From the NCBI GenBank assembly GCA_016869215.1, contig VGEP01000002.1, forward strand, positions 124,001 through 188,000: 64,000 nt of DNA, in the 5' to 3' direction. Position numbers and translations under genes: made by a program. Of the stretch, positions 1-64,000 are shown piece after piece. The notes beneath the pieces were generated by a model. It was not told where the DNA came from, did not search any database, and worked only from the letters and a program-made list of their open reading frames with translations. Numbering within the stretch: the first letter of the stretch is position 1; every line of letters starts with the position of its first letter. The stretch is from Alphaproteobacteria bacterium. GTDB taxonomy: Bacteria; Pseudomonadota; Alphaproteobacteria; Rhizobiales; Xanthobacteraceae.

Positions 1-228
1 GAACGGCAGGCCGTAGTAGATGCCGAGCGTGACCAGCAACACGATCCATTTGATCCGCCGATACGTGCCGGTGACGCGCTGCGGATAGATCTTGCGCCGC
101 GGCACATAGAGCGGCGTGTCGTCGTCAGGCTCGTCGAACTGCGTTGTGTCGTTGACGGCGACGAGCCGCGCTTTCGGAGCGGCGGCCACCGATTCCGGTT
201 CGCTCCCCGCGCCTCGCGGTGTCGTCAT
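1..228 (-). CDS. ccoG: CcoG/RdxA, cbb3 oxidase accessory protein (N-terminal part)
   Basis: CcoG is a membrane-bound polyferredoxin needed to handle copper during assembly of cbb3 oxidase. Only the first 76 codons lie in the window; the frame is open to the window edge. The segment has a polar N-terminus, then the family signature around VPRRKIYPQRVTG and the first membrane helix (IKWIVLLVTLGIYYGLPF). It lies 27 bases downstream of ccoP, on the same strand, which is the usual ccoNOQP-ccoG order. The ATG at 228 was chosen because it gives the normal short hydrophilic leader; the ferredoxin cysteines would lie outside the window. Confidence 0.88.
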   Translation of the reverse strand, partial: MTTPRGAGSEPESVAAAPKARLVAVNDTTQFDEPDDDTPLYVPRRKIYPQRVTGTYRRIKWIVLLVTLGIYYGLPF

Positions 229-255
229 CAACGAACCCTGCGCAGCAGACACGGT

Positions 256-1137
256 TCACCTCTCGCCGCCGCCCAGCGTATGCACGTAGACCGTCAGCGC
301 CTTGATGGTCGTGTCGTCGAGGCGGCCGGCCCAGGCCGGCATCACCGCGCCGCGGCCGTTCCAGATTCCGTCGACGATCGCCGCGCGATCGGCACCGTAG
401 AGCCATATGCTGTCGGTCACGTTGGGCGCGCCGACCTCGCGCTTCCCCTTGCCGTCATCGCCGTGGCACGACGCGCATTGCGCGGCAAAGACCTGCTTGC
501 CGAGCGTCAGGTTGGCGTTGGCGCCGACGGGAAGCCCGGCCATCGACAGAACATGGTCCGCCGCGGCCTCGATCTCCGGACGCTTCATGATGTTGTCGCG
601 GCCGAACGCGGGCATCGAACCGAGCCGCGTCTTGGGATCGGCGGACCGGATTCCATGGCGGATGGTGGCCTCGATGTCGTCGAGCTTGCCGCCCCACAGC
701 CACTCGTCATCGTTGAGATTCGGATAGCCCTTGGCGCCGCCGCCGCCTGGACCGTGGCACGGCGCGCAATTGTCGCCGAACGCGGGACGGCCAAGCGCGC
801 GCGCGAAGTCCAGCAACTGGGGGTCCGAAGCGATCTCAGCCGCCGAAGCGGCGCCGAGCTTATCCATCAGCGGACCGCGCTGCGCCTTGAGCGCCGCCAG
901 ATCGGACACGATGGCCTCGCGCGAGTGCCACCCGAACGTGCCGGTCGTGTAGCTCGCGACCAGCGGCCACGACGGATAGACGATCCAGTAGCCGATCGAC
1001 CAGACGATGGTCGCGTAGAAGATCCAAAGCCACCACCGCGGCAGCGGCGTGTTCAGCTCGCGAATGCCGTCCCACTCGTGACCGGTCGTTTGCGTGCCGG
1101 TGTAAGAGTCGAACTCGGGTTGCGTTCGGTCGGTCAT
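256..1137 (-). CDS. ccoP: cbb3-type cytochrome c oxidase subunit III (dihaem CcoP)
   Basis: CcoP is the dihaem cytochrome c subunit that takes electrons and passes them to CcoO in the high-affinity cbb3 oxidase of the inner membrane. The 293-residue protein has an N-terminal membrane anchor near residues 34-58 and two periplasmic cytochrome c domains with CAPCH at 124-128 and CASCH at 221-225. Methionines in MPAF (about 175) and MPAW (about 266) are the likely axial ligands. Length is typical for the family. The reading frame is open further upstream, but the ATG at 1137 gives the standard start (MTDRTQPEFD) just after ccoQ. Confidence 0.96.
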   Translation of the reverse strand: MTDRTQPEFDSYTGTQTTGHEWDGIRELNTPLPRWWLWIFYATIVWSIGYWIVYPSWPLVASYTTGTFGWHSREAIVSDLAALKAQRGPLMDKLGAASAAEIASDPQLLDFARALGRPAFGDNCAPCHGPGGGGAKGYPNLNDDEWLWGGKLDDIEATIRHGIRSADPKTRLGSMPAFGRDNIMKRPEIEAAADHVLSMAGLPVGANANLTLGKQVFAAQCASCHGDDGKGKREVGAPNVTDSIWLYGADRAAIVDGIWNGRGAVMPAWAGRLDDTTIKALTVYVHTLGGGER

Positions 1138-1142
1138 GGCAT

Positions 1143-1298
1143 TCAGTCCTCTCGCAACGGCATGCGGGCGGCTTCGTCGAACTGGCTCTGCCGGGACGGC
1201 CACAGCGCGTAGGCGAGCACGGCGAGGAACACGGCGACGAAGTAGATGAGGCCCCAGGTCTGCGCGAAACCGGCGAGGGCCAGATAGGTCGATGACAT
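1143..1298 (-). CDS. ccoQ: cbb3 oxidase small subunit CcoQ
   Basis: A 51-residue single-span membrane protein between ccoO and ccoP, the position of CcoQ. It has one hydrophobic helix (about residues 17-33) followed by the short basic/acidic tail containing WPSRQSQFDEAARMPL. CcoQ stabilises the interaction of CcoP with the CcoNO core. The ATG at 1298 lies 11 bases after the ccoO stop, and the stop lies 5 bases before the ccoP start, consistent with one cotranscribed operon. Confidence 0.93.
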   Translation of the reverse strand: MSSTYLALAGFAQTWGLIYFVAVFLAVLAYALWPSRQSQFDEAARMPLRED

Positions 1299-1309
1299 GA
1301 CGATCCTCG

Positions 1310-2044
1310 CTAGCGAATGTTGGCTTTGTTGTCGTAGAGCTTGAAGTCGACGTGCGTTCCCAGGTGCTGGAGATACGCAATCAGCGCGTCGGCCTCGGTG
1401 ATGCGCTGCGGATTGCCGTCGAAGTCCCGCGCCTGCGTCTTCGGATAGCGCTTGACCAGGGTGTCGGCATCGGGCGAATCCGTCGTCGCTTGCGCGCGAA
1501 GATCGGCTTTGGCGTTCTGGATCATCTCCGGCGTATACGGCACGCCGAGATGCGCCTGGACCTTCAGGTCGTTCTCGATGTGGGCGTAAGGGAGCTCGGT
1601 CCGCGCCAGCCACGGATAGGCCGGCATGATCGAGCCCGGCACTACTGACTTCGGCGAGTTGAAATGATCGCGGTGCCACTCGTCGGAATACTTGCCGCCG
1701 ACGCGCGCGAGATCGGGGCCGGTGCGCTTGGAGCCCCACTGGAACGGCCGGTCGTACATGCTCTCAGCCGCGAGCGAATAGTGGCCGTAGCGCTCGACCT
1801 CATCACGCAGCGGGCGGATCATCTGCGAGTGGCAGTTGTAACAACCCTCGCGGATGTAGATGTTGCGGCCTGCCAGTTCGAGCGGCGTGTAGGGCCGCAC
1901 GCCCGAGACCCTTTCGATCGTGCTCTTGAGATAGAACAGCGGCACGATCTCGACCAGACCTCCGATCGCGATGACGATCAGCACGCCGATCAGGAGCAGG
2001 ATCGAGTTCTTTTCCAGAATTCGGTGTTTGGCCCACAACGACAT
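1310..2044 (-). CDS. ccoO: cbb3-type cytochrome c oxidase subunit II (monohaem CcoO)
   Basis: CcoO is the monohaem cytochrome c subunit of cbb3 oxidase. The 244-residue protein starts with a cytoplasmic tip and one membrane helix (about residues 15-37), followed by a periplasmic haem domain with CYNCH at 68-72 and the conserved context [14 protein letters not shown]. The open frame continues 20 codons upstream into the end of ccoN; the ATG at 2044 (MSLWAKHR) matches the normal family start and leaves 13 bases after ccoN. It is translated from the same operon as ccoN, ccoQ and ccoP. Confidence 0.96.
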
Positions 2045-2057
2045 CGATCGGCTCCCG

Positions 2058-3701
2058 CTATTCCGCAGGCTGCAGCGCAGGCCGTGAAGCCGGCGCGCTT
2101 TCATTGACGGTCTTCCAGAGATTCCAAGCCATGATCAGCGCGCCGGCGACGAACAGCGCCCCGCCGAGCGCGCGGATCACGTAGAAGGGATGCATGGCCT
2201 CCACGGTTTCGATGAAGCTGTATTCGAGGAAGCCGAGATTGGTGTAGGCGCGCCACATGAGACCCTGCAGGATGCCGGACACCCACATCGCCGAGATGTA
2301 GAGCACGATGCCGATGGTCGAAATCCAGAAGTGCCAGTTGACCAGCTTGAGCGAGTAGAGCCGCTCGCGGTTCCACAGCCACGGCACCAGGCAATAGATC
2401 GCGCCGAACGAGATGTAGCCGACCCAGCCTAGCGCGCCGGAATGCACGTGGCCGATGGTCCAGTCGGTGTAATGGCTGAGTGAGTTGACCGCCTTCACCG
2501 ACATCAGCGGGCCTTCGAAGGTCGACATGCCGTAGAAGGCGACGGAGACCACCATCATCCGCAGCACCGGATCGGTGCGCAGCTTGTCCCACGCGCCTGA
2601 CAGCGTCATCAGGCCGTTGATCATGCCGCCCCACGACGGCATCCACAGCATGATCGAGAACGTCATGCCGAGCGTCTGCGTCCAGTCCGGCAGCGCCGTG
2701 TAGTGCAGGTGATGCGGGCCGGCCCAGATGTAGAGGAAGATCAGCGCCCAGAAGTGGATGATCGACAGCCGGTAGGAATAGACCGGGCGCTCGGCGCGCT
2801 TGGGGATGAAGTAGTACATGATGCCGAGGAAGCCGGCGGTCAGAAAGAAGCCGACCGCGTTGTGGCCGTACCACCACTGCACCATGGCGTCCTGCACGCC
2901 CGCCCAGACGATGTAGGACTTGGGCGAGAACAGCGATACCGGGATCGCGGCGTTGTTGCCGAGGTGCAGGACCGCGATCGTCAGGATGAAGGCAAGATAG
3001 AACCAGTTGGCGACGTAGATATGCGGCTCGGTGCGCCGCATGATCGTGCCGAGATAGACGAGAAGATAAACGACCCAGACGACGGTCAGCCACAGGTCGG
3101 CGTACCACTCGGGCTCGGCGTATTCCTTGGACTGCGTGATGCCAAGGAGATAGCCAGTGCCCGCTATGACGATGAAGAAGTTGTAGCCCAGCACCACGAA
3201 CCACGGTGCGATGTCGCCGACCATGCGCGCGCGGCTGGTACGCTGCACGACATAGAATGACGTCGCGATCAACACGTTGCCGCCGAACGCGAAAATCACC
3301 GCCGACGTGTGCAACGGCCGGATGCGTCCGAAGGTCAGCCAGGCGATGTCCAGATTCAGAACGGGAAACGCAAGCTGCAGCGCCGCCAGCAGGCCGACGC
3401 TGAAGCCGGCAATGCCCCAGATCATGGCGGCGACGGTCGCGAACTTGACCGGGCCCATGTTGTAGTTGGGTTTGCCGCCAATCTCGAGCGGAATGGGCTC
3501 GGCCGGCCGGGCGTAGTAGCGGTTCACGATGGCGAACACCGCCGCCACGCTGCCCGCAGCGAAGAGATAGGCATGGAAGGCATATTCGGGCGTGTGCGCC
3601 TGTGCGGCGACGACGATCGACAGCAGCGCGAGCGCTGCGAACGCAAGCCCGGCGCCAAGTTCTCCGCCGGTCATCGATTTCCGGGTCGTCATGGTTGGCA
3701 T
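2058..3701 (-). CDS. ccoN: cbb3-type cytochrome c oxidase subunit I (CcoN)
   Basis: CcoN is the catalytic haem-copper subunit that reduces oxygen with very high affinity and pumps protons. The protein of about 547 residues is almost entirely membrane helices (about 12) and contains the conserved [17 protein letters not shown] segment with the haem ligand histidine, the [10 protein letters not shown] pair for CuB, and the [12 protein letters not shown] haem-ligand segment. The frame is open upstream with a TTG at 3716, but the ATG at 3701 (or 3692) is more likely. It is the first gene of a ccoNOQPG operon and has an FNR/FixK-type box 59 bases upstream, so induction under low oxygen is expected. 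Confidence 0.97.
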
Positions 3702-3759
3702 GTCTGCGGATCCCAAAACGGCAGCCGCGACAAACTGCCGGGTTCGCCGCGCCGCAACA

Positions 3760-3773
3760 TTGACTCACATCAA
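3760..3773 (-). promoter_or_regulatory. FNR/FixK-type anaerobox upstream of ccoN
   Basis: The 14-mer TTGACTCACATCAA has the TTGA-N6-TCAA dyad of FNR/FixK sites. It lies about 59 bases before the ccoN start and 61 bases from the end of the DUF6455 gene. The FixK-type regulator is encoded about 0.5 kb away, so FixK activation of ccoNOQP under low oxygen is the direct reading. The site is seen in the sequence; binding is inferred. Confidence 0.85.
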
Positions 3774-3834
3774 CTGCGTGCACGGATGCGGACCGGCTAC
3801 GTCATTTGGAGAGCATCGTTCTGAATCGCGCCGG

Positions 3835-4260
3835 CTACGGCTTGACACCGTGCGTTGCGCGCACCGCGAGTAGAAGATCGGCGTTCGGGCAACGGTCGGC
3901 CCACGATGCGTTGGTTCCGCCGCGATCCAGGTCGTGCCGGCAGTCGGTCTTGTCGAGGCACAAGGCGCAGGCACGTTCCGCCTCGCGGGCCAGTTCGGGG
4001 AGCGTGGAGCGGATGGCGACGGGATCGATGTCCAGGCTGGCCATTCGCCTGGTCAAGAGATCGGCCGAATTGGGCCACTTGCCGGGCCAAGCCCGCCGTG
4101 CGCTGCGGCCCTGTCCGATTTCTGCGCTTTCGTTGCCGCGCGGCGCGGTTGGACCTTGCTGCGTTGGCGCCGCAGCACAGGTCCGGTCGCGCCAGCTCAG
4201 CCACCGCTGAGCCAAGCTCGCGAGGAGCGAAGCCTGCCGATATGCGTTAGGATCGGTCAT
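3835..4260 (-). CDS. DUF6455 family small protein
   Basis: A 141-residue protein of no known function, directly downstream of the fixK-type regulator on the same strand and probably cotranscribed. The C-terminal half fits the DUF6455 pattern: MASLDIDP, then ELAREAERACALCLDKTDC with a cysteine pair, then a later CPNADLL. The cysteine spacing suggests metal or redox chemistry, but this is inference. The frame is open to an ATG at 4302 that overlaps the end of the regulator; the ATG at 4260 (MTDPNAYRQ) starts closer to the conserved part and is preferred. Such genes recur next to Fnr/FixK regulators and cco genes in Alphaproteobacteria. Confidence 0.7.
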   Translation of the reverse strand: MTDPNAYRQASLLASLAQRWLSWRDRTCAAAPTQQGPTAPRGNESAEIGQGRSARRAWPGKWPNSADLLTRRMASLDIDPVAIRSTLPELAREAERACALCLDKTDCRHDLDRGGTNASWADRCPNADLLLAVRATHGVKP

Positions 4261-4292
4261 CGCCGGGTCCATGCCGCAGCAACCGCACATTC

Positions 4293-4982
4293 TCAGCCGC
4301 AAATCCGGGCGAGCGCCGAGCGATTGCGCAGCACGACACGCCGCGATGTCGGCAGTTCGATGGTGGCGGCATTCTCGAGATCGGTCAGCATGCGCGACAC
4401 GGTCTCGATGGTGAGGCCGAGATAGTCCGCAATGTCTTGCCGCGACATCGGCAGTTCGACTGCGTTCCCATTCGTAGAGCGCTTGGCCATTTCAAGCAGG
4501 AACGCTGCGACGCGCTCCTTCGCGGTCTTGATCAGCAGCAGGATGTGGTCCTGGACACACCGGAGCTCGCGGCTGGCTTCGGCCCAGAGCTGGCGGGCGA
4601 CCTCGTTGTCGCGGTCCGCGAGCGCCATCAGCGCGCTGCGCTTGATCACCAGGATTTTCGAATCGGCGATAGCTTCGGCGGAGAACGTATGTTCCTCACC
4701 CGCTTCAAGGCCGAAAACGTCGCCCGGCAGATAGAAGGCGCCGATCTGGCGGCGACCGTCGGCCAGAACCTTGTAGGTCCGCACCGCGCCGCTCACGACC
4801 TTATAGAGATAATCGGCCGGCTCGTTCTCGCCGTAAACCTCGGCGTTGCGGGAAAACGGCATGGCCGCGCCCATCATCTCCATGGTCCCGGCGAGGGCAG
4901 CCTTGCCGCCCTGCGGCCGATGCCCCGCATGAGCCTCAGCCTGCCGAACCGTCCCCATCTGCGCTGCGTTGTGAACCAGCAT
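4293..4982 (-). CDS. fixK: Crp/Fnr-family regulator, FixK type
   Basis: This 229-residue transcription factor has a cyclic-nucleotide-like beta-roll (about residues 45-125), a long dimerisation helix and a C-terminal winged helix. The recognition helix carries E-T-V-S-R at about 193-197 in IADYLGLTIETVSRML, the residues that read TTGA half-sites in FNR and FixK. It has no cysteine cluster in the first 140 residues, so it should not hold the oxygen-labile Fe-S cluster of FNR; this is why FixK is preferred. One cysteine lies at 142 in the dimerisation helix. It sits divergent from fixL and next to ccoN, and two TTGA-N6-TCAA boxes nearby are probable targets. The ATG at 4982 has a GGAG sequence upstream. 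Confidence 0.87.
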   Translation of the reverse strand: MLVHNAAQMGTVRQAEAHAGHRPQGGKAALAGTMEMMGAAMPFSRNAEVYGENEPADYLYKVVSGAVRTYKVLADGRRQIGAFYLPGDVFGLEAGEEHTFSAEAIADSKILVIKRSALMALADRDNEVARQLWAEASRELRCVQDHILLLIKTAKERVAAFLLEMAKRSTNGNAVELPMSRQDIADYLGLTIETVSRMLTDLENAATIELPTSRRVVLRNRSALARICG

Positions 4983-5054
4983 GTCCCATCTCCTCGGCTA
5001 TCCGATGGATTACGGATAGGCGGAGCGATGGCCTTGGAAAATTCAGATATCCTC

Positions 5055-5074
5055 CCTACGGGATACCCCGTAGG
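5055..5074. promoter_or_regulatory. Inverted repeat CCTACGGG-N4-CCCGTAGG upstream of fixK
   Basis: A perfect 8-base inverted repeat with a 4-base spacer lies in the 164-base divergent region between fixK (start 4982) and fixL (start 5147), 73 bases from fixK. FixJ activates fixK in related bacteria, so this dyad is a candidate FixJ operator. That assignment is inferred from position; I do not recognise an exact published FixJ box in it. Confidence 0.5.
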
Positions 5075-5146
5075 CGCATGCGGCTGGCGATTTCCTCACG
5101 AAATCTCAATCGCTTATAATGCGCTGCGAAGAGGGCCGGAGAACGG

Positions 5147-6697
5147 ATGGCTGATTCGAGCGTCAATACCGGCGGCACCACGATTCCCGGTGCGCCGGGC
5201 CATTGGGCCGTGTCCCGGCAAACCGGATTTGTCTATGCGCTGACGCTCGCGCTGATCGCCGCCATATTCGTCGTATGCATCGTGGCGGGGCCGGCCCTCG
5301 GCGACCAGCCGCTCTATCTTTTCATGACGCCCGCGGTCCTGATCGCGGGAATCCTGGGCGGCATCGGGCCGGGACTTCTGGCAATCGCCGCCGGACTTGT
5401 CTTGCAGCTCTGCCTGACCGGCGAGCATGCCATTCTTGCGAATCCCGCCTCGGCAGATTTCGCCGGCGCCTGGGCGCGCGCTTTGACCTTTGCCGGAGTC
5501 GGCGCCGGCGTCTCATGGTTCGGACAGCGATTGCGCGCGACCCAGCGCGACGCCGCCGCGCTCGCGCAGGATGCAGCGTCCAGAGAGGCCCATCTGAAAT
5601 CGATTCTCGACACCATCCCCGAGGCGATGGTTGTGATCGACGAGCGCGGCACGATCCAGTCGTTCAGCGCCGCCGCAGAACGGCTGTTCGGCTACAAGCC
5701 GGAGGAGGCGATCGGAAGGAACGTCAAGATGCTGATGCCGTCGCCGTATCGCGAGGGTCACGACGGATATCTCGCCCGCTACCTCCAGACCGGCGAGCGG
5801 CGGATCATCGGCATCGGCCGCGTCGTGGTCGGCGAGCGCCGGGACGGCTCGACGTTTCCGATGGAGCTCGCCGTCGGCGAGATGATCTCAAGCCGGCGGC
5901 GTTTCTTCACCGGCTTCATCCGCGATCTGACCGAACGTCAGGAAACCGAAGCGCGCCTCCAGGAGTTGCAGTCCGAGCTTGTGCACATTTCCCGCCTGAC
6001 CGCGATGGGCGAGATGGCATCGACGCTGGCGCACGAGTTGAACCAGCCGCTGTCCGCCATTGCCAACTACATGAAGGGCTCCCGCCGGCTCCTGGAAGGC
6101 AACACCGACGAGCGGGTTGGCATGGTGCGCGACGCGATGAACAGCGCCGCCGACCAGGCTTTGCGCGCAGGGCAGATCATCCACCGACTGCGCGATTTCG
6201 TCGCCCGCGGCGAAAGCGAATATCGCGTCGAGGACATCAAGAAGCTCGTCGAGGAGGCCAGCGCGCTCGCTCTGGTCGGCGCCAAGGATCTCGGCGTTCG
6301 CGTTAGATTCCAGTTCGAACCGGGCGCCAGCCTGGCGCTCGCGGACCGGGTGCAAATCCAGCAAGTCATCCTCAACCTGATCAGGAACGCGATCGACGCC
6401 ATGCAGGAATCCGAAATCCGCGAACTGGCCGTGGCGGTCTCCCAGGCGCCGGACGAGATGATCAAGATCAGCGTGATCGACACCGGATCGGGCATCGCAC
6501 CCGAACTGGCCGATCAGCTGTTCCAGCCCTTCGTCACAACCAAGCGCCAGGGCATGGGCGTCGGGCTCTCGATTTCGCGAACGATTATCGAAGGCCACGG
6601 CGGACGCATCTGGGCCGAGTCCAGGCCGGGCGGCGGCACGATTTTCAGTTTCACCTTGCGCAAGGTGACCGATGAGGAGGTCGGCAATGCCGTCTGA
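5147..6697 (+). CDS. fixL: Oxygen-sensor histidine kinase FixL
   Basis: FixL senses oxygen through haem in a PAS domain and phosphorylates FixJ when oxygen is low. The 516-residue protein has membrane helices at about 28-50, 58-90 and 110-125, a PAS domain from about 150-265 and a histidine kinase. In the PAS domain H205 (GHDGYLARY) fits the proximal haem ligand and R225 in IIGIGR the distal arginine. H296 in [15 protein letters not shown] is the phosphorylated histidine; the ATPase shows DTGSGIAPE and GMGVGLSIS. The four-helix membrane type resembles the Sinorhizobium protein. It overlaps fixJ by 11 bases, so both are translated together. Confidence 0.94.
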
Positions 6698-7331
6698 TAG
6701 CGCGGTGCATGTCATCGACGACGACAACGCCATGCGCGATTCGCTCGCCTTTCTTCTGAAGGCGGCCGGCGTCGAGGTTGAAACCTACGAGAGCGCCCTG
6801 GCGTTTCTGGACCGGCTGCCGAAATTGCAGGCCGGCTGCATCGTGACCGACGTCAGGATGCCGGGAATGAGCGGCCTCGATCTGCTGCGGCGGCTGCGCG
6901 AGCTGGGGAACGGCATGCCTGTCATCGTCATCACCGGACATGGCGACGTGCCGCTTGCGGTGGAAGCGATGAAGGCCGGCGCCGCCGACTTCATCGAGAA
7001 GCCGTTCGACGACGAAGTCCTGCTCGCGTCCGTGCGCGCGTCGCTGGCCACGCAATCGAGCGACCACGAACAGCAGGCGGCGCGCGCGGCGATCGCCGGC
7101 CGGCTTGCGGCGCTGTCCACCCGCGAGCGGCAGGTGCTGGAAGGGCTGGTCGCGGGAAATCCGAACAAGACGATCGCATTCGATCTCGGCATCAGCCCGC
7201 GGACGGTCGAAATCTACCGCGCCAACGTCATGACAAAGATGGAGGCGCGCAGCCTGTCCGACCTTGTGCGCATGGCCCTGGTGGGTGGCATCATCGATCC
7301 CGCGGCCGCCAATCGATCGGCGGGCCGTTAG
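6687..7331 (+). CDS. fixJ: Two-component response regulator FixJ
   Basis: FixJ is the FixL partner that activates fixK transcription. The 214-residue protein has a receiver domain with acidic pocket DDD at 11-13 and phosphoacceptor D55 ([13 protein letters not shown]), the switch lysine in IEKPF, and a LuxR/FixJ winged helix near 150-205 ([19 protein letters not shown], then [14 protein letters not shown]). The ATG at 6687 follows a GAGGAGG ribosome site inside the end of fixL, giving an 11-base overlap; this start gives the standard N-terminus. No output other than DNA binding is seen. Confidence 0.95.
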
Positions 7332-7352
7332 ACCGCGGCCTCCAACGCACCA

Positions 7353-7366
7353 TTGAGGTAGGTCAA
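7353..7366 (+). promoter_or_regulatory. FNR/FixK-type box upstream of single-domain receiver gene
   Basis: The 14-mer TTGAGGTAGGTCAA has the TTGA-N6-TCAA form. It lies 22 bases after the fixJ stop and 73 bases before the ATG of the receiver gene. It suggests that this gene has its own FixK-driven promoter in addition to any read-through from fixLJ. The motif is palindromic at the half-sites only; binding is inferred. Confidence 0.65.
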
Positions 7367-7438
7367 GGCCAGCCCGGCTTCGTTGCGCCATTAGTCGCCG
7401 ACGCAGGTTGCGAAGCGTCTGCTGACCCGGCGCACCAC

Positions 7439-7840
7439 ATGGAATCGAAGAGCCGTTCGGCAAATGATTGCGGCACGGTCGTCGTCATCGACGATGACGT
7501 GGCGGTCCGTAATTCTCTCAAATTCACCCTGGAGGTCGAGGGGTTTACCGTCCGGATTTTCGCGGATGGGCAGGAATTGCTCGACGATAAGCCGTTAACG
7601 CCGAGCGATTGTCTGGTGGTCGACCAGAATCTGCCGCGAATGCGCGGACTGGAACTCATTGCCGAGTTGCGCCGGCGAAACAACAAGGTCCCCGCCATCC
7701 TGATCACGACCAATCCGAGCGACGCCGTGCGCAGGCAGGCCTCCGCCGCCGGTGTGCCGATCGTCGAGAAGCCGCTCTTAAACAGCCTGCTGTTCGACGC
7801 TATCCGGCGAGCCATGCCCAATCCGCCGCCCGTGAATTGA
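7439..7840 (+). CDS. Single-domain response regulator, FixT-like candidate
   Basis: A 133-residue protein made of one receiver domain with no output domain. It keeps the acidic pocket (DDD at 18-20), phosphoacceptor D62 (CLVVDQNLPRMRG), a conserved threonine in LITTN and the lysine in IVEKP. It follows fixLJ on the same strand with a FixK-type box between. In Caulobacter, FixT is a single-domain receiver homologue, controlled by the Fix pathway, that inhibits FixL; position and promoter make the same role plausible here. Unlike Caulobacter FixT as I recall it, only two cysteines (11 and 58) are present, so no Fe-S cluster is expected. A role in another phosphorelay cannot be excluded. Confidence 0.75.
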   Translation: MESKSRSANDCGTVVVIDDDVAVRNSLKFTLEVEGFTVRIFADGQELLDDKPLTPSDCLVVDQNLPRMRGLELIAELRRRNNKVPAILITTNPSDAVRRQASAAGVPIVEKPLLNSLLFDAIRRAMPNPPPVN

Positions 7841-8139
7841 GCGGCTGCGCGGCCTTGTGGCCGCCGTCGTGTATTCGTCTCGCAACGCACACAATCGCGC
7901 GGCGATATGAAGCGCCTGGAAGCAAGCGCGGCGTGCAACGCCGGCGGATTGCGGCGGCGTCCATAGTGCCGCAGCGGCCATCCCGAGCCGGCCCGCGCCC
8001 TTGACCGCAAACATCCGATTGGGGAAGCTTCCATCGCAGGACCGAAGTCAACGACCACGACGAAACAAAGCCGGGCCGAATAATAAGAGCCCAGGACCAG
8101 AACGCGGCCTGCACGGCAGTACAACGTGGGAGGCTGCGA
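7841..8139. other. Intergenic region without recognised gene
   Basis: About 300 bases between the receiver gene and the Bug receptor gene. No open frame here looks like a protein, and I see no clear operator or terminator. The last 60 bases must hold the promoter of the acyl-CoA operon. Confidence 0.6.
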
Positions 8140-9117
8140 ATGTCCAAGGTCATTGTTGCGGCATTGCTGTGCGCCGCATCCGCACTGTTCGGCGCCGATA
8201 CCGGTCACGCCCAGGCCTACCCGAACAAACCGATCAAGATGGTCGTGCCATTCCCCGCCGGCGGTCCGACGGACGCAATGGCGCGGATCGTTTCCGACCG
8301 GCTGAGCGCGGTTCTCGGTCAAAGCGTCGTGGTCGAGAACCGCGGCGGCGGTGCGGGCGGAAGCATCGGCGCGAAGTTCGTCGCGACCTCGGATCCCGAC
8401 GGCTACACCTTCCTGATCACGCCGGGCGGAGCGCTGACAACCGGCCCCGCGGTCCATCCGAATATCGGCTACGACGCCGACAAGGCGTTCCTGCCCGTCG
8501 GACAGGTCATGACGTCGCCGCTGATCATGGCCGTGCATCCGAGCGTGCCGGCGAAGACCATCAAGGAGCTGGTCGCCTACGCAAAGGCCAATCCGGGCAA
8601 ACTGACGTGGGGCTCGCAGGGCTTCGGCACCGCGCCGCATCTGCTCGCCGAGCTGTTCAAGCTCGAAGAGAAGGTGAACATCCTGCACGTGCCCTATCGC
8701 GGCACCGCACCGATGCTCGCCGCCATTGTGGCCGGAGAAATTCAGGTCGTTATCGATCCGATGTTCACCGCGCTGCCCCAGGTGCTCGGCGGAAAGATCA
8801 ATGCGCTCGCGGTGACGTCGGATGAACGCGTCGAAAAGCTTCCGAACGTCCCGACGGTCGCGCAGGCGGGATTTCCGAAACTGCGGAACACGTTCTGGCT
8901 CGGTGTCGTGGTTCCGGCCGGCACCCCGGCTGCGATCGTCGACAGGCTCAACGCCGCTTTCCGCGACGCGCTCGCGCAGCCGGAAGCCAGGACGCGGTTG
9001 TCCAACCTTGGCGCCACGCCGAAGGTCACCTCGCCCGCCGAATTCGGCAAATTCCTCGCCGACGAACGCGCGGTATGGAAAGGTGTCGTGCAGGCTGCCA
9101 ACATCAAGGTTCAATAG
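8140..9117 (+). CDS. Bug/TctC-family periplasmic solute-binding receptor
   Basis: A 325-residue tripartite tricarboxylate transporter (TTT) family receptor. It has a Sec signal peptide ending near ADTGHAQ-AYP, then the family core YPNKPIKMVVPFPAGGPTD, GGGAGGSIGAKFV and the PDGYTFL segment. Bug proteins bind carboxylates in the periplasm; many have no dedicated membrane partners nearby, and none are seen here. It begins a run of fatty or cyclic acyl-CoA degradation genes on the same strand, so its ligand may be the acid fed into that pathway. A hairpin follows the gene, so it may be transcribed separately. Confidence 0.9.
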   Translation: MSKVIVAALLCAASALFGADTGHAQAYPNKPIKMVVPFPAGGPTDAMARIVSDRLSAVLGQSVVVENRGGGAGGSIGAKFVATSDPDGYTFLITPGGALTTGPAVHPNIGYDADKAFLPVGQVMTSPLIMAVHPSVPAKTIKELVAYAKANPGKLTWGSQGFGTAPHLLAELFKLEEKVNILHVPYRGTAPMLAAIVAGEIQVVIDPMFTALPQVLGGKINALAVTSDERVEKLPNVPTVAQAGFPKLRNTFWLGVVVPAGTPAAIVDRLNAAFRDALAQPEARTRLSNLGATPKVTSPAEFGKFLADERAVWKGVVQAANIKVQ

Positions 9118-9133
9118 TTTGTCGAAACAAGAC

Positions 9134-9160
9134 GCGGCTCTCCGGCCTCCGGGGAGCCGC
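9134..9160 (+). terminator. Hairpin after Bug receptor gene
   Basis: GCGGCTCTCCGG and CCGGGGAGCCGC form a 12-base stem with one G-T pair and a 3-base loop, 16 bases after the stop codon. There is no U-run after it, so termination may be partial. It separates the receptor from the dehydrogenase operon. Confidence 0.55.
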
Positions 9161-9205
9161 CAAGCACCGGCTCCATCGTTCCTTCATCAGTGAAATGCGT
9201 TTGTA

Positions 9206-10357
9206 ATGTTCCGTCGTGACACGCCTGCCGAGGCCGCGTTCCGCACCGAGGTCCGGACGTGGCTGGAGGCCAATCTCCCAACGGCCCTGCGGGGCCGCAC
9301 GACGCGACCGCCGCCCGAAGAGTTGATGCCGTGGTACCGGACGCTGTCCCGGAAGGGATGGATCGCGCCGCATTGGCCCAAGCAGCACGGCGGGATGGGC
9401 GCGACGCTCAACGAACAGATTGTCATGACGGAGGAGCTGGCGCGCGTCGGTGCACCGCCCCTGCCGGTCCAGGGCCTCAATCACATCGGCCCGATCCTGA
9501 TGGAATTCGGGACCGAAGCGCAGAAGGCCAAGCATCTTCCACCGATCGTCGCGGGCACGGTGATCTGGGCGCAGGGCTATTCCGAGCCCGGCGCGGGCTC
9601 CGACCTTGCAAGCCTGACGACGCGCGCAACGCTCGACGGCGACAGGTTCATCGTCAAAGGCCACAAGATCTGGACCACATGGGCGCACCATTCGGACTGG
9701 ATGTTCGCGCTGGTGCGCACCGATCCGCAGGCCCAGCCGAAGCACGCCGGCATCAGCTTCCTGCTGATCGACCTGCATAGCCCCGGGATCAAGGTCCGGC
9801 CGATCCGCACCATCGCCGCCGACGACGAGTACGCCGAAGTGTTCCTCGACGACGTCACGGTTCCGGCCGAAAACCTCGTCGGCAAACTCAACGACGGCTG
9901 GCGCATCGCCAACGCACTGCTCGGTCACGAGCGCATCGGAACCTCCAACCCGCAATTTGTGCTGACGGCGCTGGAACGCATCAAGACTATGGCGCGCGCG
10001 ACGGGCATCATTGCCGATCCCGCGTTCCAGGATCGTCTGGCCGCCGCCAGCATCAATATCACCGCGCTCTCGGCACTGTTCAGCCACGCCGTCGAGTTGA
10101 CCAACCACGAGCAAAGCCCCGGACCGGAGTCGTCCATCATCAAGATCGTCGGCTCGGAGCTGCTGCAATCGCTCAACGAGCTTCTGGTCGAGGCCGCGGG
10201 CGGCCACGCCACGGCGGACTGCCCCTTCGAGACCAATTTCGGCGCGGTCGATGCCGCCATTCCGTACCTATTCTCGCGGCGCGTTACGATCTACGGCGGC
10301 TCGTCCGAGATCCAGCGCAACGTCCTGGCCCGCCGCGTGTTGAATCTGCCAAGCTGA
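9206..10357 (+). CDS. Acyl-CoA dehydrogenase, catalytic (alpha-type) subunit
   Basis: A 383-residue FAD acyl-CoA dehydrogenase. N-terminal, beta and C-terminal helical domains are complete: RAEV-like start (FRTEVRTWLEAN), the substrate/FAD motif GYSEPGAGSDLASL, and the C-terminal YGGSSEIQRNVLARRVL. It lacks the Glu of medium-chain enzymes in the last motif (YGG instead of YEG) but keeps a Glu in LGHERIG, where isovaleryl-type enzymes have their base. It lies 22 bases before a second, shorter dehydrogenase that lacks this Glu, suggesting an alpha/beta heteromer. The substrate is not evident; context suggests a branched or ring-derived acyl-CoA. Confidence 0.9.
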   Translation: MFRRDTPAEAAFRTEVRTWLEANLPTALRGRTTRPPPEELMPWYRTLSRKGWIAPHWPKQHGGMGATLNEQIVMTEELARVGAPPLPVQGLNHIGPILMEFGTEAQKAKHLPPIVAGTVIWAQGYSEPGAGSDLASLTTRATLDGDRFIVKGHKIWTTWAHHSDWMFALVRTDPQAQPKHAGISFLLIDLHSPGIKVRPIRTIAADDEYAEVFLDDVTVPAENLVGKLNDGWRIANALLGHERIGTSNPQFVLTALERIKTMARATGIIADPAFQDRLAAASINITALSALFSHAVELTNHEQSPGPESSIIKIVGSELLQSLNELLVEAAGGHATADCPFETNFGAVDAAIPYLFSRRVTIYGGSSEIQRNVLARRVLNLPS

Positions 10358-10379
10358 GCGACCATACGAAAGCAAGGCC

Positions 10380-11474
10380 ATGGACGTTCGCCTGACCTCC
10401 GAGCAGAGCCTGCTTCGCGACAGCGCAGCCAAGTTCGTCGCGGCCGCCGGGCCGAAGGTGGCGCGCGGCTTTCGCGGCCAAAGTCCTGGCTTCGCGCCGG
10501 CGCGGCTTCGCGAGGCGGGCGAACTTGGGTGGCTTGGCATTCTTGTGCCGGAAGCGAACGGCGGCCTCGGCCTTGGCCTGACCGAGCTTGCGTTGGTGCT
10601 GCAGCAGGCGGGACGCGGCCTTGTCTGCGAGCCGATCGGACTTGCCGCGATCTCGGCTGCGGCGCTGGCCCAGGGCCCAAAGCTGCACCCGATGCTGGAG
10701 CGCGCCATGTCCGGCGCGGCGCTGATCGTGCCGGCGCTGCAGGAGGGCGCGCACGGCGATGAGCCGTCCGCGCCTCGCACACGGCTCGCGAGATCGCAAG
10801 GCTCGCTGCGCGTCACCGGCCGGAAGATGTTCGTCTGCGCCGGCGGCGCGGACGGATTCCTGGTCAGCGCCATGGGACCGGACGGCCCCGTCCTTTGTCT
10901 TGTCGAGCGCGACGCACCGGGTTGCATGCTCGCCGCCACGCAGACGGTGGACGGGCGCAGCCTCTTCACGCTCGACCTTGCGGACACGCCGGCCAATCTT
11001 GTTTCGCCGCATCCGGGGTCGCGGGACGCCGCGGAGACTCTCCATCATCTTGCACTGATCGCCCTGTCGGCCGAGCTGCTGGGAGTCATGGAGAGGGCAC
11101 AGGAGATAACCTTCGACTACCTGCGTATCCGCAAGCAGTTCGGCAAGCTGATCGGAAGCTTCCAGGCGCTGCAGCACCAGGCGGTCAACATCTACATCCG
11201 CACCGAGGCGGTGCGCTCGCTGGTGTTTCAGATCGCGGCCAACAACGAGCCATTCGGCATCGATCCCGCGCTGGCCATCGCGGTGAAGGCCAAGGCGTCC
11301 GAAGATGCGCTGGTGGTGACGCAGACCTGCATTCAACTGCACGGCGGAATCGGATTCACCGACGAGCACGACATCGGCCTCTATCTCAAGCGCGCGATGC
11401 TGTTGTCGTCGCTGTTCGGCAATGTCGCGGCACAGCGGCGCCGATATGCGGCCGGCATGAATCTGTCGGCGTAG
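10380..11474 (+). CDS. Acyl-CoA dehydrogenase, small (beta-type) subunit
   Basis: A 364-residue member of the acyl-CoA dehydrogenase family. The C-terminal FAD-binding segment is clear (RIRKQFGKLIGSFQALQH and QLHGGIGFTDEHDIGLYLKRA), whereas the middle domain is divergent and the GYSEP-type motif is absent. At the position where the alpha-type proteins have a base Glu it reads ALSAELLGVMERA without the expected E-R pair. This pattern, together with its neighbour, resembles the non-catalytic or cofactor-binding partner in heterotetrameric dehydrogenases of steroid side-chain degradation. The start codon ATG at 10380 follows an AGCAAGG sequence. Confidence 0.87.
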   Translation: MDVRLTSEQSLLRDSAAKFVAAAGPKVARGFRGQSPGFAPARLREAGELGWLGILVPEANGGLGLGLTELALVLQQAGRGLVCEPIGLAAISAAALAQGPKLHPMLERAMSGAALIVPALQEGAHGDEPSAPRTRLARSQGSLRVTGRKMFVCAGGADGFLVSAMGPDGPVLCLVERDAPGCMLAATQTVDGRSLFTLDLADTPANLVSPHPGSRDAAETLHHLALIALSAELLGVMERAQEITFDYLRIRKQFGKLIGSFQALQHQAVNIYIRTEAVRSLVFQIAANNEPFGIDPALAIAVKAKASEDALVVTQTCIQLHGGIGFTDEHDIGLYLKRAMLLSSLFGNVAAQRRRYAAGMNLSA

Positions 11475-11598
11475 GAGGGAGCGCGTTTGTGGCGATGCGA
11501 AAATCCGGGTGCATCGCCGGCATGCGAGCGCGGCCCGCGCCGCAGGGCCGGTCCGGATCGGAATGCGCTACGCTTATGGGTGTCGCGCGCGAGTTGTC

Positions 11599-12687
11599 AT
11601 GAGTGACCCAGGTTCTGAAGTAGCCGCCGGATTGACGGAAGCCGAGCGCGATATTCTCCGCAAATCGGTGCGGGACTTTCTCGCGAGTGCGTGGCCGCCG
11701 GACGAGTCCGTCGAGAATGCAGGCGACGCCGCCGCGACTGCCGCGCTTTGGCGTGGCATGGCGCGGCAGGGCCTGACCGCGCTTGGCTCCGGCGGCGACG
11801 GGACCGGAACGCGCGAGATCCTTCTCGTGTTCGAGGAACTAGGGCGCGCCGCCTGCCCTGCCCCGCTGCTTGGCGCGGTCGCGGCCAATCTCGTGCTGTC
11901 GCGGCAATCCTCCAACGCGGCGCAGGCACTGCGCGACGACATTCACCAGGGCAAGGCTGCGATTGCACTGGCGCTCGGTGCGTTCGACGGCGACCCGGCG
12001 GCCGGCGGTATCGTGCTGCATGGCGAAATTGCCCGTGGCGAGTTGCGATTTGTCGAAGGTGCCGGCGCGGCGACGCACCTGCTCGCGTTTACGGATGCGC
12101 CCGTGGGTGTCGCCTGCATCGCAGCCGGCGCGCCGGGCGTGAACATCCGGCCGACACCGGGCCTCGCCGTGCCGCCGTTCTCGAACATCGTGCTGGACGG
12201 CGTGTCGGCCGTTCGCCTGAACACCGCTCGCGACACACTCGAAGAGACCGCCGCGGTGGCGCGCCTCGCCTGCGCCGGCCGTGCGCTGGGCGCGGCGCAG
12301 CGTGCGTTCGATCTCGCCGTGGAGCACTCCAAGGTGCGCAAGCAGTTCGGCCAGCTCATCGGCCAGTTTCAGGCGGTTCAACACAAGCTCGCCGATTGCC
12401 TCATCGGTCTCGACGGCGCGCGACTCGCGCTCGATTCCGCCGCCGAAGCGCGCGATGCAGGCAACGCGGACTGGCCGGTGTTCGCTTCGGCGGCCGTCGC
12501 GTTTGCCGGTCCGGCGCTACGCGACGTGTCGATCGAGACACATCGCGCGCTCGGCGCCATCGGATACGCGGAAGAACATGAGGCGCCGCGGCACTTCCGC
12601 CGTGTGCATGCCGATCTCGTACGGTTCGGTGGCGCGCCGCGGGCGCGCGCCGAGCTTGCCGACTATCTGCTGGGGCCGGTGCAGTAG
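11599..12687 (+). CDS. Acyl-CoA dehydrogenase, small (beta-type) subunit
   Basis: A 362-residue acyl-CoA dehydrogenase family protein. It has the FAD-binding helix VRKQFGQLIGQFQAVQHKLAD and an AIGYAEEHEAPRHFRR C-terminus, but a weak middle domain and no E-R base motif in its helix (LACAGRALGAAQRAF). The frame is open 30 codons further upstream; the ATG at 11599 (MSDPGSE) is chosen because earlier residues are not family-like. The next dehydrogenase starts one base after its stop, so the two are coupled and probably form one complex. Confidence 0.87.
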   Translation: MSDPGSEVAAGLTEAERDILRKSVRDFLASAWPPDESVENAGDAAATAALWRGMARQGLTALGSGGDGTGTREILLVFEELGRAACPAPLLGAVAANLVLSRQSSNAAQALRDDIHQGKAAIALALGAFDGDPAAGGIVLHGEIARGELRFVEGAGAATHLLAFTDAPVGVACIAAGAPGVNIRPTPGLAVPPFSNIVLDGVSAVRLNTARDTLEETAAVARLACAGRALGAAQRAFDLAVEHSKVRKQFGQLIGQFQAVQHKLADCLIGLDGARLALDSAAEARDAGNADWPVFASAAVAFAGPALRDVSIETHRALGAIGYAEEHEAPRHFRRVHADLVRFGGAPRARAELADYLLGPVQ

Positions 12688-12688
12688 C

Positions 12689-13876
12689 ATGGCAACGCTT
12701 CCCGCCCACGACATGGGGTCCGCCGCCAACGCCTTCCGCGCGGAAGTGCGCACGTGGCTTGCGAAGAACTGGACTCCAGAGAACCAGGCGGCACACCGGC
12801 GCAAGCCGTTTAAGGAGCGAGGCTGGGACGCGGAATTCTCGAAGCTGATGGGCCGAGACGGCTGGATCGGCGTCGGCTGGCCCAGGAAGTTCGGCGGCCA
12901 AGGCTGCAGCGTCACCGAACAGCTGGCGTTCGTCACCGAGATGGCGAACTCCGGCGCACCGGTGCAAGCTCATTCGACCGGCGAGTCGATCGTCGCCCAG
13001 GCGCTGTTCAAGCACGGCACGCAGGAGCAGCAGGACGAATGGCTGCCCGCGATCCGCCGCGGCGAGCGGAGCTTTGCGCTTGGCTACAGCGAGCCGGAAG
13101 CAGGTTCCGATCTTGCGGCGCTTCGCACCCGCGCCGTGCGCGACGGCGACCATTGGGTGGTGAATGGCCAGAAGCTCTGGTCCACCGGCGGCGACAAGGC
13201 CGAGTACATCTGGCTCGCGGTGCGGACCGACCCGGAGGCCAAGAAACACGCTGGAATCAGCGTGTTGATCGTCGATCTGCACTCCCCCGGCGTCACGCTG
13301 CGACCGAGCCTTGCGCTCTACGGCAAGACCTTCAGCGCGCAGTTCTACGACAACGTTCGCGTGCCGGCGACGAACATGGTGGGCGCCGTCAACGACGGCT
13401 GGAAGGTCATCACCGACGCGCTCGCCGCCGAGCGCGTGATGATCGGCGGTACACGCATGGCTGGCATCGAACGCGCGTTTGACCGGCTCACGGAATACCT
13501 GAAAACTGCCGTCGTCGGAGGAAAGGCCCTGCGGAACGATCCCGTGGTCCGGGATCGCATCGGGGCGCTCGCGGCCGACATCGAGATCGCGCGGCAGTTC
13601 CAGATGCGTAATTCGCGGCTGATCGAACAAGGCAAGGTCCCACTGCACGAAGCGGCGGTGGGCAAGGTGTTCGCGAGCGAATTGCAGGAGCGGCTCGGCC
13701 AGGCCGCGCTCGATATCCTCGGCACCCGCGGCCTGCTGTCGGAGGACGCCGAAGGCGCGCCGCTCGGCGAGATGGAGCAGCTTCTGCGACATTCGATAAT
13801 GGGCATGATCGGCGGCGGCACCAACGAAATTCAACGCAACGTCATCGCACAGCGAGGGCTGGATTTGCCCCGTTGA
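12689..13876 (+). CDS. Acyl-CoA dehydrogenase, catalytic (alpha-type) subunit
   Basis: A 395-residue acyl-CoA dehydrogenase with complete domains: FRAEVRTWLAKN, the FAD/substrate motif GYSEPEAGSDLAAL, the base-containing helix ALAAERVMIGG and the C-terminal GGGTNEIQRNVIAQRGL. The GGTNEIQRN ending is that of FadE-like enzymes of steroid and branched acyl-CoA degradation. The long open frame upstream is the shadow of the preceding gene; the ATG at 12689 is one base after its stop. With the preceding short homologue it forms the second alpha/beta pair of the operon, in beta-alpha order. Confidence 0.91.
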   Translation: MATLPAHDMGSAANAFRAEVRTWLAKNWTPENQAAHRRKPFKERGWDAEFSKLMGRDGWIGVGWPRKFGGQGCSVTEQLAFVTEMANSGAPVQAHSTGESIVAQALFKHGTQEQQDEWLPAIRRGERSFALGYSEPEAGSDLAALRTRAVRDGDHWVVNGQKLWSTGGDKAEYIWLAVRTDPEAKKHAGISVLIVDLHSPGVTLRPSLALYGKTFSAQFYDNVRVPATNMVGAVNDGWKVITDALAAERVMIGGTRMAGIERAFDRLTEYLKTAVVGGKALRNDPVVRDRIGALAADIEIARQFQMRNSRLIEQGKVPLHEAAVGKVFASELQERLGQAALDILGTRGLLSEDAEGAPLGEMEQLLRHSIMGMIGGGTNEIQRNVIAQRGLDLPR

Positions 13877-13890
13877 ACCAGGAGTCGTTC

Positions 13891-14676
13891 ATGAGCGAAG
13901 AGCAGACGGTCACCTACGAGCTGGACGGCGAGATCGCCCTTGTCGGCCTCAACCGTCCGGACAAGCGCAATTGCTTCAACCCGACAGTGATGAAGCAGCT
14001 GCGCGAGGCGATCGACCGTGCCGGCGAAGAAGCCAAGTGCGGAATCATCTTCGGCCACGGCGACAACTTCTGCGCCGGGCTCGATCTGCGCTGGGCCGCA
14101 GAGAACTGGAAGACCGGACGCTCCGAGCGGCTGCCGTTCCCGTTCAACCGCAACTCCTATTTCGAGGCGATGGCGCGCGGCAACATCCCGTTCATTGCCG
14201 CACTGCACGGCGCGACGCTCGGAGGCGGGCTCGAGACGGCCTCCGCCGCGCACATCCGCGTCGCCGACGATACGACGTATTTCGGACTGCCCGAAGGCAC
14301 GCGCGGCATTTTCATCGGCGGCGGCGGCTCGGTGCGCGTGGCGCGGCTGATCGGATTTGCGCGGATGCAGGACATGATGCTGACCGGCCGGGTGCTCAAG
14401 GCCGACGAGGCCGAACGCTACGGTATCGTCCAGTACGTGGTGCCGAAGGGCCAGCAAATGGCCAAGGCTAAGGAGCTGGCGCTGAAAATCTGCAAGAATG
14501 CGCCGCTGTCGAACTTCGCCATCACCAACAGCCTGCCGCGGCTCCAGGACATGAACTACGACGACGGCCTGTTCTTCGAGCGCATGGTCGCCGAATACAC
14601 CCGCAGCCCAGAGTCGATCCAGCGCCTGCACCAGTTCCTCGACAAGACCGCGCCGCGCGTTCGTCCGCAGGATTAA
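13891..14676 (+). CDS. Enoyl-CoA hydratase/isomerase family protein
   Basis: A 261-residue crotonase-fold protein. The oxyanion-hole segments are GDNFCAGLDLRWAAE and HGATLGGGLETASAAHIRVAD, followed by GLPEGTRGIFIGGGGSVR. In the second active-site region the usual Glu of hydratases is present as PEGTRG, so hydratase activity is possible, though isomerase or hydrolase activity cannot be excluded. A TTG at 13873 overlaps the previous stop, but the ATG at 13891 has an AGGAG site 6 bases upstream and is preferred. It acts with the dehydrogenases in beta-oxidation-like steps. Confidence 0.9.
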   Translation: MSEEQTVTYELDGEIALVGLNRPDKRNCFNPTVMKQLREAIDRAGEEAKCGIIFGHGDNFCAGLDLRWAAENWKTGRSERLPFPFNRNSYFEAMARGNIPFIAALHGATLGGGLETASAAHIRVADDTTYFGLPEGTRGIFIGGGGSVRVARLIGFARMQDMMLTGRVLKADEAERYGIVQYVVPKGQQMAKAKELALKICKNAPLSNFAITNSLPRLQDMNYDDGLFFERMVAEYTRSPESIQRLHQFLDKTAPRVRPQD

Positions 14677-14728
14677 ACACGCGAGCGACGACAACACGGC
14701 GCTGCAAGCGCGCCACAGGGAGTGAAAC

Positions 14729-15898
14729 ATGGCTTTGCGTGACCATGCGATTGTGGCCTACGCCGAAACCAAGGTGATGGAGAAGAGCGACCGGGACGTA
14801 TTCGTCCTGATCGGCGAAATGCTCGAGTCGCTGCTCGACAGCACCGGCGTCGAAAAGAACGAGGTCGACGGGCTGGTGGTGGCGGGAATGACCGGTACCG
14901 GCGCCGGCAACATCTTCTGGCCGCAGACCATCGCCGATGTGCTGGGAATGCAGGTCGGCTTCTGCGAGCAGGTGAACATCGGCGGCTGTTCGGCCGCCGG
15001 CTGCGTGGTGCGTGCTGCGGCCGCGATCGAGTACGGATTGTGCGAAATCGCCTTTCTGTCCTTCTCCGACACCCATGTTCTGGAGGACAAGACCGACCAC
15101 AGCCACACCTATCGTCGCGAATGGACCGACCCCTACGGCCTGATGGGCCCGCCCGGCGCGTTCGGCCTGCTCAGCCGCGCCTACGAGGCGAAATACGGCC
15201 TCGACTACCGCATGCTCGGCAAGCTCGCGGTGACGCAGCGCAACCACGCGATCATGAACGAACACGCCTGCGAAAAGCTGCGCGTGCCGATCACCATCGA
15301 CGATTATCTGAACTCGCGCATGATCGCCGAACCGATCCGGCTGCTGGACTGCGTAATGCGGACCGATGGCGGGGCCGGTCTCCTCATGATGAGCCGCAAG
15401 AAGGCCAGGGAGAAGGGTCTCACTAAGAACATCATCCCGATCGGCTACGCAGAGCTGACCAATTATCTCGGCGGCGAAAATCTGGTCGACGTGACCAAGA
15501 GCGGCCATCAGATTTGCGGCGACAAGGCGCTTAAGCAGGCCGGGCTCGGGATCAAGGACATCAAGTCCTTCCACCCCTATGACGACTTCATCATTGCGAT
15601 CATGCTGCAGATGGAGGCGTTCGGCTTCTGCAAGGCCGGCCAGGGCATCCCCTACGTCCGCGAAACGAATTTCGCTTACGACGGCGACCTTCCGCTCAAC
15701 ACCGGCGGCGGACAGATTTCCGCGGGACAAGCGGCCGGATCGTCGGAGAACCTCCTCGAAGCAGTACGCCAATTGCGCCGCGAGGCGGGCGAACGGCAGA
15801 TCAAGGACACCAGCAACGCGCTGGTGACCGGAATCGGCTGGATCAACTACGCACGCAACTGGGGCTCGAGCGCAGCCCTGGTGCTGGTTCCGGAATAG
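14729..15898 (+). CDS. Thiolase-family protein (SCP2/lipid-transfer type), possible aldolase
   Basis: A 389-residue thiolase-fold protein. The N-terminal nucleophile region reads QVNIGGCSAAGC and the C-terminal region SFHPYDDFIIAIM, then NTGGGQISAGQAAGSSENLLEA. The GHP histidine motif of true thiolases (GGxxxxGHPxGATG) is replaced by GGQISAGQAAG, as in Ltp2-like proteins that act as retro-aldolases in steroid side-chain removal. It is followed after 11 bases by a DUF35 protein, the usual partner of such thiolase-like enzymes. Either thiolytic or aldol cleavage of a branched 3-hydroxy/3-oxo-acyl-CoA is possible. Confidence 0.87.
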   Translation: MALRDHAIVAYAETKVMEKSDRDVFVLIGEMLESLLDSTGVEKNEVDGLVVAGMTGTGAGNIFWPQTIADVLGMQVGFCEQVNIGGCSAAGCVVRAAAAIEYGLCEIAFLSFSDTHVLEDKTDHSHTYRREWTDPYGLMGPPGAFGLLSRAYEAKYGLDYRMLGKLAVTQRNHAIMNEHACEKLRVPITIDDYLNSRMIAEPIRLLDCVMRTDGGAGLLMMSRKKAREKGLTKNIIPIGYAELTNYLGGENLVDVTKSGHQICGDKALKQAGLGIKDIKSFHPYDDFIIAIMLQMEAFGFCKAGQGIPYVRETNFAYDGDLPLNTGGGQISAGQAAGSSENLLEAVRQLRREAGERQIKDTSNALVTGIGWINYARNWGSSAALVLVPE

Positions 15899-15909
15899 GC
15901 GAGGAATTC

Positions 15910-16347
15910 ATGACAACGGCACTGAACGACACCCTCGGCGTCAAGCGCACGATCCGGCACTTCGACTTCTCCGAGCCCTACTGGGAGGGCACGAAGCAGA
16001 AGAAGCTGATGATCCAGTACTGCAAGACCGCGAAGAAGTATCAGCACTTCCCGCGCCCGGTGAGCATCTTCACCGGACGGCGGCGCGACATCGAATGGCG
16101 CGAGGTCTCGGGCAAGGGCACCGTGTATTCCTACACCGTCACCCACCGCGGCACGCCGGCGTTTCGCGGCAAGGAGCCCTATGCGCTGGTTTGCGTCACG
16201 CTCGACGTCGGCGTCAATTTCGTCGCCAACATCGTCAATTGCACGACCGAGGAATTGAAAGTCGGCATGAAGGTGAAGCCGTACTGGCATCCGCTCGACG
16301 ACGGCACGCATTTGATGATGTTCCAGCCGGACAAGGATGCGAAATGA
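15910..16347 (+). CDS. DUF35 OB-fold protein, partner of thiolase-like enzyme
   Basis: A 145-residue protein of the Zn-ribbon/OB-fold (DUF35) family. The OB part is clear: WREVSGKGTVYSYTVTHRG, PYALVCVTLDVGVNFVANIV and KVGMKVKPYW. In most members the N-terminus holds a CxxC...CPxC zinc ribbon; here the aligned segment is MIQYCKTAKKYQHFPRPVSIF with a single cysteine, so the ribbon has lost its ligands. Such proteins dock on thiolase-like enzymes and bring in CoA substrates. It overlaps the next start by four bases (ATGA). Confidence 0.85.
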   Translation: MTTALNDTLGVKRTIRHFDFSEPYWEGTKQKKLMIQYCKTAKKYQHFPRPVSIFTGRRRDIEWREVSGKGTVYSYTVTHRGTPAFRGKEPYALVCVTLDVGVNFVANIVNCTTEELKVGMKVKPYWHPLDDGTHLMMFQPDKDAK

Positions 16348-18452
16348 CAAGTCCGGAGACCGCGCGCGGCCCGAAGGCCGTCGCCAGATTCCTGCGCCCG
16401 CGCTCGATCGCCATCGTCGGCATGTCGGCGCGCGCGGGCAGTCCCGGCCAGGTCATTCTGCAATCGCTCAAGCTCAACAAATTCGATGGCGACATCCACC
16501 TGGTCGGCCGTAGCGAGGAGCCGATCGACGGGCGGCCGGTTCTGAAGAGCCCGGACGAACTGCCCGAGGGCGTGGACCTCGCGGTGTTCACGCTGCCGGC
16601 GGCTGGCGTGCGCGACGCCATCGCCGCCTGCGCCCGCCGCAAGGTCGGCGCCGCAATGATCTTTGCCGCGGGCTTCGCCGAGGTCGGCGAGCAGGCGATG
16701 CAGGACGAGGTCGCCAATATCGCGCGCGGCGGCGGTCTTGCGATCGTCGGGCCGAATTGCCTTGGCGTCACCAACAACGTCGACGGCCTGATGCTGCACA
16801 TGCTGTACGCGCAGGAGGCGCTGCGGTTCGGCAAGGAGTCGAAGCCGGGGCTTGCCTTCATCGGCCAGAGCGGTGGCATGCTGGGCCATTTTCAGCGCGC
16901 CGCCGACGCGCGCGGCACGCCGCTGTCTTACGTCATTTCCACCGGCAACGAGATCGGCCTCGAGTCCACCGACTTCCTCGAATTCATGGCCGACGACCCG
17001 GCGACAAGCGTGATCGTGGCCTACACCGAGCAGGTGCGGCGGCCGCGCGACTTCCTCGCCGCCATTCGCCGCTGCCGCGCCGCGGGCAAGCCGGTGGTCC
17101 TGATGTTCCCCGGCCGCAGCGTGAAATCGCGGCAGGCCGCACAGTCGCACACCGGCGCGCTGGTCGGCGACTATGCGACCATGCAGACGCAGGCCGAGGA
17201 CGCCGGCGCCATCGTCGTCACCACCATGGACGAGATGATCGATCTCGCCGAGCTGCTGGTGCGGTTCCCGAAGCCCCCGTCGAAAGGACCCGGCATCCTG
17301 ACCGCGTCTGGCGCCTTCGTCGGCCTCTCCAACGACATGGCGGAGGAACTCGGCTTCGAGTTTCCGCAGGTCGAGCCCGCGACGCTCAAGCGGTTCCAGG
17401 AGGTGCTGCCACCTTACGGCAACTACGGCAATCCGCTCGACGTCACCGCGGGATTCACGCCGGCCTCGCTGCCCGCGGCCACCAAGGCGCTGATCGACGA
17501 CCCGAACATCGGGATGATTTTCATTTCGTTTCCGATCCGCTTTGGCGCGGTTGTCCAGGGCTTCAACAAGGGCATGGAGCACTCCGACAAGCCGAAAGTC
17601 CTGGTGGCGCTCGGCGACACCTCGCCGCTCGGTCCGGATGTCATGGAAGCGGTGAAGCAAGGCCCCGCGGTGTTCTCGCGCTCGTCCGACCGCATGATGC
17701 GCGCCATCGCACTCTATACGCGCTACGGCCGCCTGCTCGCCCGGCCGCGCACGACCGATGCGCCGAAGCCGATCGCGGGCCTGCCCAAACTCGGCAAGGG
17801 TACGCAGCCGGAATGGCTCGGCAAGAAGGTGCTGGCAGCGGCCGGCATCCGCGTGCCGGACGGCGACCTCGCACCCACCGCCGAGGAGGCGATGACTGTA
17901 GCGAAGCGCATCGGCTATCCCGTCGTTCTAAAGGCGCAGGCCGCAGCGCTGTCGCACAAGACCGAGGCCGGCGGCGTGATCCTGAACATCGCCGACGACG
18001 CCGCGCTGCGCATAGCCTGGGACACGCTGACCGGCAATATCAAGCGCGCCGCACCCGGCGTGACGCTCGACGGCGCACTGGTCGAGAAAATGTCGCCGAA
18101 GGGCCTCGAACTGATGATCGGCGCCAAGCGCGATCCCGGCTGGGGCGCGGTGCTGCTGGTCGGCCTGGGCGGCATCTGGGTCGAGGCGTTGGGCGACGTT
18201 CAGTTGCTGCCGGTGGACGCCGACAAGGAGCAGATCATCGCGGCGCTCGACAGACTGCGCTCCGCCAAGCTGCTCGCCGGCGTCCGCGGCGCGCCGCCCG
18301 CCGACGTCGGCGCGATCGCCGAAGCGGTGATGGGCATCGGTCGGATCATGCAGACCGTGCCCGACATCGTCGAGATCGACGTGAATCCCTTGATGGTGCA
18401 CGGCCGGGGACAGGGCGCAACCGCGCTCGATGCACTGATTGTGACGCAGTGA
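16344..18452 (+). CDS. ADP-forming acyl-CoA synthetase (acetate-CoA ligase family)
   Basis: A 702-residue single-chain NDP-forming acyl-CoA synthetase. Domains in order: CoA-binding Rossmann domain (about 10-130; LRPRSIAIVGMSARAGSPG), two flavodoxin-like ligase domains (about 150-450; FIGQSGGMLGH, then SHTGALVGDY with the phosphohistidine near 269), and an ATP-grasp domain from about 480 (VVLKAQAAALSHKTEAGGV, then EIDVNPLMV). It makes acyl-CoA from acid with ATP giving ADP and phosphate, or the reverse. As last gene of the operon it may activate the acid imported by the Bug system. Using this instead of an AMP-forming FadD is uncommon. Confidence 0.92.
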   Translation: MTSPETARGPKAVARFLRPRSIAIVGMSARAGSPGQVILQSLKLNKFDGDIHLVGRSEEPIDGRPVLKSPDELPEGVDLAVFTLPAAGVRDAIAACARRKVGAAMIFAAGFAEVGEQAMQDEVANIARGGGLAIVGPNCLGVTNNVDGLMLHMLYAQEALRFGKESKPGLAFIGQSGGMLGHFQRAADARGTPLSYVISTGNEIGLESTDFLEFMADDPATSVIVAYTEQVRRPRDFLAAIRRCRAAGKPVVLMFPGRSVKSRQAAQSHTGALVGDYATMQTQAEDAGAIVVTTMDEMIDLAELLVRFPKPPSKGPGILTASGAFVGLSNDMAEELGFEFPQVEPATLKRFQEVLPPYGNYGNPLDVTAGFTPASLPAATKALIDDPNIGMIFISFPIRFGAVVQGFNKGMEHSDKPKVLVALGDTSPLGPDVMEAVKQGPAVFSRSSDRMMRAIALYTRYGRLLARPRTTDAPKPIAGLPKLGKGTQPEWLGKKVLAAAGIRVPDGDLAPTAEEAMTVAKRIGYPVVLKAQAAALSHKTEAGGVILNIADDAALRIAWDTLTGNIKRAAPGVTLDGALVEKMSPKGLELMIGAKRDPGWGAVLLVGLGGIWVEALGDVQLLPVDADKEQIIAALDRLRSAKLLAGVRGAPPADVGAIAEAVMGIGRIMQTVPDIVEIDVNPLMVHGRGQGATALDALIVTQ

Positions 18453-18549
18453 CGGCGGCGGGAAATATCGTCGCAGGCGACGGCTCCCGGCGCTGGCCCG
18501 CGCCATATCCTATTGTTAAGCGGCGCAGCGCTCATTAGGCTGCGGCGGG

Positions 18550-19989
18550 TTGGTCGGCCAATTGGTACGGACATTGGTCTTGCAGCCGCATCCCCGCACG
18601 CTCTTCGACAAGGTCTGGTCGTCGCACGTGGTCGCCGAGCTCGCCGGCGGCGTGTCCCTGCTGGCGATCGACCGCCACCTTCTGCACGACCTTGAAGGCG
18701 GCCCCAGCATGCGGCGGATCGCCGAGCGGGGCCTCAAGGTTCACAATCCGGAGCTGACGTTCGCCGTGCCGGACCACGCGGTTTCGACCGCTCCGAACCG
18801 GCGCGCCGACTCCACGCCGAACAGCAGCCGCCTCTTGCGCGAGATGAAGGACGGTTCCGAGGCGTCCGGCGTCACCTATTTCGAACTCGGAACCGACAGC
18901 CAGGGCATCGTGCATGTGATCGGTCCTGAGCTGGGCTTGAGCCAGCCGGGCATGACCATCGTCTGCGGCGACAGCCACACCTGCACGCATGGCGGACTGG
19001 GCGCGCTGGCCTTTGGGATCGGCGCGACCGAAGTCATGCACGTGCTGGCGACGCAGACGCTGCGCCAGACCAAACCGAAAACCATGCGAGTCACGCTTGA
19101 CGGCAAACTCGCGCCCGGCGTCGCCGCGAAAGACGTCATTCTCGCGACCATCGGCCAGATCGGCACCGGCGCCGGCCGCGGCCATGCGGTCGAATTCGCG
19201 GGCACGACAATCCGCGCCATGAGCGTCGATCAGCGCCTCACGGTCTGTAATCTGTCGATCGAGCTCGGGGCCAAGATCGGAATGATTGCGCCCGACGACA
19301 CCAGCTATTCATACTTGGCCGGCCGGGCCTATGCGCCCCACGGCGAACTGTTCGATCGCGCCTGTGCCCATTGGCGAACGCTGCCGAGCGACGCCGACGC
19401 CCGGTTCGACGTCGAGCATGCGATCGATGCCTCCAGGTTTGCGCCGCAGATCACCTGGGGAACCAGCCCGCAGGACGTGATCGCGGTCGATCAGCGGATT
19501 CCGGACCCCGCGCACGAAACTGATCCGCAGCGCCGCCAAGCGATGGAAGCGGCACTTGCCTACATGGGACTCAAGCCAGGCGACGCAATCGAGGGAACGC
19601 CTGTCGACTGGGTGTTCGTCGGCTCCTGCACCAACGGCCGGCTATCGGACATCCGCGAGGCCGCGCGTGTTGTTGCCGGCCGCAAAGTCGCGCCCAACGT
19701 GCGCGCCTGGGTCGTGCCCGGCTCGGAAGCGACCCAGCGTGAGGCCGAGCGCGAGGGGCTCGACAAAATCTTCCTGAGCGCCGGGTTCGAATGGCGCAAG
19801 GCCGGCTGCTCGATGTGCGCCGGCATCAACGGCGACACTGTCGCACCGGGCCAACGCTCGGTGTCCACCACCAACCGCAACTTCGTGGGGCGCCAGGGGC
19901 CCAACGCCCGTACACACCTCGCGAGTCCGGCGATGGCGGCGGCCGCGGCGATTGCCGGCCGCATCGCCGATGCGCGCAAGCTCAGTTGA
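18550..19989 (+). CDS. leuC: Aconitase-superfamily hydro-lyase large subunit (LeuC-like)
   Basis: A 479-residue LeuC-type dehydratase large subunit that carries a [4Fe-4S] cluster. The cluster cysteines are C360 (VGSCTNGR), C420 and C423 (AGCSMCAG); substrate segments include GDSHTCTHGGLGAL and NRNFVGRQG. No ATG occurs near the conserved TLFDKVW start; TTG at 18550 or one of the TTGs at 18562-18580 must be used. LeuCD normally isomerises isopropylmalate, but close relatives hydrate maleate, citraconate or dimethylmaleate. Neighbours (amidohydrolase, maleate-isomerase homologue, isocitrate-lyase-type lyase) favour a catabolic hydratase; leucine synthesis cannot be excluded. Confidence 0.9.
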   Translation: MVGQLVRTLVLQPHPRTLFDKVWSSHVVAELAGGVSLLAIDRHLLHDLEGGPSMRRIAERGLKVHNPELTFAVPDHAVSTAPNRRADSTPNSSRLLREMKDGSEASGVTYFELGTDSQGIVHVIGPELGLSQPGMTIVCGDSHTCTHGGLGALAFGIGATEVMHVLATQTLRQTKPKTMRVTLDGKLAPGVAAKDVILATIGQIGTGAGRGHAVEFAGTTIRAMSVDQRLTVCNLSIELGAKIGMIAPDDTSYSYLAGRAYAPHGELFDRACAHWRTLPSDADARFDVEHAIDASRFAPQITWGTSPQDVIAVDQRIPDPAHETDPQRRQAMEAALAYMGLKPGDAIEGTPVDWVFVGSCTNGRLSDIREAARVVAGRKVAPNVRAWVVPGSEATQREAEREGLDKIFLSAGFEWRKAGCSMCAGINGDTVAPGQRSVSTTNRNFVGRQGPNARTHLASPAMAAAAAIAGRIADARKLS

Positions 19990-19993
19990 CGCC

Positions 19994-20632
19994 ATGCAGA
20001 AATTCACCCGCGTCACTGGCATCGCAGCCCCGCTGATGAAGGCGAATATCGACACTGACGTCATCATCCCGGCCAAGCGGTTGGTCGGTCATCGGCGGGA
20101 CGAGCTCGGGGCCTTCGCCTTCGAAGCCCATCGCTACCAGCCCGACCGAACCGACAATCCCGAATTTGTCCTCAACCGGCCCCGCTATCGCGGCGCGAAG
20201 ATTCTGGTTGCTGGCGAGAACTTCGGCTGCGGGTCATCGCGCGAATCCGCGGTCTGGGCGTTGGCCGGTTTTGGCTTCCGCTGCGTGATCGCGCCGAGCT
20301 TCGGCGACATCTTCACCAACAACGCATTCCAGAACGGCATGCTGTTGATCCGCCTGCCGAGCGAACAGGCCGAACGCTTGGCGGCGGCGCTGGAAAGCTG
20401 CGTCGATCCGACCATGACGGTCGATCTGGAACGCCGAGTCGTCACCGAACCGTCGGGTACCGAGATGCCGTTCGAGATCGACGCAGAACTGCGCCAGGCG
20501 CTGCTGGAAGGGCGCGACGAAATCGGCATGACGCTCGCACGCGAGGCGGAAATTCTCGCCTTCCAGGAGCGGGACCGCGCCGCGCGGCCCTGGATCTACC
20601 GGCCACGTCCGGGAAGCACGCCGGCGGCGTGA
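19994..20632 (+). CDS. leuD: Aconitase-superfamily hydro-lyase small subunit (LeuD-like)
   Basis: A 212-residue LeuD-type swivel-domain subunit: IAAPLMKANIDTDVIIPAKRL at the start, then ILVAGENFGCGSSRESAVWAL with the conserved serine/arginine region, and SFGDIFTNNAFQNGML. It starts 4 bases after the large-subunit stop and forms the heterodimer with it. The order and spacing are those of LeuCD and of maleate or dimethylmaleate hydratases. Substrate choice cannot be read from the sequence with certainty. Confidence 0.92.
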   Translation: MQKFTRVTGIAAPLMKANIDTDVIIPAKRLVGHRRDELGAFAFEAHRYQPDRTDNPEFVLNRPRYRGAKILVAGENFGCGSSRESAVWALAGFGFRCVIAPSFGDIFTNNAFQNGMLLIRLPSEQAERLAAALESCVDPTMTVDLERRVVTEPSGTEMPFEIDAELRQALLEGRDEIGMTLAREAEILAFQERDRAARPWIYRPRPGSTPAA

Positions 20633-20766
20633 GATCGGCAAGCACCGTCTCCGGGCGAACCAGACTTCAATTCGCTTGGCGTATCGCTCCCGTCGCAAGT
20701 CCGAAGGCTGCCTTTCGGGCGCCGCGCCGAACGGCAGCCGTGCCGAAAAAACGGCATTGACTGAAA

Positions 20767-20782
20767 ATTCGTCCGGACAAAT
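20767..20782. promoter_or_regulatory. GntR/HutC-type operator ATTCGTCC-GGACAAAT
   Basis: A 16-base dyad with one mismatch lies about 90 bases upstream of the amidohydrolase start. The 12-mer GTCCGGACAAAT is repeated exactly at 24784-24795 in front of the lyase gene. The TTGTNNNNACAA-like form fits operators of HutC-subfamily GntR regulators; one is encoded at 25735. Function is inferred from the shared sequence and position. Confidence 0.7.
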
Positions 20783-20872
20783 AATTGGTTTGTCGCTTGG
20801 ATGGGGGCTTTCATGGGCGTGCCGGCGCGGCTTGCGCCGGCGCTGGACCGGAAGGAAACGCGAACCCGCGCC

Positions 20873-21505
20873 ATGAATACGGACCTCAAGGCCAACTATC
20901 AGGGCGTGTACGAGAATCGCATCGGCTTTGGCAAACGCCCGGCGCTGCTGCTCGTCGATTTCGTGCAGGCCTATTTCGATCCGGCCTGCGACCTCTATGC
21001 GGGCGTGGAGGATGCGCTTGCGTCCGCCGTTCGCCTGCGCGACGCGGCGCGCACCGCCGGCATGCCCGTGGTCTACACCAACGTCGTCTACCAGAAGCAG
21101 GCGCTGAACGGCGGCCGGTTCTTTCAGAAGGCCAGGCCGCTGCGGCATTTTCTCGAAGGCAACCCGCTGGGCGCATGGCCGGCTGGCCTCGACGTCGGCG
21201 ACGACGAACTGGTGGTTTCGAAGCAGTATCCGAGCGCCTTCTTCGGCACGTCCCTCGCCTCGACGCTGACCACCTGGGGCATCGACACACTCATCATCAC
21301 CGGCCTGACCACCAGCGGATGCGTGCGCGCGAGCTGCCTGGACGCCTGCTGCCACGGCTTCATCCCGATCGTGGTGCGCGAAGCCTGCGGCGACCGGCAC
21401 CAAGCGCCCCACGAAGCCAACCTGTTCGACATGAACGCAAAGTACGCAGATGTGGTGAGCGAACGCGAGGCGCTCGCCTACATCGCGGCGCAAATCAAAA
21501 AATGA
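20873..21505 (+). CDS. Isochorismatase-family amidohydrolase, NicF (maleamate amidase)-like
   Basis: A 210-residue cysteine hydrolase. The triad is complete: D29 (ALLLVDFVQAYF), K117 (VSKQYPSAFFGT) and C150 (TTSGCVRAS), with the cis-peptide-type TGLTTSGC context. The TSGCVRAS form and triad spacing are those of N-carbamoylsarcosine amidase and of maleamate amidase NicF rather than true isochorismatase. Product would be ammonia plus an acid such as maleate. The frame is open 24 codons upstream; ATG at 20873 starts just before the conserved helix. A HutC-like operator lies upstream and a Bug receptor gene follows 58 bases later. Confidence 0.85.
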   Translation: MNTDLKANYQGVYENRIGFGKRPALLLVDFVQAYFDPACDLYAGVEDALASAVRLRDAARTAGMPVVYTNVVYQKQALNGGRFFQKARPLRHFLEGNPLGAWPAGLDVGDDELVVSKQYPSAFFGTSLASTLTTWGIDTLIITGLTTSGCVRASCLDACCHGFIPIVVREACGDRHQAPHEANLFDMNAKYADVVSEREALAYIAAQIKK

Positions 21506-21563
21506 GAACGACTGAACTCTGCCGGGGACCGTTTCAACCAACGATCGGACGATGAGGAACACC

Positions 21564-22532
21564 ATGAACCTGAACCGACGCACAGCTCTGGCGGCAGTGG
21601 CCGCCTTCGCGGTCCTTTCGACACCGGCTTACGCGACCGATTGGCCCACCAAACCGGTCACGATCTATGTCACGACTGCGGCCGGCGGAAACACCGACAT
21701 CATGGCGCGCATGGCCGCCGAGTTTCTGACAGCAAAGTTCGGAAAGACCTTTGTGGTCGAGAACCGGCCCAGCGCAGGCGGGATACAGGCGACCACCCAG
21801 GTCGTCGGCGCGGCGCCTGACGGTTACACGTTGCTCTTCACGCACAGCGCCGCAATCCTGCTGGCGCCGCTGGTGCAGAAGATGCCTTTCGACCCGGACA
21901 AGAGGCTTACGCCAGTGACCAACGTGGGCACGGGCTCGCAGGTGGTCGCCGTCAAACGCAGCCTGCCGATCAGCAACCTGTCCGAATTTCTGGCCTACGC
22001 AAAGGCCAATCCGAAAAAGCTGAACTTCGCAGCCGCCGGGACCAACAACATCAGCCACCTCGCGCCGCTTCTGCTGTTCAAACGCACCGGGGTCGAAGTC
22101 GTAATGGTGCCTTCGCGCGGCGAGCCGCAGGCGATTTCCGACCTTGTTGCCGGGAATGTCGATTTCTATTTCGGCAACACGTCCGTCCTGCTGGCACAGC
22201 GCGAGCATCCCGCGATCCGGCTGCTGGCAGTCGGCACCGGACAACGGTTGGCGACCGCACCCGATCTCCCCACCGTTTCCGAAACCGTTCCCGGCTTCGT
22301 CTTCGCGTCGTGGAACGGATTTCTGGTGCCGAATGGAACGCCCAACGAAATCGTTGCAAAGCTGCGGGGTGCGATAGCGGAAATGGTCAAGGAACCGAAA
22401 ATGTCAGCGCGGCTCTTGAGCCTGGGTATTCTTCCCGGCGGGCAGAGCGCCGAGCAGGTCGCGGCGGCGTACCAGAACGACCGAAGGAATTTCGGGGAAG
22501 CGGTGAAGGCGGCGGGCGTGCCGGCTCCTTGA
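21564..22532 (+). CDS. Bug/TctC-family periplasmic solute-binding receptor
   Basis: A 322-residue TTT-family receptor with a Sec signal peptide (RRTALAAVAAFAVLSTPAYA then TDWPTKP). Family signatures: VTIYVTTAAGGNTDIMARM, VVENRPSAGGIQATTQVV and APDGYTLLFTH. The ATG at 21564 has a GAGGAA site 5 bases upstream; another ATG at 21552 is part of that site. It lies between the amidohydrolase and FAD monooxygenase genes and probably captures the pathway substrate in the periplasm. A strong hairpin follows the gene. Confidence 0.9.
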   Translation: MNLNRRTALAAVAAFAVLSTPAYATDWPTKPVTIYVTTAAGGNTDIMARMAAEFLTAKFGKTFVVENRPSAGGIQATTQVVGAAPDGYTLLFTHSAAILLAPLVQKMPFDPDKRLTPVTNVGTGSQVVAVKRSLPISNLSEFLAYAKANPKKLNFAAAGTNNISHLAPLLLFKRTGVEVVMVPSRGEPQAISDLVAGNVDFYFGNTSVLLAQREHPAIRLLAVGTGQRLATAPDLPTVSETVPGFVFASWNGFLVPNGTPNEIVAKLRGAIAEMVKEPKMSARLLSLGILPGGQSAEQVAAAYQNDRRNFGEAVKAAGVPAP

Positions 22533-22568
22533 ACGGAAGTATTGCGCCGGTGCGATCCACCAGTCCGG

Positions 22569-22589
22569 CCGGGCGCGCTTGGCGCCCGG
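22569..22589 (+). terminator. Hairpin after second Bug receptor gene
   Basis: CCGGGCGC and GCGCCCGG form a perfect 8-base stem with a 5-base loop, 36 bases after the stop codon. No U-run follows. It may attenuate transcription into the FAD monooxygenase gene. Confidence 0.5.
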
Positions 22590-22651
22590 AGCGGCCGGCG
22601 GGCCATGCCGCAGTTCGGCTGCGGTGATATCGTAGCCGCGAACGAAGGCTC

Positions 22652-23857
22652 ATGCGAAACGATATGAATCGGAACGTTGTTATCGTCGGTGCGGGGCCCG
22701 TCGGCCTTGTCACCGCCAATCTGCTGGCCGATGCCGGCATTGCGGTTTCGCTGGTCGAGACTTGCAAGGATTTGCCGCGCGATTTGCGAGCATCGACGTT
22801 CCATCCGCCCACGCTCGATATGCTGGAACGCTTCGGCGTCGTCGGCCTAATGATCGAGCAGGGATTGATCTGCCCGACCTGGCAGTTCAGGGATCGCTCC
22901 GAGGGCGTCATAGCGACGTTCGAACTGGCGCGGCTTTCGCCGGACACCAATCACCCGTACCGCCTGCAATGCGAGCAATGGCGGCTCGGCGAAATGCTCT
23001 ACGCGCGTCTCAGGGACAATCCGCTGGCGACAATCCGGCTTGGCACGAAGGCTGTCACCGCCCGGCAGAATGCGAACGGCGTGGAACTCGACGTTGAGTT
23101 GCCGGACGGCGGCCGCGAGACCGTCGAGGGTGCATTCCTGGTCGGCGCGGACGGGATCGGCAGCATCGTGCGCCACGCGATCGGGGCCGGGTTCGAAGGA
23201 ATCACGATCCCTGAGCTGTTCCTGAGCCTGTCCACGACCTACGATTTTCGCGAGACGATGCCCGATCTTTCCAACATCTCCTATCTATCGGACCCGCGCG
23301 AGTGGTATGTGCTGATCCGAACCGCGCATGTCTGGCGCGCACTGTTTCCGGTCGATGCTTCGCTCGAAGATCGGGACGTCACGTCGCCGGAGCGCGGCGA
23401 GCGCCTGTTGCAGGGCGCCGTTCCGCGCAGCCAGGCCTATGACGTGACACATCGCACAGCGTATCGCGTGCATGAGCGCGTGGCGTCGACATACGTCAAG
23501 AACCGGATTGCGATCGCGGGCGATGCCGCACACGTGAACAATCCGCTGGGCGGCATGGGCCTCAACGGCGGAATTCACGACGCGTTCAACCTGGCCGAGA
23601 AACTGGTCGAAGTCGTTGGGGGCGCGCCGCTCGAAACGCTGGAGCGCTACAGCCGCCAGCGGCGCAAGGTCGCGTTGGACGTCGTGCAGCAGACGGCGCT
23701 GCGCAATCGCTCGATCCTGAATACACGGGAGCCGGAAGCGCGGCGGGCCTACCACGACGAGTTGCGCGGCATCGTCGAAGACTCCGAGAGGCACCGCAGC
23801 TATGTCATGCGGACGTCGATGATCCAGTCGCTGCGCGACGCAGCGAAGATCCCGTAA
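22652..23857 (+). CDS. FAD-dependent aromatic monooxygenase (PHBH fold)
   Basis: A 401-residue class A flavoprotein monooxygenase. It has the dinucleotide fold VVIVGAGPVGLVTANLLADAG (first 35 residues), the DG motif LVGADGIGSIVRHAIG and the second FAD motif IAIAGDAAHVNNPLGGMGLNGGIHDA. Such enzymes hydroxylate aromatic or heteroaromatic rings with NAD(P)H and oxygen. With the NicF-like hydrolase and maleate-isomerase homologue it suggests an oxidative ring or heterocycle route, but no ring-cleaving dioxygenase is in the window. Start at 22652 or at the ATG four codons later. Confidence 0.88.
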   Translation: MRNDMNRNVVIVGAGPVGLVTANLLADAGIAVSLVETCKDLPRDLRASTFHPPTLDMLERFGVVGLMIEQGLICPTWQFRDRSEGVIATFELARLSPDTNHPYRLQCEQWRLGEMLYARLRDNPLATIRLGTKAVTARQNANGVELDVELPDGGRETVEGAFLVGADGIGSIVRHAIGAGFEGITIPELFLSLSTTYDFRETMPDLSNISYLSDPREWYVLIRTAHVWRALFPVDASLEDRDVTSPERGERLLQGAVPRSQAYDVTHRTAYRVHERVASTYVKNRIAIAGDAAHVNNPLGGMGLNGGIHDAFNLAEKLVEVVGGAPLETLERYSRQRRKVALDVVQQTALRNRSILNTREPEARRAYHDELRGIVEDSERHRSYVMRTSMIQSLRDAAKIP

Positions 23858-23912
23858 GTCGCGGGACGAACTCCCGCCACCGTCAGGCTCGAAAGCGCGG
23901 CCGCTCGCCGGA

Positions 23913-24659
23913 TCAGAATTCCGCCAGCAGCCGGCCGAAGCCCTCCATACGATCCTTGATGCCGTTGGCGCGCAGTGCATGCCAATAGGTCGCGGTGTTG
24001 ATGGCAATAATTGGCTTTCCGAGCCACATTTCGGCAGCGGCCGCGAGCCGCACCATGGAAAGATTGGTGCCGACCTGCACGATGGCATCGACATCGTCGC
24101 CGTCGAGTTCGATCAGCGCGGCACGCAAGGTTTCCGTCGTTTGCTCGGCGATCTGGATCCACGAGCGGCATTGCAGCGCCTTGTCGCGCACGACGGTAAA
24201 CCCCTTGTCGGCGAAATAGCGCGCGACCTCCGTGTTCATGGAGGGCCAGTAGGGCGACAGGACCGCTATGCGCTTGACCCCGCCATAGGCCCGCATGGCG
24301 GCCGTGCAGGCGTCGCTGCCGATGCTGATCTTGATGCCTGCGGTCTCCTCCACCTCTCGCGTGAACCGGTCGGCGCCTTTCTCGCCGTCGAAGAACGTGA
24401 CCGCCGACATGCCCATGACGAGGTAATCGGGGCTGCAGGTCATGACGCTTCGCACGGCATCCAGCGTGTTACCGGCGATGACCTCGGCGCCGGCGCGGAA
24501 GCTTTCGTTGCTCACGGCATCGGCGTTGAGCGTGAAGATCCGGCTGTAGTGGTTGGTGACGCCGGGCGGCTTCATGGCGTCGAAGTCCGGCTGAACGATG
24601 GTGTTGGTCGATGGTCCGAGAACGCCGAACTTGCGGCGCCATCCGAGTGCGTCGGTCAT
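23913..24659 (-). CDS. Maleate isomerase / arylmalonate decarboxylase family protein (Asp/Glu racemase superfamily)
   Basis: A 248-residue protein with the family start LGPSTNTIVQPDF and later IAVLSPYWPSMNTEVARYF. In maleate isomerase a cysteine lies in each of two motifs (CTS-like and CTNL-like); here these read VMGMSAVTFF and VQVGTNLSMV, so both cysteines appear replaced. Cysteines elsewhere (TCSPDY, DACTAAM) do not align by eye. It may be a decarboxylase, a cofactor-free isomerase of different chemistry, or inactive. It is transcribed divergently from the lyase-regulator pair; the ATG at 24659 gives the family N-terminus. Confidence 0.8.
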   Translation of the reverse strand: MTDALGWRRKFGVLGPSTNTIVQPDFDAMKPPGVTNHYSRIFTLNADAVSNESFRAGAEVIAGNTLDAVRSVMTCSPDYLVMGMSAVTFFDGEKGADRFTREVEETAGIKISIGSDACTAAMRAYGGVKRIAVLSPYWPSMNTEVARYFADKGFTVVRDKALQCRSWIQIAEQTTETLRAALIELDGDDVDAIVQVGTNLSMVRLAAAAEMWLGKPIIAINTATYWHALRANGIKDRMEGFGRLLAEF

Positions 24660-24782
24660 GCCTTTACCTTCCGAGCGGTCGCCGATGGGGGCGGCGGCAC
24701 CGGCCTCATGCCATGACATGAGACTTGCGCAGATGCGACCTCCATCGTCTTGAAACGCGCGATCATGCTGGCATAAATTTGC

Positions 24783-24795
24783 TGTCCGGACAAAT
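24783..24795. promoter_or_regulatory. GntR/HutC-type operator TGTCCGGACAAAT
   Basis: A perfect 10-base palindrome (TGTCCGGACA) lies in the 160-base divergent promoter region of the isomerase-family gene and the lyase gene, 25 bases before the lyase ATG. Twelve bases (GTCCGGACAAAT) are identical to the site upstream of the amidohydrolase. Likely operator of the regulator at 25735. Confidence 0.75.
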
Positions 24796-24819
24796 CTCAC
24801 GGAATTGGGCAAGGGCATC

Positions 24820-25683
24820 ATGGCTTCGCCAGCGCTGCGGCAGGAAATCCAGAACGGCGGCTTCATCACCGCGCCGGGGGTCTTCGACCTGATCTCCGCC
24901 CTGATCGCCGACCGCATGAACTTCAAGGCCTTGTACGTGACCGGTTACGGCACGGTTGCGTCCTCGCTTGGGTTGCCGGACGCCGGCCTTGCCAGCTATT
25001 CGCAGATGATCGACCGCATCGGCCGCATCGCGGAGATGACGAAGACGCCGATCGTCGCCGACGCTGACACCGGCTATGGGGGGCTGCTCAACGTTCGCCA
25101 CACGGTGCGCGGCTACGAACAGGCCGGCGTCACCGCAATCCAGATCGAAGATCAAGAGTTTCCCAAAAAATGCGGGCATACGCCGGACCGGCGGGTCGTC
25201 CCGATCGACGACATGACGCGCAAGATCAAGGTGGCATCGGACAGCCGGTCGAGCTCCGACTTCCTGATTGTCGCCCGCACCGACGCCCGGACCGGGAAAG
25301 GTCTCGATGAGGCCATCCGGCGCGGCATCGCCTATGGCGAGGCCGGGGCCGACGTCATCTTCGTCGAATCGCCCGAGAGCGAGGACGAGATGGCCGAAAT
25401 CGCCCGCCGGATCGACAAGCCGCTGCTCGCCAACATGGTCAACGGCGGCCGGACGCCGATGCTCCCGGTCGACCGGCTGGCGAAGCTTGGCTATTCCATC
25501 GCGATCTTCCCGGCCGTCGGCTTTCTCTCGGCCGCGGAGGCCATGCAGCGCGCCTATACCGACCTGCAGAGCAATGGAACCACCACCGACGCCGTGCCGA
25601 TGTTTTCGTTTTCGGAATTCAACAAGCTCATCGGGTTTGACGACGTGTGGGAATTCGAGCGCCGCTACGCAGAATCGGATTAG
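24820..25683 (+). CDS. Isocitrate lyase/PEP mutase superfamily carboxylate lyase
   Basis: A 287-residue TIM-barrel lyase. The motif KKCGH (EFPKKCGHTPDRRV) identifies true C-C lyases of the superfamily, such as methylisocitrate and 2,3-dimethylmalate lyases, and the Mg-binding acidic segments ADADTGYGG and QIEDQ are present. Expected chemistry is retro-Claisen cleavage of a 2-hydroxy diacid to pyruvate (or glyoxylate) plus a short acid. Beside a LeuCD-type hydratase this fits a hydration-then-cleavage sequence. ATG at 24820 with AAGGG upstream is preferred over a TTG at 24805. Confidence 0.88.
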   Translation: MASPALRQEIQNGGFITAPGVFDLISALIADRMNFKALYVTGYGTVASSLGLPDAGLASYSQMIDRIGRIAEMTKTPIVADADTGYGGLLNVRHTVRGYEQAGVTAIQIEDQEFPKKCGHTPDRRVVPIDDMTRKIKVASDSRSSSDFLIVARTDARTGKGLDEAIRRGIAYGEAGADVIFVESPESEDEMAEIARRIDKPLLANMVNGGRTPMLPVDRLAKLGYSIAIFPAVGFLSAAEAMQRAYTDLQSNGTTTDAVPMFSFSEFNKLIGFDDVWEFERRYAESD

Positions 25684-25734
25684 GCTGTCGGCTGGCCAAC
25701 CTGCGGTGACAACCGGGACAGGAGGTTTTGCGAC

Positions 25735-26466
25735 ATGCCGGGCGACACCCCTCGCTATGCCCAGATTTTCCACACGCTCAGCAAGCGAATGCAGGCGGGC
25801 GAGTACCCGGTCGACATGCGCCTGCCGACCGAAAGCGAACTGTGCGACGAGTTCAACGCCAGCCGGTTCACCGTTCGCGAGGCGCTGCGCCGTCTCGTGG
25901 AACAGGGGATGGTGCAGCGGCGGCAAGGCGCGGGAAGCGTCGTCGTTTCGACGACGCCGCAGGCGCGCTATGTCCACTCCCTGTCGTCGTTGAACGACCT
26001 GTTTCAGTTCGCGCTGGATACGCACTACGACCTGCTGTCGATCGAGCCGGTGACGCTCGACACGCGGACCGCGGCCGATCTGGGTGTCGAAGCCGGCGAG
26101 CGCTGGCAGCTCGTGGAAGGCCTGCGGCGGCACGAGAAGGGCGGCAAGGCCTTTTGCTACGTGTGTTCGTACATCGCGCCGCGCGCAAGGGCTTACGTGC
26201 GCGAGCTGAGGCGCTGCGTGGGTCCGTTCTATGCGCATCTGGCGAACCAAACCGGCGAGGATATTCTCGAAGTTCGGCAGGATATCTTCGGCGCACCGAT
26301 GACCGCCAAGGTCGCTGCGGGCTTGGATTGCAAGGCCGATACGATTTCGACTTGCGCCTTCCGGCGCTACATCACCCGGAAGGGGACCTTGATCGCAAGC
26401 TACAACTGGCACGTCGCGGATCAGTTTTACTATCGTATGAAGATGTCGCGCGCGATGACCGGGTAG
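25735..26466 (+). CDS. GntR-family transcriptional regulator, HutC type
   Basis: A 243-residue regulator with an N-terminal winged helix (RLPTESELCDEFNASRFTVREALRRLVEQGMV, about 28-60; quoted in parts RLPTESELCDEF and SRFTVREALRRL) and a C-terminal UTRA ligand domain. HutC-type proteins are usually repressors released by a pathway metabolite. It follows the lyase gene after 51 bases, on the same strand. Two copies of a TGTCCGGACA-like dyad in front of the lyase and amidohydrolase genes are the natural operators. Confidence 0.9.
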   Translation: MPGDTPRYAQIFHTLSKRMQAGEYPVDMRLPTESELCDEFNASRFTVREALRRLVEQGMVQRRQGAGSVVVSTTPQARYVHSLSSLNDLFQFALDTHYDLLSIEPVTLDTRTAADLGVEAGERWQLVEGLRRHEKGGKAFCYVCSYIAPRARAYVRELRRCVGPFYAHLANQTGEDILEVRQDIFGAPMTAKVAAGLDCKADTISTCAFRRYITRKGTLIASYNWHVADQFYYRMKMSRAMTG

Positions 26467-26568
26467 GAAGCGCGCATCGTTCCCGCTTGCCTCTGCGCTT
26501 TGAGCGAGAGAATTACAGCGGCGAAAACCGCCTTCAGCGCAGTCGCGATGAGATGAAGGCCGCCGTCG

Positions 26569-27795
26569 TCACCGCTCGCGGAAGGCGCGGGCGATCTGCT
26601 CCTGGAACGGCTTGAGGAGATATTCGAGCGGCGTCCGCTGTTGCGTCTGGATGAACGTTTCGGCCGGCATGCCGGGCACAAGCTTCAAGTCGCCGAGCCG
26701 ACCGGTCTCTTGCGGATCGAGCGCAACGCGGACGACGTAGTAAGCGAGATTGGTCTGCGGCTCGCGCGTGAGGTCGGCCGAGATGCGCGTGAGCGCCCCG
26801 CCGATGTCCGGCATGGTGCGCTGATTTCCCGCCATGATCCGGACCACCGTCTTGGCTCCGACAGCGAGCTGATCGATGTCCTGGGGCGCGACCTTGGCCT
26901 CGACGACGAGATCGTCCGAGCGCGGCACGATCTGCATGACCGTCTCGCCGTTGGCGATGACGCCGCCCACGGTATGGACCGAAAGCTGATGCACGGTGCC
27001 GCTTTGCGGCGCGATGATGTCAACGCGCCGGAGCTGATCTTCCGCGGCGGTCACGCGCTCCCTGAGTTCGGCAATCCTGCCCTGGGCATCGCGCAGTTCC
27101 CGGAGCACTTCAGTGCGGAAGTCCTGATCGATCTGGATGACCTGCAACTCGGTTTCGCTGATCTTGACCCGCGCCCGCGCGACCTCGGCGATCAGATGCC
27201 CAAGATCGCCCTGCAGCTTGGCCTGGTCGCGCTGAAGCTGCATGTAGCGGATGATCGGAATCAGGTTCTTCTTGTAGAGATCGGTGACTCCGACCAGTTC
27301 CTCGCCGATGAATTTGATCTCCGTCTCTTTCCCGGAGAGCTGCGCGGAAAGACCGCGGATCTCTTCATTCGTCTGCGCGATGCGTTCGCGCAGCTGCGCC
27401 TTCTGACCGTTGCGCGTGTTGCGGCGGGATTCGAACAGCTTCTCCTCGCCCGCGGTGGCGGCGGCGACCGAACGGTCGGAGGCCTGCGCAGTCAAATTTT
27501 CCGGGAACGCAATCGAACCGGCGCCGTCGCGCTCCGCCAGAAGCCTTGCCTCGCGGGCGGTCAGCTCGTTGAGCTGGGACCGTACGATACCCAGTGTGGC
27601 CTTGGTCAGGGTGTCGTCGAGCCGCATCAGCAACTGGCCCTCCTCGACGGCGTCGCCCTCCTTGACCATGATTGCGCCGACGATGCCGCCGGTCGGATGC
27701 TGAACCTTCTTCACATTGGATTGGACGACGATCGTTCCCGGCGCGATCACCGCACCCGAAAGCTGGCTTGTCGCGGCCCAGCCGCCGACGCCGCC
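26569..27795 (-). pseudogene. HlyD-family type I secretion membrane fusion protein, 5'-truncated
   Basis: Periplasmic adaptor of a type I secretion system. The body is complete: VQHPTGGIVGAIMVKEGD lipoyl half-motif, long coiled coil (about 70-250), second half-motif IIAPQSGTVHQL and a normal C-terminus. A GTG at 27750 could start a protein of 393 residues, but in-frame codons upstream still read family-like (GGVGGWAATSQLSGAV) up to about 27795, where the frame joins phage DNA. The cytoplasmic tail and membrane helix (about 40 residues) are missing, so the gene is broken. No ABC transporter or outer-membrane partner is in the window. Confidence 0.8.
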
Positions 27796-27797
27796 GA

Positions 27798-27920
27798 TCA
27801 GTTGACGTTGCGCTGCTCGAAGCCCGAAGCGACCGCGATGATGTCGGTCGAGAACTCCGGTCCGCCAGTTGCACCGCGCGCCACGGCGTCAGGAAACCGC
27901 ACGTCGTGGAATCCGGTCAA
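27798..27920 (-). pseudogene. DUF2460 (GTA gp12-like) phage tail protein, 3'-truncated
   Basis: Forty residues starting at a TTG that overlaps the stop of the tape-measure fragment (TTGA). FHDVRFPDAVARGATGGPEF and ASGFEQRNVN match the start of the DUF2460/TIGR02217 family, normally about 210 residues. It ends at the join with the truncated hlyD gene. The preceding gene is the usual upstream neighbour in phages and gene transfer agents. Confidence 0.7.
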
Positions 27921-29365
27921 AGGTTGCGCTCCGCGCGTCGCAGCGCCGCTGCCATGTCGGCGGTGATCTGGCTTTGGGCCCGACGGAACGAGGCGGCATC
28001 GGGCGTCGTCACCGCAAAGTTGAGAACGATTGGCGCAGCTTTCGTGCCGCGCTGATAGGCAGCGGCCTCGGCGCGATTGAGGACGCGCTCGCCGCGCTGG
28101 AGGATCGCCGGCACTTCGTCGGGCGACAGGAATGCACCGTCATGCAGGCGCGGCGCATTGCGGAAGACCTGCGCCGGCGCCCAGCGCGGCATGCCATCGA
28201 CGCCGACGACCCCGCCCTCGTGAAACTTGAAGCCGAACAGGCCGCCGAGGACGCCACCGACATTGTTGAGCGTCGTGAGGTTCGTCCCGAACAGGAAGTT
28301 CTTGAGCGGATTGAGCACCGCAAGCTTGAGCATTTCCTTTTCGATGTCGGCGAGCGCCGCACGGCCGGCGTCCGCCCATGATTTCCAGTCGGTCTTGCCC
28401 TGCGCGATCAAGTTGGCGAAGTGGTTGAAGGTCGTGTCGGTCATGCTCTGCAGGGATTGCATCGCTCCCTGTGAGCGCGCGAGCTCCTGGTTCAGGCGCT
28501 CGATGAAGCCGGCGTTGGCAAGGATCGCCTGACCTTCAGCGCTCGCAAGCTCTATGCCCTTCTGGCGCAGCTGTTGCTCGGCCTGCAGCTGGGCGATGAT
28601 GATCGCCCGCTGCGACTCGCTCGTGCCGGCGAGTTCGATCTGCTTCTGCAGTAGCTCGATCTGATTCTTCTGGCCTTCGATCGTCTGCAGCGCGGCCGCG
28701 CGCGCCTGCTCGCCATGAAGGCGCGCATAGGCGCCACGCAACGCATCGATCACGCGGGCCAGCGTACCTTTCGCGTCGCCTTCGGCCAGTGCCTGCGCAA
28801 TGATGAGCGGGCGGAGCGCCTGCTCGACCTGCATCAAGCGTTGCGCCTGCTCGCTTGAGATCGTGCCCGCCGCGACGGCGTCGTTGAGCTTCCGCTGAGC
28901 GGCGGCTTCGGCGGTGAGGTCAGTGGCGGATTTAGCTGATTGTGCCGCCTGCTCAGCGATCTGCTCACGGAGCAGCTCGCGGGCGCGTGTTTCGACATCG
29001 ACGCCGTTCTGCACGGCCTCGGTCAGGGCCTTGCGGCGGACTTCCGCTTGCTGGGCCGCCGCCGCCCCCTTGAGCCAGGCGTCAGCCAAGCCCAGCGTCG
29101 CTCTCGTGTTGACCTCGACCACCCGTGACTGGTCGATGTGCGCCTGCGTCGCCTCGGCGCGTGCCTTGGTGCCGGCCCGCGTAATGTCGGCTTCAGCAAT
29201 CGCGACCGGAATGGCCTGCCCGGCAAGTTCCAGCCGGCGCCGTTCCTCTGCAATGGCCGCTTTCTGCGCCGGGGTCTTGGCCTGGAGGGCCTGGATTTCC
29301 AGTTCGTCCAGGCGACGGGCCTTCTCGGCCGGATCAAGCCAGCTGCGGATCGCGCGCGTACCCGA
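27917..29365 (-). pseudogene. Phage tail tape-measure protein, C-terminal part
   Basis: An open frame of about 480 codons rich in Ala, Gln and Glu helices, with a C-terminal Gly-rich part (FHEGGVVGVDG) and a PAIL-Q-RGERVLNR-like segment typical of lambda-type tape-measure proteins. A GTG at 29122 could give 401 residues, but coding-like sequence (WLDPAEKARRLDEL) continues upstream to about 29355, where it joins the start of another phage gene. Full-length proteins are usually much longer. It would scaffold tail length if intact; here it is a remnant. Confidence 0.72.
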
Positions 29366-29417
29366 TCACGACATTCGCTACAGCCTCCAACAGCGACATT
29401 CGACGGCTTTGCATCAT
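29334..29417 (-). pseudogene. DUF7220-like small phage protein, 3'-truncated
   Basis: A 27-codon frame starting ATGATG that overlaps the methyltransferase stop. The segment RRMSLLEAVANVVIGY resembles the start of the DUF7220 family of small phage membrane proteins, which continues with a second hydrophobic part. Here it shifts into tape-measure sequence after VIGY and stops. The join marks a second deletion end. Confidence 0.5.
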
Positions 29418-30658
29418 GCCGCGATCCGCTCGGTCCGAAGCGCCTCGAAGGTACGGTCGCTGCCGGCGAGCGTCGCCGTAATCCCGGTGTGGCGCTGGAA
29501 GCGCTCGATGATGACGTCGCAGTAGCGCGGGTCGATCTCCGTGGCGAGGCAGACCCGGCCGATGGATTCGGCGGCGATCAATGTCGATCCCGATCCCGCG
29601 AACGGCTCATAGATCAACTCGCCTCTAGTACTGTTGTTGATCATCGGCCGGCGCATGCACTCGACCGGTTTCTGCGTTCCATGGACGGTTGCCTCGTCCT
29701 CTTCGGCGCCGGTGCCAATGGTCCACAGCGTGGTCTGATCGCGCGCGCCCTGCCAGTGCGCGTCGTTGCGCACCGCGTAGAAGCAGGGCTCGTGCTGCCA
29801 ATGATAATCGCCGCGGCCCAGCACCAGACGAGGCTTGGCCCAGATGATCTGCGCCCGAATCTTGAAGTCGCAGGCCTCCAGGCTTTCCGCCACGGTCCGC
29901 GACCGAACACCCGAGTGCCAGACATAGGCCGCGTCTCCTGGAAACAGCGCCCATGCCTCGCGCCAGTCGGCGCGATCGTCATTACTGACCTTGCCGGTTC
30001 GCGTGGTGGCGGAGACCCCGGCTTCGTTGCGCCAATTCGGATCGTATTCGACGCCGTAAGGCGGGTCCGTCACCATTAGATGAGGGCGCTTGCGGTCGAG
30101 CAGCCGCTCGATATCGGTCGCGACGGTCGCGTCGCCACAGAGCAAGCGGTGGGCACCAAGCAACCAAAGGTCGCCCGGCCTCGTCACCGCCTCGGTCGGA
30201 GGCTCGGGAACATCATCCTCACCGTCCGCCCCGGCTTCTCCATCAAGTCCGTCGAGCAAGCGATCGAGCTCGTCTTCACCGAAACCAAGCAGCTCGAGGT
30301 CAACTCCATCCTCCTTGAGCCGGCCAAGTTCGGCGGCGAGCAGCGCCTCGTCCCAACCGGCATTGAGCGCAATGCGGTTATCGGCGAGACGGAAGGCCCT
30401 TGCCTGCGCGTCGGTCAGATGGGCCAACCGTATGACCGGCACATCGGAAAGGCCGAGACGCTCGGCCGCGATCAACCGGCCGTGTCCTGCGATCAGCACG
30501 CCCCGTTCATCGACGAGGCACGGCACATTGAAACCAAACTCCGCAATAGAGCCGGCGATCTGCGCGACCTGCTCGTCTGGATGCGTTCGGGCGTTCGCGA
30601 CGTAAGGCAGAAGCCGCTCGATCGGCCACTGTTCGACTGAAAGCTCGTCAGGCGGCAT
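29414..30658 (-). CDS. Phage ParB-domain DNA methyltransferase (N4/N6, beta-type)
   Basis: A DNA-modifying enzyme of 414 residues with an N-terminal ParB/Srx-like domain (about 10-95; ANARTHPDEQVAQIAGSI and VLIAGHGRLIAAERL) and a SAM-dependent amino-methyltransferase domain. The catalytic motif DPPYG (MVTDPPYGVEYD) precedes the SAM motif EPFAGSGSTLIAAE, as in beta-class enzymes. The frame extends to 30718, but ATG at 30658 (MPPDELSVEQW) aligns with the start of the neighbour and overlaps its end by 11 bases. No restriction partner is near; it probably protects or regulates phage DNA. Confidence 0.88.
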   Translation of the reverse strand: MPPDELSVEQWPIERLLPYVANARTHPDEQVAQIAGSIAEFGFNVPCLVDERGVLIAGHGRLIAAERLGLSDVPVIRLAHLTDAQARAFRLADNRIALNAGWDEALLAAELGRLKEDGVDLELLGFGEDELDRLLDGLDGEAGADGEDDVPEPPTEAVTRPGDLWLLGAHRLLCGDATVATDIERLLDRKRPHLMVTDPPYGVEYDPNWRNEAGVSATTRTGKVSNDDRADWREAWALFPGDAAYVWHSGVRSRTVAESLEACDFKIRAQIIWAKPRLVLGRGDYHWQHEPCFYAVRNDAHWQGARDQTTLWTIGTGAEEDEATVHGTQKPVECMRRPMINNSTRGELIYEPFAGSGSTLIAAESIGRVCLATEIDPRYCDVIIERFQRHTGITATLAGSDRTFEALRTERIAA

Positions 30659-32036
30659 CGGTGATTTCGACGCCTCGTGCCGCCGCGGTCGCCTCGAAGG
30701 TGCGCTTGTCATCGGCAAGGACGACCGGTTGATCGGGAAACAGCTTGCGCCATCGCAGGATGGCGACGTCGACGTATTCCGGGGCGAGCTCTACCGCCTT
30801 GACGAGCCGGCCGGTGCGCTCGCCCGCAATCAGGCTCGTCCCCGAACCCGCAAACGGCTCGTAGACGACGTCGCCGTCGTCGCTGTAGGCACGCATCACG
30901 AACTCCGGCAGCGCCACCGGGAACACGGCCGGATGCTCGGTTTCGATGCCGCGCGCCTTGTGCCGCGTAATGCGGATAACGTTGTCGGGAATGCGCGTCT
31001 CCTGCACGCCTTGCCCGGCGTGGCTCCATTCCCCGACGTGACCGTCGCGGCTGCGCATGCCGCCATGGGTGTCGTTGATGTGGCCCGCCCATTTGCAGGG
31101 CACGATCTTGTTGGGCTTGCGCGCCACCCGATTGAAATGAAACAGCAGCTCAAAGGCGGGGGCCAGGCGTCCGTTCCAGTCGCCGGGCAATCCCGGTCCT
31201 TGGTCCCAAGCGTAAAGTCCGAACCGGCGCCAACCTTGTTCACGCATCCATTCGAGCCAGGTCTGCCAGTAAGGCTGCCACTCGTTGTCACGATGAATCA
31301 GGCCGAGGTTGACCAGAACCTGCGCCTCGTCGGTGGCCGGTAGGCCTGCGAACACGCCCTGCATCAGCGCGTCCCAATTACCGACGCCACCGGTCGTGTA
31401 GTCGCGCTGATTGCCGTAGGGCGGCGACGTGAAGACGAGCGTTGCGCGTTTCCCCACCATGGCGCGCGCGACCACCGCCGCATCGGTGCTGCTGCCGCAG
31501 AGGAGGCGATGGCGACCGAGCAGCCAAAGGTCGCCGGCTCGCGAGACCGGCTGGCGCGGTGGCGCGGGCGTCTCGTCGGCGGCGTCTTCATTGCCGTCGT
31601 CGGCATCCCCCTCGTCGCCGAGCGGCGCCATCAGCGCTTCAAGCTCGGCGTCGGAAAATCCGGTTAGAGCGAGGTCGAAGCCCTCGCCGTTGAGCGCCTG
31701 CAATTCGGCCGCGAGCAATTCCTCATTCCAGCCGGCGTTGAACGCGAGCTTGTTGTCGGCAATCACGTAGGCACGCCGCTGCGCCGAGGTCAGATGCCCG
31801 AGCACCACCACCGGCACGGTATCGATTCCGAGCCGGCGTGCCGCCAGCAGCCGGCCGTGGCCGGCGACCACCACGCCTTCGGCGTCGACCAGAATCGGAT
31901 TGGTCCAGCCGAACTCGACGATCGAGGCGGCGATCTGCGCGACCTGGTCGTCCGCGTGCGTTCGCGCGTTGCGCGCATAGGGGATCAGCCGGTCGAGCGG
32001 CCAATGCTCGACCGTGTCGGGCAGTCGGTGCGTCAT
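30648..32036 (-). CDS. Phage ParB-domain DNA methyltransferase (N4/N6), second copy
   Basis: A 462-residue paralogue of the preceding enzyme with the same layout: ParB-like domain (NARTHADDQVAQIAASI, VVAGHGRLLAARRL), an acidic linker (about 140-160), catalytic TSPPYG (LVFTSPPYGNQRDY) and SAM motif EPFAGSGTSLIAGE. TSPPY suggests N4-cytosine or N6-adenine methylation with different specificity from the DPPY copy. The two overlap by 11 bases and form one unit. Confidence 0.88.
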   Translation of the reverse strand: MTHRLPDTVEHWPLDRLIPYARNARTHADDQVAQIAASIVEFGWTNPILVDAEGVVVAGHGRLLAARRLGIDTVPVVVLGHLTSAQRRAYVIADNKLAFNAGWNEELLAAELQALNGEGFDLALTGFSDAELEALMAPLGDEGDADDGNEDAADETPAPPRQPVSRAGDLWLLGRHRLLCGSSTDAAVVARAMVGKRATLVFTSPPYGNQRDYTTGGVGNWDALMQGVFAGLPATDEAQVLVNLGLIHRDNEWQPYWQTWLEWMREQGWRRFGLYAWDQGPGLPGDWNGRLAPAFELLFHFNRVARKPNKIVPCKWAGHINDTHGGMRSRDGHVGEWSHAGQGVQETRIPDNVIRITRHKARGIETEHPAVFPVALPEFVMRAYSDDGDVVYEPFAGSGTSLIAGERTGRLVKAVELAPEYVDVAILRWRKLFPDQPVVLADDKRTFEATAAARGVEITDAA

Positions 32037-32070
32037 CTGGTTCGTGTGGAGCGCCGTACCACGGCAGGCG

Positions 32071-32186
32071 TGGTAACCGGGGCGCGCCTGTTACCAGGCG
32101 GCGGTTACCAGGGCGCCGGCCGAAAACGCCAACCGTTGCGGCCCTTTAGGGCACACAGGCGGCAACGTCGCGTGGTAACTGGTAAC
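32071..32186. repeat. Five TGGTAAC / GTTACCA heptamers
   Basis: TGGTAAC occurs at 32071, 32173 and 32180 (the last two in tandem) and its complement GTTACCA at 32090 and 32104. They lie between the start of the second methyltransferase (32036) and fic. They may be operator sites; nothing else is recognised in this stretch. Confidence 0.6.
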
Positions 32187-32345
32187 TCAGATTTTTGCCC
32201 TGCCGGTGGCGAAATTTCGGGCCATTGCCCCCCGCATAGGATCTCCGCCAGGAAGGACCCGCGAGCGGCCCGGCAGGGTCGATCCTTTCCTTGCCGGTTC
32301 GGCTAACGAAAGGTTGACGGCCTTGCCTTTCCTTAGGCCCTGCCT

Positions 32346-32415
32346 AATCGGGTGCAATTGGGTGGGCATTCGGGTGGCCTTGCTATTTGGGTGGATTTGG
32401 GTGTCTATTCGGGTG
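32346..32415 (+). repeat. Six ATTYGGGTG-type repeats in front of fic
   Basis: Nonamers of the form (A)ATYGGGTG start at 32346, 32356, 32368, 32385, 32395 and 32407. The spacing 10-12 is repeated in two blocks of three, 39 bases apart. The last copy ends in the GTG start codon of fic. Candidate operator or slippage-prone leader. Confidence 0.65.
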
Positions 32416-33467
32416 TGAGCATCCGAACCGACACCATCCGGATCACCCCGGAGATCCTGGCGCTGATTGCCGAGATCGACGAGTTCAAGGGCGCCTGGCG
32501 GGCGCTCGGAACCGTCGCGCCTGAACGGCTGTCGGCGCTGCGGCGCGTCGCGACCATCGAGAGCATCGGCTCCTCCACCCGGATCGAGGGCAGCAAGCTC
32601 ACCGACCGCGAGGTCGAGCGGCTGCTGTCCAACCTCGACATCAAGCCCTTCGCGTCCCGCGACGAGCAGGAGGTCGCAGGCTACGCCGAAGCGATGGACC
32701 TCGTGTTCCGGTCGTGGGACGAGATCGCGATCACCGAAAACCACATCAAGCAATTGCACCGCGATTTGCTCGTCCACAGTGAGAAGGACGAGCGCCACCG
32801 CGGCGGCTACAAGACTGGCCCCAACAACGTCGTGGCCTTCGACCAGGACGGCAAGCAGATCGGCATCGTGTTCGAGACCGCGACGCCATTCGACACGCCC
32901 CGGCTGATGACCGAACTCGTCACCTGGTTTGGCGAGGCGACGGAGGAGAAGCGCCTCCATCCTCTGCTCGTCATCGCGATCTTTACGGTCGTGTTCCTCG
33001 CCATCCATCCGTTCCAGGACGGCAATGGACGGCTGAGCCGTATCCTCACCACACTGATGCTGCTGCGCGCGGGCTATGCCTACGTGCCCTACAGCTCGCT
33101 TGAGAGCGTCATCGAGCAAAGCAAGGAAGGCTACTACCTGGCGCTGCGGCAGACGCAGGGAACGATCCGCACCGACAATCCCAATTGGGAGCCGTGGCTT
33201 CTGTTCTTCCTGCGTGCGCTGCGCCAGCAGAAGGAGCGGCTGGCGAAAAAGATCGAGCGCGAGAAACTCGTCGTCTCAAGCCTGCCGGAACATTCAGTTC
33301 AGATTCTCGACCACGCCCGCGAACACGGTCGCGTCAGCATCGGCGAGATCGCCAAGCTGACTGGCGTCAGCCGCAACACGCTCAAGGAACACTTTCGGCA
33401 ACTGGTCGAGAAAGGCTATCTCGTAAAGCAGGGCGGCGGGCGATCGACCTGGTACGTGCTGAAGTGA
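32415..33467 (+). CDS. Fic-domain adenylyltransferase with C-terminal winged helix
   Basis: A 350-residue Fic protein that would transfer AMP (or a similar group) to a target protein. The active site is complete: HPFQDGNGRLSR near residue 197. An inhibitory motif of the S/T-x-x-x-E-G type is present N-terminally (SSTRIEG), so it belongs to the class with built-in inhibition. The C-terminus is a winged helix (VSIGEIAKLTGVSRNTLKEHF), suggesting DNA binding and autoregulation through the upstream repeats. GTG at 32415 was chosen; the frame is open to a TTG at 32352 through the repeats. It is convergent with, and overlaps, the recombinase gene. Confidence 0.88.
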   Translation: MSIRTDTIRITPEILALIAEIDEFKGAWRALGTVAPERLSALRRVATIESIGSSTRIEGSKLTDREVERLLSNLDIKPFASRDEQEVAGYAEAMDLVFRSWDEIAITENHIKQLHRDLLVHSEKDERHRGGYKTGPNNVVAFDQDGKQIGIVFETATPFDTPRLMTELVTWFGEATEEKRLHPLLVIAIFTVVFLAIHPFQDGNGRLSRILTTLMLLRAGYAYVPYSSLESVIEQSKEGYYLALRQTQGTIRTDNPNWEPWLLFFLRALRQQKERLAKKIEREKLVVSSLPEHSVQILDHAREHGRVSIGEIAKLTGVSRNTLKEHFRQLVEKGYLVKQGGGRSTWYVLK

Positions 33468-34976
33468 ACCGGATCGTCGACGCGCGTCTCGCGATCTTGC
33501 CAACGAAACTAGCGAATCCGAGCCATTCTGTCTGAGCGAAAAGTGTCTGGCAGACAATTTTCGCTGCACTACGCTGACGCCGCAATCGTCCGCTCGATGA
33601 AGCGTCGCTTTGAGAGACCCTTCGGCAAGTGGTGCCCGTTGAGTCTCCACGCGATGACGCAGAGAGCATACAGCCAATGCTCGTGCGCGGCGGCGCGGTG
33701 CAGCCCGACCTTCCAGCACACGGTCTTCCACCGCTCGCCGGTTGTCCGCGCCGTCGGTGCCGACATCGACGCGCTCGACCAGCAACTGCACGATGCGTGC
33801 CTGCTCGGCTGGAAACAATTCGTCCCAGAGCGGATCGAGCCGCTGCAGCGCCTCGCGCACCTCGGCTTCCGGAATGTCGCCGATCGATCTTGCCGCGCGC
33901 CACGTGCCGACGATGACTTCTGGGGTACGCAGGAGCCCGCGCAGGTGGTCGACGACCGCGCTCTCAATCTCGGCTGCCGGGATGCGCCGCACCGGACAAG
34001 CGTTGGCATCGCGTTTGAGCACATCCGTCGACACATAATAGCGATAGAGCTTGCCACCCTTGCGCGTATGCGCCGGCGTCATTGCCCTGCCGGTCGGCCC
34101 GAAGATCAAACCTTTTAGGAGCGACGGCGTCTGCGTTCTGGTGTTCGCCGCGCGCCGTCTCGGGCTCTCGCGCAGTACCGTGTGCACCCGATCCCAGAGG
34201 GAGCGCTCGATGATGGCTTGGTGCTCGCCGGGATAGGCCACGCCCTTGTGCACTGCCTCACCGATATAGGTCCGGTTGTTGAGAAGCTTATAGACGTAGC
34301 CCTTGTCGACAACCTTGCCTTGCTTGCCTCGGACATTTTCAGCCCGGAGCTTCCGTACCAGCTCGGTGGCCGAGCCAATCTTGATGAACCGTTCGAAAAT
34401 CATCCGAACGGTCGCGGCCTCTGCCTTGTTCACGACCAGTTTGCGATCCTTGACGTCGTAGCCGAGCGGAACGAACCCGCCCATCCACATGCCTTTCTTG
34501 CGTGAGGCCGCGAACTTGTCGCGAATGCGCTCACCGATCACCTCACGCTCGAACTGTGCGAAGGACAGCAAGATATTGAGTGTGAGCCGCCCCATCGAAG
34601 TGGTCGTGTTGAACGACTGGGTCACGCTGACGAAGGTGACGCTGTTGCGGTCGAACACCTCGACCAGCTTGGCAAAATCCATCAGCGCGCGGCTGAGCCG
34701 ATCGATCTTGTAGACGACCACCACGTCGACGCGGCGGGCTTCGATATCGGCTAGTAGGCGCTGCAACGCCGGCCGCTCCAACGTCGCGCCCGAGATGCCG
34801 CCGTCGTCGTAGCGGTCTGGCACCAGCAGCCAGCCCTCGGGTTTCTGACTGGCGATATAAGCCTCGCAAGCCTCGCGCTGGGCATCGAGCGAGTTGAACT
34901 CTTGCTCCAGCCCTTCCTCGCTGGACTTGCGGGTGTAGACCGCGCAGCGGAGCTTGCGGATGATCGGCTTCTTCAT
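33294..34976 (-). CDS. Large serine recombinase (phage integrase type)
   Basis: A serine recombinase: resolvase domain with RCAVYTRKSSEEG (catalytic serine in YTRKS), DRYDDGGISGATLERP and YKIDRLSR, then a Recombinase domain (YVYKLLNNRTYIGEAVHKG) and a zinc-ribbon-like part. Such enzymes integrate and excise prophages. The first 410 or so residues are good; after GTDGADN the sequence is no longer family-like, and the last 58 codons run antisense through fic. The true end is probably near 33700 and the present tail results from a frameshift or join. It overlaps the DUF2924 gene by four bases. Confidence 0.85.
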   Translation of the reverse strand: MKKPIIRKLRCAVYTRKSSEEGLEQEFNSLDAQREACEAYIASQKPEGWLLVPDRYDDGGISGATLERPALQRLLADIEARRVDVVVVYKIDRLSRALMDFAKLVEVFDRNSVTFVSVTQSFNTTTSMGRLTLNILLSFAQFEREVIGERIRDKFAASRKKGMWMGGFVPLGYDVKDRKLVVNKAEAATVRMIFERFIKIGSATELVRKLRAENVRGKQGKVVDKGYVYKLLNNRTYIGEAVHKGVAYPGEHQAIIERSLWDRVHTVLRESPRRRAANTRTQTPSLLKGLIFGPTGRAMTPAHTRKGGKLYRYYVSTDVLKRDANACPVRRIPAAEIESAVVDHLRGLLRTPEVIVGTWRAARSIGDIPEAEVREALQRLDPLWDELFPAEQARIVQLLVERVDVGTDGADNRRAVEDRVLEGRAAPRRRARALAVCSLRHRVETQRAPLAEGSLKATLHRADDCGVSVVQRKLSARHFSLRQNGSDSLVSLARSRDARRRSGSLQHVPGRSPAALLYEIAFLDQLPKVFLERVAADASQLGDLADADATVFAGVVENLN

Positions 34977-35419
34977 TTCTCGGTCCGCCAGCTTTTAAGT
35001 CCGAAAAACGTCAAGCCATTCCACCGCGTACCGGTAATGGCTCGCGCTATGGCGGACAGCGATTTGTAGGGCCGGCCCTGGTATTCGAAATCCTCGTCGC
35101 GCACTGTGACGCAGTGCTCGACGCCTTGGTACTCGCGGATCAGCCGTGTGCCGGCCACCGGCCGCTCCTTGGCAGGCTGTCGGCGCCGCGCCGGATCCCC
35201 GCCGTCGAGGTCTTTGGCGATGGCGCGCAGCCGCTTGAGGGTTTCGGGCTTGAGCCCGCCGTAGGCCAGTTCCTGAATGCGGTACGCCAGCCGATGCTCC
35301 AGGAACCGCCGGTTATAAGGTGGCGGCTCGGTCTCGAAGAGATCGCGCCATTTCTGCTTCAACGTGCCGATCGGCGCTGTTTTAAGCGCAGCCAATTGAG
35401 CCAATACCGACTCGGTCAA
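34973..35419 (-). CDS. DUF2924 family phage protein
   Basis: A 148-residue protein of the DUF2924 family: LKQKWRDLFETEPPPYNRRFLEHRLAYRIQEL (seen in parts LKQKWRDLF and EHRLAYRIQELAYGGL), then G-T-R-L-I-R-EYQG and SLSAIARAITGTRWNGLTFFGL. The C-terminal part resembles a small DNA-binding module. It precedes a serine recombinase with ATGA overlap, a pairing that recurs in Rhizobiales prophages, so a role in recombination control is likely but not shown. Confidence 0.85.
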   Translation of the reverse strand: MTESVLAQLAALKTAPIGTLKQKWRDLFETEPPPYNRRFLEHRLAYRIQELAYGGLKPETLKRLRAIAKDLDGGDPARRRQPAKERPVAGTRLIREYQGVEHCVTVRDEDFEYQGRPYKSLSAIARAITGTRWNGLTFFGLKSWRTEK

Positions 35420-35619
35420 TCCGGGCCTCCATCCGTTTCGCGGGCGTCGGCATGACCGCTTCGGTGGGCGGTATAGTCGAGCGAACTCTCTCCGCTGTCG
35501 GCAGATAAAGGACTGGACTGTCGCGACTTCAGCCGTATTAGGCCGGCCGCCAGAATCTCGGCGATCTCGGCTAGACGCTCGGCCGGGGACAGGCGGCCTG
35601 GATCGATACCATTGTGCAT
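35416..35619 (-). CDS. Small phage protein upstream of DUF2924
   Basis: A 67-residue hydrophilic protein starting MHNGIDPGRLSPAERLAEIAEILAAGL. It overlaps the DUF2924 start by four bases, so the three genes (this, DUF2924, recombinase) form one translationally coupled unit. No function is known to me; the LSPAERLAEIA helix is a common start in small proteins at this position in Rhizobiales prophages. Confidence 0.65.
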   Translation of the reverse strand: MHNGIDPGRLSPAERLAEIAEILAAGLIRLKSRQSSPLSADSGESSLDYTAHRSGHADARETDGGPD

Positions 35620-35723
35620 GTGCGGGGAGCCTTTTTCTTGCTCCCTCTCTTAGTAGCGATCCAGGCGGCGGTTTTTCCCAGGAGGACTCCGTGCGAGCCC
35701 TTGAACAATTTTGGCGGCAGCCT

Positions 35724-36596
35724 TCAATGCCGAGCGCCGTCCATCGAATCCACCGCGACGTCGAAAGTCAGCATTCGGTCGAACAAGGCCGCCTTGCGAT
35801 AGAAATGATGCTCGCCGAACCGGCTCTCCGCGATCTTTTCGCTACGGTGCTCGAGCAGTCCGAACCAGAGCAGCGGTCGGAGGATTCTGGCCTCCATCGC
35901 GTAGGGTGTCCGGTCCCAGGTTCCCGACAACATCGCGGGTTCCGGGATGGTGCAAAGCCGCGTCAGTTTTTCGCTGGTTTGCCAGTCGCTGGCGCAAACC
36001 GACAGCGACCACAGCACGACACCGGCATCGCTCTGCGGCCAAGTGCCGAGCAGGCCGCGCCCGAAATACCCGAGATCCATGCGCCAGAGCGCCAGATGAA
36101 ACAGGATCGCCAGCAGGCTGCCTTGCTGCGCTTCGTTCAGCATGGTCTTGCCAAAGGGAGTCGCGATCAACTTGCCGCGCCGGATTTGCGCGAGGTTGGC
36201 TGCCTCGCTGAGCAAACGAACGATGTGCAGCGGCAGGAAGTCAGGCTCGTTGATGACCTTGTGCAGCCGAAACGCGTCGGCCTGGTCATAGCCCGGCCAT
36301 TCAATGAGCTTGCGCATCTCGGCGACGACTGCGCGCGAGAGATTGCCGGTTGCGGTCAGCGGCAGGCCGCCGCGCTCGATTGCCTGGCGCAGCACGATGA
36401 GCGTGTTGCGCGCCACGGCTGAGCCCGCGATCTCGTCGGCATTGAGATTATTGGCGATCCGGATTGCGGTCTGAGCGGCCGACGGCTCCTGCCTCAGCGC
36501 CCGCAGACTGTCGAAGGTCAGCAGCGTCCAGGCCGGCTCGACCCCATCGAGCCATTTCCGCACCTGCGGGTCATGCAGGAAGTCCTCCGCGACCAT
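35724..36596 (-). CDS. Hypothetical phage protein (290 aa)
   Basis: A soluble, mostly helical protein I do not recognise. It has no membrane segment and no motif I can name; the C-terminal half contains aromatic stretches (MDLGYFGRGLLGTW, LWFGLLEHRSEKIAESRFGEHHFYRK). It starts three bases after the RecD2-like helicase stop on the same strand, so it is probably cotranscribed and works in DNA metabolism or in the same cargo module. Codon use looks like that of neighbouring genes. Confidence 0.7.
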   Translation of the reverse strand: MVAEDFLHDPQVRKWLDGVEPAWTLLTFDSLRALRQEPSAAQTAIRIANNLNADEIAGSAVARNTLIVLRQAIERGGLPLTATGNLSRAVVAEMRKLIEWPGYDQADAFRLHKVINEPDFLPLHIVRLLSEAANLAQIRRGKLIATPFGKTMLNEAQQGSLLAILFHLALWRMDLGYFGRGLLGTWPQSDAGVVLWSLSVCASDWQTSEKLTRLCTIPEPAMLSGTWDRTPYAMEARILRPLLWFGLLEHRSEKIAESRFGEHHFYRKAALFDRMLTFDVAVDSMDGARH

Positions 36597-36599
36597 GGC

Positions 36600-38813
36600 T
36601 CAACTCGCCATGCCGAACTGGCGTGCGACGGGGGGCTTTGGACGCAGCCATTCGCTGAGCTTTGACCATCGCCGGCGCCCCGAGACGTTGCGCACCGCAA
36701 TGGCGACCGCCTTCTTCTGTCCGACCAGCACGACGAGCTTCTTGCCGCGCGTGACGCCGGTATAGAGCAGGTTCCGCTGCAGCATGGCGTAATGCTGGGT
36801 CAGCACGGGTATGATCACGGCCGGATATTCCGAGCCCTGGCTCTTGTGGATGGTCGCCGCGTACGCAGGCACCAGCATATCGAGCTCGCCGAATCCGTAG
36901 GTGACGGAGCGGCCATCGAAGCTGGCAATCAGCTCGCCCGAATTGGCATCGACGTCATCGATGGTGCCGATGTCGCCGTTATAGACCTCCTTGTCGTAGT
37001 CGTTCTCGATCTGCATGACCTTGTCGCCGGGAGCGAAGGTCCAGCCGAAGCGCTCGACCTTGCGATCGCCGGCGGGATTGAGGGCGGCCTGCAGCTCGAT
37101 GTTCAACGATCGGGCACCTGCGCCGCCGCGATTCATCGGACACAGCACCTGAATGTCGCGGATGGGATCGAGGCCGAAGCGTTTGGGGATTCGTGCCTTC
37201 ACCAGCTCGATGATGCGGGCGACCGCCGTCTCCGGGTCGTCAGCCTGCACGAAGTAAAAGTCGCTCTCGGCGTCGGGTGGGCTCAGATCGGGGGTCGAGC
37301 CCTGGTTGATGCGATGGGCGCTGGTGATGATACGACTCTGCGCGGCCTGCCGGAACACCTCGGTGAGACGCACCACCGGCACGGCGCCCGACGAGATGAC
37401 ATCGGCCAGCACCTGGCCGGGCCCAACAGACGGCAGCTGGTCGATGTCGCCCACGATCAAGAGCGCGGCGTTGTCCGGCACCGCTTTCAGGAGCGACTGC
37501 ATCAGTATGACGTCGACCATGGAGGTCTCGTCGACCACCAGAAGATCACAATCGAGCGGGTTGTCATCGCCGCGCTTGAAGCCACCGCCCTTGGGATCGA
37601 CCTCGAGCAACCGGTGAATGGTCTTGGCCTCGAACCCGGTCGCCTCGGTCATGCGCTTGGCGGCGCGGCCGGTCGGCGCGCACAGCAGGATCTCGGTGCC
37701 CTTCGCGGCGAGGATTCGCAAAATGGCTTTGACGATGGTGGTCTTGCCAACGCCGGGACCACCGGTCATGACCAGCACCTTAGACATCAGCGCGAGCCGG
37801 ATCGCGGCGACCTGGCTTTCGGCCAACGCAAGCCCGATGTGCTTCTCGACCCACGGCAGCGCCTTGTCCGAATCGATCCAGGGCCATGGCAGCGTGCCGT
37901 TTACGAGCCGCGTCAGCCGCTCGGCGATGGTGCGCTCGGCGCGATGCAGACCGGCCAGGAATACACAGGGCGTTTCCCCGACCCGGTCGGCGACCACGGT
38001 ACCCTCCTGCAGCTCGAGATCGAGCGCTGTGCGGATCAACTGCTGCGGCACCTCGAGCAGTTTCTCGGCCAGCGGGACCAGTTCGTCTGTCGGCAGTCCG
38101 CAGTGCCCCTCGTCCATCGCCTCGGTCAGCGCATAGGAAATCCCAGCCCGCACCCGGGTGGTTGCGGTCTTCTCGATGCCGAGCTTCATGGCGATGGCGT
38201 CGGCGGTCTTGAAGCCGATGCCGCGGATATCGCGGGCCAGCCGATACGGGTTCTCGGTCATGACCTGGATGGCGTCTGAGCCGTAGGTCTTGAAGATCCG
38301 CACCGCCCTCGCCGTGCCGACGCCGTGGCTGTGTAGGAACACCATGATTTCGCGGACGGCCTTCTGCTCGGCCCAGGCGGCGAGAATGCTTGCCGCACGA
38401 ACCGGTCCGATGCCGTCGACCTCGCGCAGCCGGTCCGGCGTGGCCTCGATGACGTCGAACACCTTGTCGCCGAAGGCGCGCACCAGCTTCTTGGCGTAGA
38501 CCGGACCGACGCCGCGGATCATGCCGGACGAGAGGTACTTCTCGATGCCATCGGCCGAATCGGGAAGCGAGGTGCGCAGGAAGCGCGCCTTGAACTGCTG
38601 GCCATGGGTGCGGTCGTTGATCCATTCGCCTGAGGCGGTGATCCATTCGCCGGCTGCAATGGTGGCGGCATGGCCGACCACAGTCACGATATCGCGATGG
38701 CCGCGCGCCTTGGCGCGCAGAACGCAAAAACCATTCTCGGCATTGTGGTAGGTGACCCGCTCGACGAGGCCCGCCAACACTTCCTGGTTCGATGGTTCGG
38801 GCTGCGGCTTCAT
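36600..38813 (-). CDS. RecD2-like ATP-dependent DNA helicase
   Basis: A 737-residue SF1B helicase. N-terminal OB/helix-hairpin-helix region (about 10-200; IRGVGPVYAKKLVRAFGDKV, DGIGPVRAASILAAW) is followed by the motor: Walker A GGPGVGKTTIVKAIL, Walker B VVDETSMVD, and the C-terminal UvrD-like motif AATIHKSQGSEYPAVIIPV. RecD2 proteins move 5'-3' and act without RecBC. As a phage-borne copy it may serve replication or recombination. It lies between the 290-residue unknown gene and a nuclease gene. Confidence 0.9.
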   Translation of the reverse strand: MKPQPEPSNQEVLAGLVERVTYHNAENGFCVLRAKARGHRDIVTVVGHAATIAAGEWITASGEWINDRTHGQQFKARFLRTSLPDSADGIEKYLSSGMIRGVGPVYAKKLVRAFGDKVFDVIEATPDRLREVDGIGPVRAASILAAWAEQKAVREIMVFLHSHGVGTARAVRIFKTYGSDAIQVMTENPYRLARDIRGIGFKTADAIAMKLGIEKTATTRVRAGISYALTEAMDEGHCGLPTDELVPLAEKLLEVPQQLIRTALDLELQEGTVVADRVGETPCVFLAGLHRAERTIAERLTRLVNGTLPWPWIDSDKALPWVEKHIGLALAESQVAAIRLALMSKVLVMTGGPGVGKTTIVKAILRILAAKGTEILLCAPTGRAAKRMTEATGFEAKTIHRLLEVDPKGGGFKRGDDNPLDCDLLVVDETSMVDVILMQSLLKAVPDNAALLIVGDIDQLPSVGPGQVLADVISSGAVPVVRLTEVFRQAAQSRIITSAHRINQGSTPDLSPPDAESDFYFVQADDPETAVARIIELVKARIPKRFGLDPIRDIQVLCPMNRGGAGARSLNIELQAALNPAGDRKVERFGWTFAPGDKVMQIENDYDKEVYNGDIGTIDDVDANSGELIASFDGRSVTYGFGELDMLVPAYAATIHKSQGSEYPAVIIPVLTQHYAMLQRNLLYTGVTRGKKLVVLVGQKKAVAIAVRNVSGRRRWSKLSEWLRPKPPVARQFGMAS

Positions 38814-38826
38814 GTCGGTCGTCGCA

Positions 38827-39327
38827 TTACCGGTGTTGCTGCTGCGCGCGCCAATCCCACGGCATTTCGAACTCGCCGGACCAGATATTAATCCGTTTCA
38901 GCCGGGCCGCCTCCTCGTCAGCGACGTAATCCAGTGAATAGCGCCGGAATGCCACGGCCCAGCCGTTTGCCACCATCCAGCGGTCCAGGTCTTCTGATCC
39001 CTTGAAACAGACGGCAACGACGCGACGATACCGATCGATGTCGCGCGCCTCGCAACGAACCGTTGCGCGGCCGATCCGATTGGCCAAGGCAAAGCTCGCC
39101 TGCTGCCCGCAGCGCCAACGCTCGCCGTTGGGACGAACGCAGAGTTGGCCGCCCTCCGGGGCGTCAATACCGAACAGACGAATTCGCTGGCCGTGGATTT
39201 CGATGGTGTCGCCGTCGATGACGGAAGCAACGCCGATGATCAGTGCTTGCGCGCCGGCCTGCACAATGGCCAAAACCACCAGGAACAAAGCAAAGCCCAG
39301 GGCGCGCAAAGTCATGATGTCAGTCAT
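38827..39327 (-). CDS. Secreted thermonuclease-family nuclease (SNase-like)
   Basis: A 166-residue protein with an N-terminal signal peptide or anchor (ALGFALFLVVLAIVQAGAQA) and an SNase domain: VIDGDTIEIHGQRIRLFGIDAPEG, later ARDIDRYRRVVAVCF and VANGWAVAF. The Asp and Arg residues of the active site (DGDT, RLFGIDAPE, DRYRR) are present. It should cut nucleic acid outside the cytoplasm. The frame is open well upstream through another gene; ATG at 39327 overlaps that gene's stop by four bases. Confidence 0.85.
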   Translation of the reverse strand: MTDIMTLRALGFALFLVVLAIVQAGAQALIIGVASVIDGDTIEIHGQRIRLFGIDAPEGGQLCVRPNGERWRCGQQASFALANRIGRATVRCEARDIDRYRRVVAVCFKGSEDLDRWMVANGWAVAFRRYSLDYVADEEAARLKRINIWSGEFEMPWDWRAQQQHR

Positions 39328-39770
39328 GGTTGTCGTCCGATCTTCGGCGGCTCGTCGATTTCTTCGGCGTCGCCGGTCTCGCGGTGAACCTCCTCGCGGA
39401 TGACCTTTTCGGTAATCTCCGAGAGATAGGCGACGAGCGCAGAGTTCAACTCCTGGAACTCCGGCCATAGCACCTGCTCCATAAAGCTCTTCGGCCCCTT
39501 GAGCATGATGGATTGGCGGTGCATGCGCGGATGGCGGTAGGGCCGCAGGCCGTAGCGGCGACACAGCGCGATGAACAGCTGTCGCGACCAGACATCGGGG
39601 ATTGAGAACTTCATCTCGATGGATTTTTCCTTGCCCGCCGCCTGACCAAGGCGCTGGCGAATCCGTTCGGCGGCAGCCCCCGCGGCGGCCTTCTCGCCCG
39701 GGGTCGCTGCGCCGGCGAACAGCGCTTCGATCTTGCGGAGCTTGTCGCGAAGGATTTCGTCGGGGGTCAT
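39324..39770 (-). CDS. DUF2786-like phage protein
   Basis: A protein of about 148 residues. The N-terminus (DKLRKIEALFAGAATPGEKAAAGAAAERI) resembles DUF2786; the rest (PDVWSRQLFIALCRRYGLRPYRHPRMHRQSIML) is conserved-looking but of unknown function. Start at 39770 (MTPDEIL) or at 39800. It overlaps the nuclease start by four bases and follows the S24 repressor fragment, in one minus-strand unit. Confidence 0.65.
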   Translation of the reverse strand: MTPDEILRDKLRKIEALFAGAATPGEKAAAGAAAERIRQRLGQAAGKEKSIEMKFSIPDVWSRQLFIALCRRYGLRPYRHPRMHRQSIMLKGPKSFMEQVLWPEFQELNSALVAYLSEITEKVIREEVHRETGDAEEIDEPPKIGRQP

Positions 39771-39778
39771 AGGATCGC

Positions 39779-40205
39779 TCACAGCCGCTTCGATGCCCAC
39801 ACCACGCGGCCGATGATATTGACGTCCTCGGCATCGCGCTCGTAGGTCTGATATTCGGGGTTAAGCGACTTGATGATGACCCTGGTCGGCTCCGAATGCG
39901 GAACGTGCTCGATGCGCTTGGCGACAATGCCCATGCCATCCCAGATCACGAAGATGCCGGGCGGCGCTGGCACGCGCCGGCTGGTGTCGACCATGATGCG
40001 GTCACCGCTCGATAGCATGGGCTCCATCGAGTCGCCGTCGATCGTGACGATGTGCAGATCTTCGGCGCGCGCGCGGAATTCGTGACGGATCACGTCGTCG
40101 GGGAACAACCAGGTGGTCTTGGCCTCCTCGAGCCCCTCATGAAACGAGCCCGGTCCTGCGGACGCTCGCACGTCGATCTCGGTGATGGGTGAGAAACCTG
40201 CCGCG
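39779..40205 (-). pseudogene. S24/LexA-like phage repressor, C-terminal peptidase part
   Basis: The remaining 140 residues hold the self-cleaving domain of a phage repressor: DGDSMEPMLSSGDRIMVD with the catalytic serine and GIVAKRIEHV with the lysine. The domain start (PITEIDVRASAGPG) is intact, but no helix-turn-helix lies upstream; at about 40200 the sequence changes to a plus-strand primase gene. A frame open to 40306 allows a longer product, but those residues are antisense to the primase. The DNA-binding half has been lost, so it cannot work as a normal repressor. Confidence 0.75.
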
Positions 40206-41006
40206 GATCGCCGTGGGCGCTTTGGCGGCTCGATCGCCTGGCCGCTCAAGGAAGGTCGCGTCATCGAGCGCACCGAGTTCATCGATTTCGCGGATGGGCG
40301 GCCCAAGGCCTATTTATCCGAGCAGATCGCGAAGGCCTTTCCGGCGGTCGTGATGCCGGCGTCACCGCCAGCCGCGGGAGATGCCCCTGGTGCTGCCTAC
40401 ACGGAGGAGGGAGCGCCCAACACGACCCGATCCGCAACACTGCAAATTGGCACGTCCAATCTGTCGGTTGACGATTGCCTGGCGCGGATTCGTTCCGGCG
40501 ACCACTGGCACGACAACCTGGTGCGGTTGACCGGTCACTGGATCGCGCGCGGCTGGTCGGATGCCGAGATCCTGACGGCGGCCGAAACCTTGACCCTAAA
40601 CGGCTACACCGCGGCTCAGACGCGGCGGGAAGTGGCCGCGATGATTGCTGGTGGGCGCAGGAAGTGGGGCAGGCCCGACGTTGCGCATCTGATCGGCGAC
40701 GCCGAACCCGAACAGCGTCCCATCATCATCGATCCGCGGACGTGGTCGGGAAAGCCAGTGCCTCAGCGACAGTGGCTCGTCGATGACTGGATTCCGATGA
40801 ACCATGTCACTGCGCTCTACGGCGATGGTGGTCTCGGCAAGACGCTGCTTGCACAGCAATTGCTGACCAGCGTCTCGACTGGCCGCCCGTGGCTCGGACA
40901 ATCGGTTCGCAAGCTGCGCGCGTTCGGTCTGCTTTGCGAGGACCATGCGGACGACCTGCACATCAACCAGGACCGCATCAACGGCGCATACTGGATCGAC
41001 TACCCG
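40206..41006 (+). pseudogene. Phage primase/RepA-like AAA ATPase, internal fragment
   Basis: A plus-strand coding fragment of about 265 codons. It starts inside a primase-type region (GGSIAWPLKEGRVIERTEF), then a linker helix region, then a RecA-like ATPase with Walker A GDGGLGKTLLAQQLL and LLCEDHADDLHINQDRIN. Such proteins unwind or prime at phage or plasmid origins. Both ends are missing: the left end meets the repressor fragment head-to-head, and after INGAYW the sequence becomes the antisense of a capsid gene. The frame runs on to 41945 without biological meaning. Confidence 0.75.
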
Positions 41007-41411
41007 CTGGAACTCAGTCGTCGCATCGAGCTGGGCGGTAAACATCTCCATCCGCCCCGACAGATAGGTCTCGACCGAGCGCGCCTGCATCTGCGGGCCG
41101 AATTCGCGCACGTTCTGGACCTCTTCGGCCAGCACATTGTCGTCGAGCTGATAGTGCGGAACCTTCAGAACGCGCGCCCGGCGCAGTGGCTTGGGGCGGG
41201 TTTCGCCAGGACCGCCGCGCGGCGTCGGGTTCACCAGCGTCAAGATGCCGGACTGCTCTTCGAGCGCGATCGAGGTCGTCGGTACCGGCGCCTCAGTGAA
41301 CAGCCCGAGCGCGCCCAGGCGCCCCGGCACGAAGGGAAGCTTGTTGATGCTGTCGGTCAGCGTGACGAAATTGAACGCGTCATTGCTGAACACGTCGAGA
41401 ATAGGTTCCAT
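41007..41411 (-). pseudogene. Phage major capsid protein E, N-terminal part
   Basis: About 135 residues of a lambda-gpE-like major capsid protein: VFSNDAFNFVTLTDSINKLPFVPGRLG, GILTLVNPTPRGG and METYLSGR-like ARSVETYLSGRMEMF. Family members have about 340 residues; here coding ends after ATTEFQRV, where the primase fragment begins on the other strand. It follows the decoration protein gene by 47 bases, the normal order D then E. Confidence 0.8.
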
Positions 41412-41458
41412 TGTTCAATCCTGTCGGGGTTTGAATATTGCGGGCGCGCGTTTTTGGA

Positions 41459-41833
41459 TCAGCGAACGACGATGTCGGCGGCGCGCAGCTCCGCCCATTT
41501 GACGGACTTTTTGGTGTCATCATCGACGCTTGCGTCGTACAGCAGGCCAAACCGATTGACTTCTGCATGCCGCGCGACCGCAACTGCCGTCACATCGGCG
41601 CTGGTCGCATCGACAGGGCCAATCAGGATAGCGACTGCCACCTCCGAGCCATCCGCGGCCGTTGCGGGCGATGAAACGAATTTGTTGCTTGCCGTGATTT
41701 TCCCAAGCACCGTTCCAGGCAGAAGCTTCCCCGCGCCGGAAGCAATGACGACGTTGTCGCGGGACAGCCTTCCCTCGTCGTCTTCCGAGAGAATGAAGTT
41801 TCCATCATGGGGATTCTCATGCAGCACGGTCAT
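41459..41833 (-). CDS. Phage head decoration protein (lambda gpD-like)
   Basis: A complete 124-residue gpD-like protein that would stabilise the expanded phage head. It begins with the usual flexible N-terminus (HENPHDGNFILSEDDEGRLSRDNVV), then VIASGAGKLLPGTVLGKIT and repeated beta segments ending DIVVR. Position between S49 peptidase and capsid gene fits siphovirus head modules. It appears intact although both neighbours are truncated. Confidence 0.83.
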   Translation of the reverse strand: MTVLHENPHDGNFILSEDDEGRLSRDNVVIASGAGKLLPGTVLGKITASNKFVSSPATAADGSEVAVAILIGPVDATSADVTAVAVARHAEVNRFGLLYDASVDDDTKKSVKWAELRAADIVVR

Positions 41834-41899
41834 AAAGCTCTCCTGTTCGCCGCGACGACGGCGCGGACGTTGGGCATTCCAAAGTGATGAAGCTAAGGG

Positions 41900-42236
41900 T
41901 CAGCGCGCGGACGCACCCGCGGCAGCCGCACGGCGGCGGGCATAGATTTCTTCGGTGTTGATCACGCGCTGCGGCTCTCCAGACGATCGATCGCCGCCGG
42001 TACCAAGTTTGGGCTGCACCTCTCGCGCCATGGCACTGTCGAGATTGCTCTTGGCTGCGGGTGACTTCGCCAGCGCCGCAAGCACGAACTCGGTTGCGAG
42101 CTCGGTGTCGAAGGCGAAGTAATGCGCAAGCTCTTCGCGACCCTTGGCTGAATCACTGGTGATGATCGACCTGATGCGAGCGCGTTCGGATACGCTACCT
42201 TGCTTAAGGCCTTCCGCCTCACCGGCCGTACGTGCT
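41900..42236 (-). pseudogene. Phage S49-type head maturation peptidase, C-terminal part
   Basis: About 112 codons: EAEGLKQGSVSERARIRSII, FDTELATEFVLAALAKSP and a Lys/Arg-rich end (INTEEIYARRRAAAA). These match the C-terminal scaffold-like tail of phage S49 (ClpP-like) peptidases that precede gpD and gpE. The catalytic domain is gone; upstream of about 42236 the frame enters an unrelated phage gene. Confidence 0.65.
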
Positions 42237-42483
42237 TGCCGTCGACTTGGGAGGCGATGTAGCGCTCCTCACCGGATTGGATCGCAGCGTCGAGCCGATC
42301 CTTCTGCTCGTCGAACTTGGCGCGTAGGAAATCCGACACCAGGAGTCGCAACCGGCCGACGCCCCACTTGCGCTCCATGGCGACGGCGACCTGGTCGAGG
42401 CCATCGACCATCGCCTGGATGCGATAGGCGGCCGACGACATGACCTCGGTTTCGAGTGAGAGCTTGCGAGCGGGTCGGGTCAT
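42230..42483 (-). pseudogene. Unknown phage protein, 3'-truncated
   Basis: A helical 83-residue fragment starting MTRPARKLSLETEVMSSAAYR and continuing to SGEERYIASQVDG. I do not know the family; it looks like a small phage protein of the packaging or early region. Coding character ends at about 42230 at the join with the peptidase fragment. Its ATG overlaps a stop in another frame (ATGA at 42480-42483). Confidence 0.5.
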
Positions 42484-42734
42484 GGCCGACACCGCCACGT
42501 CGGAGTGGCGACGGATAGCCGGCGGCTGCGCCGCGGCCCGTCTTGAACAGAACTTCGCAGCGCGCTTATCCCAGTCCCGATCGACCTCCTCAAGCGCCCG
42601 CTCGAGGTCCCGGAATCCTTTCTGCCCGCGCTCGCCTTCGAGCTTTCGGTCGATGTCTGGAAGCCCGGATGGTCGCTGACCCGCCGCCGCGCCATCACCT
42701 CGTCCTCGGTGCTGCTGCATCGCAAGAAGGGTAC
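42484..42734 (-). other. Phage-derived segment, minus-strand coding character, gene not identified
   Basis: The minus strand holds an open stretch rich in charged helices (LPDIDRKLEGERGQKGF, ERALEEVDRDWDKRAAKF) with high GC at third positions, in frame with the following fragment, and a second overlapping frame ending in TGA at 42480. I cannot decide which is translated. It ends near 42735, where plus-strand endolysin sequence begins. Confidence 0.35.
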
Positions 42735-43118
42735 CGCCTAAAGACCTGGCCTGTGTTCGGCAATGGATGGGGCGCGCGCGTCGCGACCGTCCGGGCAGTG
42801 AGCCTGCGCATGGCAGGTGAGAGGGTGCCGGCGCCATCCATTATCCCGTCGGACGCAGCGGTCCCGGGCAAGGGCGCTGTACCAGCGCCGGCAGCCATGA
42901 AGAAAGTCATCGTCGGGACCGGCACTGCCGCTCCGGTCGCTGCCGGCGGCAGCTTTGCGGATTGGGTGATCGCCCATCCGTGGGAAACCGCCGCGATCGG
43001 TTGCGGCGCTGCCGTCATCATCGCCAGCTCGATCTACGCGCTGAACCGCTGGCATCGGTCCCGGCAGGAAGCCGCGATCCCCAATACGCCATTCGTTTAC
43101 GAGCTCAAGACCGCCTGA
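42735..43118 (+). pseudogene. Phage endolysin (GH108 lysozyme type), C-terminal part
   Basis: The segment LKTWPVFGNGWGARVATVR matches the end of the catalytic/peptidoglycan region of GH108-type phage lysozymes; it is followed by a Pro/Ala-rich linker and a C-terminal membrane helix (WETAAIGCGAAVIIASSIYAL). The N-terminal catalytic Glu domain is missing, since upstream sequence belongs to another phage gene on the other strand. The 3' end is normal and is followed after 19 bases by the next lysis gene. Confidence 0.65.
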
Positions 43119-43137
43119 ACATCAAGGAGAAGAAGCC

Positions 43138-43584
43138 ATGGTGATGGCCGTACTGCTATTCGCGACCCTGATCGCAATCTACGCCTTCTGGATTCGCCCG
43201 ATCCTGCAATCGCGGCCGGCGTTCCGGGAGCTCTACGACAAGGAAGAGAACTTCTTTGCGGCACTCCGCGAGAAGCTTAAAGGCATCAAGCAGAAACTAT
43301 CGTCCGTCATCGTCATCGTCGCGGGTGCCGCGGTGACGGGCTATGACTTTTTCGCGCCGATCATCAGCGGCGTGGATATGAGCTCGCTCACGTCCCGGGT
43401 GCCGTCCTGGGCGTGGCCGCTGGTCCTCATCTCACTGACAGCGCTGTTCCAGTTCCTGCGCAACCTCGCCGACAAGCGGCACCTGGTCGAGTTGACCGAC
43501 GCGACCGCGCCTGACCAAGGGGACGTAGTGCGATGTGGACCTGGCTTGCGAGCCTTGTCGGCGGGCCCGTCGTCAACGGGCTAA
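43138..43584 (+). CDS. Phage membrane protein of the lysis cassette
   Basis: A 148-residue protein with an N-terminal membrane helix (VLLFATLIAIYAFWIRPIL), a basic amphipathic middle, and two further hydrophobic segments (about 58-75 and 95-115). The last 30 residues overlap the holin gene in another frame. It has a good AAGGAG site. Function is unknown; position between endolysin and holin suggests a role in host lysis, such as a second holin. Confidence 0.7.
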   Translation: MVMAVLLFATLIAIYAFWIRPILQSRPAFRELYDKEENFFAALREKLKGIKQKLSSVIVIVAGAAVTGYDFFAPIISGVDMSSLTSRVPSWAWPLVLISLTALFQFLRNLADKRHLVELTDATAPDQGDVVRCGPGLRALSAGPSSTG

Positions 43585-43928
43585 TCAATGCCTACAAGGC
43601 CAAGCTCGCTGCGACGAATACGCAGGACCGGATTGCGGCCGATCTCGCAGCCAAGGAAATCGAGGCCGAGATCGAAGCCCGGAGACAGGCTTCCGCCATC
43701 ATCATTGCCGAGCAAGGCCGCTGGTACACGGCCATCATCCGGCCGCTGCTCGCGGCGCCGGTGATCATCTACTTCTGGAAAGTTCTGGTGATCGACAAGG
43801 TTCTCGGCCTCGGCTCCACCGACCCGATCACCGGCATGGTCGCCGATTGGTCCGGCATGATCATCACCGCCTATGTTGGCGGCCGCTCGATCGAGAAGGT
43901 CGCCCGCATCTTCGCGAGGCGCTCATGA
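43533..43928 (+). CDS. Three-helix phage/GTA holin
   Basis: A 131-residue protein of the 3TM holin family found in gene transfer agents and Rhizobiales phages. Helix 1 (WLASLVGGPVVNGLINAYKAK) is followed by a charged stretch and EQGRWYTAIIRPLLAAPVIIYFWKVLV and DWSGMIITAYVGGRSIEKVA. Holins open the inner membrane at lysis. It overlaps its upstream neighbour by 52 bases and the next gene by four. Confidence 0.85.
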   Translation: MWTWLASLVGGPVVNGLINAYKAKLAATNTQDRIAADLAAKEIEAEIEARRQASAIIIAEQGRWYTAIIRPLLAAPVIIYFWKVLVIDKVLGLGSTDPITGMVADWSGMIITAYVGGRSIEKVARIFARRS

Positions 43929-44131
43929 CCAACGAGGAACTGCTGCGCGAGCGCGTCGCCAAGCTGGAAGTTCAGATGCCGCACCTTAATGAAAAGCTCG
44001 ACGATACGCACAAGAAGGTCGAGGAAATGCACGCAATCCTACTGCAGGCTAAGGGTGCGCGGTGGGTGATCGTAGGGTTGGCAGGAATTGCAGGCCTCGC
44101 GTCGGGGCTGGTTGCGAAATTCATGCCTTGA
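43925..44131 (+). CDS. Small coiled-coil membrane protein of the lysis cassette
   Basis: A 68-residue protein: N-terminal heptad-type coiled coil (RVAKLEVQMPHLNEKLDDTHKKVEEM, seen in parts) and a C-terminal membrane helix (WVIVGLAGIAGLASGLVA). The layout resembles XhlA-like haemolysin proteins that accompany holins. It starts within the holin stop (ATGA), so translation is coupled. It is the last recognisable phage gene. Confidence 0.75.
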   Translation: MTNEELLRERVAKLEVQMPHLNEKLDDTHKKVEEMHAILLQAKGARWVIVGLAGIAGLASGLVAKFMP

Positions 44132-44187
44132 GAATTGGTGCATGGTACTATCACCCCATATCTTGATCAGCGAGCTTCGACGGACGA

Positions 44188-44745
44188 TTAGAGATTCTTC
44201 GTAGAAAGGATGTTGGCGAACAGCATACCTACCAAGGCGATCAGCGCAGCGACACTTACTGCGTGAACGGCAATAATTGAATTATACTCGCTCGAGCTGA
44301 AGATTTGCATTGGAGGCCCCAGAATCCAGTCGAGCCCGAAATAACAAGCAAACGGGACCATGAGCACGAGCACCATCATCACGCGCTCGCGAGGTCGAAA
44401 AAGGATTACTCCAAGGAGGACGCATGGAAGGAGGAACAACTCCACCGCAGAAGCGGTTCCGAATAGTTTTACACATAGTACAGTGTTCGCGACACCAGCG
44501 ATCGGAAGAAGGGCGCGTCCCAACAGGGTGTTGCGCCGCGCTATGGCGGGAACCATCAAGAAGAATGGCGTCGAGAGGAGCGTCAACCATGCTGGCCACG
44601 CTGCTGCACCAACGATGGCGTGCAAATACAGCGGATAGAATGGCTGATTTCCGGCTACGATAATTGCAATTGTCCCTGCGGCATTCGCCAGCGGGTCGGG
44701 ATTTTTCGTGTATTCCTGTACTTTCGATACGAGCCCTCTGAGCAT
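44188..44745 (-). CDS. Hypothetical integral membrane protein
   Basis: A 185-residue protein with about five to six hydrophobic helices and no motif I recognise. It lies 12 bases after the trpB stop in the same direction and might share its transcript. Base composition is lower in GC than most of the window, and the prophage ends 56 bases away, so acquisition with the element is possible. No function is assigned. Confidence 0.6.
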   Translation of the reverse strand: MLRGLVSKVQEYTKNPDPLANAAGTIAIIVAGNQPFYPLYLHAIVGAAAWPAWLTLLSTPFFLMVPAIARRNTLLGRALLPIAGVANTVLCVKLFGTASAVELFLLPCVLLGVILFRPRERVMMVLVLMVPFACYFGLDWILGPPMQIFSSSEYNSIIAVHAVSVAALIALVGMLFANILSTKNL

Positions 44746-44757
44746 GCGGCGCCCAGA

Positions 44758-45978
44758 CTACAGGTGGCCGCTCAGGTGTTCTGCAACGCTGGCCAGATCC
44801 TTGTCGCCTCGACCCGACAGATTGACCACCATCAAATGATCCGTGGCCATTTTAGGTGCAAGTTGAGCTACTTTGGCGATCGCATGGGCCGGCTCGAGTG
44901 CGGGAATTATTCCCTCGAGCTGGCTGCAGAGCTTGAACGCTTCAAGTGCTTCCTGGTCCGTCGCAGATAGGAACTTTATGCGGCCGATGTCGGCGAGCCA
45001 CGCGTGTTCCGGGCCGATGCCGGGATAGTCGAGACCAGCAGAGATCGAATGCGCCTCTTCGATCTGGCCATCTTTGTTCGTCAACAGATAGGTCCGGTTA
45101 CCATGCAGCACGGCAGGGCGACCGCCAGCGACTGAAGCCGCGTGCTGTCCGCTTTTCAGCCCATGACCGGCGGCTTCCACACCATAGATCTCGATCTGCC
45201 GGTCATCGAGGAATGGATGGAACAGTCCCATGGCGTTGGAGCCCCCGCCGATACATGCAATCAACGAATCTGGCAGTCGTCCTTCCGCCTCCAGCATCTG
45301 TTCGCGGGCTTCGTTGCCGATGATGCACTGGAAGTCCCGCACCATCATCGGATAGGGATGCGGTCCGGCGACCGTACCAATGCAATAGAATGTGTCCGAC
45401 ACATTGGTGACCCAGTCACGCAATGCTTCGTTCATCGCGTCCTTAAGGGTCTTCGAACCGGACTGGACCGCTACGATCTCCGCGCCCAGGGCTTGCATAC
45501 GTTGAACATTAGGCTGCTGCCGAGCAACATCCGCTGCGCCCATATAGACTATGCACTTGATCCCAAACTTCGCGCACAATGTGGCCGTTGCGACGCCGTG
45601 CATTCCAGCGCCGGTTTCAGCGATAACCCGCGACTTGCCCATACGGCGTGCCAGCATGATCTGACCCAGCACGTTGTTCACTTTGTGCGCACCGGTGTGA
45701 TTGAGGTCCTCGCGCTTGAAATAAATCTTGGCGCCGCCAAAGCGCTCGGTCATTCGCTCGGCCAGATACAACGGCGAGGGCCGGCCGACGTAATTGCTCA
45801 GATATCCGTCCATCTCTTTCTGAAACGTGGGATCTGCCTTTGCCTCGGCGTAAGCCGCCTCCAGGGTCAAAAGTGGCGGCATCAGCGTCTCGGCGACATA
45901 ACGGCCGCCGTAGATGCCAAAATGACCCCGATCGTCGGGGCCAGTGCGAAAGGAATTAAGTTGCTGTGGCGCGTTCAT
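44758..45978 (-). CDS. trpB: Tryptophan synthase beta chain
   Basis: TrpB joins indole and serine to tryptophan with pyridoxal phosphate. The 406-residue protein is complete: [12 protein letters not shown], the PLP lysine in [13 protein letters not shown], the [11 protein letters not shown] loop and [15 protein letters not shown] phosphate-binding motif. It is of the common TrpB1 type that normally pairs with TrpA. No trpA or trpF is near, and the gene stands between a prophage and a stress island, so it may be a second copy. ATG at 45978 is preferred to a TTG three codons upstream. Confidence 0.93.
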
Positions 45979-46051
45979 GTGTATCAATCAACTTGCGTTT
46001 CGAACGATGCTGCTTCGGGGCGATATTCCATTGCACCGGGTTGCGTCGAAA

Positions 46052-47293
46052 TTAGATGCTGGCGGGTCGTTCGACCTTGTAGAGGCCAACGTTTATGGCC
46101 TCGGTCTCGAACCCTGCCTGACAGTAAGCCAGGTAGTATTCCCAGGTTCTTTTGAAACGCTCATCAAATCCGAGAGCTTCGATCGCAGGCCACGACTCCA
46201 GAAAGCGCTGCCGCCATTCCTCCAGCGTGCGCGCGTAACCATCGCCAAACAATTCTTTCCAAATAAGTTTGAGCCCTGATTTAGCCGTTTCCCGTTCGAC
46301 AATCCCCGTCGTCGGCAGCATGCCGCCCGGAAATATGTATTTCTGAATGAAGTCCGGCCTACCACGATAATCTCCAAAACGATCTTCAGCGATCGTAATG
46401 ACTTGCAGTACGCCAACGCCGCCTGGACGCAAACGATCCCTCAGATTCTGGAAATAAGTTGGCCAATAAGCTTCACCGACTGCCTCCAGCATTTCGATCG
46501 AGACGATCCGATCGAAGGTGCCTCGCACATCTCGGTAATCCTGCAAGCGGATATCCGAGCGGCTTTCCAGGGCGCGACCGCGGAGCCGTCGTTGCGTGAA
46601 TTTCAATTGCTCCGCCGACAGTGTCACTCCCATCACTTTACAGTCGTGCCGTTCCAATATTCGCTCAGCAAGGCTGCCCCAGCCACAGCCGATTTCGAGC
46701 ACTTTTTCCCCGCCAGCCAAATCCAGCAGACTTAGCACTCGGTCAAGCTTGGCATCCTGTGCCTGCTCTAGCGTCTGGTTCATTGAAGAAAATAGACCCG
46801 CCGAGTAAGTCATGCCTGGATCGAGCCACTGTTGGTAGAACTCGTTTCCGAGGTCATAGTGGGCGGCAATATTGCGTCGACTTCCGCGGGGTGTATTGCG
46901 ATTCATCGCATGACGCACCCTGAGCCAAAATCGCGGCATCCGCAGGAACTTCAGCGGCTCCACCAAGGCGCTGTTATGGGAAGCAAGCTTGAGGAGCGCG
47001 ACGAGGCTTGAGGACGACCATTCTCCAGCGCTATAGGCTTCTGCGAATCCGATATCCCAGCTGGAAGCTAGGCGCCACAGGCAGCGCCAGCTATGAATGG
47101 TGACTTTCGCCTGCGGTCCAGATCGGCGCCCACTGAACACCAGCCGATCTCCGGCGGGAGTCTCTATCACCAGCTCCCCGCACTCAAGTTCGCCCACCAT
47201 CCGGCGCAAGAACGACTCGGCGACCGAAGCTGAATTGAGAGAAAGTTGCGGATTGATCGATCGATGGACGGTTTTTTGGTGTTGCATGGACAT
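46052..47293 (-). CDS. cfa: Cyclopropane-fatty-acyl-phospholipid synthase family methyltransferase
   Basis: A 413-residue SAM-dependent enzyme acting on unsaturated acyl chains of membrane lipids. The SAM motif is VLEIGCGWGSLAERI (about residue 200), followed by GVTLSAEQLKFTQ and the CFA-type FDRIVSIEMLEAVG and FIQKYIFPGGMLP. In the SigE-ChrR regulons of photosynthetic bacteria such homologues make cyclopropane or methylated (furan-precursor) fatty acids; which one is made here is open. It is the third gene of an operon driven from 49538, 6 bases after the DUF1365 gene. Confidence 0.92.
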   Translation of the reverse strand: MSMQHQKTVHRSINPQLSLNSASVAESFLRRMVGELECGELVIETPAGDRLVFSGRRSGPQAKVTIHSWRCLWRLASSWDIGFAEAYSAGEWSSSSLVALLKLASHNSALVEPLKFLRMPRFWLRVRHAMNRNTPRGSRRNIAAHYDLGNEFYQQWLDPGMTYSAGLFSSMNQTLEQAQDAKLDRVLSLLDLAGGEKVLEIGCGWGSLAERILERHDCKVMGVTLSAEQLKFTQRRLRGRALESRSDIRLQDYRDVRGTFDRIVSIEMLEAVGEAYWPTYFQNLRDRLRPGGVGVLQVITIAEDRFGDYRGRPDFIQKYIFPGGMLPTTGIVERETAKSGLKLIWKELFGDGYARTLEEWRQRFLESWPAIEALGFDERFKRTWEYYLAYCQAGFETEAINVGLYKVERPASI

Positions 47294-47299
47294 GACGCT

Positions 47300-48088
47300 C
47301 TAATCCGCAGTTACAGAAGATGCGGTGACAATCGTTGCGGGTCGCTTGGGCGGCAGTGGTCGTTGGCGTAAGCCAATGCCCTTTGCCCACAACCGCAATG
47401 CTTCCCAGTGGATCGCCGCGATCACCTTGATCGTGATCGCAGGGATTTTCAGGAACACAGACATCAAATTACGGTCTGTTAAATCACCTCGAAGCCCGGC
47501 CAAAACGGCATTCAGCACTGGCTCTTGGCATGAACTGGCGCATATACCGACAGCGATGCGCTCGTCTGGACCTGTGATCCGGAAGTCATAGCGCATGTCC
47601 ATGTCCAGGAAGGGCGAAACGTAAAAGAGCTTTTGGGAGCACTGATAAAGAGCAGCGTTCCGCCCCTCAACCCGGATGACGTAGCTGTGACGCTCTCCGA
47701 ACGTGTTGTGTACTTGGTACACCACCGCGGCAAGCGATGCATCGGCCCGGTAGCAGAAGTAAATGCTGATCGGATTGAAGCAATAGCCAAGCGCGCGCGG
47801 CATGCAGAGCAGTTGAATTCGGCCACCGGCAAGATCGACTTGAGCTTCGGCGAGTTGGCGCTCGATCTGAGTTCGTATTGGTGTGGCGGTTCCGTCGCCA
47901 TGGTCGGCGTCATAAAAGCTGAAAATATTGGAGCGGTTATAGGAGAACCATCGCAGCTTGTTCGAAAGCTCATCAAGCTCATCGAGGTCGAGCAGAAACC
48001 AGAACGCGCGGTATCGAAAGCGATGCACGCGTGGACGCAGCCGCCGATGCATGACCGAGCCGACATAGAGCGACGAGCGCAGCGTCAT
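47300..48088 (-). CDS. DUF1365 family protein
   Basis: A 262-residue DUF1365 protein: LYVGSVMHRRLRPRVHRFRYRAFWF at the start (read in parts), LCMPRALGYCFNPISIYFCY and VYQVHNTFGERHSY. Its biochemical role is unknown, but it is a constant partner of the FAD oxidoreductase and CFA-type methyltransferase in ChrR-controlled clusters, so a role in fatty-acid modification is likely. The frame is open 67 codons upstream; the ATG at 48088 overlaps the preceding stop by four bases (ATGA). Confidence 0.92.
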   Translation of the reverse strand: MTLRSSLYVGSVMHRRLRPRVHRFRYRAFWFLLDLDELDELSNKLRWFSYNRSNIFSFYDADHGDGTATPIRTQIERQLAEAQVDLAGGRIQLLCMPRALGYCFNPISIYFCYRADASLAAVVYQVHNTFGERHSYVIRVEGRNAALYQCSQKLFYVSPFLDMDMRYDFRITGPDERIAVGICASSCQEPVLNAVLAGLRGDLTDRNLMSVFLKIPAITIKVIAAIHWEALRLWAKGIGLRQRPLPPKRPATIVTASSVTAD

Positions 48089-49437
48089 GTCTGCCACTCG
48101 GCTTCTTTCGTGTCTGCCGTTCTTGCTGTGAGGACGATCCGTCCGGACTCGTTTGGCACCTGCCAGGGTCGTCGCACGTGGCCCAGTTGCTCGGCGACGG
48201 CGAGGCCAGCCTGCAGACCGTCTTCGTGAAAGCCTGCGCCGAAATAAGCTCCGCAAAACCACGTATTTCGATCGCCTTGCAGGAGCCATAGTTTTCGTTG
48301 CGCGGCGATGGCGCTGGCGTCGAAGATGGGATGATCGTAGACCTCGCTATGGAGCAATGTTCCAGCGCGCGGCGGCCGTGGCGGATTGAGGGTTACGAAC
48401 AGAGGCTTTGCGCTCTGGATGTTCTGCAGGCGGTTCGTCCAATAGGTCACGCAAACACTGTCGCTGGCGACATCCCGGGAGCCGATGTAGTTCCAGCTCG
48501 ACCAGACGGCGCGTCGCTTGGGCATAAAGCTCTCGTCGGTATGCAGCACAGCGAGATTACGGCTGTAGCGGAATGAACCGAGCAGAGTCTGCTCCCCAGC
48601 GCTTGGGTCTGCGAGCACCTTGAGAGATTGGTCGGCATGGCTCGCCATGACGACGTGATCATAACGTTCCGATTGACCAGTTGTATCGGTGACGACAATG
48701 CCGCCATTGATGCGACGCACTTCACGGACGCCCGTATCCAGCCTGATCCGATCTGCAATCGACGTAGTCAGCCGTTCCACATAGTTGCGGCTGCCGCCGA
48801 CGACGGTCTCCCATGCGGGGCGTCCACTTAACTGCATCAAGCCGTGATTGTCGTGAAAGCGGATAAAGGCCGCGGCTGGATACGACAGCATTTCTGCTGG
48901 TGTTGCCGACCAGATCGCGCTTGCCATCGGCAGCAAATGATCGTCGCGAAAGGCATCGCCATACTGGCCTTTCACAAGGTAGTCGCCGAGGCTGATCTGC
49001 TCATCTTCCATCTGCGCAATATTGAGCGGAGCCTGCCGATAAAAGCGGAGCAGATCCGCAAGCATCGACCAGAACCGGGGGCGGATCAGGTTGATGGGCT
49101 GGCCGAACACGCCCGACATTCCGCTCCCGGAGTATTCGAGCTCACCGCCATCCATCGACACGCCAAAGGACATTTCCGACAGCTGGGTCGGAACCTTCAG
49201 AAGTTCGAACAAGGCGGTCAGGTTGGGGTAGGTGCGCCGATTGAAGACAATGAAGCCGGTGTCGACAGCGATGCCCTGTCCGCTGACCGATGCTACGACG
49301 GTATTGGAATGACCCCCGACCCGATCCGCGCGCTCGTAGACCGTCACATCATGGCGCTGGCTTAGAAGCCAGGCTGCAGACAATCCAGAAATTCCGGTCC
49401 CAACGACCGCAATCTTGAGGCGAATATCGGCGGTCAT
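48085..49437 (-). CDS. FAD-dependent amine-oxidase-type oxidoreductase
   Basis: A 450-residue flavoprotein with an N-terminal GTGISGLSAAWLLSQRHDVTVYE dinucleotide fold (read as GTGISGLSAAWLL and VTVYE), GGHSNTV and a C-terminal FCGAYFGAGFHEDGL. It belongs to the NAD/FAD-binding desaturase-like proteins next to DUF1365 and CFA-type genes; dehydrogenation of a modified acyl chain is a reasonable guess based on furan-fatty-acid work in Rhodobacter. It is first in its operon. A TGATCC-N16-CGTT promoter lies 74 bases upstream, divergent from the sigma factor gene. Confidence 0.9.
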   Translation of the reverse strand: MTADIRLKIAVVGTGISGLSAAWLLSQRHDVTVYERADRVGGHSNTVVASVSGQGIAVDTGFIVFNRRTYPNLTALFELLKVPTQLSEMSFGVSMDGGELEYSGSGMSGVFGQPINLIRPRFWSMLADLLRFYRQAPLNIAQMEDEQISLGDYLVKGQYGDAFRDDHLLPMASAIWSATPAEMLSYPAAAFIRFHDNHGLMQLSGRPAWETVVGGSRNYVERLTTSIADRIRLDTGVREVRRINGGIVVTDTTGQSERYDHVVMASHADQSLKVLADPSAGEQTLLGSFRYSRNLAVLHTDESFMPKRRAVWSSWNYIGSRDVASDSVCVTYWTNRLQNIQSAKPLFVTLNPPRPPRAGTLLHSEVYDHPIFDASAIAAQRKLWLLQGDRNTWFCGAYFGAGFHEDGLQAGLAVAEQLGHVRRPWQVPNESGRIVLTARTADTKEAEWQT

Positions 49438-49510
49438 GATATTGGATCAACCAAAGAGCTTTAGAGGCTTCATTTTCGAACCGCGAGGCCGATCGGGCTT
49501 ACATGACAGG

Positions 49511-49538
49511 GAAACGACAAATCCAATCGATTGGATCA
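49511..49538 (-). promoter_or_regulatory. SigE (ECF) promoter for FAD oxidoreductase-DUF1365-cfa operon
   Basis: Read on the minus strand: TGATCC, 16 bases, CGTTTC. The -35 element is that of RpoE-ChrR promoters. Expected transcription start is near 49504, giving a leader of about 67 bases to the start at 49437. Confidence 0.85.
49521..49536. promoter_or_regulatory. Perfect 16-base palindrome overlapping the SigE promoter
   Basis: ATCCAATC-GATTGGAT is fully symmetric and covers part of the -35 element and the spacer of the minus-strand SigE promoter. A bound protein would block the promoter. It could be an operator for a second regulator; chance cannot be excluded. Confidence 0.45.
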
Positions 49539-49579
49539 CCGGCAACCGGTGGATTACCTGCAGCCGGCCCGCGCTTTGG

Positions 49580-49607
49580 TGATCCAAAAAGTGACCCGCA
49601 CCGTTGT
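49580..49607 (+). promoter_or_regulatory. SigE (ECF) autoregulatory promoter of sigE-chrR
   Basis: TGATCC, 16 bases, CGTTGT on the plus strand, 42 bases from the divergent site. Expected start of transcription is near 49614, about 105 bases before the sigma factor ATG. Autoregulation is usual for this sigma group. Confidence 0.85.
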
Positions 49608-49719
49608 TTAGTTTATGCAGCTTGCTGTCCAAGGTCATTCCTCGCCCATAGCGGCCATGGTGCGTTATTGGCGGCGACCAGTGTCGTTGGAGCGTCGAGC
49701 GCGGAGGAATGCCCCAAAT

Positions 49720-50301
49720 ATGCCCTCTGAAAACGAGGCAAACTCAGACACCGTGCAATGGGGCGGCCTGATATCTGCGATCGCGCAGCATCAGGATCGT
49801 GCAGCCTTTGCGGCCTTGTTCGAGCATTTTGCCCCCCGGATCAAAGCATTCATGCAGCGTTCGGGAGCCAGCGAGGCGAACGCAGAGGAACTGGCCCAGG
49901 AGACCATGCTGGCGGTCTGGCGGAAGGCCGCATTGTTCGACCCGCAGAGTACAGGTGCAGCGGGCTGGATTTTCACGATCGCTCGTAACCTGCGTATCGA
50001 TTACCACCGTCGCGAAAGCCGTGGCGGGATGGTTGAGGCTTCAGACGTCGAAATCGAGTTCCTGATTGACGATTCGCCTCAGCCGGACTCCATCCTGGCC
50101 ACCTCTCAATCCGAGGATCGAGTGCGCTCAGCGCTGACAAAGTTGTCGGACGACCAAATGCGCGTCGTCGAACTTTCGTTCTTTGAGGAGAAAGCGCACG
50201 CGGAGATTGCAGAGATTTTGGAAATTCCACTGGGTACGGTCAAGTCGCGGCTTCGCCTGGCCATGACCCGTCTTCGCAATCTGCTGGGTGAACTATCATG
50301 A
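49720..50301 (+). CDS. rpoE: ECF sigma factor, RpoE/SigE group partnered with ChrR
   Basis: A 193-residue ECF sigma factor. Region 2 (AFAALFEHFAPRIKAFMQRSGA, then AEELAQETMLAVWRKA) and region 4 (LSDDQMRVVELSFFEEKAHAEIAEIL, then PLGTVKSRLRLAMTRLR) are complete. It is followed with ATGA overlap by a ChrR-type zinc anti-sigma factor, which defines the group that answers singlet oxygen. The frame is open upstream to 49615; the ATG at 49720 fits the family start, with GGAGGA 12 bases before. Its probable promoters (TGATCC-N16-CGTT) are found at six places nearby. Confidence 0.93.
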   Translation: MPSENEANSDTVQWGGLISAIAQHQDRAAFAALFEHFAPRIKAFMQRSGASEANAEELAQETMLAVWRKAALFDPQSTGAAGWIFTIARNLRIDYHRRESRGGMVEASDVEIEFLIDDSPQPDSILATSQSEDRVRSALTKLSDDQMRVVELSFFEEKAHAEIAEILEIPLGTVKSRLRLAMTRLRNLLGELS

Positions 50302-50951
50302 GCATTGAACATCATCCTACCGACTCGATGTTGGCGGCCTTTGCGGCGGGCACGCTCGACCACGGACAGCACATCGCGATTGCGACGCATCTGGTATCTT
50401 GCCCGCAATGCCGAACCTTCACGCGATCCATGGAGCAAGTCGGCGGTGCCGTGCTGACTAGCCTTTTACCGGCTGCAATGTCCAACGACGCGCTGGCGAA
50501 GGTCGAAGCGCGGTTGAACAAACCGATGCGGCCGGCGACGATGGCAGAGACGGCGCCCACTGTGCCCGAGGCCGAGGTTCCTGGGCTACCGAAGTTCTTG
50601 CGTCGCTACCAGTTTGGCAATTGGAAGTGGATTGCGCCATCGGTGCACCTGCAACCCATTGTTCTGCCCTATGACAGCGATACCCGAGTATTTCTGCTAA
50701 AGTCCGGGCCGGGGACCAGGATGCTTCAACATACGCACACTGGGATTGAGATGACTTGCGTTCTCTCCGGAGCCTTCAGCCAGGATGGCAGTCACTATGG
50801 GCCGGGTGACTTCGACCTGGGTGATGACACTGTCGATCACCTGCCCGTCGTCGATCCGGGGCAAGATTGCGTTTGTCTTGTGGCGATGCAGGGTGATCTT
50901 CGACTTCACGGTTTGATCGGACGGATGGTGCAACCGTTTGTTCGTGTGTGA
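50298..50951 (+). CDS. chrR: ChrR-type zinc-binding anti-sigma factor
   Basis: A 217-residue anti-sigma factor. The N-terminal zinc site shows H6, H31, C35 and C38 (HLVSCPQCR), exactly the pattern of Rhodobacter ChrR; the C-terminal cupin has H145, H147, E151 and H181 (QHTHTGIEMTC), the second metal site needed for the response to singlet oxygen and organic peroxides. It holds the sigma factor inactive and is degraded on stress. The start overlaps the sigma factor stop by four bases. All ligands are conserved, so it should be functional. Confidence 0.94.
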   Translation: MSIEHHPTDSMLAAFAAGTLDHGQHIAIATHLVSCPQCRTFTRSMEQVGGAVLTSLLPAAMSNDALAKVEARLNKPMRPATMAETAPTVPEAEVPGLPKFLRRYQFGNWKWIAPSVHLQPIVLPYDSDTRVFLLKSGPGTRMLQHTHTGIEMTCVLSGAFSQDGSHYGPGDFDLGDDTVDHLPVVDPGQDCVCLVAMQGDLRLHGLIGRMVQPFVRV

Positions 50952-50960
50952 GCTAATCCG

Positions 50961-51797
50961 TTGAGCCTCATTGAGCTCGCGCTCTGCGCGTTCACGGTTG
51001 CTGCGGCGCTATGTCTAATCATGGCGTCAACCTGGTATGTCCAGCGCAGCAGCGGAAAAACCGGCTGGATCGACACAACCTGGTCACTTGGCGTCGGCGG
51101 GGTTGGTTTCATCGCAGCAGTTTGGCCGCTCGAACCGGGCTGGCCGCATTGGCGGCAGATAATCGTGGCAGTTCTTGCCGCATCCTGGTGTCTGCGGCTT
51201 GGCCTTTATATTGCCGAGCGCAATCGTGCCGCAGTCGATGATCCGCGCTATCGTAACTTGATCATCCAATGGGGCAGTGACGCATCGCGTCGGATGTTCT
51301 GGTTTCTGCAGTCGCAGGCGTTGGTCGGAGTTATTCTTGCGGTTTCGATCGCACTCTCGGCACACAATCCAAATCCTAAGTGGCGCATGCAAGACCTGAT
51401 CGGACTGGCAGTCCTAATAGTTGCCATCGCCGGGGAAGCAATTGCCGACCATCAGTTGCGAGCGTTCAAGAACGATCCGGCCAACCACAACGCTGTTTGC
51501 GATGTTGGACTATGGAGGTGGTCGCGACATCCAAACTATTTCTTCGAATGGCTGACCTGGGTGGCTTATCCAATCATTGCCATCGATTTGTCCGGCCACA
51601 ACCCATTAGGATGGTCCGCGCTGGCTGCGCCGCTTTGTATGTACTGGGTACTCGTTCACGTATCAGGCATCCCACCGCTTGAGGAACATATGCTGCGTTC
51701 TCGCGGCGATTTGTTTCGAACTTACCAGAAACGCACCAGGGCTTTCTTTCCCTTGCCGGTCTTTAATTCGCCCTCGCGACGGCGAGTAAAGGAGTGA
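50961..51797 (+). CDS. DUF1295 membrane protein (steroid-reductase-like fold)
   Basis: A 278-residue integral membrane protein of the DUF1295 family with about seven helices. Typical motifs are GWIDTTWSLGVG, FWFLQSQALV, and the C-terminal GLWRWSRHPNYFFEWLTWVAYP and PPLEEHMLRSRGDLFRTYQKRT (read in parts). The family resembles steroid 5-alpha-reductases and isoprenylcysteine methyltransferases. It starts at a TTG 9 bases after chrR and is the third gene of the sigE operon; DUF1295 genes recur in ChrR regulons, so lipid modification under photo-oxidative stress is expected. Confidence 0.9.
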   Translation: MSLIELALCAFTVAAALCLIMASTWYVQRSSGKTGWIDTTWSLGVGGVGFIAAVWPLEPGWPHWRQIIVAVLAASWCLRLGLYIAERNRAAVDDPRYRNLIIQWGSDASRRMFWFLQSQALVGVILAVSIALSAHNPNPKWRMQDLIGLAVLIVAIAGEAIADHQLRAFKNDPANHNAVCDVGLWRWSRHPNYFFEWLTWVAYPIIAIDLSGHNPLGWSALAAPLCMYWVLVHVSGIPPLEEHMLRSRGDLFRTYQKRTRAFFPLPVFNSPSRRRVKE

Positions 51798-51834
51798 GTG
51801 CCGGAATTATTAACGCCCTCCAGAAACAAGAAAA

Positions 51835-52470
51835 TTAATAGACAAGCACAGGTGTCCCGCCGACGAAGCTCCGATCATCGATCTGTCGAACAAGAAACTC
51901 GGCGGCGTCTGCACGAGAGATCATGCCATTCCGCCACTGCGATGGCTTATCAAGAATCTTGTAAAGACCCGTTCGCTTTCCACCAGTTAAGACGCCAGGC
52001 CGCGCAATGGTCCAATCGAGTGAGCTAGACTTTATCAGACGCTCCTGCACACTCTTGTCATCGTAGGCGCGACCAAAAACCAACTGGAACGGCACGCGCT
52101 GAAGGCAACTGATGCTTTCGCGGCTGTCGCCTGCCCCGAAGCCAGTGACGCAGATCAGCCGCTTCGGTCCTTGGCTTTCCATAGCACCGACCAATGTGCG
52201 CGTGGCGTCGGAGAAAAGGCTTACCGGCCGAAACAAATCTCCTAGAGAAATGCCTAGGGTCTGGATCACGACGTCTATCCCGTCCAGCGCTGCCTCAATG
52301 TCTTTCTTGACCAGCGCGTCTCCGCGGACTTTCTCCAGGCTTGGATTAGACAAACCGATCGCCGCCGCCGAACGAGCCAAGGCGCGCACTTGGTGTCCGC
52401 CTTCCAATGCCTGCCGTGTGGTCTCAAGCCCAATGCCCTTGCTGGCTCCGATGATCAAGACATGCGCCAT
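51835..52470 (-). CDS. NAD(P)-binding (NmrA/SDR-like) protein
   Basis: A 211-residue Rossmann protein with VLIIGASKGIGLETTRQALEGGHQVRALAR at the start (read as IIGASKGIGLET) and later ICVTGFGAG and WTIARPGVL, typical of atypical SDRs without the YxxxK pair in standard place. It may be an NAD(P)H-dependent reductase or a redox sensor. It lies downstream of the folE-DUF2177-reductase genes on the same strand and may be part of that SigE-driven unit; the ATG at 52470 gives the proper beta-strand start. Confidence 0.83.
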   Translation of the reverse strand: MAHVLIIGASKGIGLETTRQALEGGHQVRALARSAAAIGLSNPSLEKVRGDALVKKDIEAALDGIDVVIQTLGISLGDLFRPVSLFSDATRTLVGAMESQGPKRLICVTGFGAGDSRESISCLQRVPFQLVFGRAYDDKSVQERLIKSSSLDWTIARPGVLTGGKRTGLYKILDKPSQWRNGMISRADAAEFLVRQIDDRSFVGGTPVLVY

Positions 52471-52552
52471 GCTGATACTCCATGCAGGAACGACAAGTGT
52501 GGCGCCATCCCACAAGAACTAGGTGTGCAGGTGATACGCACAAACAACCCGT

Positions 52553-53140
52553 TCAAATAGTCGCACCAGATCGTGCGTTCTCCTGTTGTTTTCCCTGTTG
52601 CCAGCTGGTCACTGTGACTCCGCGAGCCACATCCAACAGTCGTTGCGGCCCCGGTATTAGTCCGCTCGAGGCAAGGACGTCCTCAAGGCTCCATTTTGGT
52701 ACTTGAGGAAAAACCGGGCGCCCTGCTGGCAAGCGAAGCCCCGACCGCCGTGATAGGTGAAACAAGTCGTACCGGCGCAGAAAAAGGCCGTAGATCTCCG
52801 TACCTCCCAGGATTGCGACGGTCCCGTTCCTAACCCCCAGCATCTCAGCGGCCTTCTCCCACGGAAGTCCTGCAGGGTTCCAAAACAGTGCATGCCCGAA
52901 ATTCTCAGCTGGCGCGACCCTCTCGATCTGTCGGGTAGCAATCAACCGTCGCCGCTTTGGCGAGTGTGCTTGGTTCTCATTCGAGTTGCGGCCATGAACA
53001 ATGAGATCGACACGGTCGAGGGAGTCCGAGAGGAAATGCTGATCAGCCTCAACCACGAGTGCAGACGGCATGACGCCAGAGGCATCAGCCAGCATTCCAT
53101 CCTCAGAAACGATGGCAAAGCCTTCCACGCGAATTGACAT
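52553..53140 (-). CDS. Dihydrofolate-reductase-family protein (RibD C-terminal-like)
   Basis: A 195-residue protein with a DHFR/RibD-type fold: FAIVSEDGMLADASGVMP at the start, LIVHGRNSNENQ, and the NADPH motif AILGGTEIYGLFLRRYD. It lacks several DHFR folate residues by eye, so pteridine or flavin-precursor reduction is as likely as folate reduction. It lies 13 bases after the DUF2177 gene and shares a unit with folE, which suggests it reduces a pterin made from the FolE product. Confidence 0.8.
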   Translation of the reverse strand: MSIRVEGFAIVSEDGMLADASGVMPSALVVEADQHFLSDSLDRVDLIVHGRNSNENQAHSPKRRRLIATRQIERVAPAENFGHALFWNPAGLPWEKAAEMLGVRNGTVAILGGTEIYGLFLRRYDLFHLSRRSGLRLPAGRPVFPQVPKWSLEDVLASSGLIPGPQRLLDVARGVTVTSWQQGKQQENARSGATI

Positions 53141-53153
53141 CGGAACGAATTCT

Positions 53154-53564
53154 TTAGGAGAGGCTGACGAGCTTGGTCACAAGCCAGAAAGTTATTGACG
53201 CCGAAATTGCGCCAAGAATTGTTCCCCACGCAACGTCAACCAACGTCAATTGCAGAGTCCAGTTGCGCAGCGTCGCATGGTTCGTCAAATCATAGGTCGC
53301 ATAAGTAAAGAAGCCAAAGAGCGCCCCGTAGACAGCCGCCGTCGACATGGATCCGCTTTTTAAGGCAGGCTGAATTGCGAATATCAGCAGACCAATAGGA
53401 TAGACGGCATAGAACAAGATCGCCGGCGGGAGGTTCACACCGGAAATGGCAATGTCTCCGAGCGTTGGCCGGTACAAGCGAGACGCCATTGCCCCCAGCC
53501 ACATCATGTCAGCTGCGACAAAGACTGCAAGCGCGACGCCATAACCGACCAAGTTCACCAGCAT
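53154..53564 (-). CDS. DUF2177 membrane protein
   Basis: A 136-residue protein with four hydrophobic helices of the DUF2177 family: VGYGVALAVFVAADMMWLGAM, LYRPTLGDIAI, ILFYAVYPIGLLIFAI and FFTYATYDLTNHATLRNW (a family hallmark), then DVAWGTILGAISA. Function is unknown. It lies between folE and the reductase gene, 35 bases after folE; homologues occur near photolyase and SigE-controlled genes. The ATG at 53564 removes a non-membrane antisense stretch. Confidence 0.85.
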   Translation of the reverse strand: MLVNLVGYGVALAVFVAADMMWLGAMASRLYRPTLGDIAISGVNLPPAILFYAVYPIGLLIFAIQPALKSGSMSTAAVYGALFGFFTYATYDLTNHATLRNWTLQLTLVDVAWGTILGAISASITFWLVTKLVSLS

Positions 53565-53599
53565 AACGGCCTCGTACTGTCTGCCTTCAGCCCGACCAA

Positions 53600-54232
53600 T
53601 TACTCGACACCATTGGAATGCACCATCGACATAAACTCCTGTCGGGTCATTGCATTGTCGCGGAAGCATCCCAGCATTCGGCTGGTCACCATATCCGTGC
53701 CGTGCATGTGAACACCGCGGCTGGACATGCAATGATGAGCGGCCTTAATCACAACCGCGACGCCTTGCGGCTTCAGAACTTTTTCGATCGTGTTTGCTAC
53801 CTGCGCTGTCAGGCGTTCCTGGATTTGCAGCCTTTTCGCGTAAGCCTCTACAACGCGCGCCAGTTTGGATATGCCCACGACGCGTCGATTCGGTACGTAA
53901 GCGACCCAGGCACGGCCAATAATCGGCGCAACGTGATGTTCGCAATGGCTTTCAAACGGAATGCCCCGCAGGACGACCATTTCGTCATAGCCGTCGGTTT
54001 CTTCAAAGGTCTTCTGCAGGATTTGTTCGGGATCCTGTCGATATCCAGCGAAATATTCCTGGAAAGCCCGTGCCAGGCGGCTAGGGGTTTCGCGTAGCCC
54101 ATCCCGGTCAGGGTCTTCCCCGATCCAGCGAAAGACATCCCTAAAGGCCTGCTCGACCTTCGACTGAGATGTAGCATCCTCATTTGAGCTGGAAATGGCG
54201 GAAGACCGGTTCAGGCAAACAATTTCGTTCAT
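53600..54232 (-). CDS. folE: GTP cyclohydrolase I (FolE)
   Basis: FolE converts GTP to dihydroneopterin triphosphate, the entry to folate and other pterins. The 210-residue protein has zinc ligands in FESHCEHHVAPI and in AHHCMSSRGVHMHG, and the GRETPSR-like DGLRETPSRLARAF. It is complete and type IA. The start at 54232 lies about 58 bases after the predicted start of a SigE-type transcript. Being divergent from a photolyase gene and in a stress unit, it may supply the folate or pterin antenna of photolyase; a general folate role is also possible. Confidence 0.94.
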   Translation of the reverse strand: MNEIVCLNRSSAISSSNEDATSQSKVEQAFRDVFRWIGEDPDRDGLRETPSRLARAFQEYFAGYRQDPEQILQKTFEETDGYDEMVVLRGIPFESHCEHHVAPIIGRAWVAYVPNRRVVGISKLARVVEAYAKRLQIQERLTAQVANTIEKVLKPQGVAVVIKAAHHCMSSRGVHMHGTDMVTSRMLGCFRDNAMTRQEFMSMVHSNGVE

Positions 54233-54296
54233 CGGAAGGCTCCAAATGGGACGCCAGAGATCGGCGACCGATACCTGCTTAGTCGGACTTAGTCCG

Positions 54297-54324
54297 AGAA
54301 CGATGCCCGGGTTCCGATGGATCA
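54297..54324 (-). promoter_or_regulatory. SigE (ECF) promoter for folE operon
   Basis: Minus strand: TGATCC, 16 bases, CGTTCT. Transcription should start near 54290 and run into folE-DUF2177-reductase and probably the SDR-like gene. It faces away from the photolyase gene. Confidence 0.83.
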
Positions 54325-54459
54325 CCCGGACCAGTCATTCTGGCTGCAATATTTTTCGCTCGAAAATCAGGCAAGAAGTCTGGATATCCGACGCGGTGCC
54401 GGCCAACTCTCCGGCTGAGCCGGCTCATAGCGCGGGCGGGTTGTGAGCGAGCGATCGAC

Positions 54460-55896
54460 ATGACAACAATTATTTGGTTTCGCCAGGATCTACGTACTCG
54501 GGATAACCCAGCGCTTGCGGCCGCGGCAGCACGCGGCACCGTAATTCCGATTTTCATTCTCGACGAATTTAGCTCCGATCCACGCTGGCGTTTGGGCGGA
54601 GCCAGCCGCTGGTGGCTGCACCACAGTCTTGCAGCGCTTAGCGGCGATCTTGGTCAAATAGCCCTGTTCCGCGGAGATCCTAGAAATCTTCTGCCTACGA
54701 TCGTGAAGAGAGTGGGGGCGTCAGCGGTTTACTGGAATCGTTGCTACGAGCCCTTCGCGGTTGCCCGCGATACGGAATTGAAGGTGTCGCTGCAAAAGCT
54801 CGGCGTTGAGGTCCATAGCTTCAATGGCAATCTGCTGCATGAGCCATGGGAACTGGCAACCGGCAGCGGCGGCCCCTTCAAGGTCTATACGCCGTACTGG
54901 CGGGCGAGCCTCAGCAAGCCCGTTGTGGTGCCGCTGCCGTCACCAAATCTAAAAGTCGACACGTGCGCCAATTTTGGCGAACGCCTGGAAGATTGGAGCC
55001 TCCTGCCGGTTAAACCCAACTGGGCCGCTCGCTGGGGAGCTCTCTGGCAGCCAGGAGAAGCCGGCGCACTCTCTCAATTCGATGAATTTTCGAAAAACGG
55101 ACTCACCAAGTATCGGGAAATTCGCGACCGACCCGACCTGCAGGGGACCTCAAGACTGTCGCCGCATTTGCATTGGGGTGAAATCTCGCCGCGCCAAATC
55201 TGGGCACGCCTCAATCTGGAGGCGGAAGACCCGCTGAAGCGATATGGCGCAGACAAATTCCTGAGCGAAATCGGCTGGCGCGAATTTGCCCATCACCTCC
55301 TCTATCACTTTCCAACACTTCCAGAACAAAACTGGCGCCAAAACTTCGACGCTTATCCGTGGCGAGAAAGTGCCAGTGATCTGAAGGCTTGGCAGCGAGG
55401 TATGACCGGATACCCACTCGTCGACGCCGGTATGCGGGAGCTCTGGCAGACGGGCTGGATGCACAATCGGGTACGGATGATAACAGCGAGCTTCCTTGTC
55501 AAGCATCTGAGGATCGACTGGCGGCACGGCGAAGCATGGTTCTGGGATACTTTGCTCGATGCCAACCTCGCGAACAATGCTGCCGGCTGGCAGTGGGTGG
55601 CGGGAAGTGGCGCGGATGCTTCACCCTATTTCAGAATCTTCAATCCGATCGCCCAAGGCAAGAAGTTCGATCCGAACGGCGACTATGTACGCCGCTGGTG
55701 CCCGGAGCTGGCAAGACTTCCGAATGAAGTCATTCACGAGCCATTCAAGGCCGAACCTGAAGTGCTAGCCCAAGCAGGAATCACACTCGGATCAACTTAT
55801 CCGTCGCCGATCGTCGATCATGACCAGGCTCGCCGCGCTGCACTCGATGGTTACGCCAAGGTCCGTACCTACAAAAACCATGTTCGGGACGCTTGA
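54460..55896 (+). CDS. phrB: Deoxyribodipyrimidine photolyase (CPD photolyase, class I)
   Basis: A 478-residue photolyase that repairs cyclobutane dimers with blue light. The N-terminal antenna domain starts TIIWFRQDLRTRDNPAL; the FAD domain contains LSPHLHWGEISPRQIW, the TGYPLVDAGMRELWQTGWMHNRVRM region (read as GYPLVDAGMREL and GWMHNRVRM) and DANLANNAAGWQWVAGSG. The asparagine that stabilises the flavin in CPD enzymes fits NNAAGWQW. It is divergent from folE; I find no TGATCC-N16-CGTT in front of it, so it may be under another promoter or the divergent one may be bidirectional. Confidence 0.94.
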   Translation: MTTIIWFRQDLRTRDNPALAAAAARGTVIPIFILDEFSSDPRWRLGGASRWWLHHSLAALSGDLGQIALFRGDPRNLLPTIVKRVGASAVYWNRCYEPFAVARDTELKVSLQKLGVEVHSFNGNLLHEPWELATGSGGPFKVYTPYWRASLSKPVVVPLPSPNLKVDTCANFGERLEDWSLLPVKPNWAARWGALWQPGEAGALSQFDEFSKNGLTKYREIRDRPDLQGTSRLSPHLHWGEISPRQIWARLNLEAEDPLKRYGADKFLSEIGWREFAHHLLYHFPTLPEQNWRQNFDAYPWRESASDLKAWQRGMTGYPLVDAGMRELWQTGWMHNRVRMITASFLVKHLRIDWRHGEAWFWDTLLDANLANNAAGWQWVAGSGADASPYFRIFNPIAQGKKFDPNGDYVRRWCPELARLPNEVIHEPFKAEPEVLAQAGITLGSTYPSPIVDHDQARRAALDGYAKVRTYKNHVRDA

Positions 55897-55946
55897 GTCT
55901 TGGTAAAGTTCATGAACACGCGTCGCCGCCGTTCGCCCCACCTTCA

Positions 55947-56495
55947 TTATTCCTGAGACCGGATCGGCAACGGCAAGATGCCTCGCTGATCCTCTGGAGG
56001 ATTGAGCGCGGCGGTCGGCAAGGCACGGCCACGCGAATCGTGCCAGGAGTTCAAGGCCCAACGAACTGACGGAAACGCTATGTCATTCCAGGGAATATCA
56101 TTCCAGCTAAACTTCTTGACCTCCAAACTTTCTGGGCCCGCCCCGTAACCAGGCTCTGCCCAGCGCGCTCGAAAGATAACCTGTACCTGGCCGAGGCGTG
56201 CGATCGAGTAGACTGCCAGCACACCGTCAATGCTGATCCGCGCCCGCGCCTCTTCCCAGGCTTCACGCTGCGCGCCCTCGCTCGCGGTCTCACCCATTTC
56301 CATGTAGCCAGCAGGAATCGTCCAGAATCCTGCGCGCGGCTCTATGGCGCGGCGGCAAAGAAGCACCCAATCGCCTTCCGCGATGATACTACCGACGACC
56401 ACCTTGGGATTCTCGTAGGCGACGAAATTGCAATCGGAGCAGACAAGCCGCTCCCGGTCATCGCCTTCGGGAATGCGTCGGACTAATCGGGACAT
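55947..56495 (-). CDS. NUDIX hydrolase
   Basis: A 182-residue NUDIX protein with the box GYMEMGETASEGAQREAWEEARARI, complete for G-x5-E-x7-REUxEE (given here in parts as GYMEMGETAS and REAWEEA). A partial zinc knuckle CSDC at the N-terminus resembles NADH pyrophosphatases such as NudC-like proteins. It should hydrolyse oxidised or signalling nucleotides. It starts 61 bases after the DCC protein gene on the same strand. ATG at 56495 (MSRLVRRIPEG) is preferred to one at 56552. Confidence 0.86.
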   Translation of the reverse strand: MSRLVRRIPEGDDRERLVCSDCNFVAYENPKVVVGSIIAEGDWVLLCRRAIEPRAGFWTIPAGYMEMGETASEGAQREAWEEARARISIDGVLAVYSIARLGQVQVIFRARWAEPGYGAGPESLEVKKFSWNDIPWNDIAFPSVRWALNSWHDSRGRALPTAALNPPEDQRGILPLPIRSQE

Positions 56496-56556
56496 CTCTC
56501 TGAATACCCAGGATCTGGCCAAAGCACAATTTTTCTCACCTTTACCGCACAAGTGT

Positions 56557-56958
56557 CTATTCGAAAGACATTGGCTTTCTTTGGGCTTGGAGCTTCCTAA
56601 AGGCCCACGCCAATGCTGGTCGCACCGGCAGGAACAACCGATACCCGTGTTCGAGTAACGTCATGATGCCAGGAAGTTCAGCGATACGAGCCGCCCATCG
56701 CCATCGTGGCAAATGTCGCCATATGCTCACGAACGCAGCGGCACCGGAAATGAGCTGCCCGTCGCTGCGTCTCACATGGAATCGGGACATAGCAGTGTGT
56801 CTCTCCAGATCCGGCTGAAGCAACTGGTCGGCCTGCGACACATCAAGAAAGTGGAGCTTTTCAGCACCGATTTGCTTCCTGTAATGATCTATCTCCGCCC
56901 GGCAGAGCGGACAGGAGCCATCAAAATACACGGTCAGGCCAGAAGTTTTAGACGACAC
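56557..56958 (-). CDS. DCC (DUF393) thiol-disulfide oxidoreductase-like protein
   Basis: A 133-residue DUF393 protein; the family is named for the motif D-x-x-C-P-x-C, here FDGSCPLCRAEI near the start, followed by LHFLDVSQAD and SRFHVRRSDGQLISGAAAFV and a C-terminal hydrophobic part. It is predicted to be a thioredoxin-like redox protein. The start is a GTG at 56958 with AGAGGG upstream. A second DCC gene of the island is at 60872; the two proteins are about half identical by eye and may have arisen by duplication. Confidence 0.87.
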   Translation of the reverse strand: MSSKTSGLTVYFDGSCPLCRAEIDHYRKQIGAEKLHFLDVSQADQLLQPDLERHTAMSRFHVRRSDGQLISGAAAFVSIWRHLPRWRWAARIAELPGIMTLLEHGYRLFLPVRPALAWAFRKLQAQRKPMSFE

Positions 56959-57205
56959 GACCGGCCCTCTGTTTCTGCTGGATGGTTGCGGCTGGAGCTG
57001 CCTCGTCCCAAGCGCCAACCTCCGTTCGTCGCAAGCCCAGCAGCAAACTCTCAAAGGAACGTTGCGCGCGGCGTCCCTCTACAAGGGCATCACGCCAACG
57101 GTGAGGCGAGGAGAAAAATGACTGTTCGTAAACTCCGGTACGGGCCTGGCATCGCGCTGCGAGCATCACCAAGCGATTAACCGCAGAATCCACGGTCAAA
57201 ACCAC
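56948..57205 (-). CDS. Possible small protein between CBS and DCC genes
   Basis: An 85-codon frame starting at a GTG inside the end of the CBS gene and overlapping the DCC start by 11 bases. The central part (SPHRWRDALVEGRRAQRSFESLLLGLRR) looks protein-like and would fill an otherwise empty 237-base gap with translational coupling. No family is recognised, so it may be fortuitous. Confidence 0.35.
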   Translation of the reverse strand: MVLTVDSAVNRLVMLAARCQARTGVYEQSFFSSPHRWRDALVEGRRAQRSFESLLLGLRRTEVGAWDEAAPAATIQQKQRAGRVV

Positions 57206-57711
57206 TTGACGATGGCCAACACCAAAACCGCGTATGCCAACATCCCTGTAACCAAGATGGGCATCTGAGACGCGCCTCCTTTAAGCGTATCACGCGTCTT
57301 TTCTTTGAGCAGACTCAGCAGGTCTGGCCACGTGAAGGATACAAAATCACCCTGCGACATGATGTTCACCAGGCGGCCTTGTTCATCCACTACTGGCAAA
57401 TGTCGGAACCGTTCATTCGACATTTGACGTAGCCAGTCTATGACCTCGTCATCCGCACGACCTGTCCTGACTTCGCTTGTCATGATGGCTGAAAGCGGAG
57501 TTGTTTTGGGGTCTAGGGCTTTGTTCAGAAGTCGACGCATGAGGTCGCGCTCGGTCACGATACCTTTGACCTTCATCTCATCATCTACGATAACCACCGA
57601 TCCGATATTCTTCTCCGACATCGTCTTCACGGCCGTAGGAACGACATCGTCGCTTCGAAGCGAGAATGGAACCGGCTTACTTCTGTATTCTGGCCTGTCT
57701 TTGATTTTCAT
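57196..57711 (-). CDS. CBS-domain pair protein with C-terminal membrane anchor
   Basis: A 171-residue protein with two CBS domains (about 20-75 and 80-135; GSVVIVDDEMKVKGIVTERDLMRR, then FRHLPVVDEQGRLVNIMSQGDFV, read in parts) and a C-terminal helix LVTGMLAYAVLVLAIVKWF. CBS pairs bind adenine nucleotides and may sense energy or redox state. It has its own SigE-type promoter 70 bases upstream. The genes downstream (DCC, NUDIX) may belong to the same transcript. Confidence 0.88.
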   Translation of the reverse strand: MKIKDRPEYRSKPVPFSLRSDDVVPTAVKTMSEKNIGSVVIVDDEMKVKGIVTERDLMRRLLNKALDPKTTPLSAIMTSEVRTGRADDEVIDWLRQMSNERFRHLPVVDEQGRLVNIMSQGDFVSFTWPDLLSLLKEKTRDTLKGGASQMPILVTGMLAYAVLVLAIVKWF

Positions 57712-57780
57712 TGGATACCTCGCTTTCTATGCCTTCTTCGGACTCACACGTTCGTGAACATCAAGTCGTTGGATATCTAA

Positions 57781-57808
57781 ATAACGAAACCAGCGCTCGT
57801 TTGGATCA
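57781..57808 (-). promoter_or_regulatory. SigE (ECF) promoter for CBS gene
   Basis: Minus strand: TGATCC, 16 bases, CGTTAT. It lies in the gap between the 3' end of the iron-sulfur photolyase gene and the CBS gene, with expected start near 57773 and a leader of about 60 bases. Confidence 0.83.
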
Positions 57809-57889
57809 TTGGCGCAGCACCAACAGCGACCACTGCGATCAGCATCAGCATGATTTCGCGGCCGAAGTGATGGCGTGTCCTGAGATGTC

Positions 57890-59458
57890 TTATGATTTCG
57901 GACCGGCCTGGGGAATGCTGGCTCGACCCGGTGTCCGGCTGATCAGACCGGTAAAGCGCCGCGCATCAAGCAAGATTTGCCGCGTACGAGCGGCCGGCAT
58001 GGCTTTCAGCTGTCGATATGCCATTGTCAGTCGCGGATTATTTTGCAGGCGCTCCTGGTTTCGCTTCAGAAAGGCCCAATAAAGATAATTGAAGGGACAC
58101 GCATCTGCGCCGGACTTCTGCCGCACGTCGAAACGGCACTTTTTGCAGAAGTCCGACATGCGATCGATGTAAGCGCCGGAGGCAGCATACGGTTTCGAAG
58201 CGAGCAGACCGCCGTCCGCAAATTGCGACATTCCAAAGGTATTAGGGAGTTCGACCCATTCGAAAGCATCGGTATAAACCGCCAGATACCATTCAGAAAT
58301 CGCGCTCGGTTTGACGCCGAGCAAGAGCGCAAAGTTGCCCGTTACCATGAGGCGCTGTATGTGGTGCGAATACGCATAACGGCGCGTGTCACCGATGGCC
58401 TGCTTCAGGCAGTTCATGTCCGTGTCGCCGCTCCAGTAGAACGAAGGCAGCGGTCGCCGCGCACCAAGTGCGTTCATGGTCGCGTAGCCCGGCATGTTGT
58501 GCCAGTAGACGCCTCGGACATACTCCCGCCATCCCAAGATCTGGCGAATGAACCCTTCGACGCAGTTCAACGGCGCCCGACCGGTGCGATATTCAGATTC
58601 CGCGCGGTCACAAACCTCCCGCGCCGTCAGAAGTCCGACATTGAGATATGGCGAAAGCGCCGAGTGAAAAACGAACGGGTCGTCTTGTTTCATGGCGTCC
58701 TGGTAGTCCCCGAACTTAGGCAGGCCATTTGCTATGAAATCTTCAAGCGCCTGAAGCGCCTGGCTTCGTGTTACTGCCCAACCGAATGACTCGAGATCGC
58801 CAAAATAATCCGGGAATCCCCGCCGCACTAAAGACAGAACTTCATCGGTGATGGCATCGGGTTTGAAACGCCGACGTTTGGGGATTGAAGCAGCTTCGGG
58901 CAGACTGCGCCGGTTCTGCGTGTCGAAGTTCCAATGGCCGCCTACTGGCGACGCGCCATCCATCAGGATCCGATGCTCGCGCCGCATCTCGCGGTAGAAG
59001 TACTCCATCCGCAACGCCTTCCGGTCGTTTGCCCAGCGCGCGAACCGACCCCGCGAGGCGAAGAACCGATCATCCTCACGGATTTCGACCGGAAGATCGA
59101 GCAGGGTCTCCCATTTCTGCATGGCCTCCAGGACACGCCATTCACCAGGCTCGGTCACGATTACCCGCGTGGCACGGTGGCGCTGAACAGCACGGACCAC
59201 CTCCCCAGTAAACGAACCGGTGTTGTTCCTGTCATCAAGCTCGACGTAGTCAACGGTAATGCCGTCGGCTCTCAGGTCTTTCGCAAAATGCCGCATGGCC
59301 GACAGGACGAAGACTATCTTCTGACGATGATGGCGGACGTACCGCGTTTCCTCCGCAGCCTCGATCATGAGCACGACATCGCTGGCGAGGTTCAATCCTC
59401 TCAACGCCGATACGGATCGCGTTAAATGGTCGCCAAGAACGACTCGAAGCGTGGTCAT
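57890..59458 (-). CDS. Iron-sulfur bacterial cryptochrome/(6-4) photolyase (PhrB/CryB type)
   Basis: A 522-residue FeS-BCP protein. The four [4Fe-4S] ligands are C350 (MNCLKQA), C438 and C441 (FCKKCRF) and C454, the same positions as in Agrobacterium PhrB. Family motifs include VLGDHLT at the start, GWREYVRGVYW and SHHIQRLMVTGNFALL. Known members repair (6-4) photoproducts and use FAD plus dimethylribityllumazine; Rhodobacter CryB also affects regulation. It lies 151 bases after the SDR gene and is the last gene of a unit that begins with the second DCC gene. Confidence 0.93.
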   Translation of the reverse strand: MTTLRVVLGDHLTRSVSALRGLNLASDVVLMIEAAEETRYVRHHRQKIVFVLSAMRHFAKDLRADGITVDYVELDDRNNTGSFTGEVVRAVQRHRATRVIVTEPGEWRVLEAMQKWETLLDLPVEIREDDRFFASRGRFARWANDRKALRMEYFYREMRREHRILMDGASPVGGHWNFDTQNRRSLPEAASIPKRRRFKPDAITDEVLSLVRRGFPDYFGDLESFGWAVTRSQALQALEDFIANGLPKFGDYQDAMKQDDPFVFHSALSPYLNVGLLTAREVCDRAESEYRTGRAPLNCVEGFIRQILGWREYVRGVYWHNMPGYATMNALGARRPLPSFYWSGDTDMNCLKQAIGDTRRYAYSHHIQRLMVTGNFALLLGVKPSAISEWYLAVYTDAFEWVELPNTFGMSQFADGGLLASKPYAASGAYIDRMSDFCKKCRFDVRQKSGADACPFNYLYWAFLKRNQERLQNNPRLTMAYRQLKAMPAARTRQILLDARRFTGLISRTPGRASIPQAGPKS

Positions 59459-59609
59459 GGGAACCTGAACCGTTGAGGGGGCATCGACGAAAACTTCAGC
59501 CCTAATGGTGACCTCAGCTTAGGTTATCCGGCTTGCAACTGCCGTCCGAAGCGGGTCCGGGCTCTTGCTGAGTGCGGCCACCTTGAGCAGGGCCTGGAGC
59601 TGGCAGAAG

Positions 59610-60308
59610 CTACCATGGCACCGTCTCGCCGCGATGATCAAAGAATCCGCCGGAATCCTGAGGGTTCAACCGCTCCACAACGTCAAGCAGGCGCGTCGCT
59701 GCCTGATCGGGTGTCTGGACCTCAAGGTCCTGCCTGGCAAAGCGGGAGGACAACCGTGTTTCCACAGTGCCGGGATGCAAAGCGACGCATATTGCCTGCG
59801 GATGGGTCCGTGCCAGCTCGATTGCAGCGGTGCGGACCAATTGATTGAGTGCGGCTTTTGAGGCGCGATAGCTGTACCAGCCGCCAAGGCGATTGTCGCC
59901 GATGCTGCCAACCCGCGCCGACAGCGTTGCAAACACGGTGCGCTTGCGACGCGGCAAGAGTGGGAGCACATGCTTCATGATCAATGCTGGGCCAATGGCG
60001 TTCAACGCGAAAGCTCGGCCCAGCGCTGCCACGTTGATCGCCTTCCAGCTTCTCTCGGGTGCTTGGTTTTCGTCATGTAAGAAGCCGGTCGCGTCGATGA
60101 CCAGATGAACCTCACCCGCTGCCGATGCATAAGTCGCGGCAGTGTTGATTGTGTCCTCGTCAAGCAAATCCATCGGGGGCTGGCTGGTCCGGCATAATTC
60201 GATGACCTGCTCAAAGCGTGATCTTGTGCGCAATTGCCGGACGAGCGCACTTCCGATGCCGCCGCTGGAGCCAAATATCACGGCAAGTGCGGGCGTCGAC
60301 GACGCCAT
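59610..60308 (-). CDS. Short-chain dehydrogenase/reductase (CsgA-like)
   Basis: A 232-residue SDR: nucleotide motif VIFGSSGGIGSALVRQL near residue 10, catalytic LGGWYSYRASKAALNQL with the Y-x-x-x-K pair, and a normal C-terminus. The alternative cluster sequence GSSGGIG is frequent in SDRs next to photolyase and cry genes of alphaproteobacteria. The substrate is unknown. ATG at 60308 was chosen for the standard beta-strand start. It lies 78 bases after dps and probably shares its transcript. Confidence 0.89.
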   Translation of the reverse strand: MASSTPALAVIFGSSGGIGSALVRQLRTRSRFEQVIELCRTSQPPMDLLDEDTINTAATYASAAGEVHLVIDATGFLHDENQAPERSWKAINVAALGRAFALNAIGPALIMKHVLPLLPRRKRTVFATLSARVGSIGDNRLGGWYSYRASKAALNQLVRTAAIELARTHPQAICVALHPGTVETRLSSRFARQDLEVQTPDQAATRLLDVVERLNPQDSGGFFDHRGETVPW

Positions 60309-60386
60309 CACGGTAGTACTGGTTTGCCGAAGCAGCCATGGGCGTGCGAACACGATTCCCAGACCACGATTTTGAAGCCCATATGA

Positions 60387-60875
60387 TCAGGCCTTGCGCT
60401 CTTCGTGCGCCTCAAGAAACCAGAGTGCCTTGTCCAGCGACCGCGAGAAGCCCGTCAGGATATCAGCGGTGTCCGCATCACCTGCTTCTTCAGCTGTAGC
60501 GATTGCATTACGGGTCGAGTTGGCAAGCCTTCCGTAACGCTCGCTTAGTGCAGTGAGGTGATCGTCGACGCGAACCAGGTCATCGGGATAGGGGCTCAGT
60601 TCGGAGTTGTTTGCCACGACCTGGCTGCTGCCCAGCGCGATCCCTCCAAGCTGGACGATACGCTCGGCCATGGTGTCGACATGGCCATCGATATCCGCAC
60701 GAAGACCGTCTAGCATCGCGTGAACCGCGATGAATGTCGCACCACGCAGGTTCCAGTGCGCCTGTTTGGTCATCAAAGCCAGATCGATCGCGTCTGCGAC
60801 CCGGGCATTGAGAACCGCACAGATTGTTGTCTTGGTATTGGATGGAAGATTGTTTCGTGTCGGGTGGAAGTTCAT
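60387..60875 (-). CDS. dps: Dps-family ferritin-like DNA-protection protein
   Basis: A 162-residue Dps. The intersubunit ferroxidase residues lie in TKQAHWNLRGATF and MLDGLRADIDGHVDTMAERI, all present. Dps stores iron using peroxide and shields DNA, so it suits a photo-oxidative stress unit. The N-terminus is short (MNFHPTRNNLPSNTK) with few lysines, so DNA binding may be weak. Its ATG overlaps the DCC stop by four bases; expression should follow the SigE promoter at 61554-61527. Confidence 0.93.
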   Translation of the reverse strand: MNFHPTRNNLPSNTKTTICAVLNARVADAIDLALMTKQAHWNLRGATFIAVHAMLDGLRADIDGHVDTMAERIVQLGGIALGSSQVVANNSELSPYPDDLVRVDDHLTALSERYGRLANSTRNAIATAEEAGDADTADILTGFSRSLDKALWFLEAHEERKA

Positions 60876-61309
60876 TTTCTCTCTCCTTGCTCAAGTCGCA
60901 TAGTGTGCCGGCCTTCTACGGCAGCAGTGGAATGCCGTTGGCGCACTAAAGTTGGCTGGCAAAAGGCTTTGAGGAGCCGCGAAATCGCTGGCCGAACCGG
61001 CAAGAACAGCCGATAGGCCATCTTAAGAAGGAGCATCGCTCCCGGTGCCTCGGCGGCATATGCAATACAGCGCCAGCGTGGCAGCAGGCTCCAAAGGCTG
61101 ACGAAAGCCGCGGCCCCGGAAAGCAACGCTCCATCGCACAGTCGGACGTGAAAGCGTGACATCAACGCACTACGGTCGAGTTCAGGCTCCAACACGACAT
61201 CAGCCTGCGAAACATCCCTGAACCGAAGACGTTCGTGCATATCCATCCGGCGGTAGTGCCCAATCTCGGCGCTGCAAAGCGGACAGGACCCATCATAGAA
61301 AATGGTCAT
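60872..61309 (-). CDS. DCC (DUF393) thiol-disulfide oxidoreductase-like protein, second copy
   Basis: A 145-residue DCC protein with FYDGSCPLCSAEIGHYR and RFRDVSQADVVLEPELDR, close to the protein at 56557. The ATG at 61309 places the first strand correctly; the frame is open to 61393, which gives a less usual extension. It is coupled with dps through an ATGA overlap. The transcript from the upstream SigE-type promoter would have a leader of about 210 bases with a strong inverted repeat. A redox partner role for the photolyases or Dps is possible but not shown. Confidence 0.87.
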   Translation of the reverse strand: MTIFYDGSCPLCSAEIGHYRRMDMHERLRFRDVSQADVVLEPELDRSALMSRFHVRLCDGALLSGAAAFVSLWSLLPRWRCIAYAAEAPGAMLLLKMAYRLFLPVRPAISRLLKAFCQPTLVRQRHSTAAVEGRHTMRLEQGERK

Positions 61310-61439
61310 AAGACCATCGCCGGTGCATGGGCGATGTTGATGAGCTCGAGCCTGTCCGACAATTTTTGCGTTCGCCATCATCGTAACGTCCACGTTAACG
61401 ACCTGGTTGCACAGTTGTTCTTACGACCCGACCTAAATT

Positions 61440-61480
61440 AGCCGGCCGATGGATGTCGGGGATCATCTCATCGGCCGGCT
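61440..61480 (-). promoter_or_regulatory. 11-base inverted repeat in the leader of the DCC-dps unit
   Basis: AGCCGGCCGAT and ATCGGCCGGCT are exact complements with a 19-base spacer. They lie between the predicted transcription start (about 61520) and the DCC start (61309), so the RNA can fold into a stable hairpin. It may be a leader control element or an operator. Confidence 0.55.
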
Positions 61481-61526
61481 GACAGCATCGCGATCGGGGG
61501 GCGGTCGCGTGCCTACTACTGAAGCG

Positions 61527-61554
61527 GAAACGCAGCTCCGATTAATTTGGATCA
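61527..61554 (-). promoter_or_regulatory. SigE (ECF) promoter for DCC-dps-SDR-photolyase unit
   Basis: Minus strand: TGATCC, 16 bases, CGTTTC. It is identical in both elements to the promoter of the FAD oxidoreductase operon. Expected start near 61520; genes from 61309 down to 57890 follow in one direction. Confidence 0.82.
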
Positions 61555-61834
61555 TCTTGATCGTCGCGGCTTCCCAAATGCCGATGCTGTTGAGCGCGAT
61601 CCACCGATCATCAAATTCAACCTCTGACCTTGAATCTCTTGTTTAGAAACGCTCACGCAAGAAAGGCTGCGCGATCCTTCTTCTGGATTCCGGGAATTCA
61701 CAACCTCGTGAATAACGCTGTGCGAGAGCTTTGATTTGCAACCAGTGCATCATTTCGACCACCGCGTGTGGCTTCACGTTCGTCGGGAAGCAATTACAGG
61801 GTCATCTCTACGGCCAGGAACGGCATAGTAATTG

Positions 61835-61862
61835 TGATCCATGACCTCGTTTTCGTCGTTTA
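61835..61862 (+). promoter_or_regulatory. SigE (ECF) promoter for small membrane protein and regulator
   Basis: Plus strand: TGATCC, 16 bases, CGTTTA. Expected start near 61869, only about 27 bases before the ATG at 61896, which has AAGGAGC in front. The pair 61527-61554 / 61835-61862 is divergent and 280 bases apart. Confidence 0.82.
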
Positions 61863-61895
61863 AATATCGAATTCGATCAATGAAGGAGCACTGCG

Positions 61896-62210
61896 ATGAT
61901 AGCAATCCCGACTTTGGTCCGGGCTCTGAAAGCCAACTACTTTCTGATCATGGAAGCCGATCGAAATCCTCTATGGAGGCTACCGCCGGCGCAGCGCTTC
62001 CAGACCATGATCTACCTGGCAGTCATGTGGACCACCATTTTCTGCGCGGCCTTTGGACTATGGTTCTGGTACGGCGAACTCATCGTCGCGCATATGCTCA
62101 TCATCCTTGGTTTTATCCTAACCAGAGTTACGTTTGCTGGCGCGGAGCGATCGGCAATGACGCCAAGGTCGGTCAGGCCACGGGCAGTCCGCCATTTAAA
62201 CGGGCGATAA
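61896..62210 (+). CDS. Small two-helix membrane protein of the SigE island
   Basis: A 104-residue protein with two adjacent hydrophobic helices (about 37-56 and 60-80: MIYLAVMWTTIFCAAFGLWF and LIVAHMLIILGFILT) and a basic C-terminus. I know no family for it. The start has a clear AAGGAGC ribosome site, and a SigE-type promoter lies directly upstream, so it is a genuine stress gene candidate. The following regulator starts one base after its stop region (TAAATG). Confidence 0.75.
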   Translation: MIAIPTLVRALKANYFLIMEADRNPLWRLPPAQRFQTMIYLAVMWTTIFCAAFGLWFWYGELIVAHMLIILGFILTRVTFAGAERSAMTPRSVRPRAVRHLNGR

Positions 62211-62561
62211 ATGAGAACCTGCAGAAAAGATTTCCCGGGCGTCGACCGTCAGACCAGTGATCGCTTGGCTCTGGATGTGAGAACGGACGAGGAAATGATG
62301 GTAGGAGCGTTAGCAGAATTGCGTCGGACTGCTCCGGTGAGCCTGGAAGCGATTGGATATCTGCTGGGCTCTGATCCGGCCCAGGTATCCCGTTATCTGA
62401 AGGGCTCATGCAGCATTTCGCTTACAAACTACGTACGGATCGCCAGAGCACTTGGATATCGATGCAAGATTATTTTCGAAGAGGCCGACAACAGCACGCT
62501 GAAATTAAATCCATTGGAAGAGCTAAAAATTACGACTCACCAAGTCCATCATCGTAGATGA
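62211..62561 (+). CDS. Small helix-turn-helix protein downstream of the SigE-controlled membrane gene
   Basis: A 116-residue protein with a Cro/XRE-like helix-turn-helix in the middle (VSLEAIGYLLGSDPAQVSRYLKGSCSISL, read as IGYLLGSDPAQVSRYLKG). The ATG at 62211 follows the preceding TAA directly; an internal ATG near residue 29 is an alternative. Because both genes sit behind one SigE-type promoter, it may be a secondary regulator in the stress response. Base composition is lower in GC than the main genome. Confidence 0.65.
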   Translation: MRTCRKDFPGVDRQTSDRLALDVRTDEEMMVGALAELRRTAPVSLEAIGYLLGSDPAQVSRYLKGSCSISLTNYVRIARALGYRCKIIFEEADNSTLKLNPLEELKITTHQVHHRR

Positions 62562-62919
62562 ATGGTCTTTTTTCGCTTTCGGAAGATGTCTCGGTTCAAT
62601 TTTGTGTGCTCGTGAGAACCAACGAACTCTGTGGTCGTCAGTTCGCCGCCAGGTTCTAACGGTAGGCCGAGATTGGGCCTTCAAATTCAGAGAGGGTTGG
62701 ATCCCAGTTCCTGCCGCTCCGCCAACTTCTATCGCGACAACGCTCTCCGCCTCCGGGCGGCACCGACGAAAACCCCAGTATCCGCGCGGTTCACGCACCA
62801 AAGCTGTTGACCGAGTGAACCGCACCTGGGCCCGAATTCGTCTCTCTCCGGCCCGTTTTCTCCAAACCTCCTGACTTCGCCAAAACAGTACGGATTTTTA
62901 AGCGTCTGATTTGCCAGCG
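62562..62919. other. Intergenic region without recognised gene
   Basis: About 360 bases between the small regulator and the unknown protein gene on the other strand. Open frames here on both strands read as low-complexity, basic sequence without family features. No promoter, repeat or RNA gene was recognised. Confidence 0.55.
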
Positions 62920-63384
62920 TTATTCGACGCAGGAATTTCGAGCATTTCGAATCACTCTCGGGGTGCGAGGGGCAATCACGTCGAAACGCCCGCCAGTTCT
63001 TCCCGCTGCGACAAGCCGATCGCCGGCACGCGGCTGAGCCTCGCAGACGGCCCACGTCTTCGGAGGAGGCAGTTCCTTCCAGTCTCGGCGGTTGTCGTAG
63101 TACACGAAGGCGTTCTCGCCGAGCTTGACTTTGGGATCGAAGTCCTTGCGAGGAACTCCCGCGCGCTCGAAGTACTCAGACGGCCGGACCATCACACGGT
63201 ACCCGTCCGAGAATCCGTCCGGATGCAGCTTGTCGCGGAACCGATACGGAACCAGAGCGATTCCGGTTCGATTCACGCGGTTCTGGAACGGGACGCGATC
63301 ATAGGGCTGCGCCCCACGGGTTTGCTTCGTCTTATTGATCTTCTTCTTGATTTCGTCCGGGAGTCCGTGAAGCACGCTGCTCAT
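62920..63384 (-). CDS. Hypothetical protein coupled to XRE regulator
   Basis: A 154-residue soluble, basic protein I do not recognise. Notable segments are IALVPYRFRDKLHPDGFSDGYRVMVRPSEYF and GENAFVYYDNRRDW (first one read in parts). Its ATG overlaps the stop of a small XRE regulator by four bases, the arrangement of controller proteins with a toxin, antitoxin or restriction enzyme gene. No PD-(D/E)XK motif is clear, so a nuclease is only one option. Confidence 0.65.
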   Translation of the reverse strand: MSSVLHGLPDEIKKKINKTKQTRGAQPYDRVPFQNRVNRTGIALVPYRFRDKLHPDGFSDGYRVMVRPSEYFERAGVPRKDFDPKVKLGENAFVYYDNRRDWKELPPPKTWAVCEAQPRAGDRLVAAGRTGGRFDVIAPRTPRVIRNARNSCVE

Positions 63385-63614
63385 CGCCGTTTCCTCTCGC
63401 TGAAGTCGACGAGCAGTGCTGATGGATCCACGTGGAGCGCACGAGCGATCTTGATGAGGTTAAGAACCCCAAGATTGCGCTCTCCGCGCTCCACGCCCCC
63501 GAGGTAGGTTCGGTGAAGGCCTGCACGGTCGGCCAGTTCCTCCTGCGAGATTCCGAGCCCCTCGCGCTCTGCGCGTACTCGGGCGCCGAATCGCTGAAGG
63601 TCGGTCTTGCTCAT
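63381..63614 (-). CDS. XRE-family regulator, controller-protein-like
   Basis: A 77-residue helix-turn-helix protein: FGARVRAEREGLGISQEELADRAGL, HRTYLGGVERGERNLGVLNLIKIARAL (read in parts), the form of controller (C) proteins of restriction systems. ATGs at 63614 and 63623 are possible; the former is used. It overlaps the following gene by four bases. A 9-base direct repeat 25-48 bases upstream may be its operator. No methyltransferase gene lies within the window on this side. Confidence 0.8.
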   Translation of the reverse strand: MSKTDLQRFGARVRAEREGLGISQEELADRAGLHRTYLGGVERGERNLGVLNLIKIARALHVDPSALLVDFSERKRR

Positions 63615-63638
63615 GGCATGCATGATCTCGCTGTGATG

Positions 63639-63662
63639 CCTATGGGTCTACAGCCTATGAGT
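63639..63662. promoter_or_regulatory. Direct repeat CCTATGRGT upstream of XRE regulator
   Basis: CCTATGGGT at 63639-63647 and CCTATGAGT at 63654-63662, 15 bases apart, lie 25 bases before the regulator start. Paired boxes at this spacing are typical of autoregulated controller proteins. Confidence 0.5.
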
Positions 63663-64000
63663 ATCACGGCACTCGGTGATCGGCGCGCGCGCCTGCGAGG
63701 TGCATCGCGCGGCTCCGGCGTGCTGCACCGACAGATCTCGCCGACCAAGGGAACGTCACCGGGGCCGCGCGTTCCACGCGCTCGTCAACGCTGGCCAGTT
63801 AAACGTCAGCGGCTCCGTCCAGCGAAAACGGGCGTCGCTGTTAAGCGCCCTCGGTTCCTCTCTCCCCGCGGGCCAGAAGAGAGAGCGCGAACGCATCGGG
63901 TGCGGGCGCTGTGCGTGTACGACGGGGCGGCGTGCGTACCGATGCACACGAAAGTTCGACCTCCGTCCCCTTCCCCTGACCATCGCCGGCCGTCGAAACC
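63663..64000. other. Terminal region without recognised gene
   Basis: The last 340 bases hold no open frame that looks like a protein and no motif I recognise. Open frames present are arginine-rich shadows of GC-rich sequence. Confidence 0.5.

Follow-up and report, generated by a model that had tools for sequence, protein, structure and literature searches.

A predicted local SigE-ChrR regulon with CGTT -10 elements and an altered sigma specificity loop in an alphaproteobacterial genome

The sigE-chrR locus and its neighbors

The 64,000-nt stretch of alphaproteobacterial DNA analyzed here (hereafter, the window) encodes an ECF sigma factor with regions 2 and 4 and, immediately downstream, ChrR, the two adjacent genes spanning positions 49615-50951. 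The sigma factor (49720..50301, + strand; Pfam Sigma70_r2/r4) is of the ECF11 type, that is, SigE/RpoE of ChrR systems; its frame is open from ATG 49615, and the conserved domain part starts at Met 49720. The nearest solved chain is 2q1z, RpoE/ECF SigE (2.4e-41; 2q1z and 2z2s best), with the next match at 3.5e-19. ChrR (50298..50951, +) combines zinc anti-sigma and cupin domains (PF12973; TIGR02451) and scores 194.9 bits against TIGR02451, above the cut-off of 124.5, and 208.2 bits against the narrower NF051881, below the cut-off of 300. All eight zinc-ligand positions are conserved, with H6, H31, C35, C38, H145, H147, E151, and H181 invariant in 12 aligned rows; the R. sphaeroides ligands given in the available extract of PMC6852236 are residues 6, 31, 35, and 38 of the anti-sigma domain and 141, 143, 147, and 177 of the cupin domain, the offset of four in the cupin numbering stemming from our own alignment. 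A TGATC-type -35 element precedes sigE itself. Thus, the domains, the zinc ligands, the 2q1z match, and the promoter sites bear out the proposal of the initial annotation that this ECF sigma-ChrR pair has its own promoter form.

Divergently from sigE run three genes attributable to furan fatty acid synthesis, which encode a ufaD-like FAD oxidoreductase (48085..49437, -; PF01593), with the role taken from extracts of PMC7380195 and of a P. syringae table, a ufaO-like DUF1365 protein (47300..48289, -; PF07103, 9.9e-81), and a ufaM-like methyltransferase of the cyclopropane synthase family (46052..47293, -; PF02353, 9.1e-85). UfaO contains DUF1365 according to the same extract of PMC7380195; the longest ufaO ORF overlaps ufaD, and the real start is probably at about 48090. 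The gene 3' of chrR encodes a DUF1295 protein (50961..51797, +) that is found near sigma-chrR in many relatives. Beyond it, folE, encoding GTP cyclohydrolase I from ATG 54232 (53600..54232, -; PF01227, 1.4e-72, and TIGR00063 above its cut-off, both scored on a longer ORF), heads a run comprising a DUF2177 membrane protein (53154..53732, -; PF09945, 2.7e-42), a protein that resembles dihydrofolate reductase/RibD by eye alone and yielded no match in Pfam and NCBIfam searches (52553..53140, -), and, as the last member, an NAD(P)H-binding, SDR-like protein (51835..52515, -; PF13460, 2.2e-39). The longer folE ORF would span the folE promoter.

Farther downstream, a phrA-like class I photolyase/cryptochrome (54460..55896, +; PF03441/PF00875) has the DNA photolyase 4u63 as its best solved chain (3.5e-160). 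It is followed by genes for a Nudix protein (55947..56552, -; PF00293, PF14803), a DCC1-like thiol-disulfide oxidoreductase (56557..57054, -; PF04134), a CBS-domain protein (57196..57711, -; PF00571), and a (6-4) photolyase-like protein of the PhrB/CryB (FeS-BCP) kind (57890..59458, -; PF04244), which matches the solved chains 9hnk (2.3e-182), 4dja PhrB (2.7e-179), and 3zxs CryB (9.2e-171). The remaining genes encode a short-chain dehydrogenase (59610..60353, -; PF00106), a Dps-like ferritin-family protein (60387..60875, -; PF00210), a second DCC1-like thiol-disulfide oxidoreductase (60872..61393, -; PF04134), a small protein, probably membrane-bound by eye, with no family match above cut-off (61896..62210, +), and a helix-turn-helix protein that matches PF13560 at its cut-off (62211..62561, +).

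Six predicted SigE promoters

Scanning the window for TGATCC-N16-CGTT located six exact sites inside 12.35 kb, against a chance expectation of 0.13, and none of 100 shuffles reached six. These are the sites that had been claimed previously, with about 0.1 expected by chance, and all are present exactly; the far ends first given were two bases too long because the motif comprises 26 bases. All six read TGATCCA. In the genome-wide search that the initial annotation had proposed as a check, the pattern occurs 17 times in 5.15 Mb, and its TGATCCA form seven times, namely, at the six cluster sites and at one further site (C28). The frame around C28 looks strongly coding-like, and 7 of the 12 relatives searched carry almost identical 26-letter stretches, so that we read this site as a coding coincidence. 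Outside the cluster there are 11 pattern sites, seven of which we read as falling within strongly coding-like frames, leaving four unassigned. The low expectation, the shuffles, and the scarcity of TGATCCA sites in the genome rule out a chance origin of the six sites. The canonical form, TGATCC-N16-CGTA, occurs six times genome-wide and was not found within the window.

The predicted promoter at 49580-49605 (+) would serve sigE-chrR, implying autoregulation, with ATG 49615 located 9 nt from the -10 element. Its divergent counterpart at 49513-49538 (-) would serve ufaD-ufaO-ufaM (75 nt to the likely ufaD start codon; this and the following distances are hand counts from the -10 element), and the pair is kept in relatives, as are sites at folE and DUF2177. 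The site at 54299-54324 (-) is assigned to the putative operon of folE, the DUF2177 gene, the unnamed gene, and the SDR-like gene (66 nt), and that at 57783-57808 (-) to the CBS gene followed by the DCC1-like and Nudix genes (71 nt). The site at 61529-61554 (-) probably drives the DCC1-like, dps, and short-chain dehydrogenase genes (135 nt), perhaps reaching the photolyase-like gene, and the one at 61835-61860 (+) the small-protein and helix-turn-helix genes (35 nt). For folE and the small-protein gene, the longest ORF covers the site wholly or partly, but plausible ATGs lie downstream of it at 54232 and 61896, respectively. All these operon extents are putative.

By orientation, the six promoters could command 19 of the 20 genes. 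The proposal that nearly all genes from 46 to 62.6 kb form one regulon is supported insofar as matching sites precede the local stress-gene set, but not for phrA, upstream of which no TGATCC-N16-CGTT was found. Within the core set, the ufa and sigE operons have sites, and the photolyase-like gene at 57.9 kb would be reached only through read-through; the lack of a site at phrA, a usual regulon member, counts against our explanation.

Site conservation was examined at the core genes, where, in 60 relatives with ufaD divergent from the sigma gene, both sites are present in 45, one in 14, and none in 1; predicted sites are thus conserved at homologous genes in relatives. As that comparison covered the core genes, SigE might drive only sigE-chrR, the ufa operon, and the folE run, the sites at 57.8, 61.5, and 61.8 kb being inactive or belonging to another sigma factor. 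We consider this improbable, given that these three sites match the motif exactly, including the extra A, that each points correctly toward a gene, and that the genome has only one further such site.

The regulon had also been described as far more compact than in Rhodobacter. Compactness is, however, not peculiar to this genome: in 238 distinct sigma-ChrR loci (fetched stretches of 3-20 kb), TGATCC-N16-CGT[AT] occurs three times in 66 loci, four to six times in 36, and not at all in 18, and six CGTT sites lie within 13.4 kb at a locus of a Bradyrhizobium MAG (L367). With clustering so common in relatives, the idea of a uniquely compact regulon was dropped. More informative than compactness is the -10 difference, which is common to most of the sigma clade and tracks a change in the specificity loop.

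The -10 base and the specificity loop across relatives

The window departs from the canonical ECF11 form in two respects: all six sites read CGTT, and the specificity loop of SigE, FDPQSTGAAGW, has Ser, not Arg, Lys, Gln, or Leu, at the position occupied by Arg in R. sphaeroides SigE (2q1z). The divergence from the Rhodobacter -10 form suspected at the outset is real. The comparison set was pooled from 274 rows, comprising 80 regions (most from a family list and one, G051, from another source), 100 regions (mostly the top of a class list), 13 loci, 80 named loci, and the window; leaving out 13 rows without adjacent sigma and ChrR in the profile search and then 23 with identical proteins gave the 238 loci. 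The named loci are those retained from 97 in a scan of named genomes with a ChrR alignment; the same scan with a single ChrR query found no relative.

When sites up to 450 bp upstream of sigma are counted in these loci, sigmas with R, K, Q, or L at the loop position are associated with CGTA (202 A vs. 3 T; R, 121 A and 3 T; K, 57 A; Q, 22 A; L, 2 A). Any other residue at this position, usually S or T as in the window, goes mostly with CGTT (86 T, 17 A, 2 C), including S (45 T, 10 A), T (32 T, 3 A), A (5 T, 1 A, 2 C), and the rare G (2 T), I (1 T), N (1 T, 1 A), and Y (2 A). Of 36 further genomes, all added after this rule had been formed, the 13 whose loci were cut out gave 18 T, 0 A, and 1 G for S/T loops and 7 A and 0 T for R loops. 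In Bradyrhizobium sp. OK095, an R-type locus with three CGTA sites coexists with an S-type locus with three CGTT sites.

It is conceivable that this is an ordinary ECF11 regulon with a relaxed -10 element, in which SigE of the clade accepts either A or T, the latter having spread through drift or AT-leaning mutation with no new specificity. Mixed CGTA/CGTT promoters in three relatives (G110, G018, G014), five clade members with CGTA alone near sigma, and CGTT behind Arg-type sigmas in two further genomes fit this scenario. However, T occupies all six window sites and most sites of S/T-loop Bradyrhizobium loci, OK095 keeps the two types apart, and C or G occurs at the fourth -10 base near sigma in only 2 of 310 sites, so that the base looks selected; overall, we regard relaxation as unlikely. 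The Arg-loop cases with CGTT (G027 and G092, 2/2 each; L370 likewise, 1/1) are exceptions to the rule, those of G027 and G092 forming a separate, unexplained case.

Of all columns of the window sigma, the loop residue best accounts for the T fraction (0.651 over 151 loci), with the next columns close behind (0.608 and 0.571), as shared descent would lead one to expect. As several columns track the clade nearly as well, another sigma residue, or just the one preceding the loop Trp, might set the base, with Ser/Thr a lineage passenger; in the non-R/K/Q/L group, second-position Thr goes with 8 A, 6 T, and 2 C, and its absence with 80 T and 9 A. Nevertheless, R/K/Q/L sigmas lacking this Thr still have CGTA (55 A, 3 T), the first loop residue ranks top, and the loop touches the base in a solved complex (PMC6411747); we regard such a residue as about as unlikely as relaxation. 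We infer that the base preference results from the loop change.

Origin of the change and related systems

All but one of the loci lacking R, K, Q, or L at the loop residue fall in a single clade that includes Bradyrhizobium (75 of 238 rows, support 91), so that the switch probably arose once. By the same token, the residue-base association rests on about one origin, and independent-pairs tests of it were not significant. Trees built without the loop columns also recovered one clade. Several CGTT origins within the S/T group, suggested by the first tree, were dropped, as the AU test did not reject one group (p = 0.407).

The reading we favor, with a probability of roughly 0.7, is a local SigE-ChrR (ECF11) stress regulon with a loop change and an A-to-T change of the -10 base, probably of single origin. 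By homology to R. sphaeroides, SigE would be kept inactive by ChrR and freed by singlet oxygen or peroxides, and SigE-RNA polymerase would then start at the six promoters, transcribing its own operon and the genes for furan fatty acid synthesis, FolE, repair, and iron storage; regulation of the gene set by singlet oxygen is likewise inferred. Where canonical ECF11 sigmas have Arg, Lys, Gln, or Leu, the loop of this sigma has Ser, with Gly where Thr is common before the loop Trp, and its promoters have T rather than A at the -10 base that the loop reads in solved ECF complexes. The change probably arose once in the ancestor of the clade, with promoters of whole regulons following. As for the steps, there is about an even chance that one Arg/Lys-to-Ser/Thr exchange turned the base from A to T once, that promoters followed base by base, and that both forms now coexist without cross-talk in genomes such as OK095.

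If true, this would be a natural sigma-promoter rewiring with living intermediates, the mixed-promoter relatives, bearing on the old question of how a transcription factor and its many sites change together while function is kept. With the reading loop and the base read in hand, together with relatives whose promoters are all A, mixed, or all T and one genome that carries both types, the path is testable by reporter assays. In practice, scanning for the Rhodobacter CGTA form will overlook the ECF11 regulon of this genome and of many Bradyrhizobium.

Published systems are compared here through extracts of the respective papers. The R. sphaeroides RpoE-ChrR (ECF11) system likewise has sigma adjoining ChrR, the zinc ligands, a TGATCC -35 element with N16, and furan fatty acid, photolyase, and GTP cyclohydrolase genes in its set (PMC6852236, PMC7074977, PMC5036791, PMC7380195); however, the printed promoter compared here has CGTA at -10, the Rhodobacter cyclohydrolase is FolE2 rather than type I FolE (PF01227), and the targets lie at several places by locus tags rather than in one cluster. 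The P. syringae PSPTO_1043 and Shewanella RpoE2 regulons share a TGATCC-like -35 element, a ChrR partner, and photolyase, cfa/ufa, amine oxidase, and short-chain dehydrogenase genes as targets or predicted targets, but have CGTA in every promoter of the two tables compared and loci scattered by tags (PMC5507510, PMC4336711). Relative to the ECF11 promoters printed in these extracts, which carry CGTA, the CGTT element may be new.

Reading of one flipped-out -10 base by a region 2 loop is shared with M. tuberculosis SigH, which reads GTT through Thr and Asn side chains, the third base being flipped into its specificity loop (PMC6411747), and with E. coli RpoE, the specificity of which was moved by loop swaps (PMC8103513). 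These sigmas belong to other ECF groups, whereas the change described here stays inside a single group and follows a clade. As far as its extract goes, the Bradyrhizobium paper on ROS sigma factors deals with EcfQ and EcfF, not SigE-ChrR. Among the light-inducible genes of Pseudomonas, PhrB, UfaM, FolE, and CryB are also co-regulated, but by a MerR/LitR-type regulator with LOV proteins rather than by an ECF11 sigma factor (PMC9758184).

Predicted promoter sites and gene content of the cluster

The six TGATCC-N16-CGTT sites between 46052 and 62561, which the initial annotation read as a local SigE-ChrR regulon, are real: exact matches were found at the positions it listed, although the length it stated for them is two bases off. 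Shuffles of the window give an expectation of 0.13 sites, and six were reached in 0 of 100. The 10-base pattern has 17 matches across the 5.15 Mb genome; of the 11 sites beyond the cluster, 7 read as coding from their sequence and the other 4 are undecided. The base after TGATCC is A in all six local sites, and the resulting 11-base form, TGATCCA-N16-CGTT, has seven matches genome-wide, six of them in the cluster. The seventh sits in a strongly coding-like frame, and its 26 letters recur nearly identically in 7 of the 12 relatives searched. The canonical form, TGATCC-N16-CGTA, has six matches in the genome and none in the window.

Among solved chains, the window sigma is nearest to R. sphaeroides SigE (2q1z, 2.4e-41). 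Its ChrR scores above the cut-off of the ChrR subfamily model and below that of the narrower NF051881, with 8/8 zinc-ligand positions invariant in 12 aligned rows and matching those described for R. sphaeroides in PMC6852236. The sequences of sigma and anti-sigma place the system within ECF11, where its promoter and loop set it apart as a variant.

Comparison with Pfam, NCBIfam and solved structures identified ufaD-, ufaO- and ufaM-like genes (46052-49437, minus strand); the ECF sigma and ChrR genes (49615-50951, plus strand), followed by a DUF1295 gene; genes for folE, DUF2177, a family-less protein and an SDR-like protein on the minus strand; phrA (54460-55896, plus strand), pointing away from folE; Nudix, DCC1-like and CBS genes; a photolyase gene of the PhrB/CryB kind; SDR, Dps and second DCC1-like genes; and, on the plus strand, genes for a small protein and an HTH protein. 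The 195-residue protein encoded between the DUF2177 and SDR-like genes (52553-53140, minus strand) has no Pfam or NCBIfam match and, by eye, looks dihydrofolate-reductase/RibD-like. UfaM, UfaD and UfaO are described as furan-fatty-acid enzymes, with DUF1365 in UfaO (PMC7380195); a GTP cyclohydrolase, FolE2, is given as an RpoE target in Rhodobacter (PMC7074977), whereas the window enzyme is of another type, FolE I; and the gene set resembles PhrB, UfaM, FolE and CryB, reported as light-induced under LitR in Pseudomonas (PMC9758184). Given these parallels, the gene content of the cluster is already familiar. The claim that nearly all genes from 46 to 62.6 kb belong to the regulon is supported in part by the sequence: with operon extents that we infer, the six sites could by orientation serve 19 of 20 genes, but phrA lacks a site of its own. 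In one relative (G110), phrA comes after folE and DUF2177 and reads the same way as they do, so the window phrA may have left the regulon or may be driven otherwise.

Pairing of the fourth -10 base with the specificity loop

The -10 element does differ from the Rhodobacter form, as had been noted: CGTT in the window, and CGTA in the R. sphaeroides Pos19 promoter as printed (PMC5036791), as well as in the P. syringae ECF11 promoter table (PMC5507510) and the Shewanella ECF11 promoters displayed in PMC4336711. The part worth following is the pairing of this fourth base with the sigma residue that occupies the first variable position in the specificity loop, Ser in the window. The first sample (77 loci and the window) contained 145 A and 26 T core sites, with T confined mainly to a few lineages; Arg or Lys occupied the loop position in 52/54 A-only loci, and Ser or Thr in 10/12 T-only loci. 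When all sigma columns were scanned in a wider sample of 151 loci, the loop residue ranked first (0.651), with lineage-tracking columns just below (0.608 and 0.571).

The combined set comprised 274 loci, 261 with both sigma and ChrR, of which 238 were distinct. Counting sites at most 450 bp upstream of sigma, the distinct loci gave 121 A and 3 T for Arg, 57 A for Lys, 22 A for Gln and 2 A for Leu; the corresponding counts were 45 T and 10 A for Ser, 32 T and 3 A for Thr, 5 T, 1 A and 2 C for Ala, 2 T for Gly, 1 T for Ile, 1 T and 1 A for Asn, and 2 A for Tyr. Pooled, R/K/Q/L sigmas have 202 A and 3 T sites, versus 17 A, 86 T and 2 C for all other residues. Per locus (208 with A or T sites near sigma), 135 R/K/Q/L loci are A-only and 3 have T, and 65 loci with other residues have T and 5 are A-only. 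Within the latter group, Thr directly before the loop Trp goes with 8 A, 6 T and 2 C, versus 9 A and 80 T for other residues there. The 13 genomes first met after the rule was formed, namely those of 36 newly met whose loci were cut out, all agree (13/13), although they are related to the earlier genomes.

Solved complexes suggest a structural basis. In the M. tuberculosis SigH open complex, as described in PMC6411747, the -10 element is G-11 T-10 T-9, and the flipped-out T-9 is held in a specificity-loop pocket by Thr and Asn side chains. In E. coli RpoE, the corresponding loop likewise reads a single flipped-out base, and exchanging loops transfers the specificity (PMC8103513). In our own alignment, anchored on the GT before it, this base is the last one of CGTA/CGTT, and we infer that loop contact may cause the base preference.

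Descent, possible intermediates and exceptions

In sigma trees built with the loop columns removed, one clade of 75 rows (support 91) takes all non-R/K/Q/L rows except L201, a locus without any site; the corresponding clade of a smaller tree has 26 rows (support 95). Independent-pairs tests had too few contrasts. The large counts therefore come mostly from common ancestry and do not prove causation. Weight is added to the pairing by Bradyrhizobium sp. OK095, where CGTA stands at three sites of an R-loop locus and CGTT at three sites of an S-loop locus, and by the mixed A/T loci of G110, G018 and G014, which look like intermediates. In the same-genus relative G007, one sigma has a Tyr loop and three CGTA sites. 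A second contig of G007 carries trpB, ufaD and two divergent CGTT sites, the sigma gene being cut off by the contig end before the loop. This second locus looks like the ortholog of the window locus, and its trpB neighbour is 92% identical to that of the window. G007 apparently has both a CGTT and a CGTA locus for sigE. Against the pairing, two genomes (G027 and G092) have an Arg loop yet CGTT at 2/2 sites each, perhaps a second way to this base, as does locus L370 (1/1 site); five loci inside the 75-row clade have only CGTA near sigma, and five sigma-ChrR loci of the first sample (L151, L162, L163, L166 and L167) lack any TGATCC-N16-CGT site in the fetched stretch.

Clustering in relatives and the sigE start

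Counting the genome itself, ChrR was found in 27/61 genomes, in 104/296 of the family sample and, with the ChrR family model, in 199/385 of the class sample (135 above cut-off); Bradyrhizobium is the commonest genus among 80 named loci. The comparison covered 182 retrieved regions. Among the first 80, sigma is adjacent in 77, and ufaD is divergent within 900 bp in 60 (both sites present in 45, one in 14, none in 1); a site precedes folE in 8/10 loci with a folE match and DUF2177 in 42/63. Per fetched stretch, the 238 distinct loci carry 0 (18 loci), 1 (53), 2 (65), 3 (66), 4 (29), 5 (6) or 6 (1, the window) matches to TGATCC-N16-CGT[AT]. A Bradyrhizobium MAG locus (L367), outside this count because its sigma and ChrR are identical to those of a retained locus, carries six such sites over 13.4 kb. 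Clustering is thus a family feature with the window at its upper end; the regulon is compact, as first proposed, but not peculiarly so.

An in-frame ATG follows the sigE -10 element by 8-10 nt in 126/200 distinct loci with such a promoter (49580-49615 in the window) and by 3-15 nt in 133/200; the other two frames contain 59 ATGs at 3-15 nt, of which one lies at 8-10 nt. Because this ATG lies about where transcription should start, the sigE mRNA looks leaderless, with a predicted extension of ~35 residues ahead of the start of the solved R. sphaeroides chain.

In Bradyrhizobium sp. OK095, folE and DUF2177 matches with CGTT sites lie on a contig other than that of the sigma gene, with two divergent CGTT sites at a distance of 3 kb.
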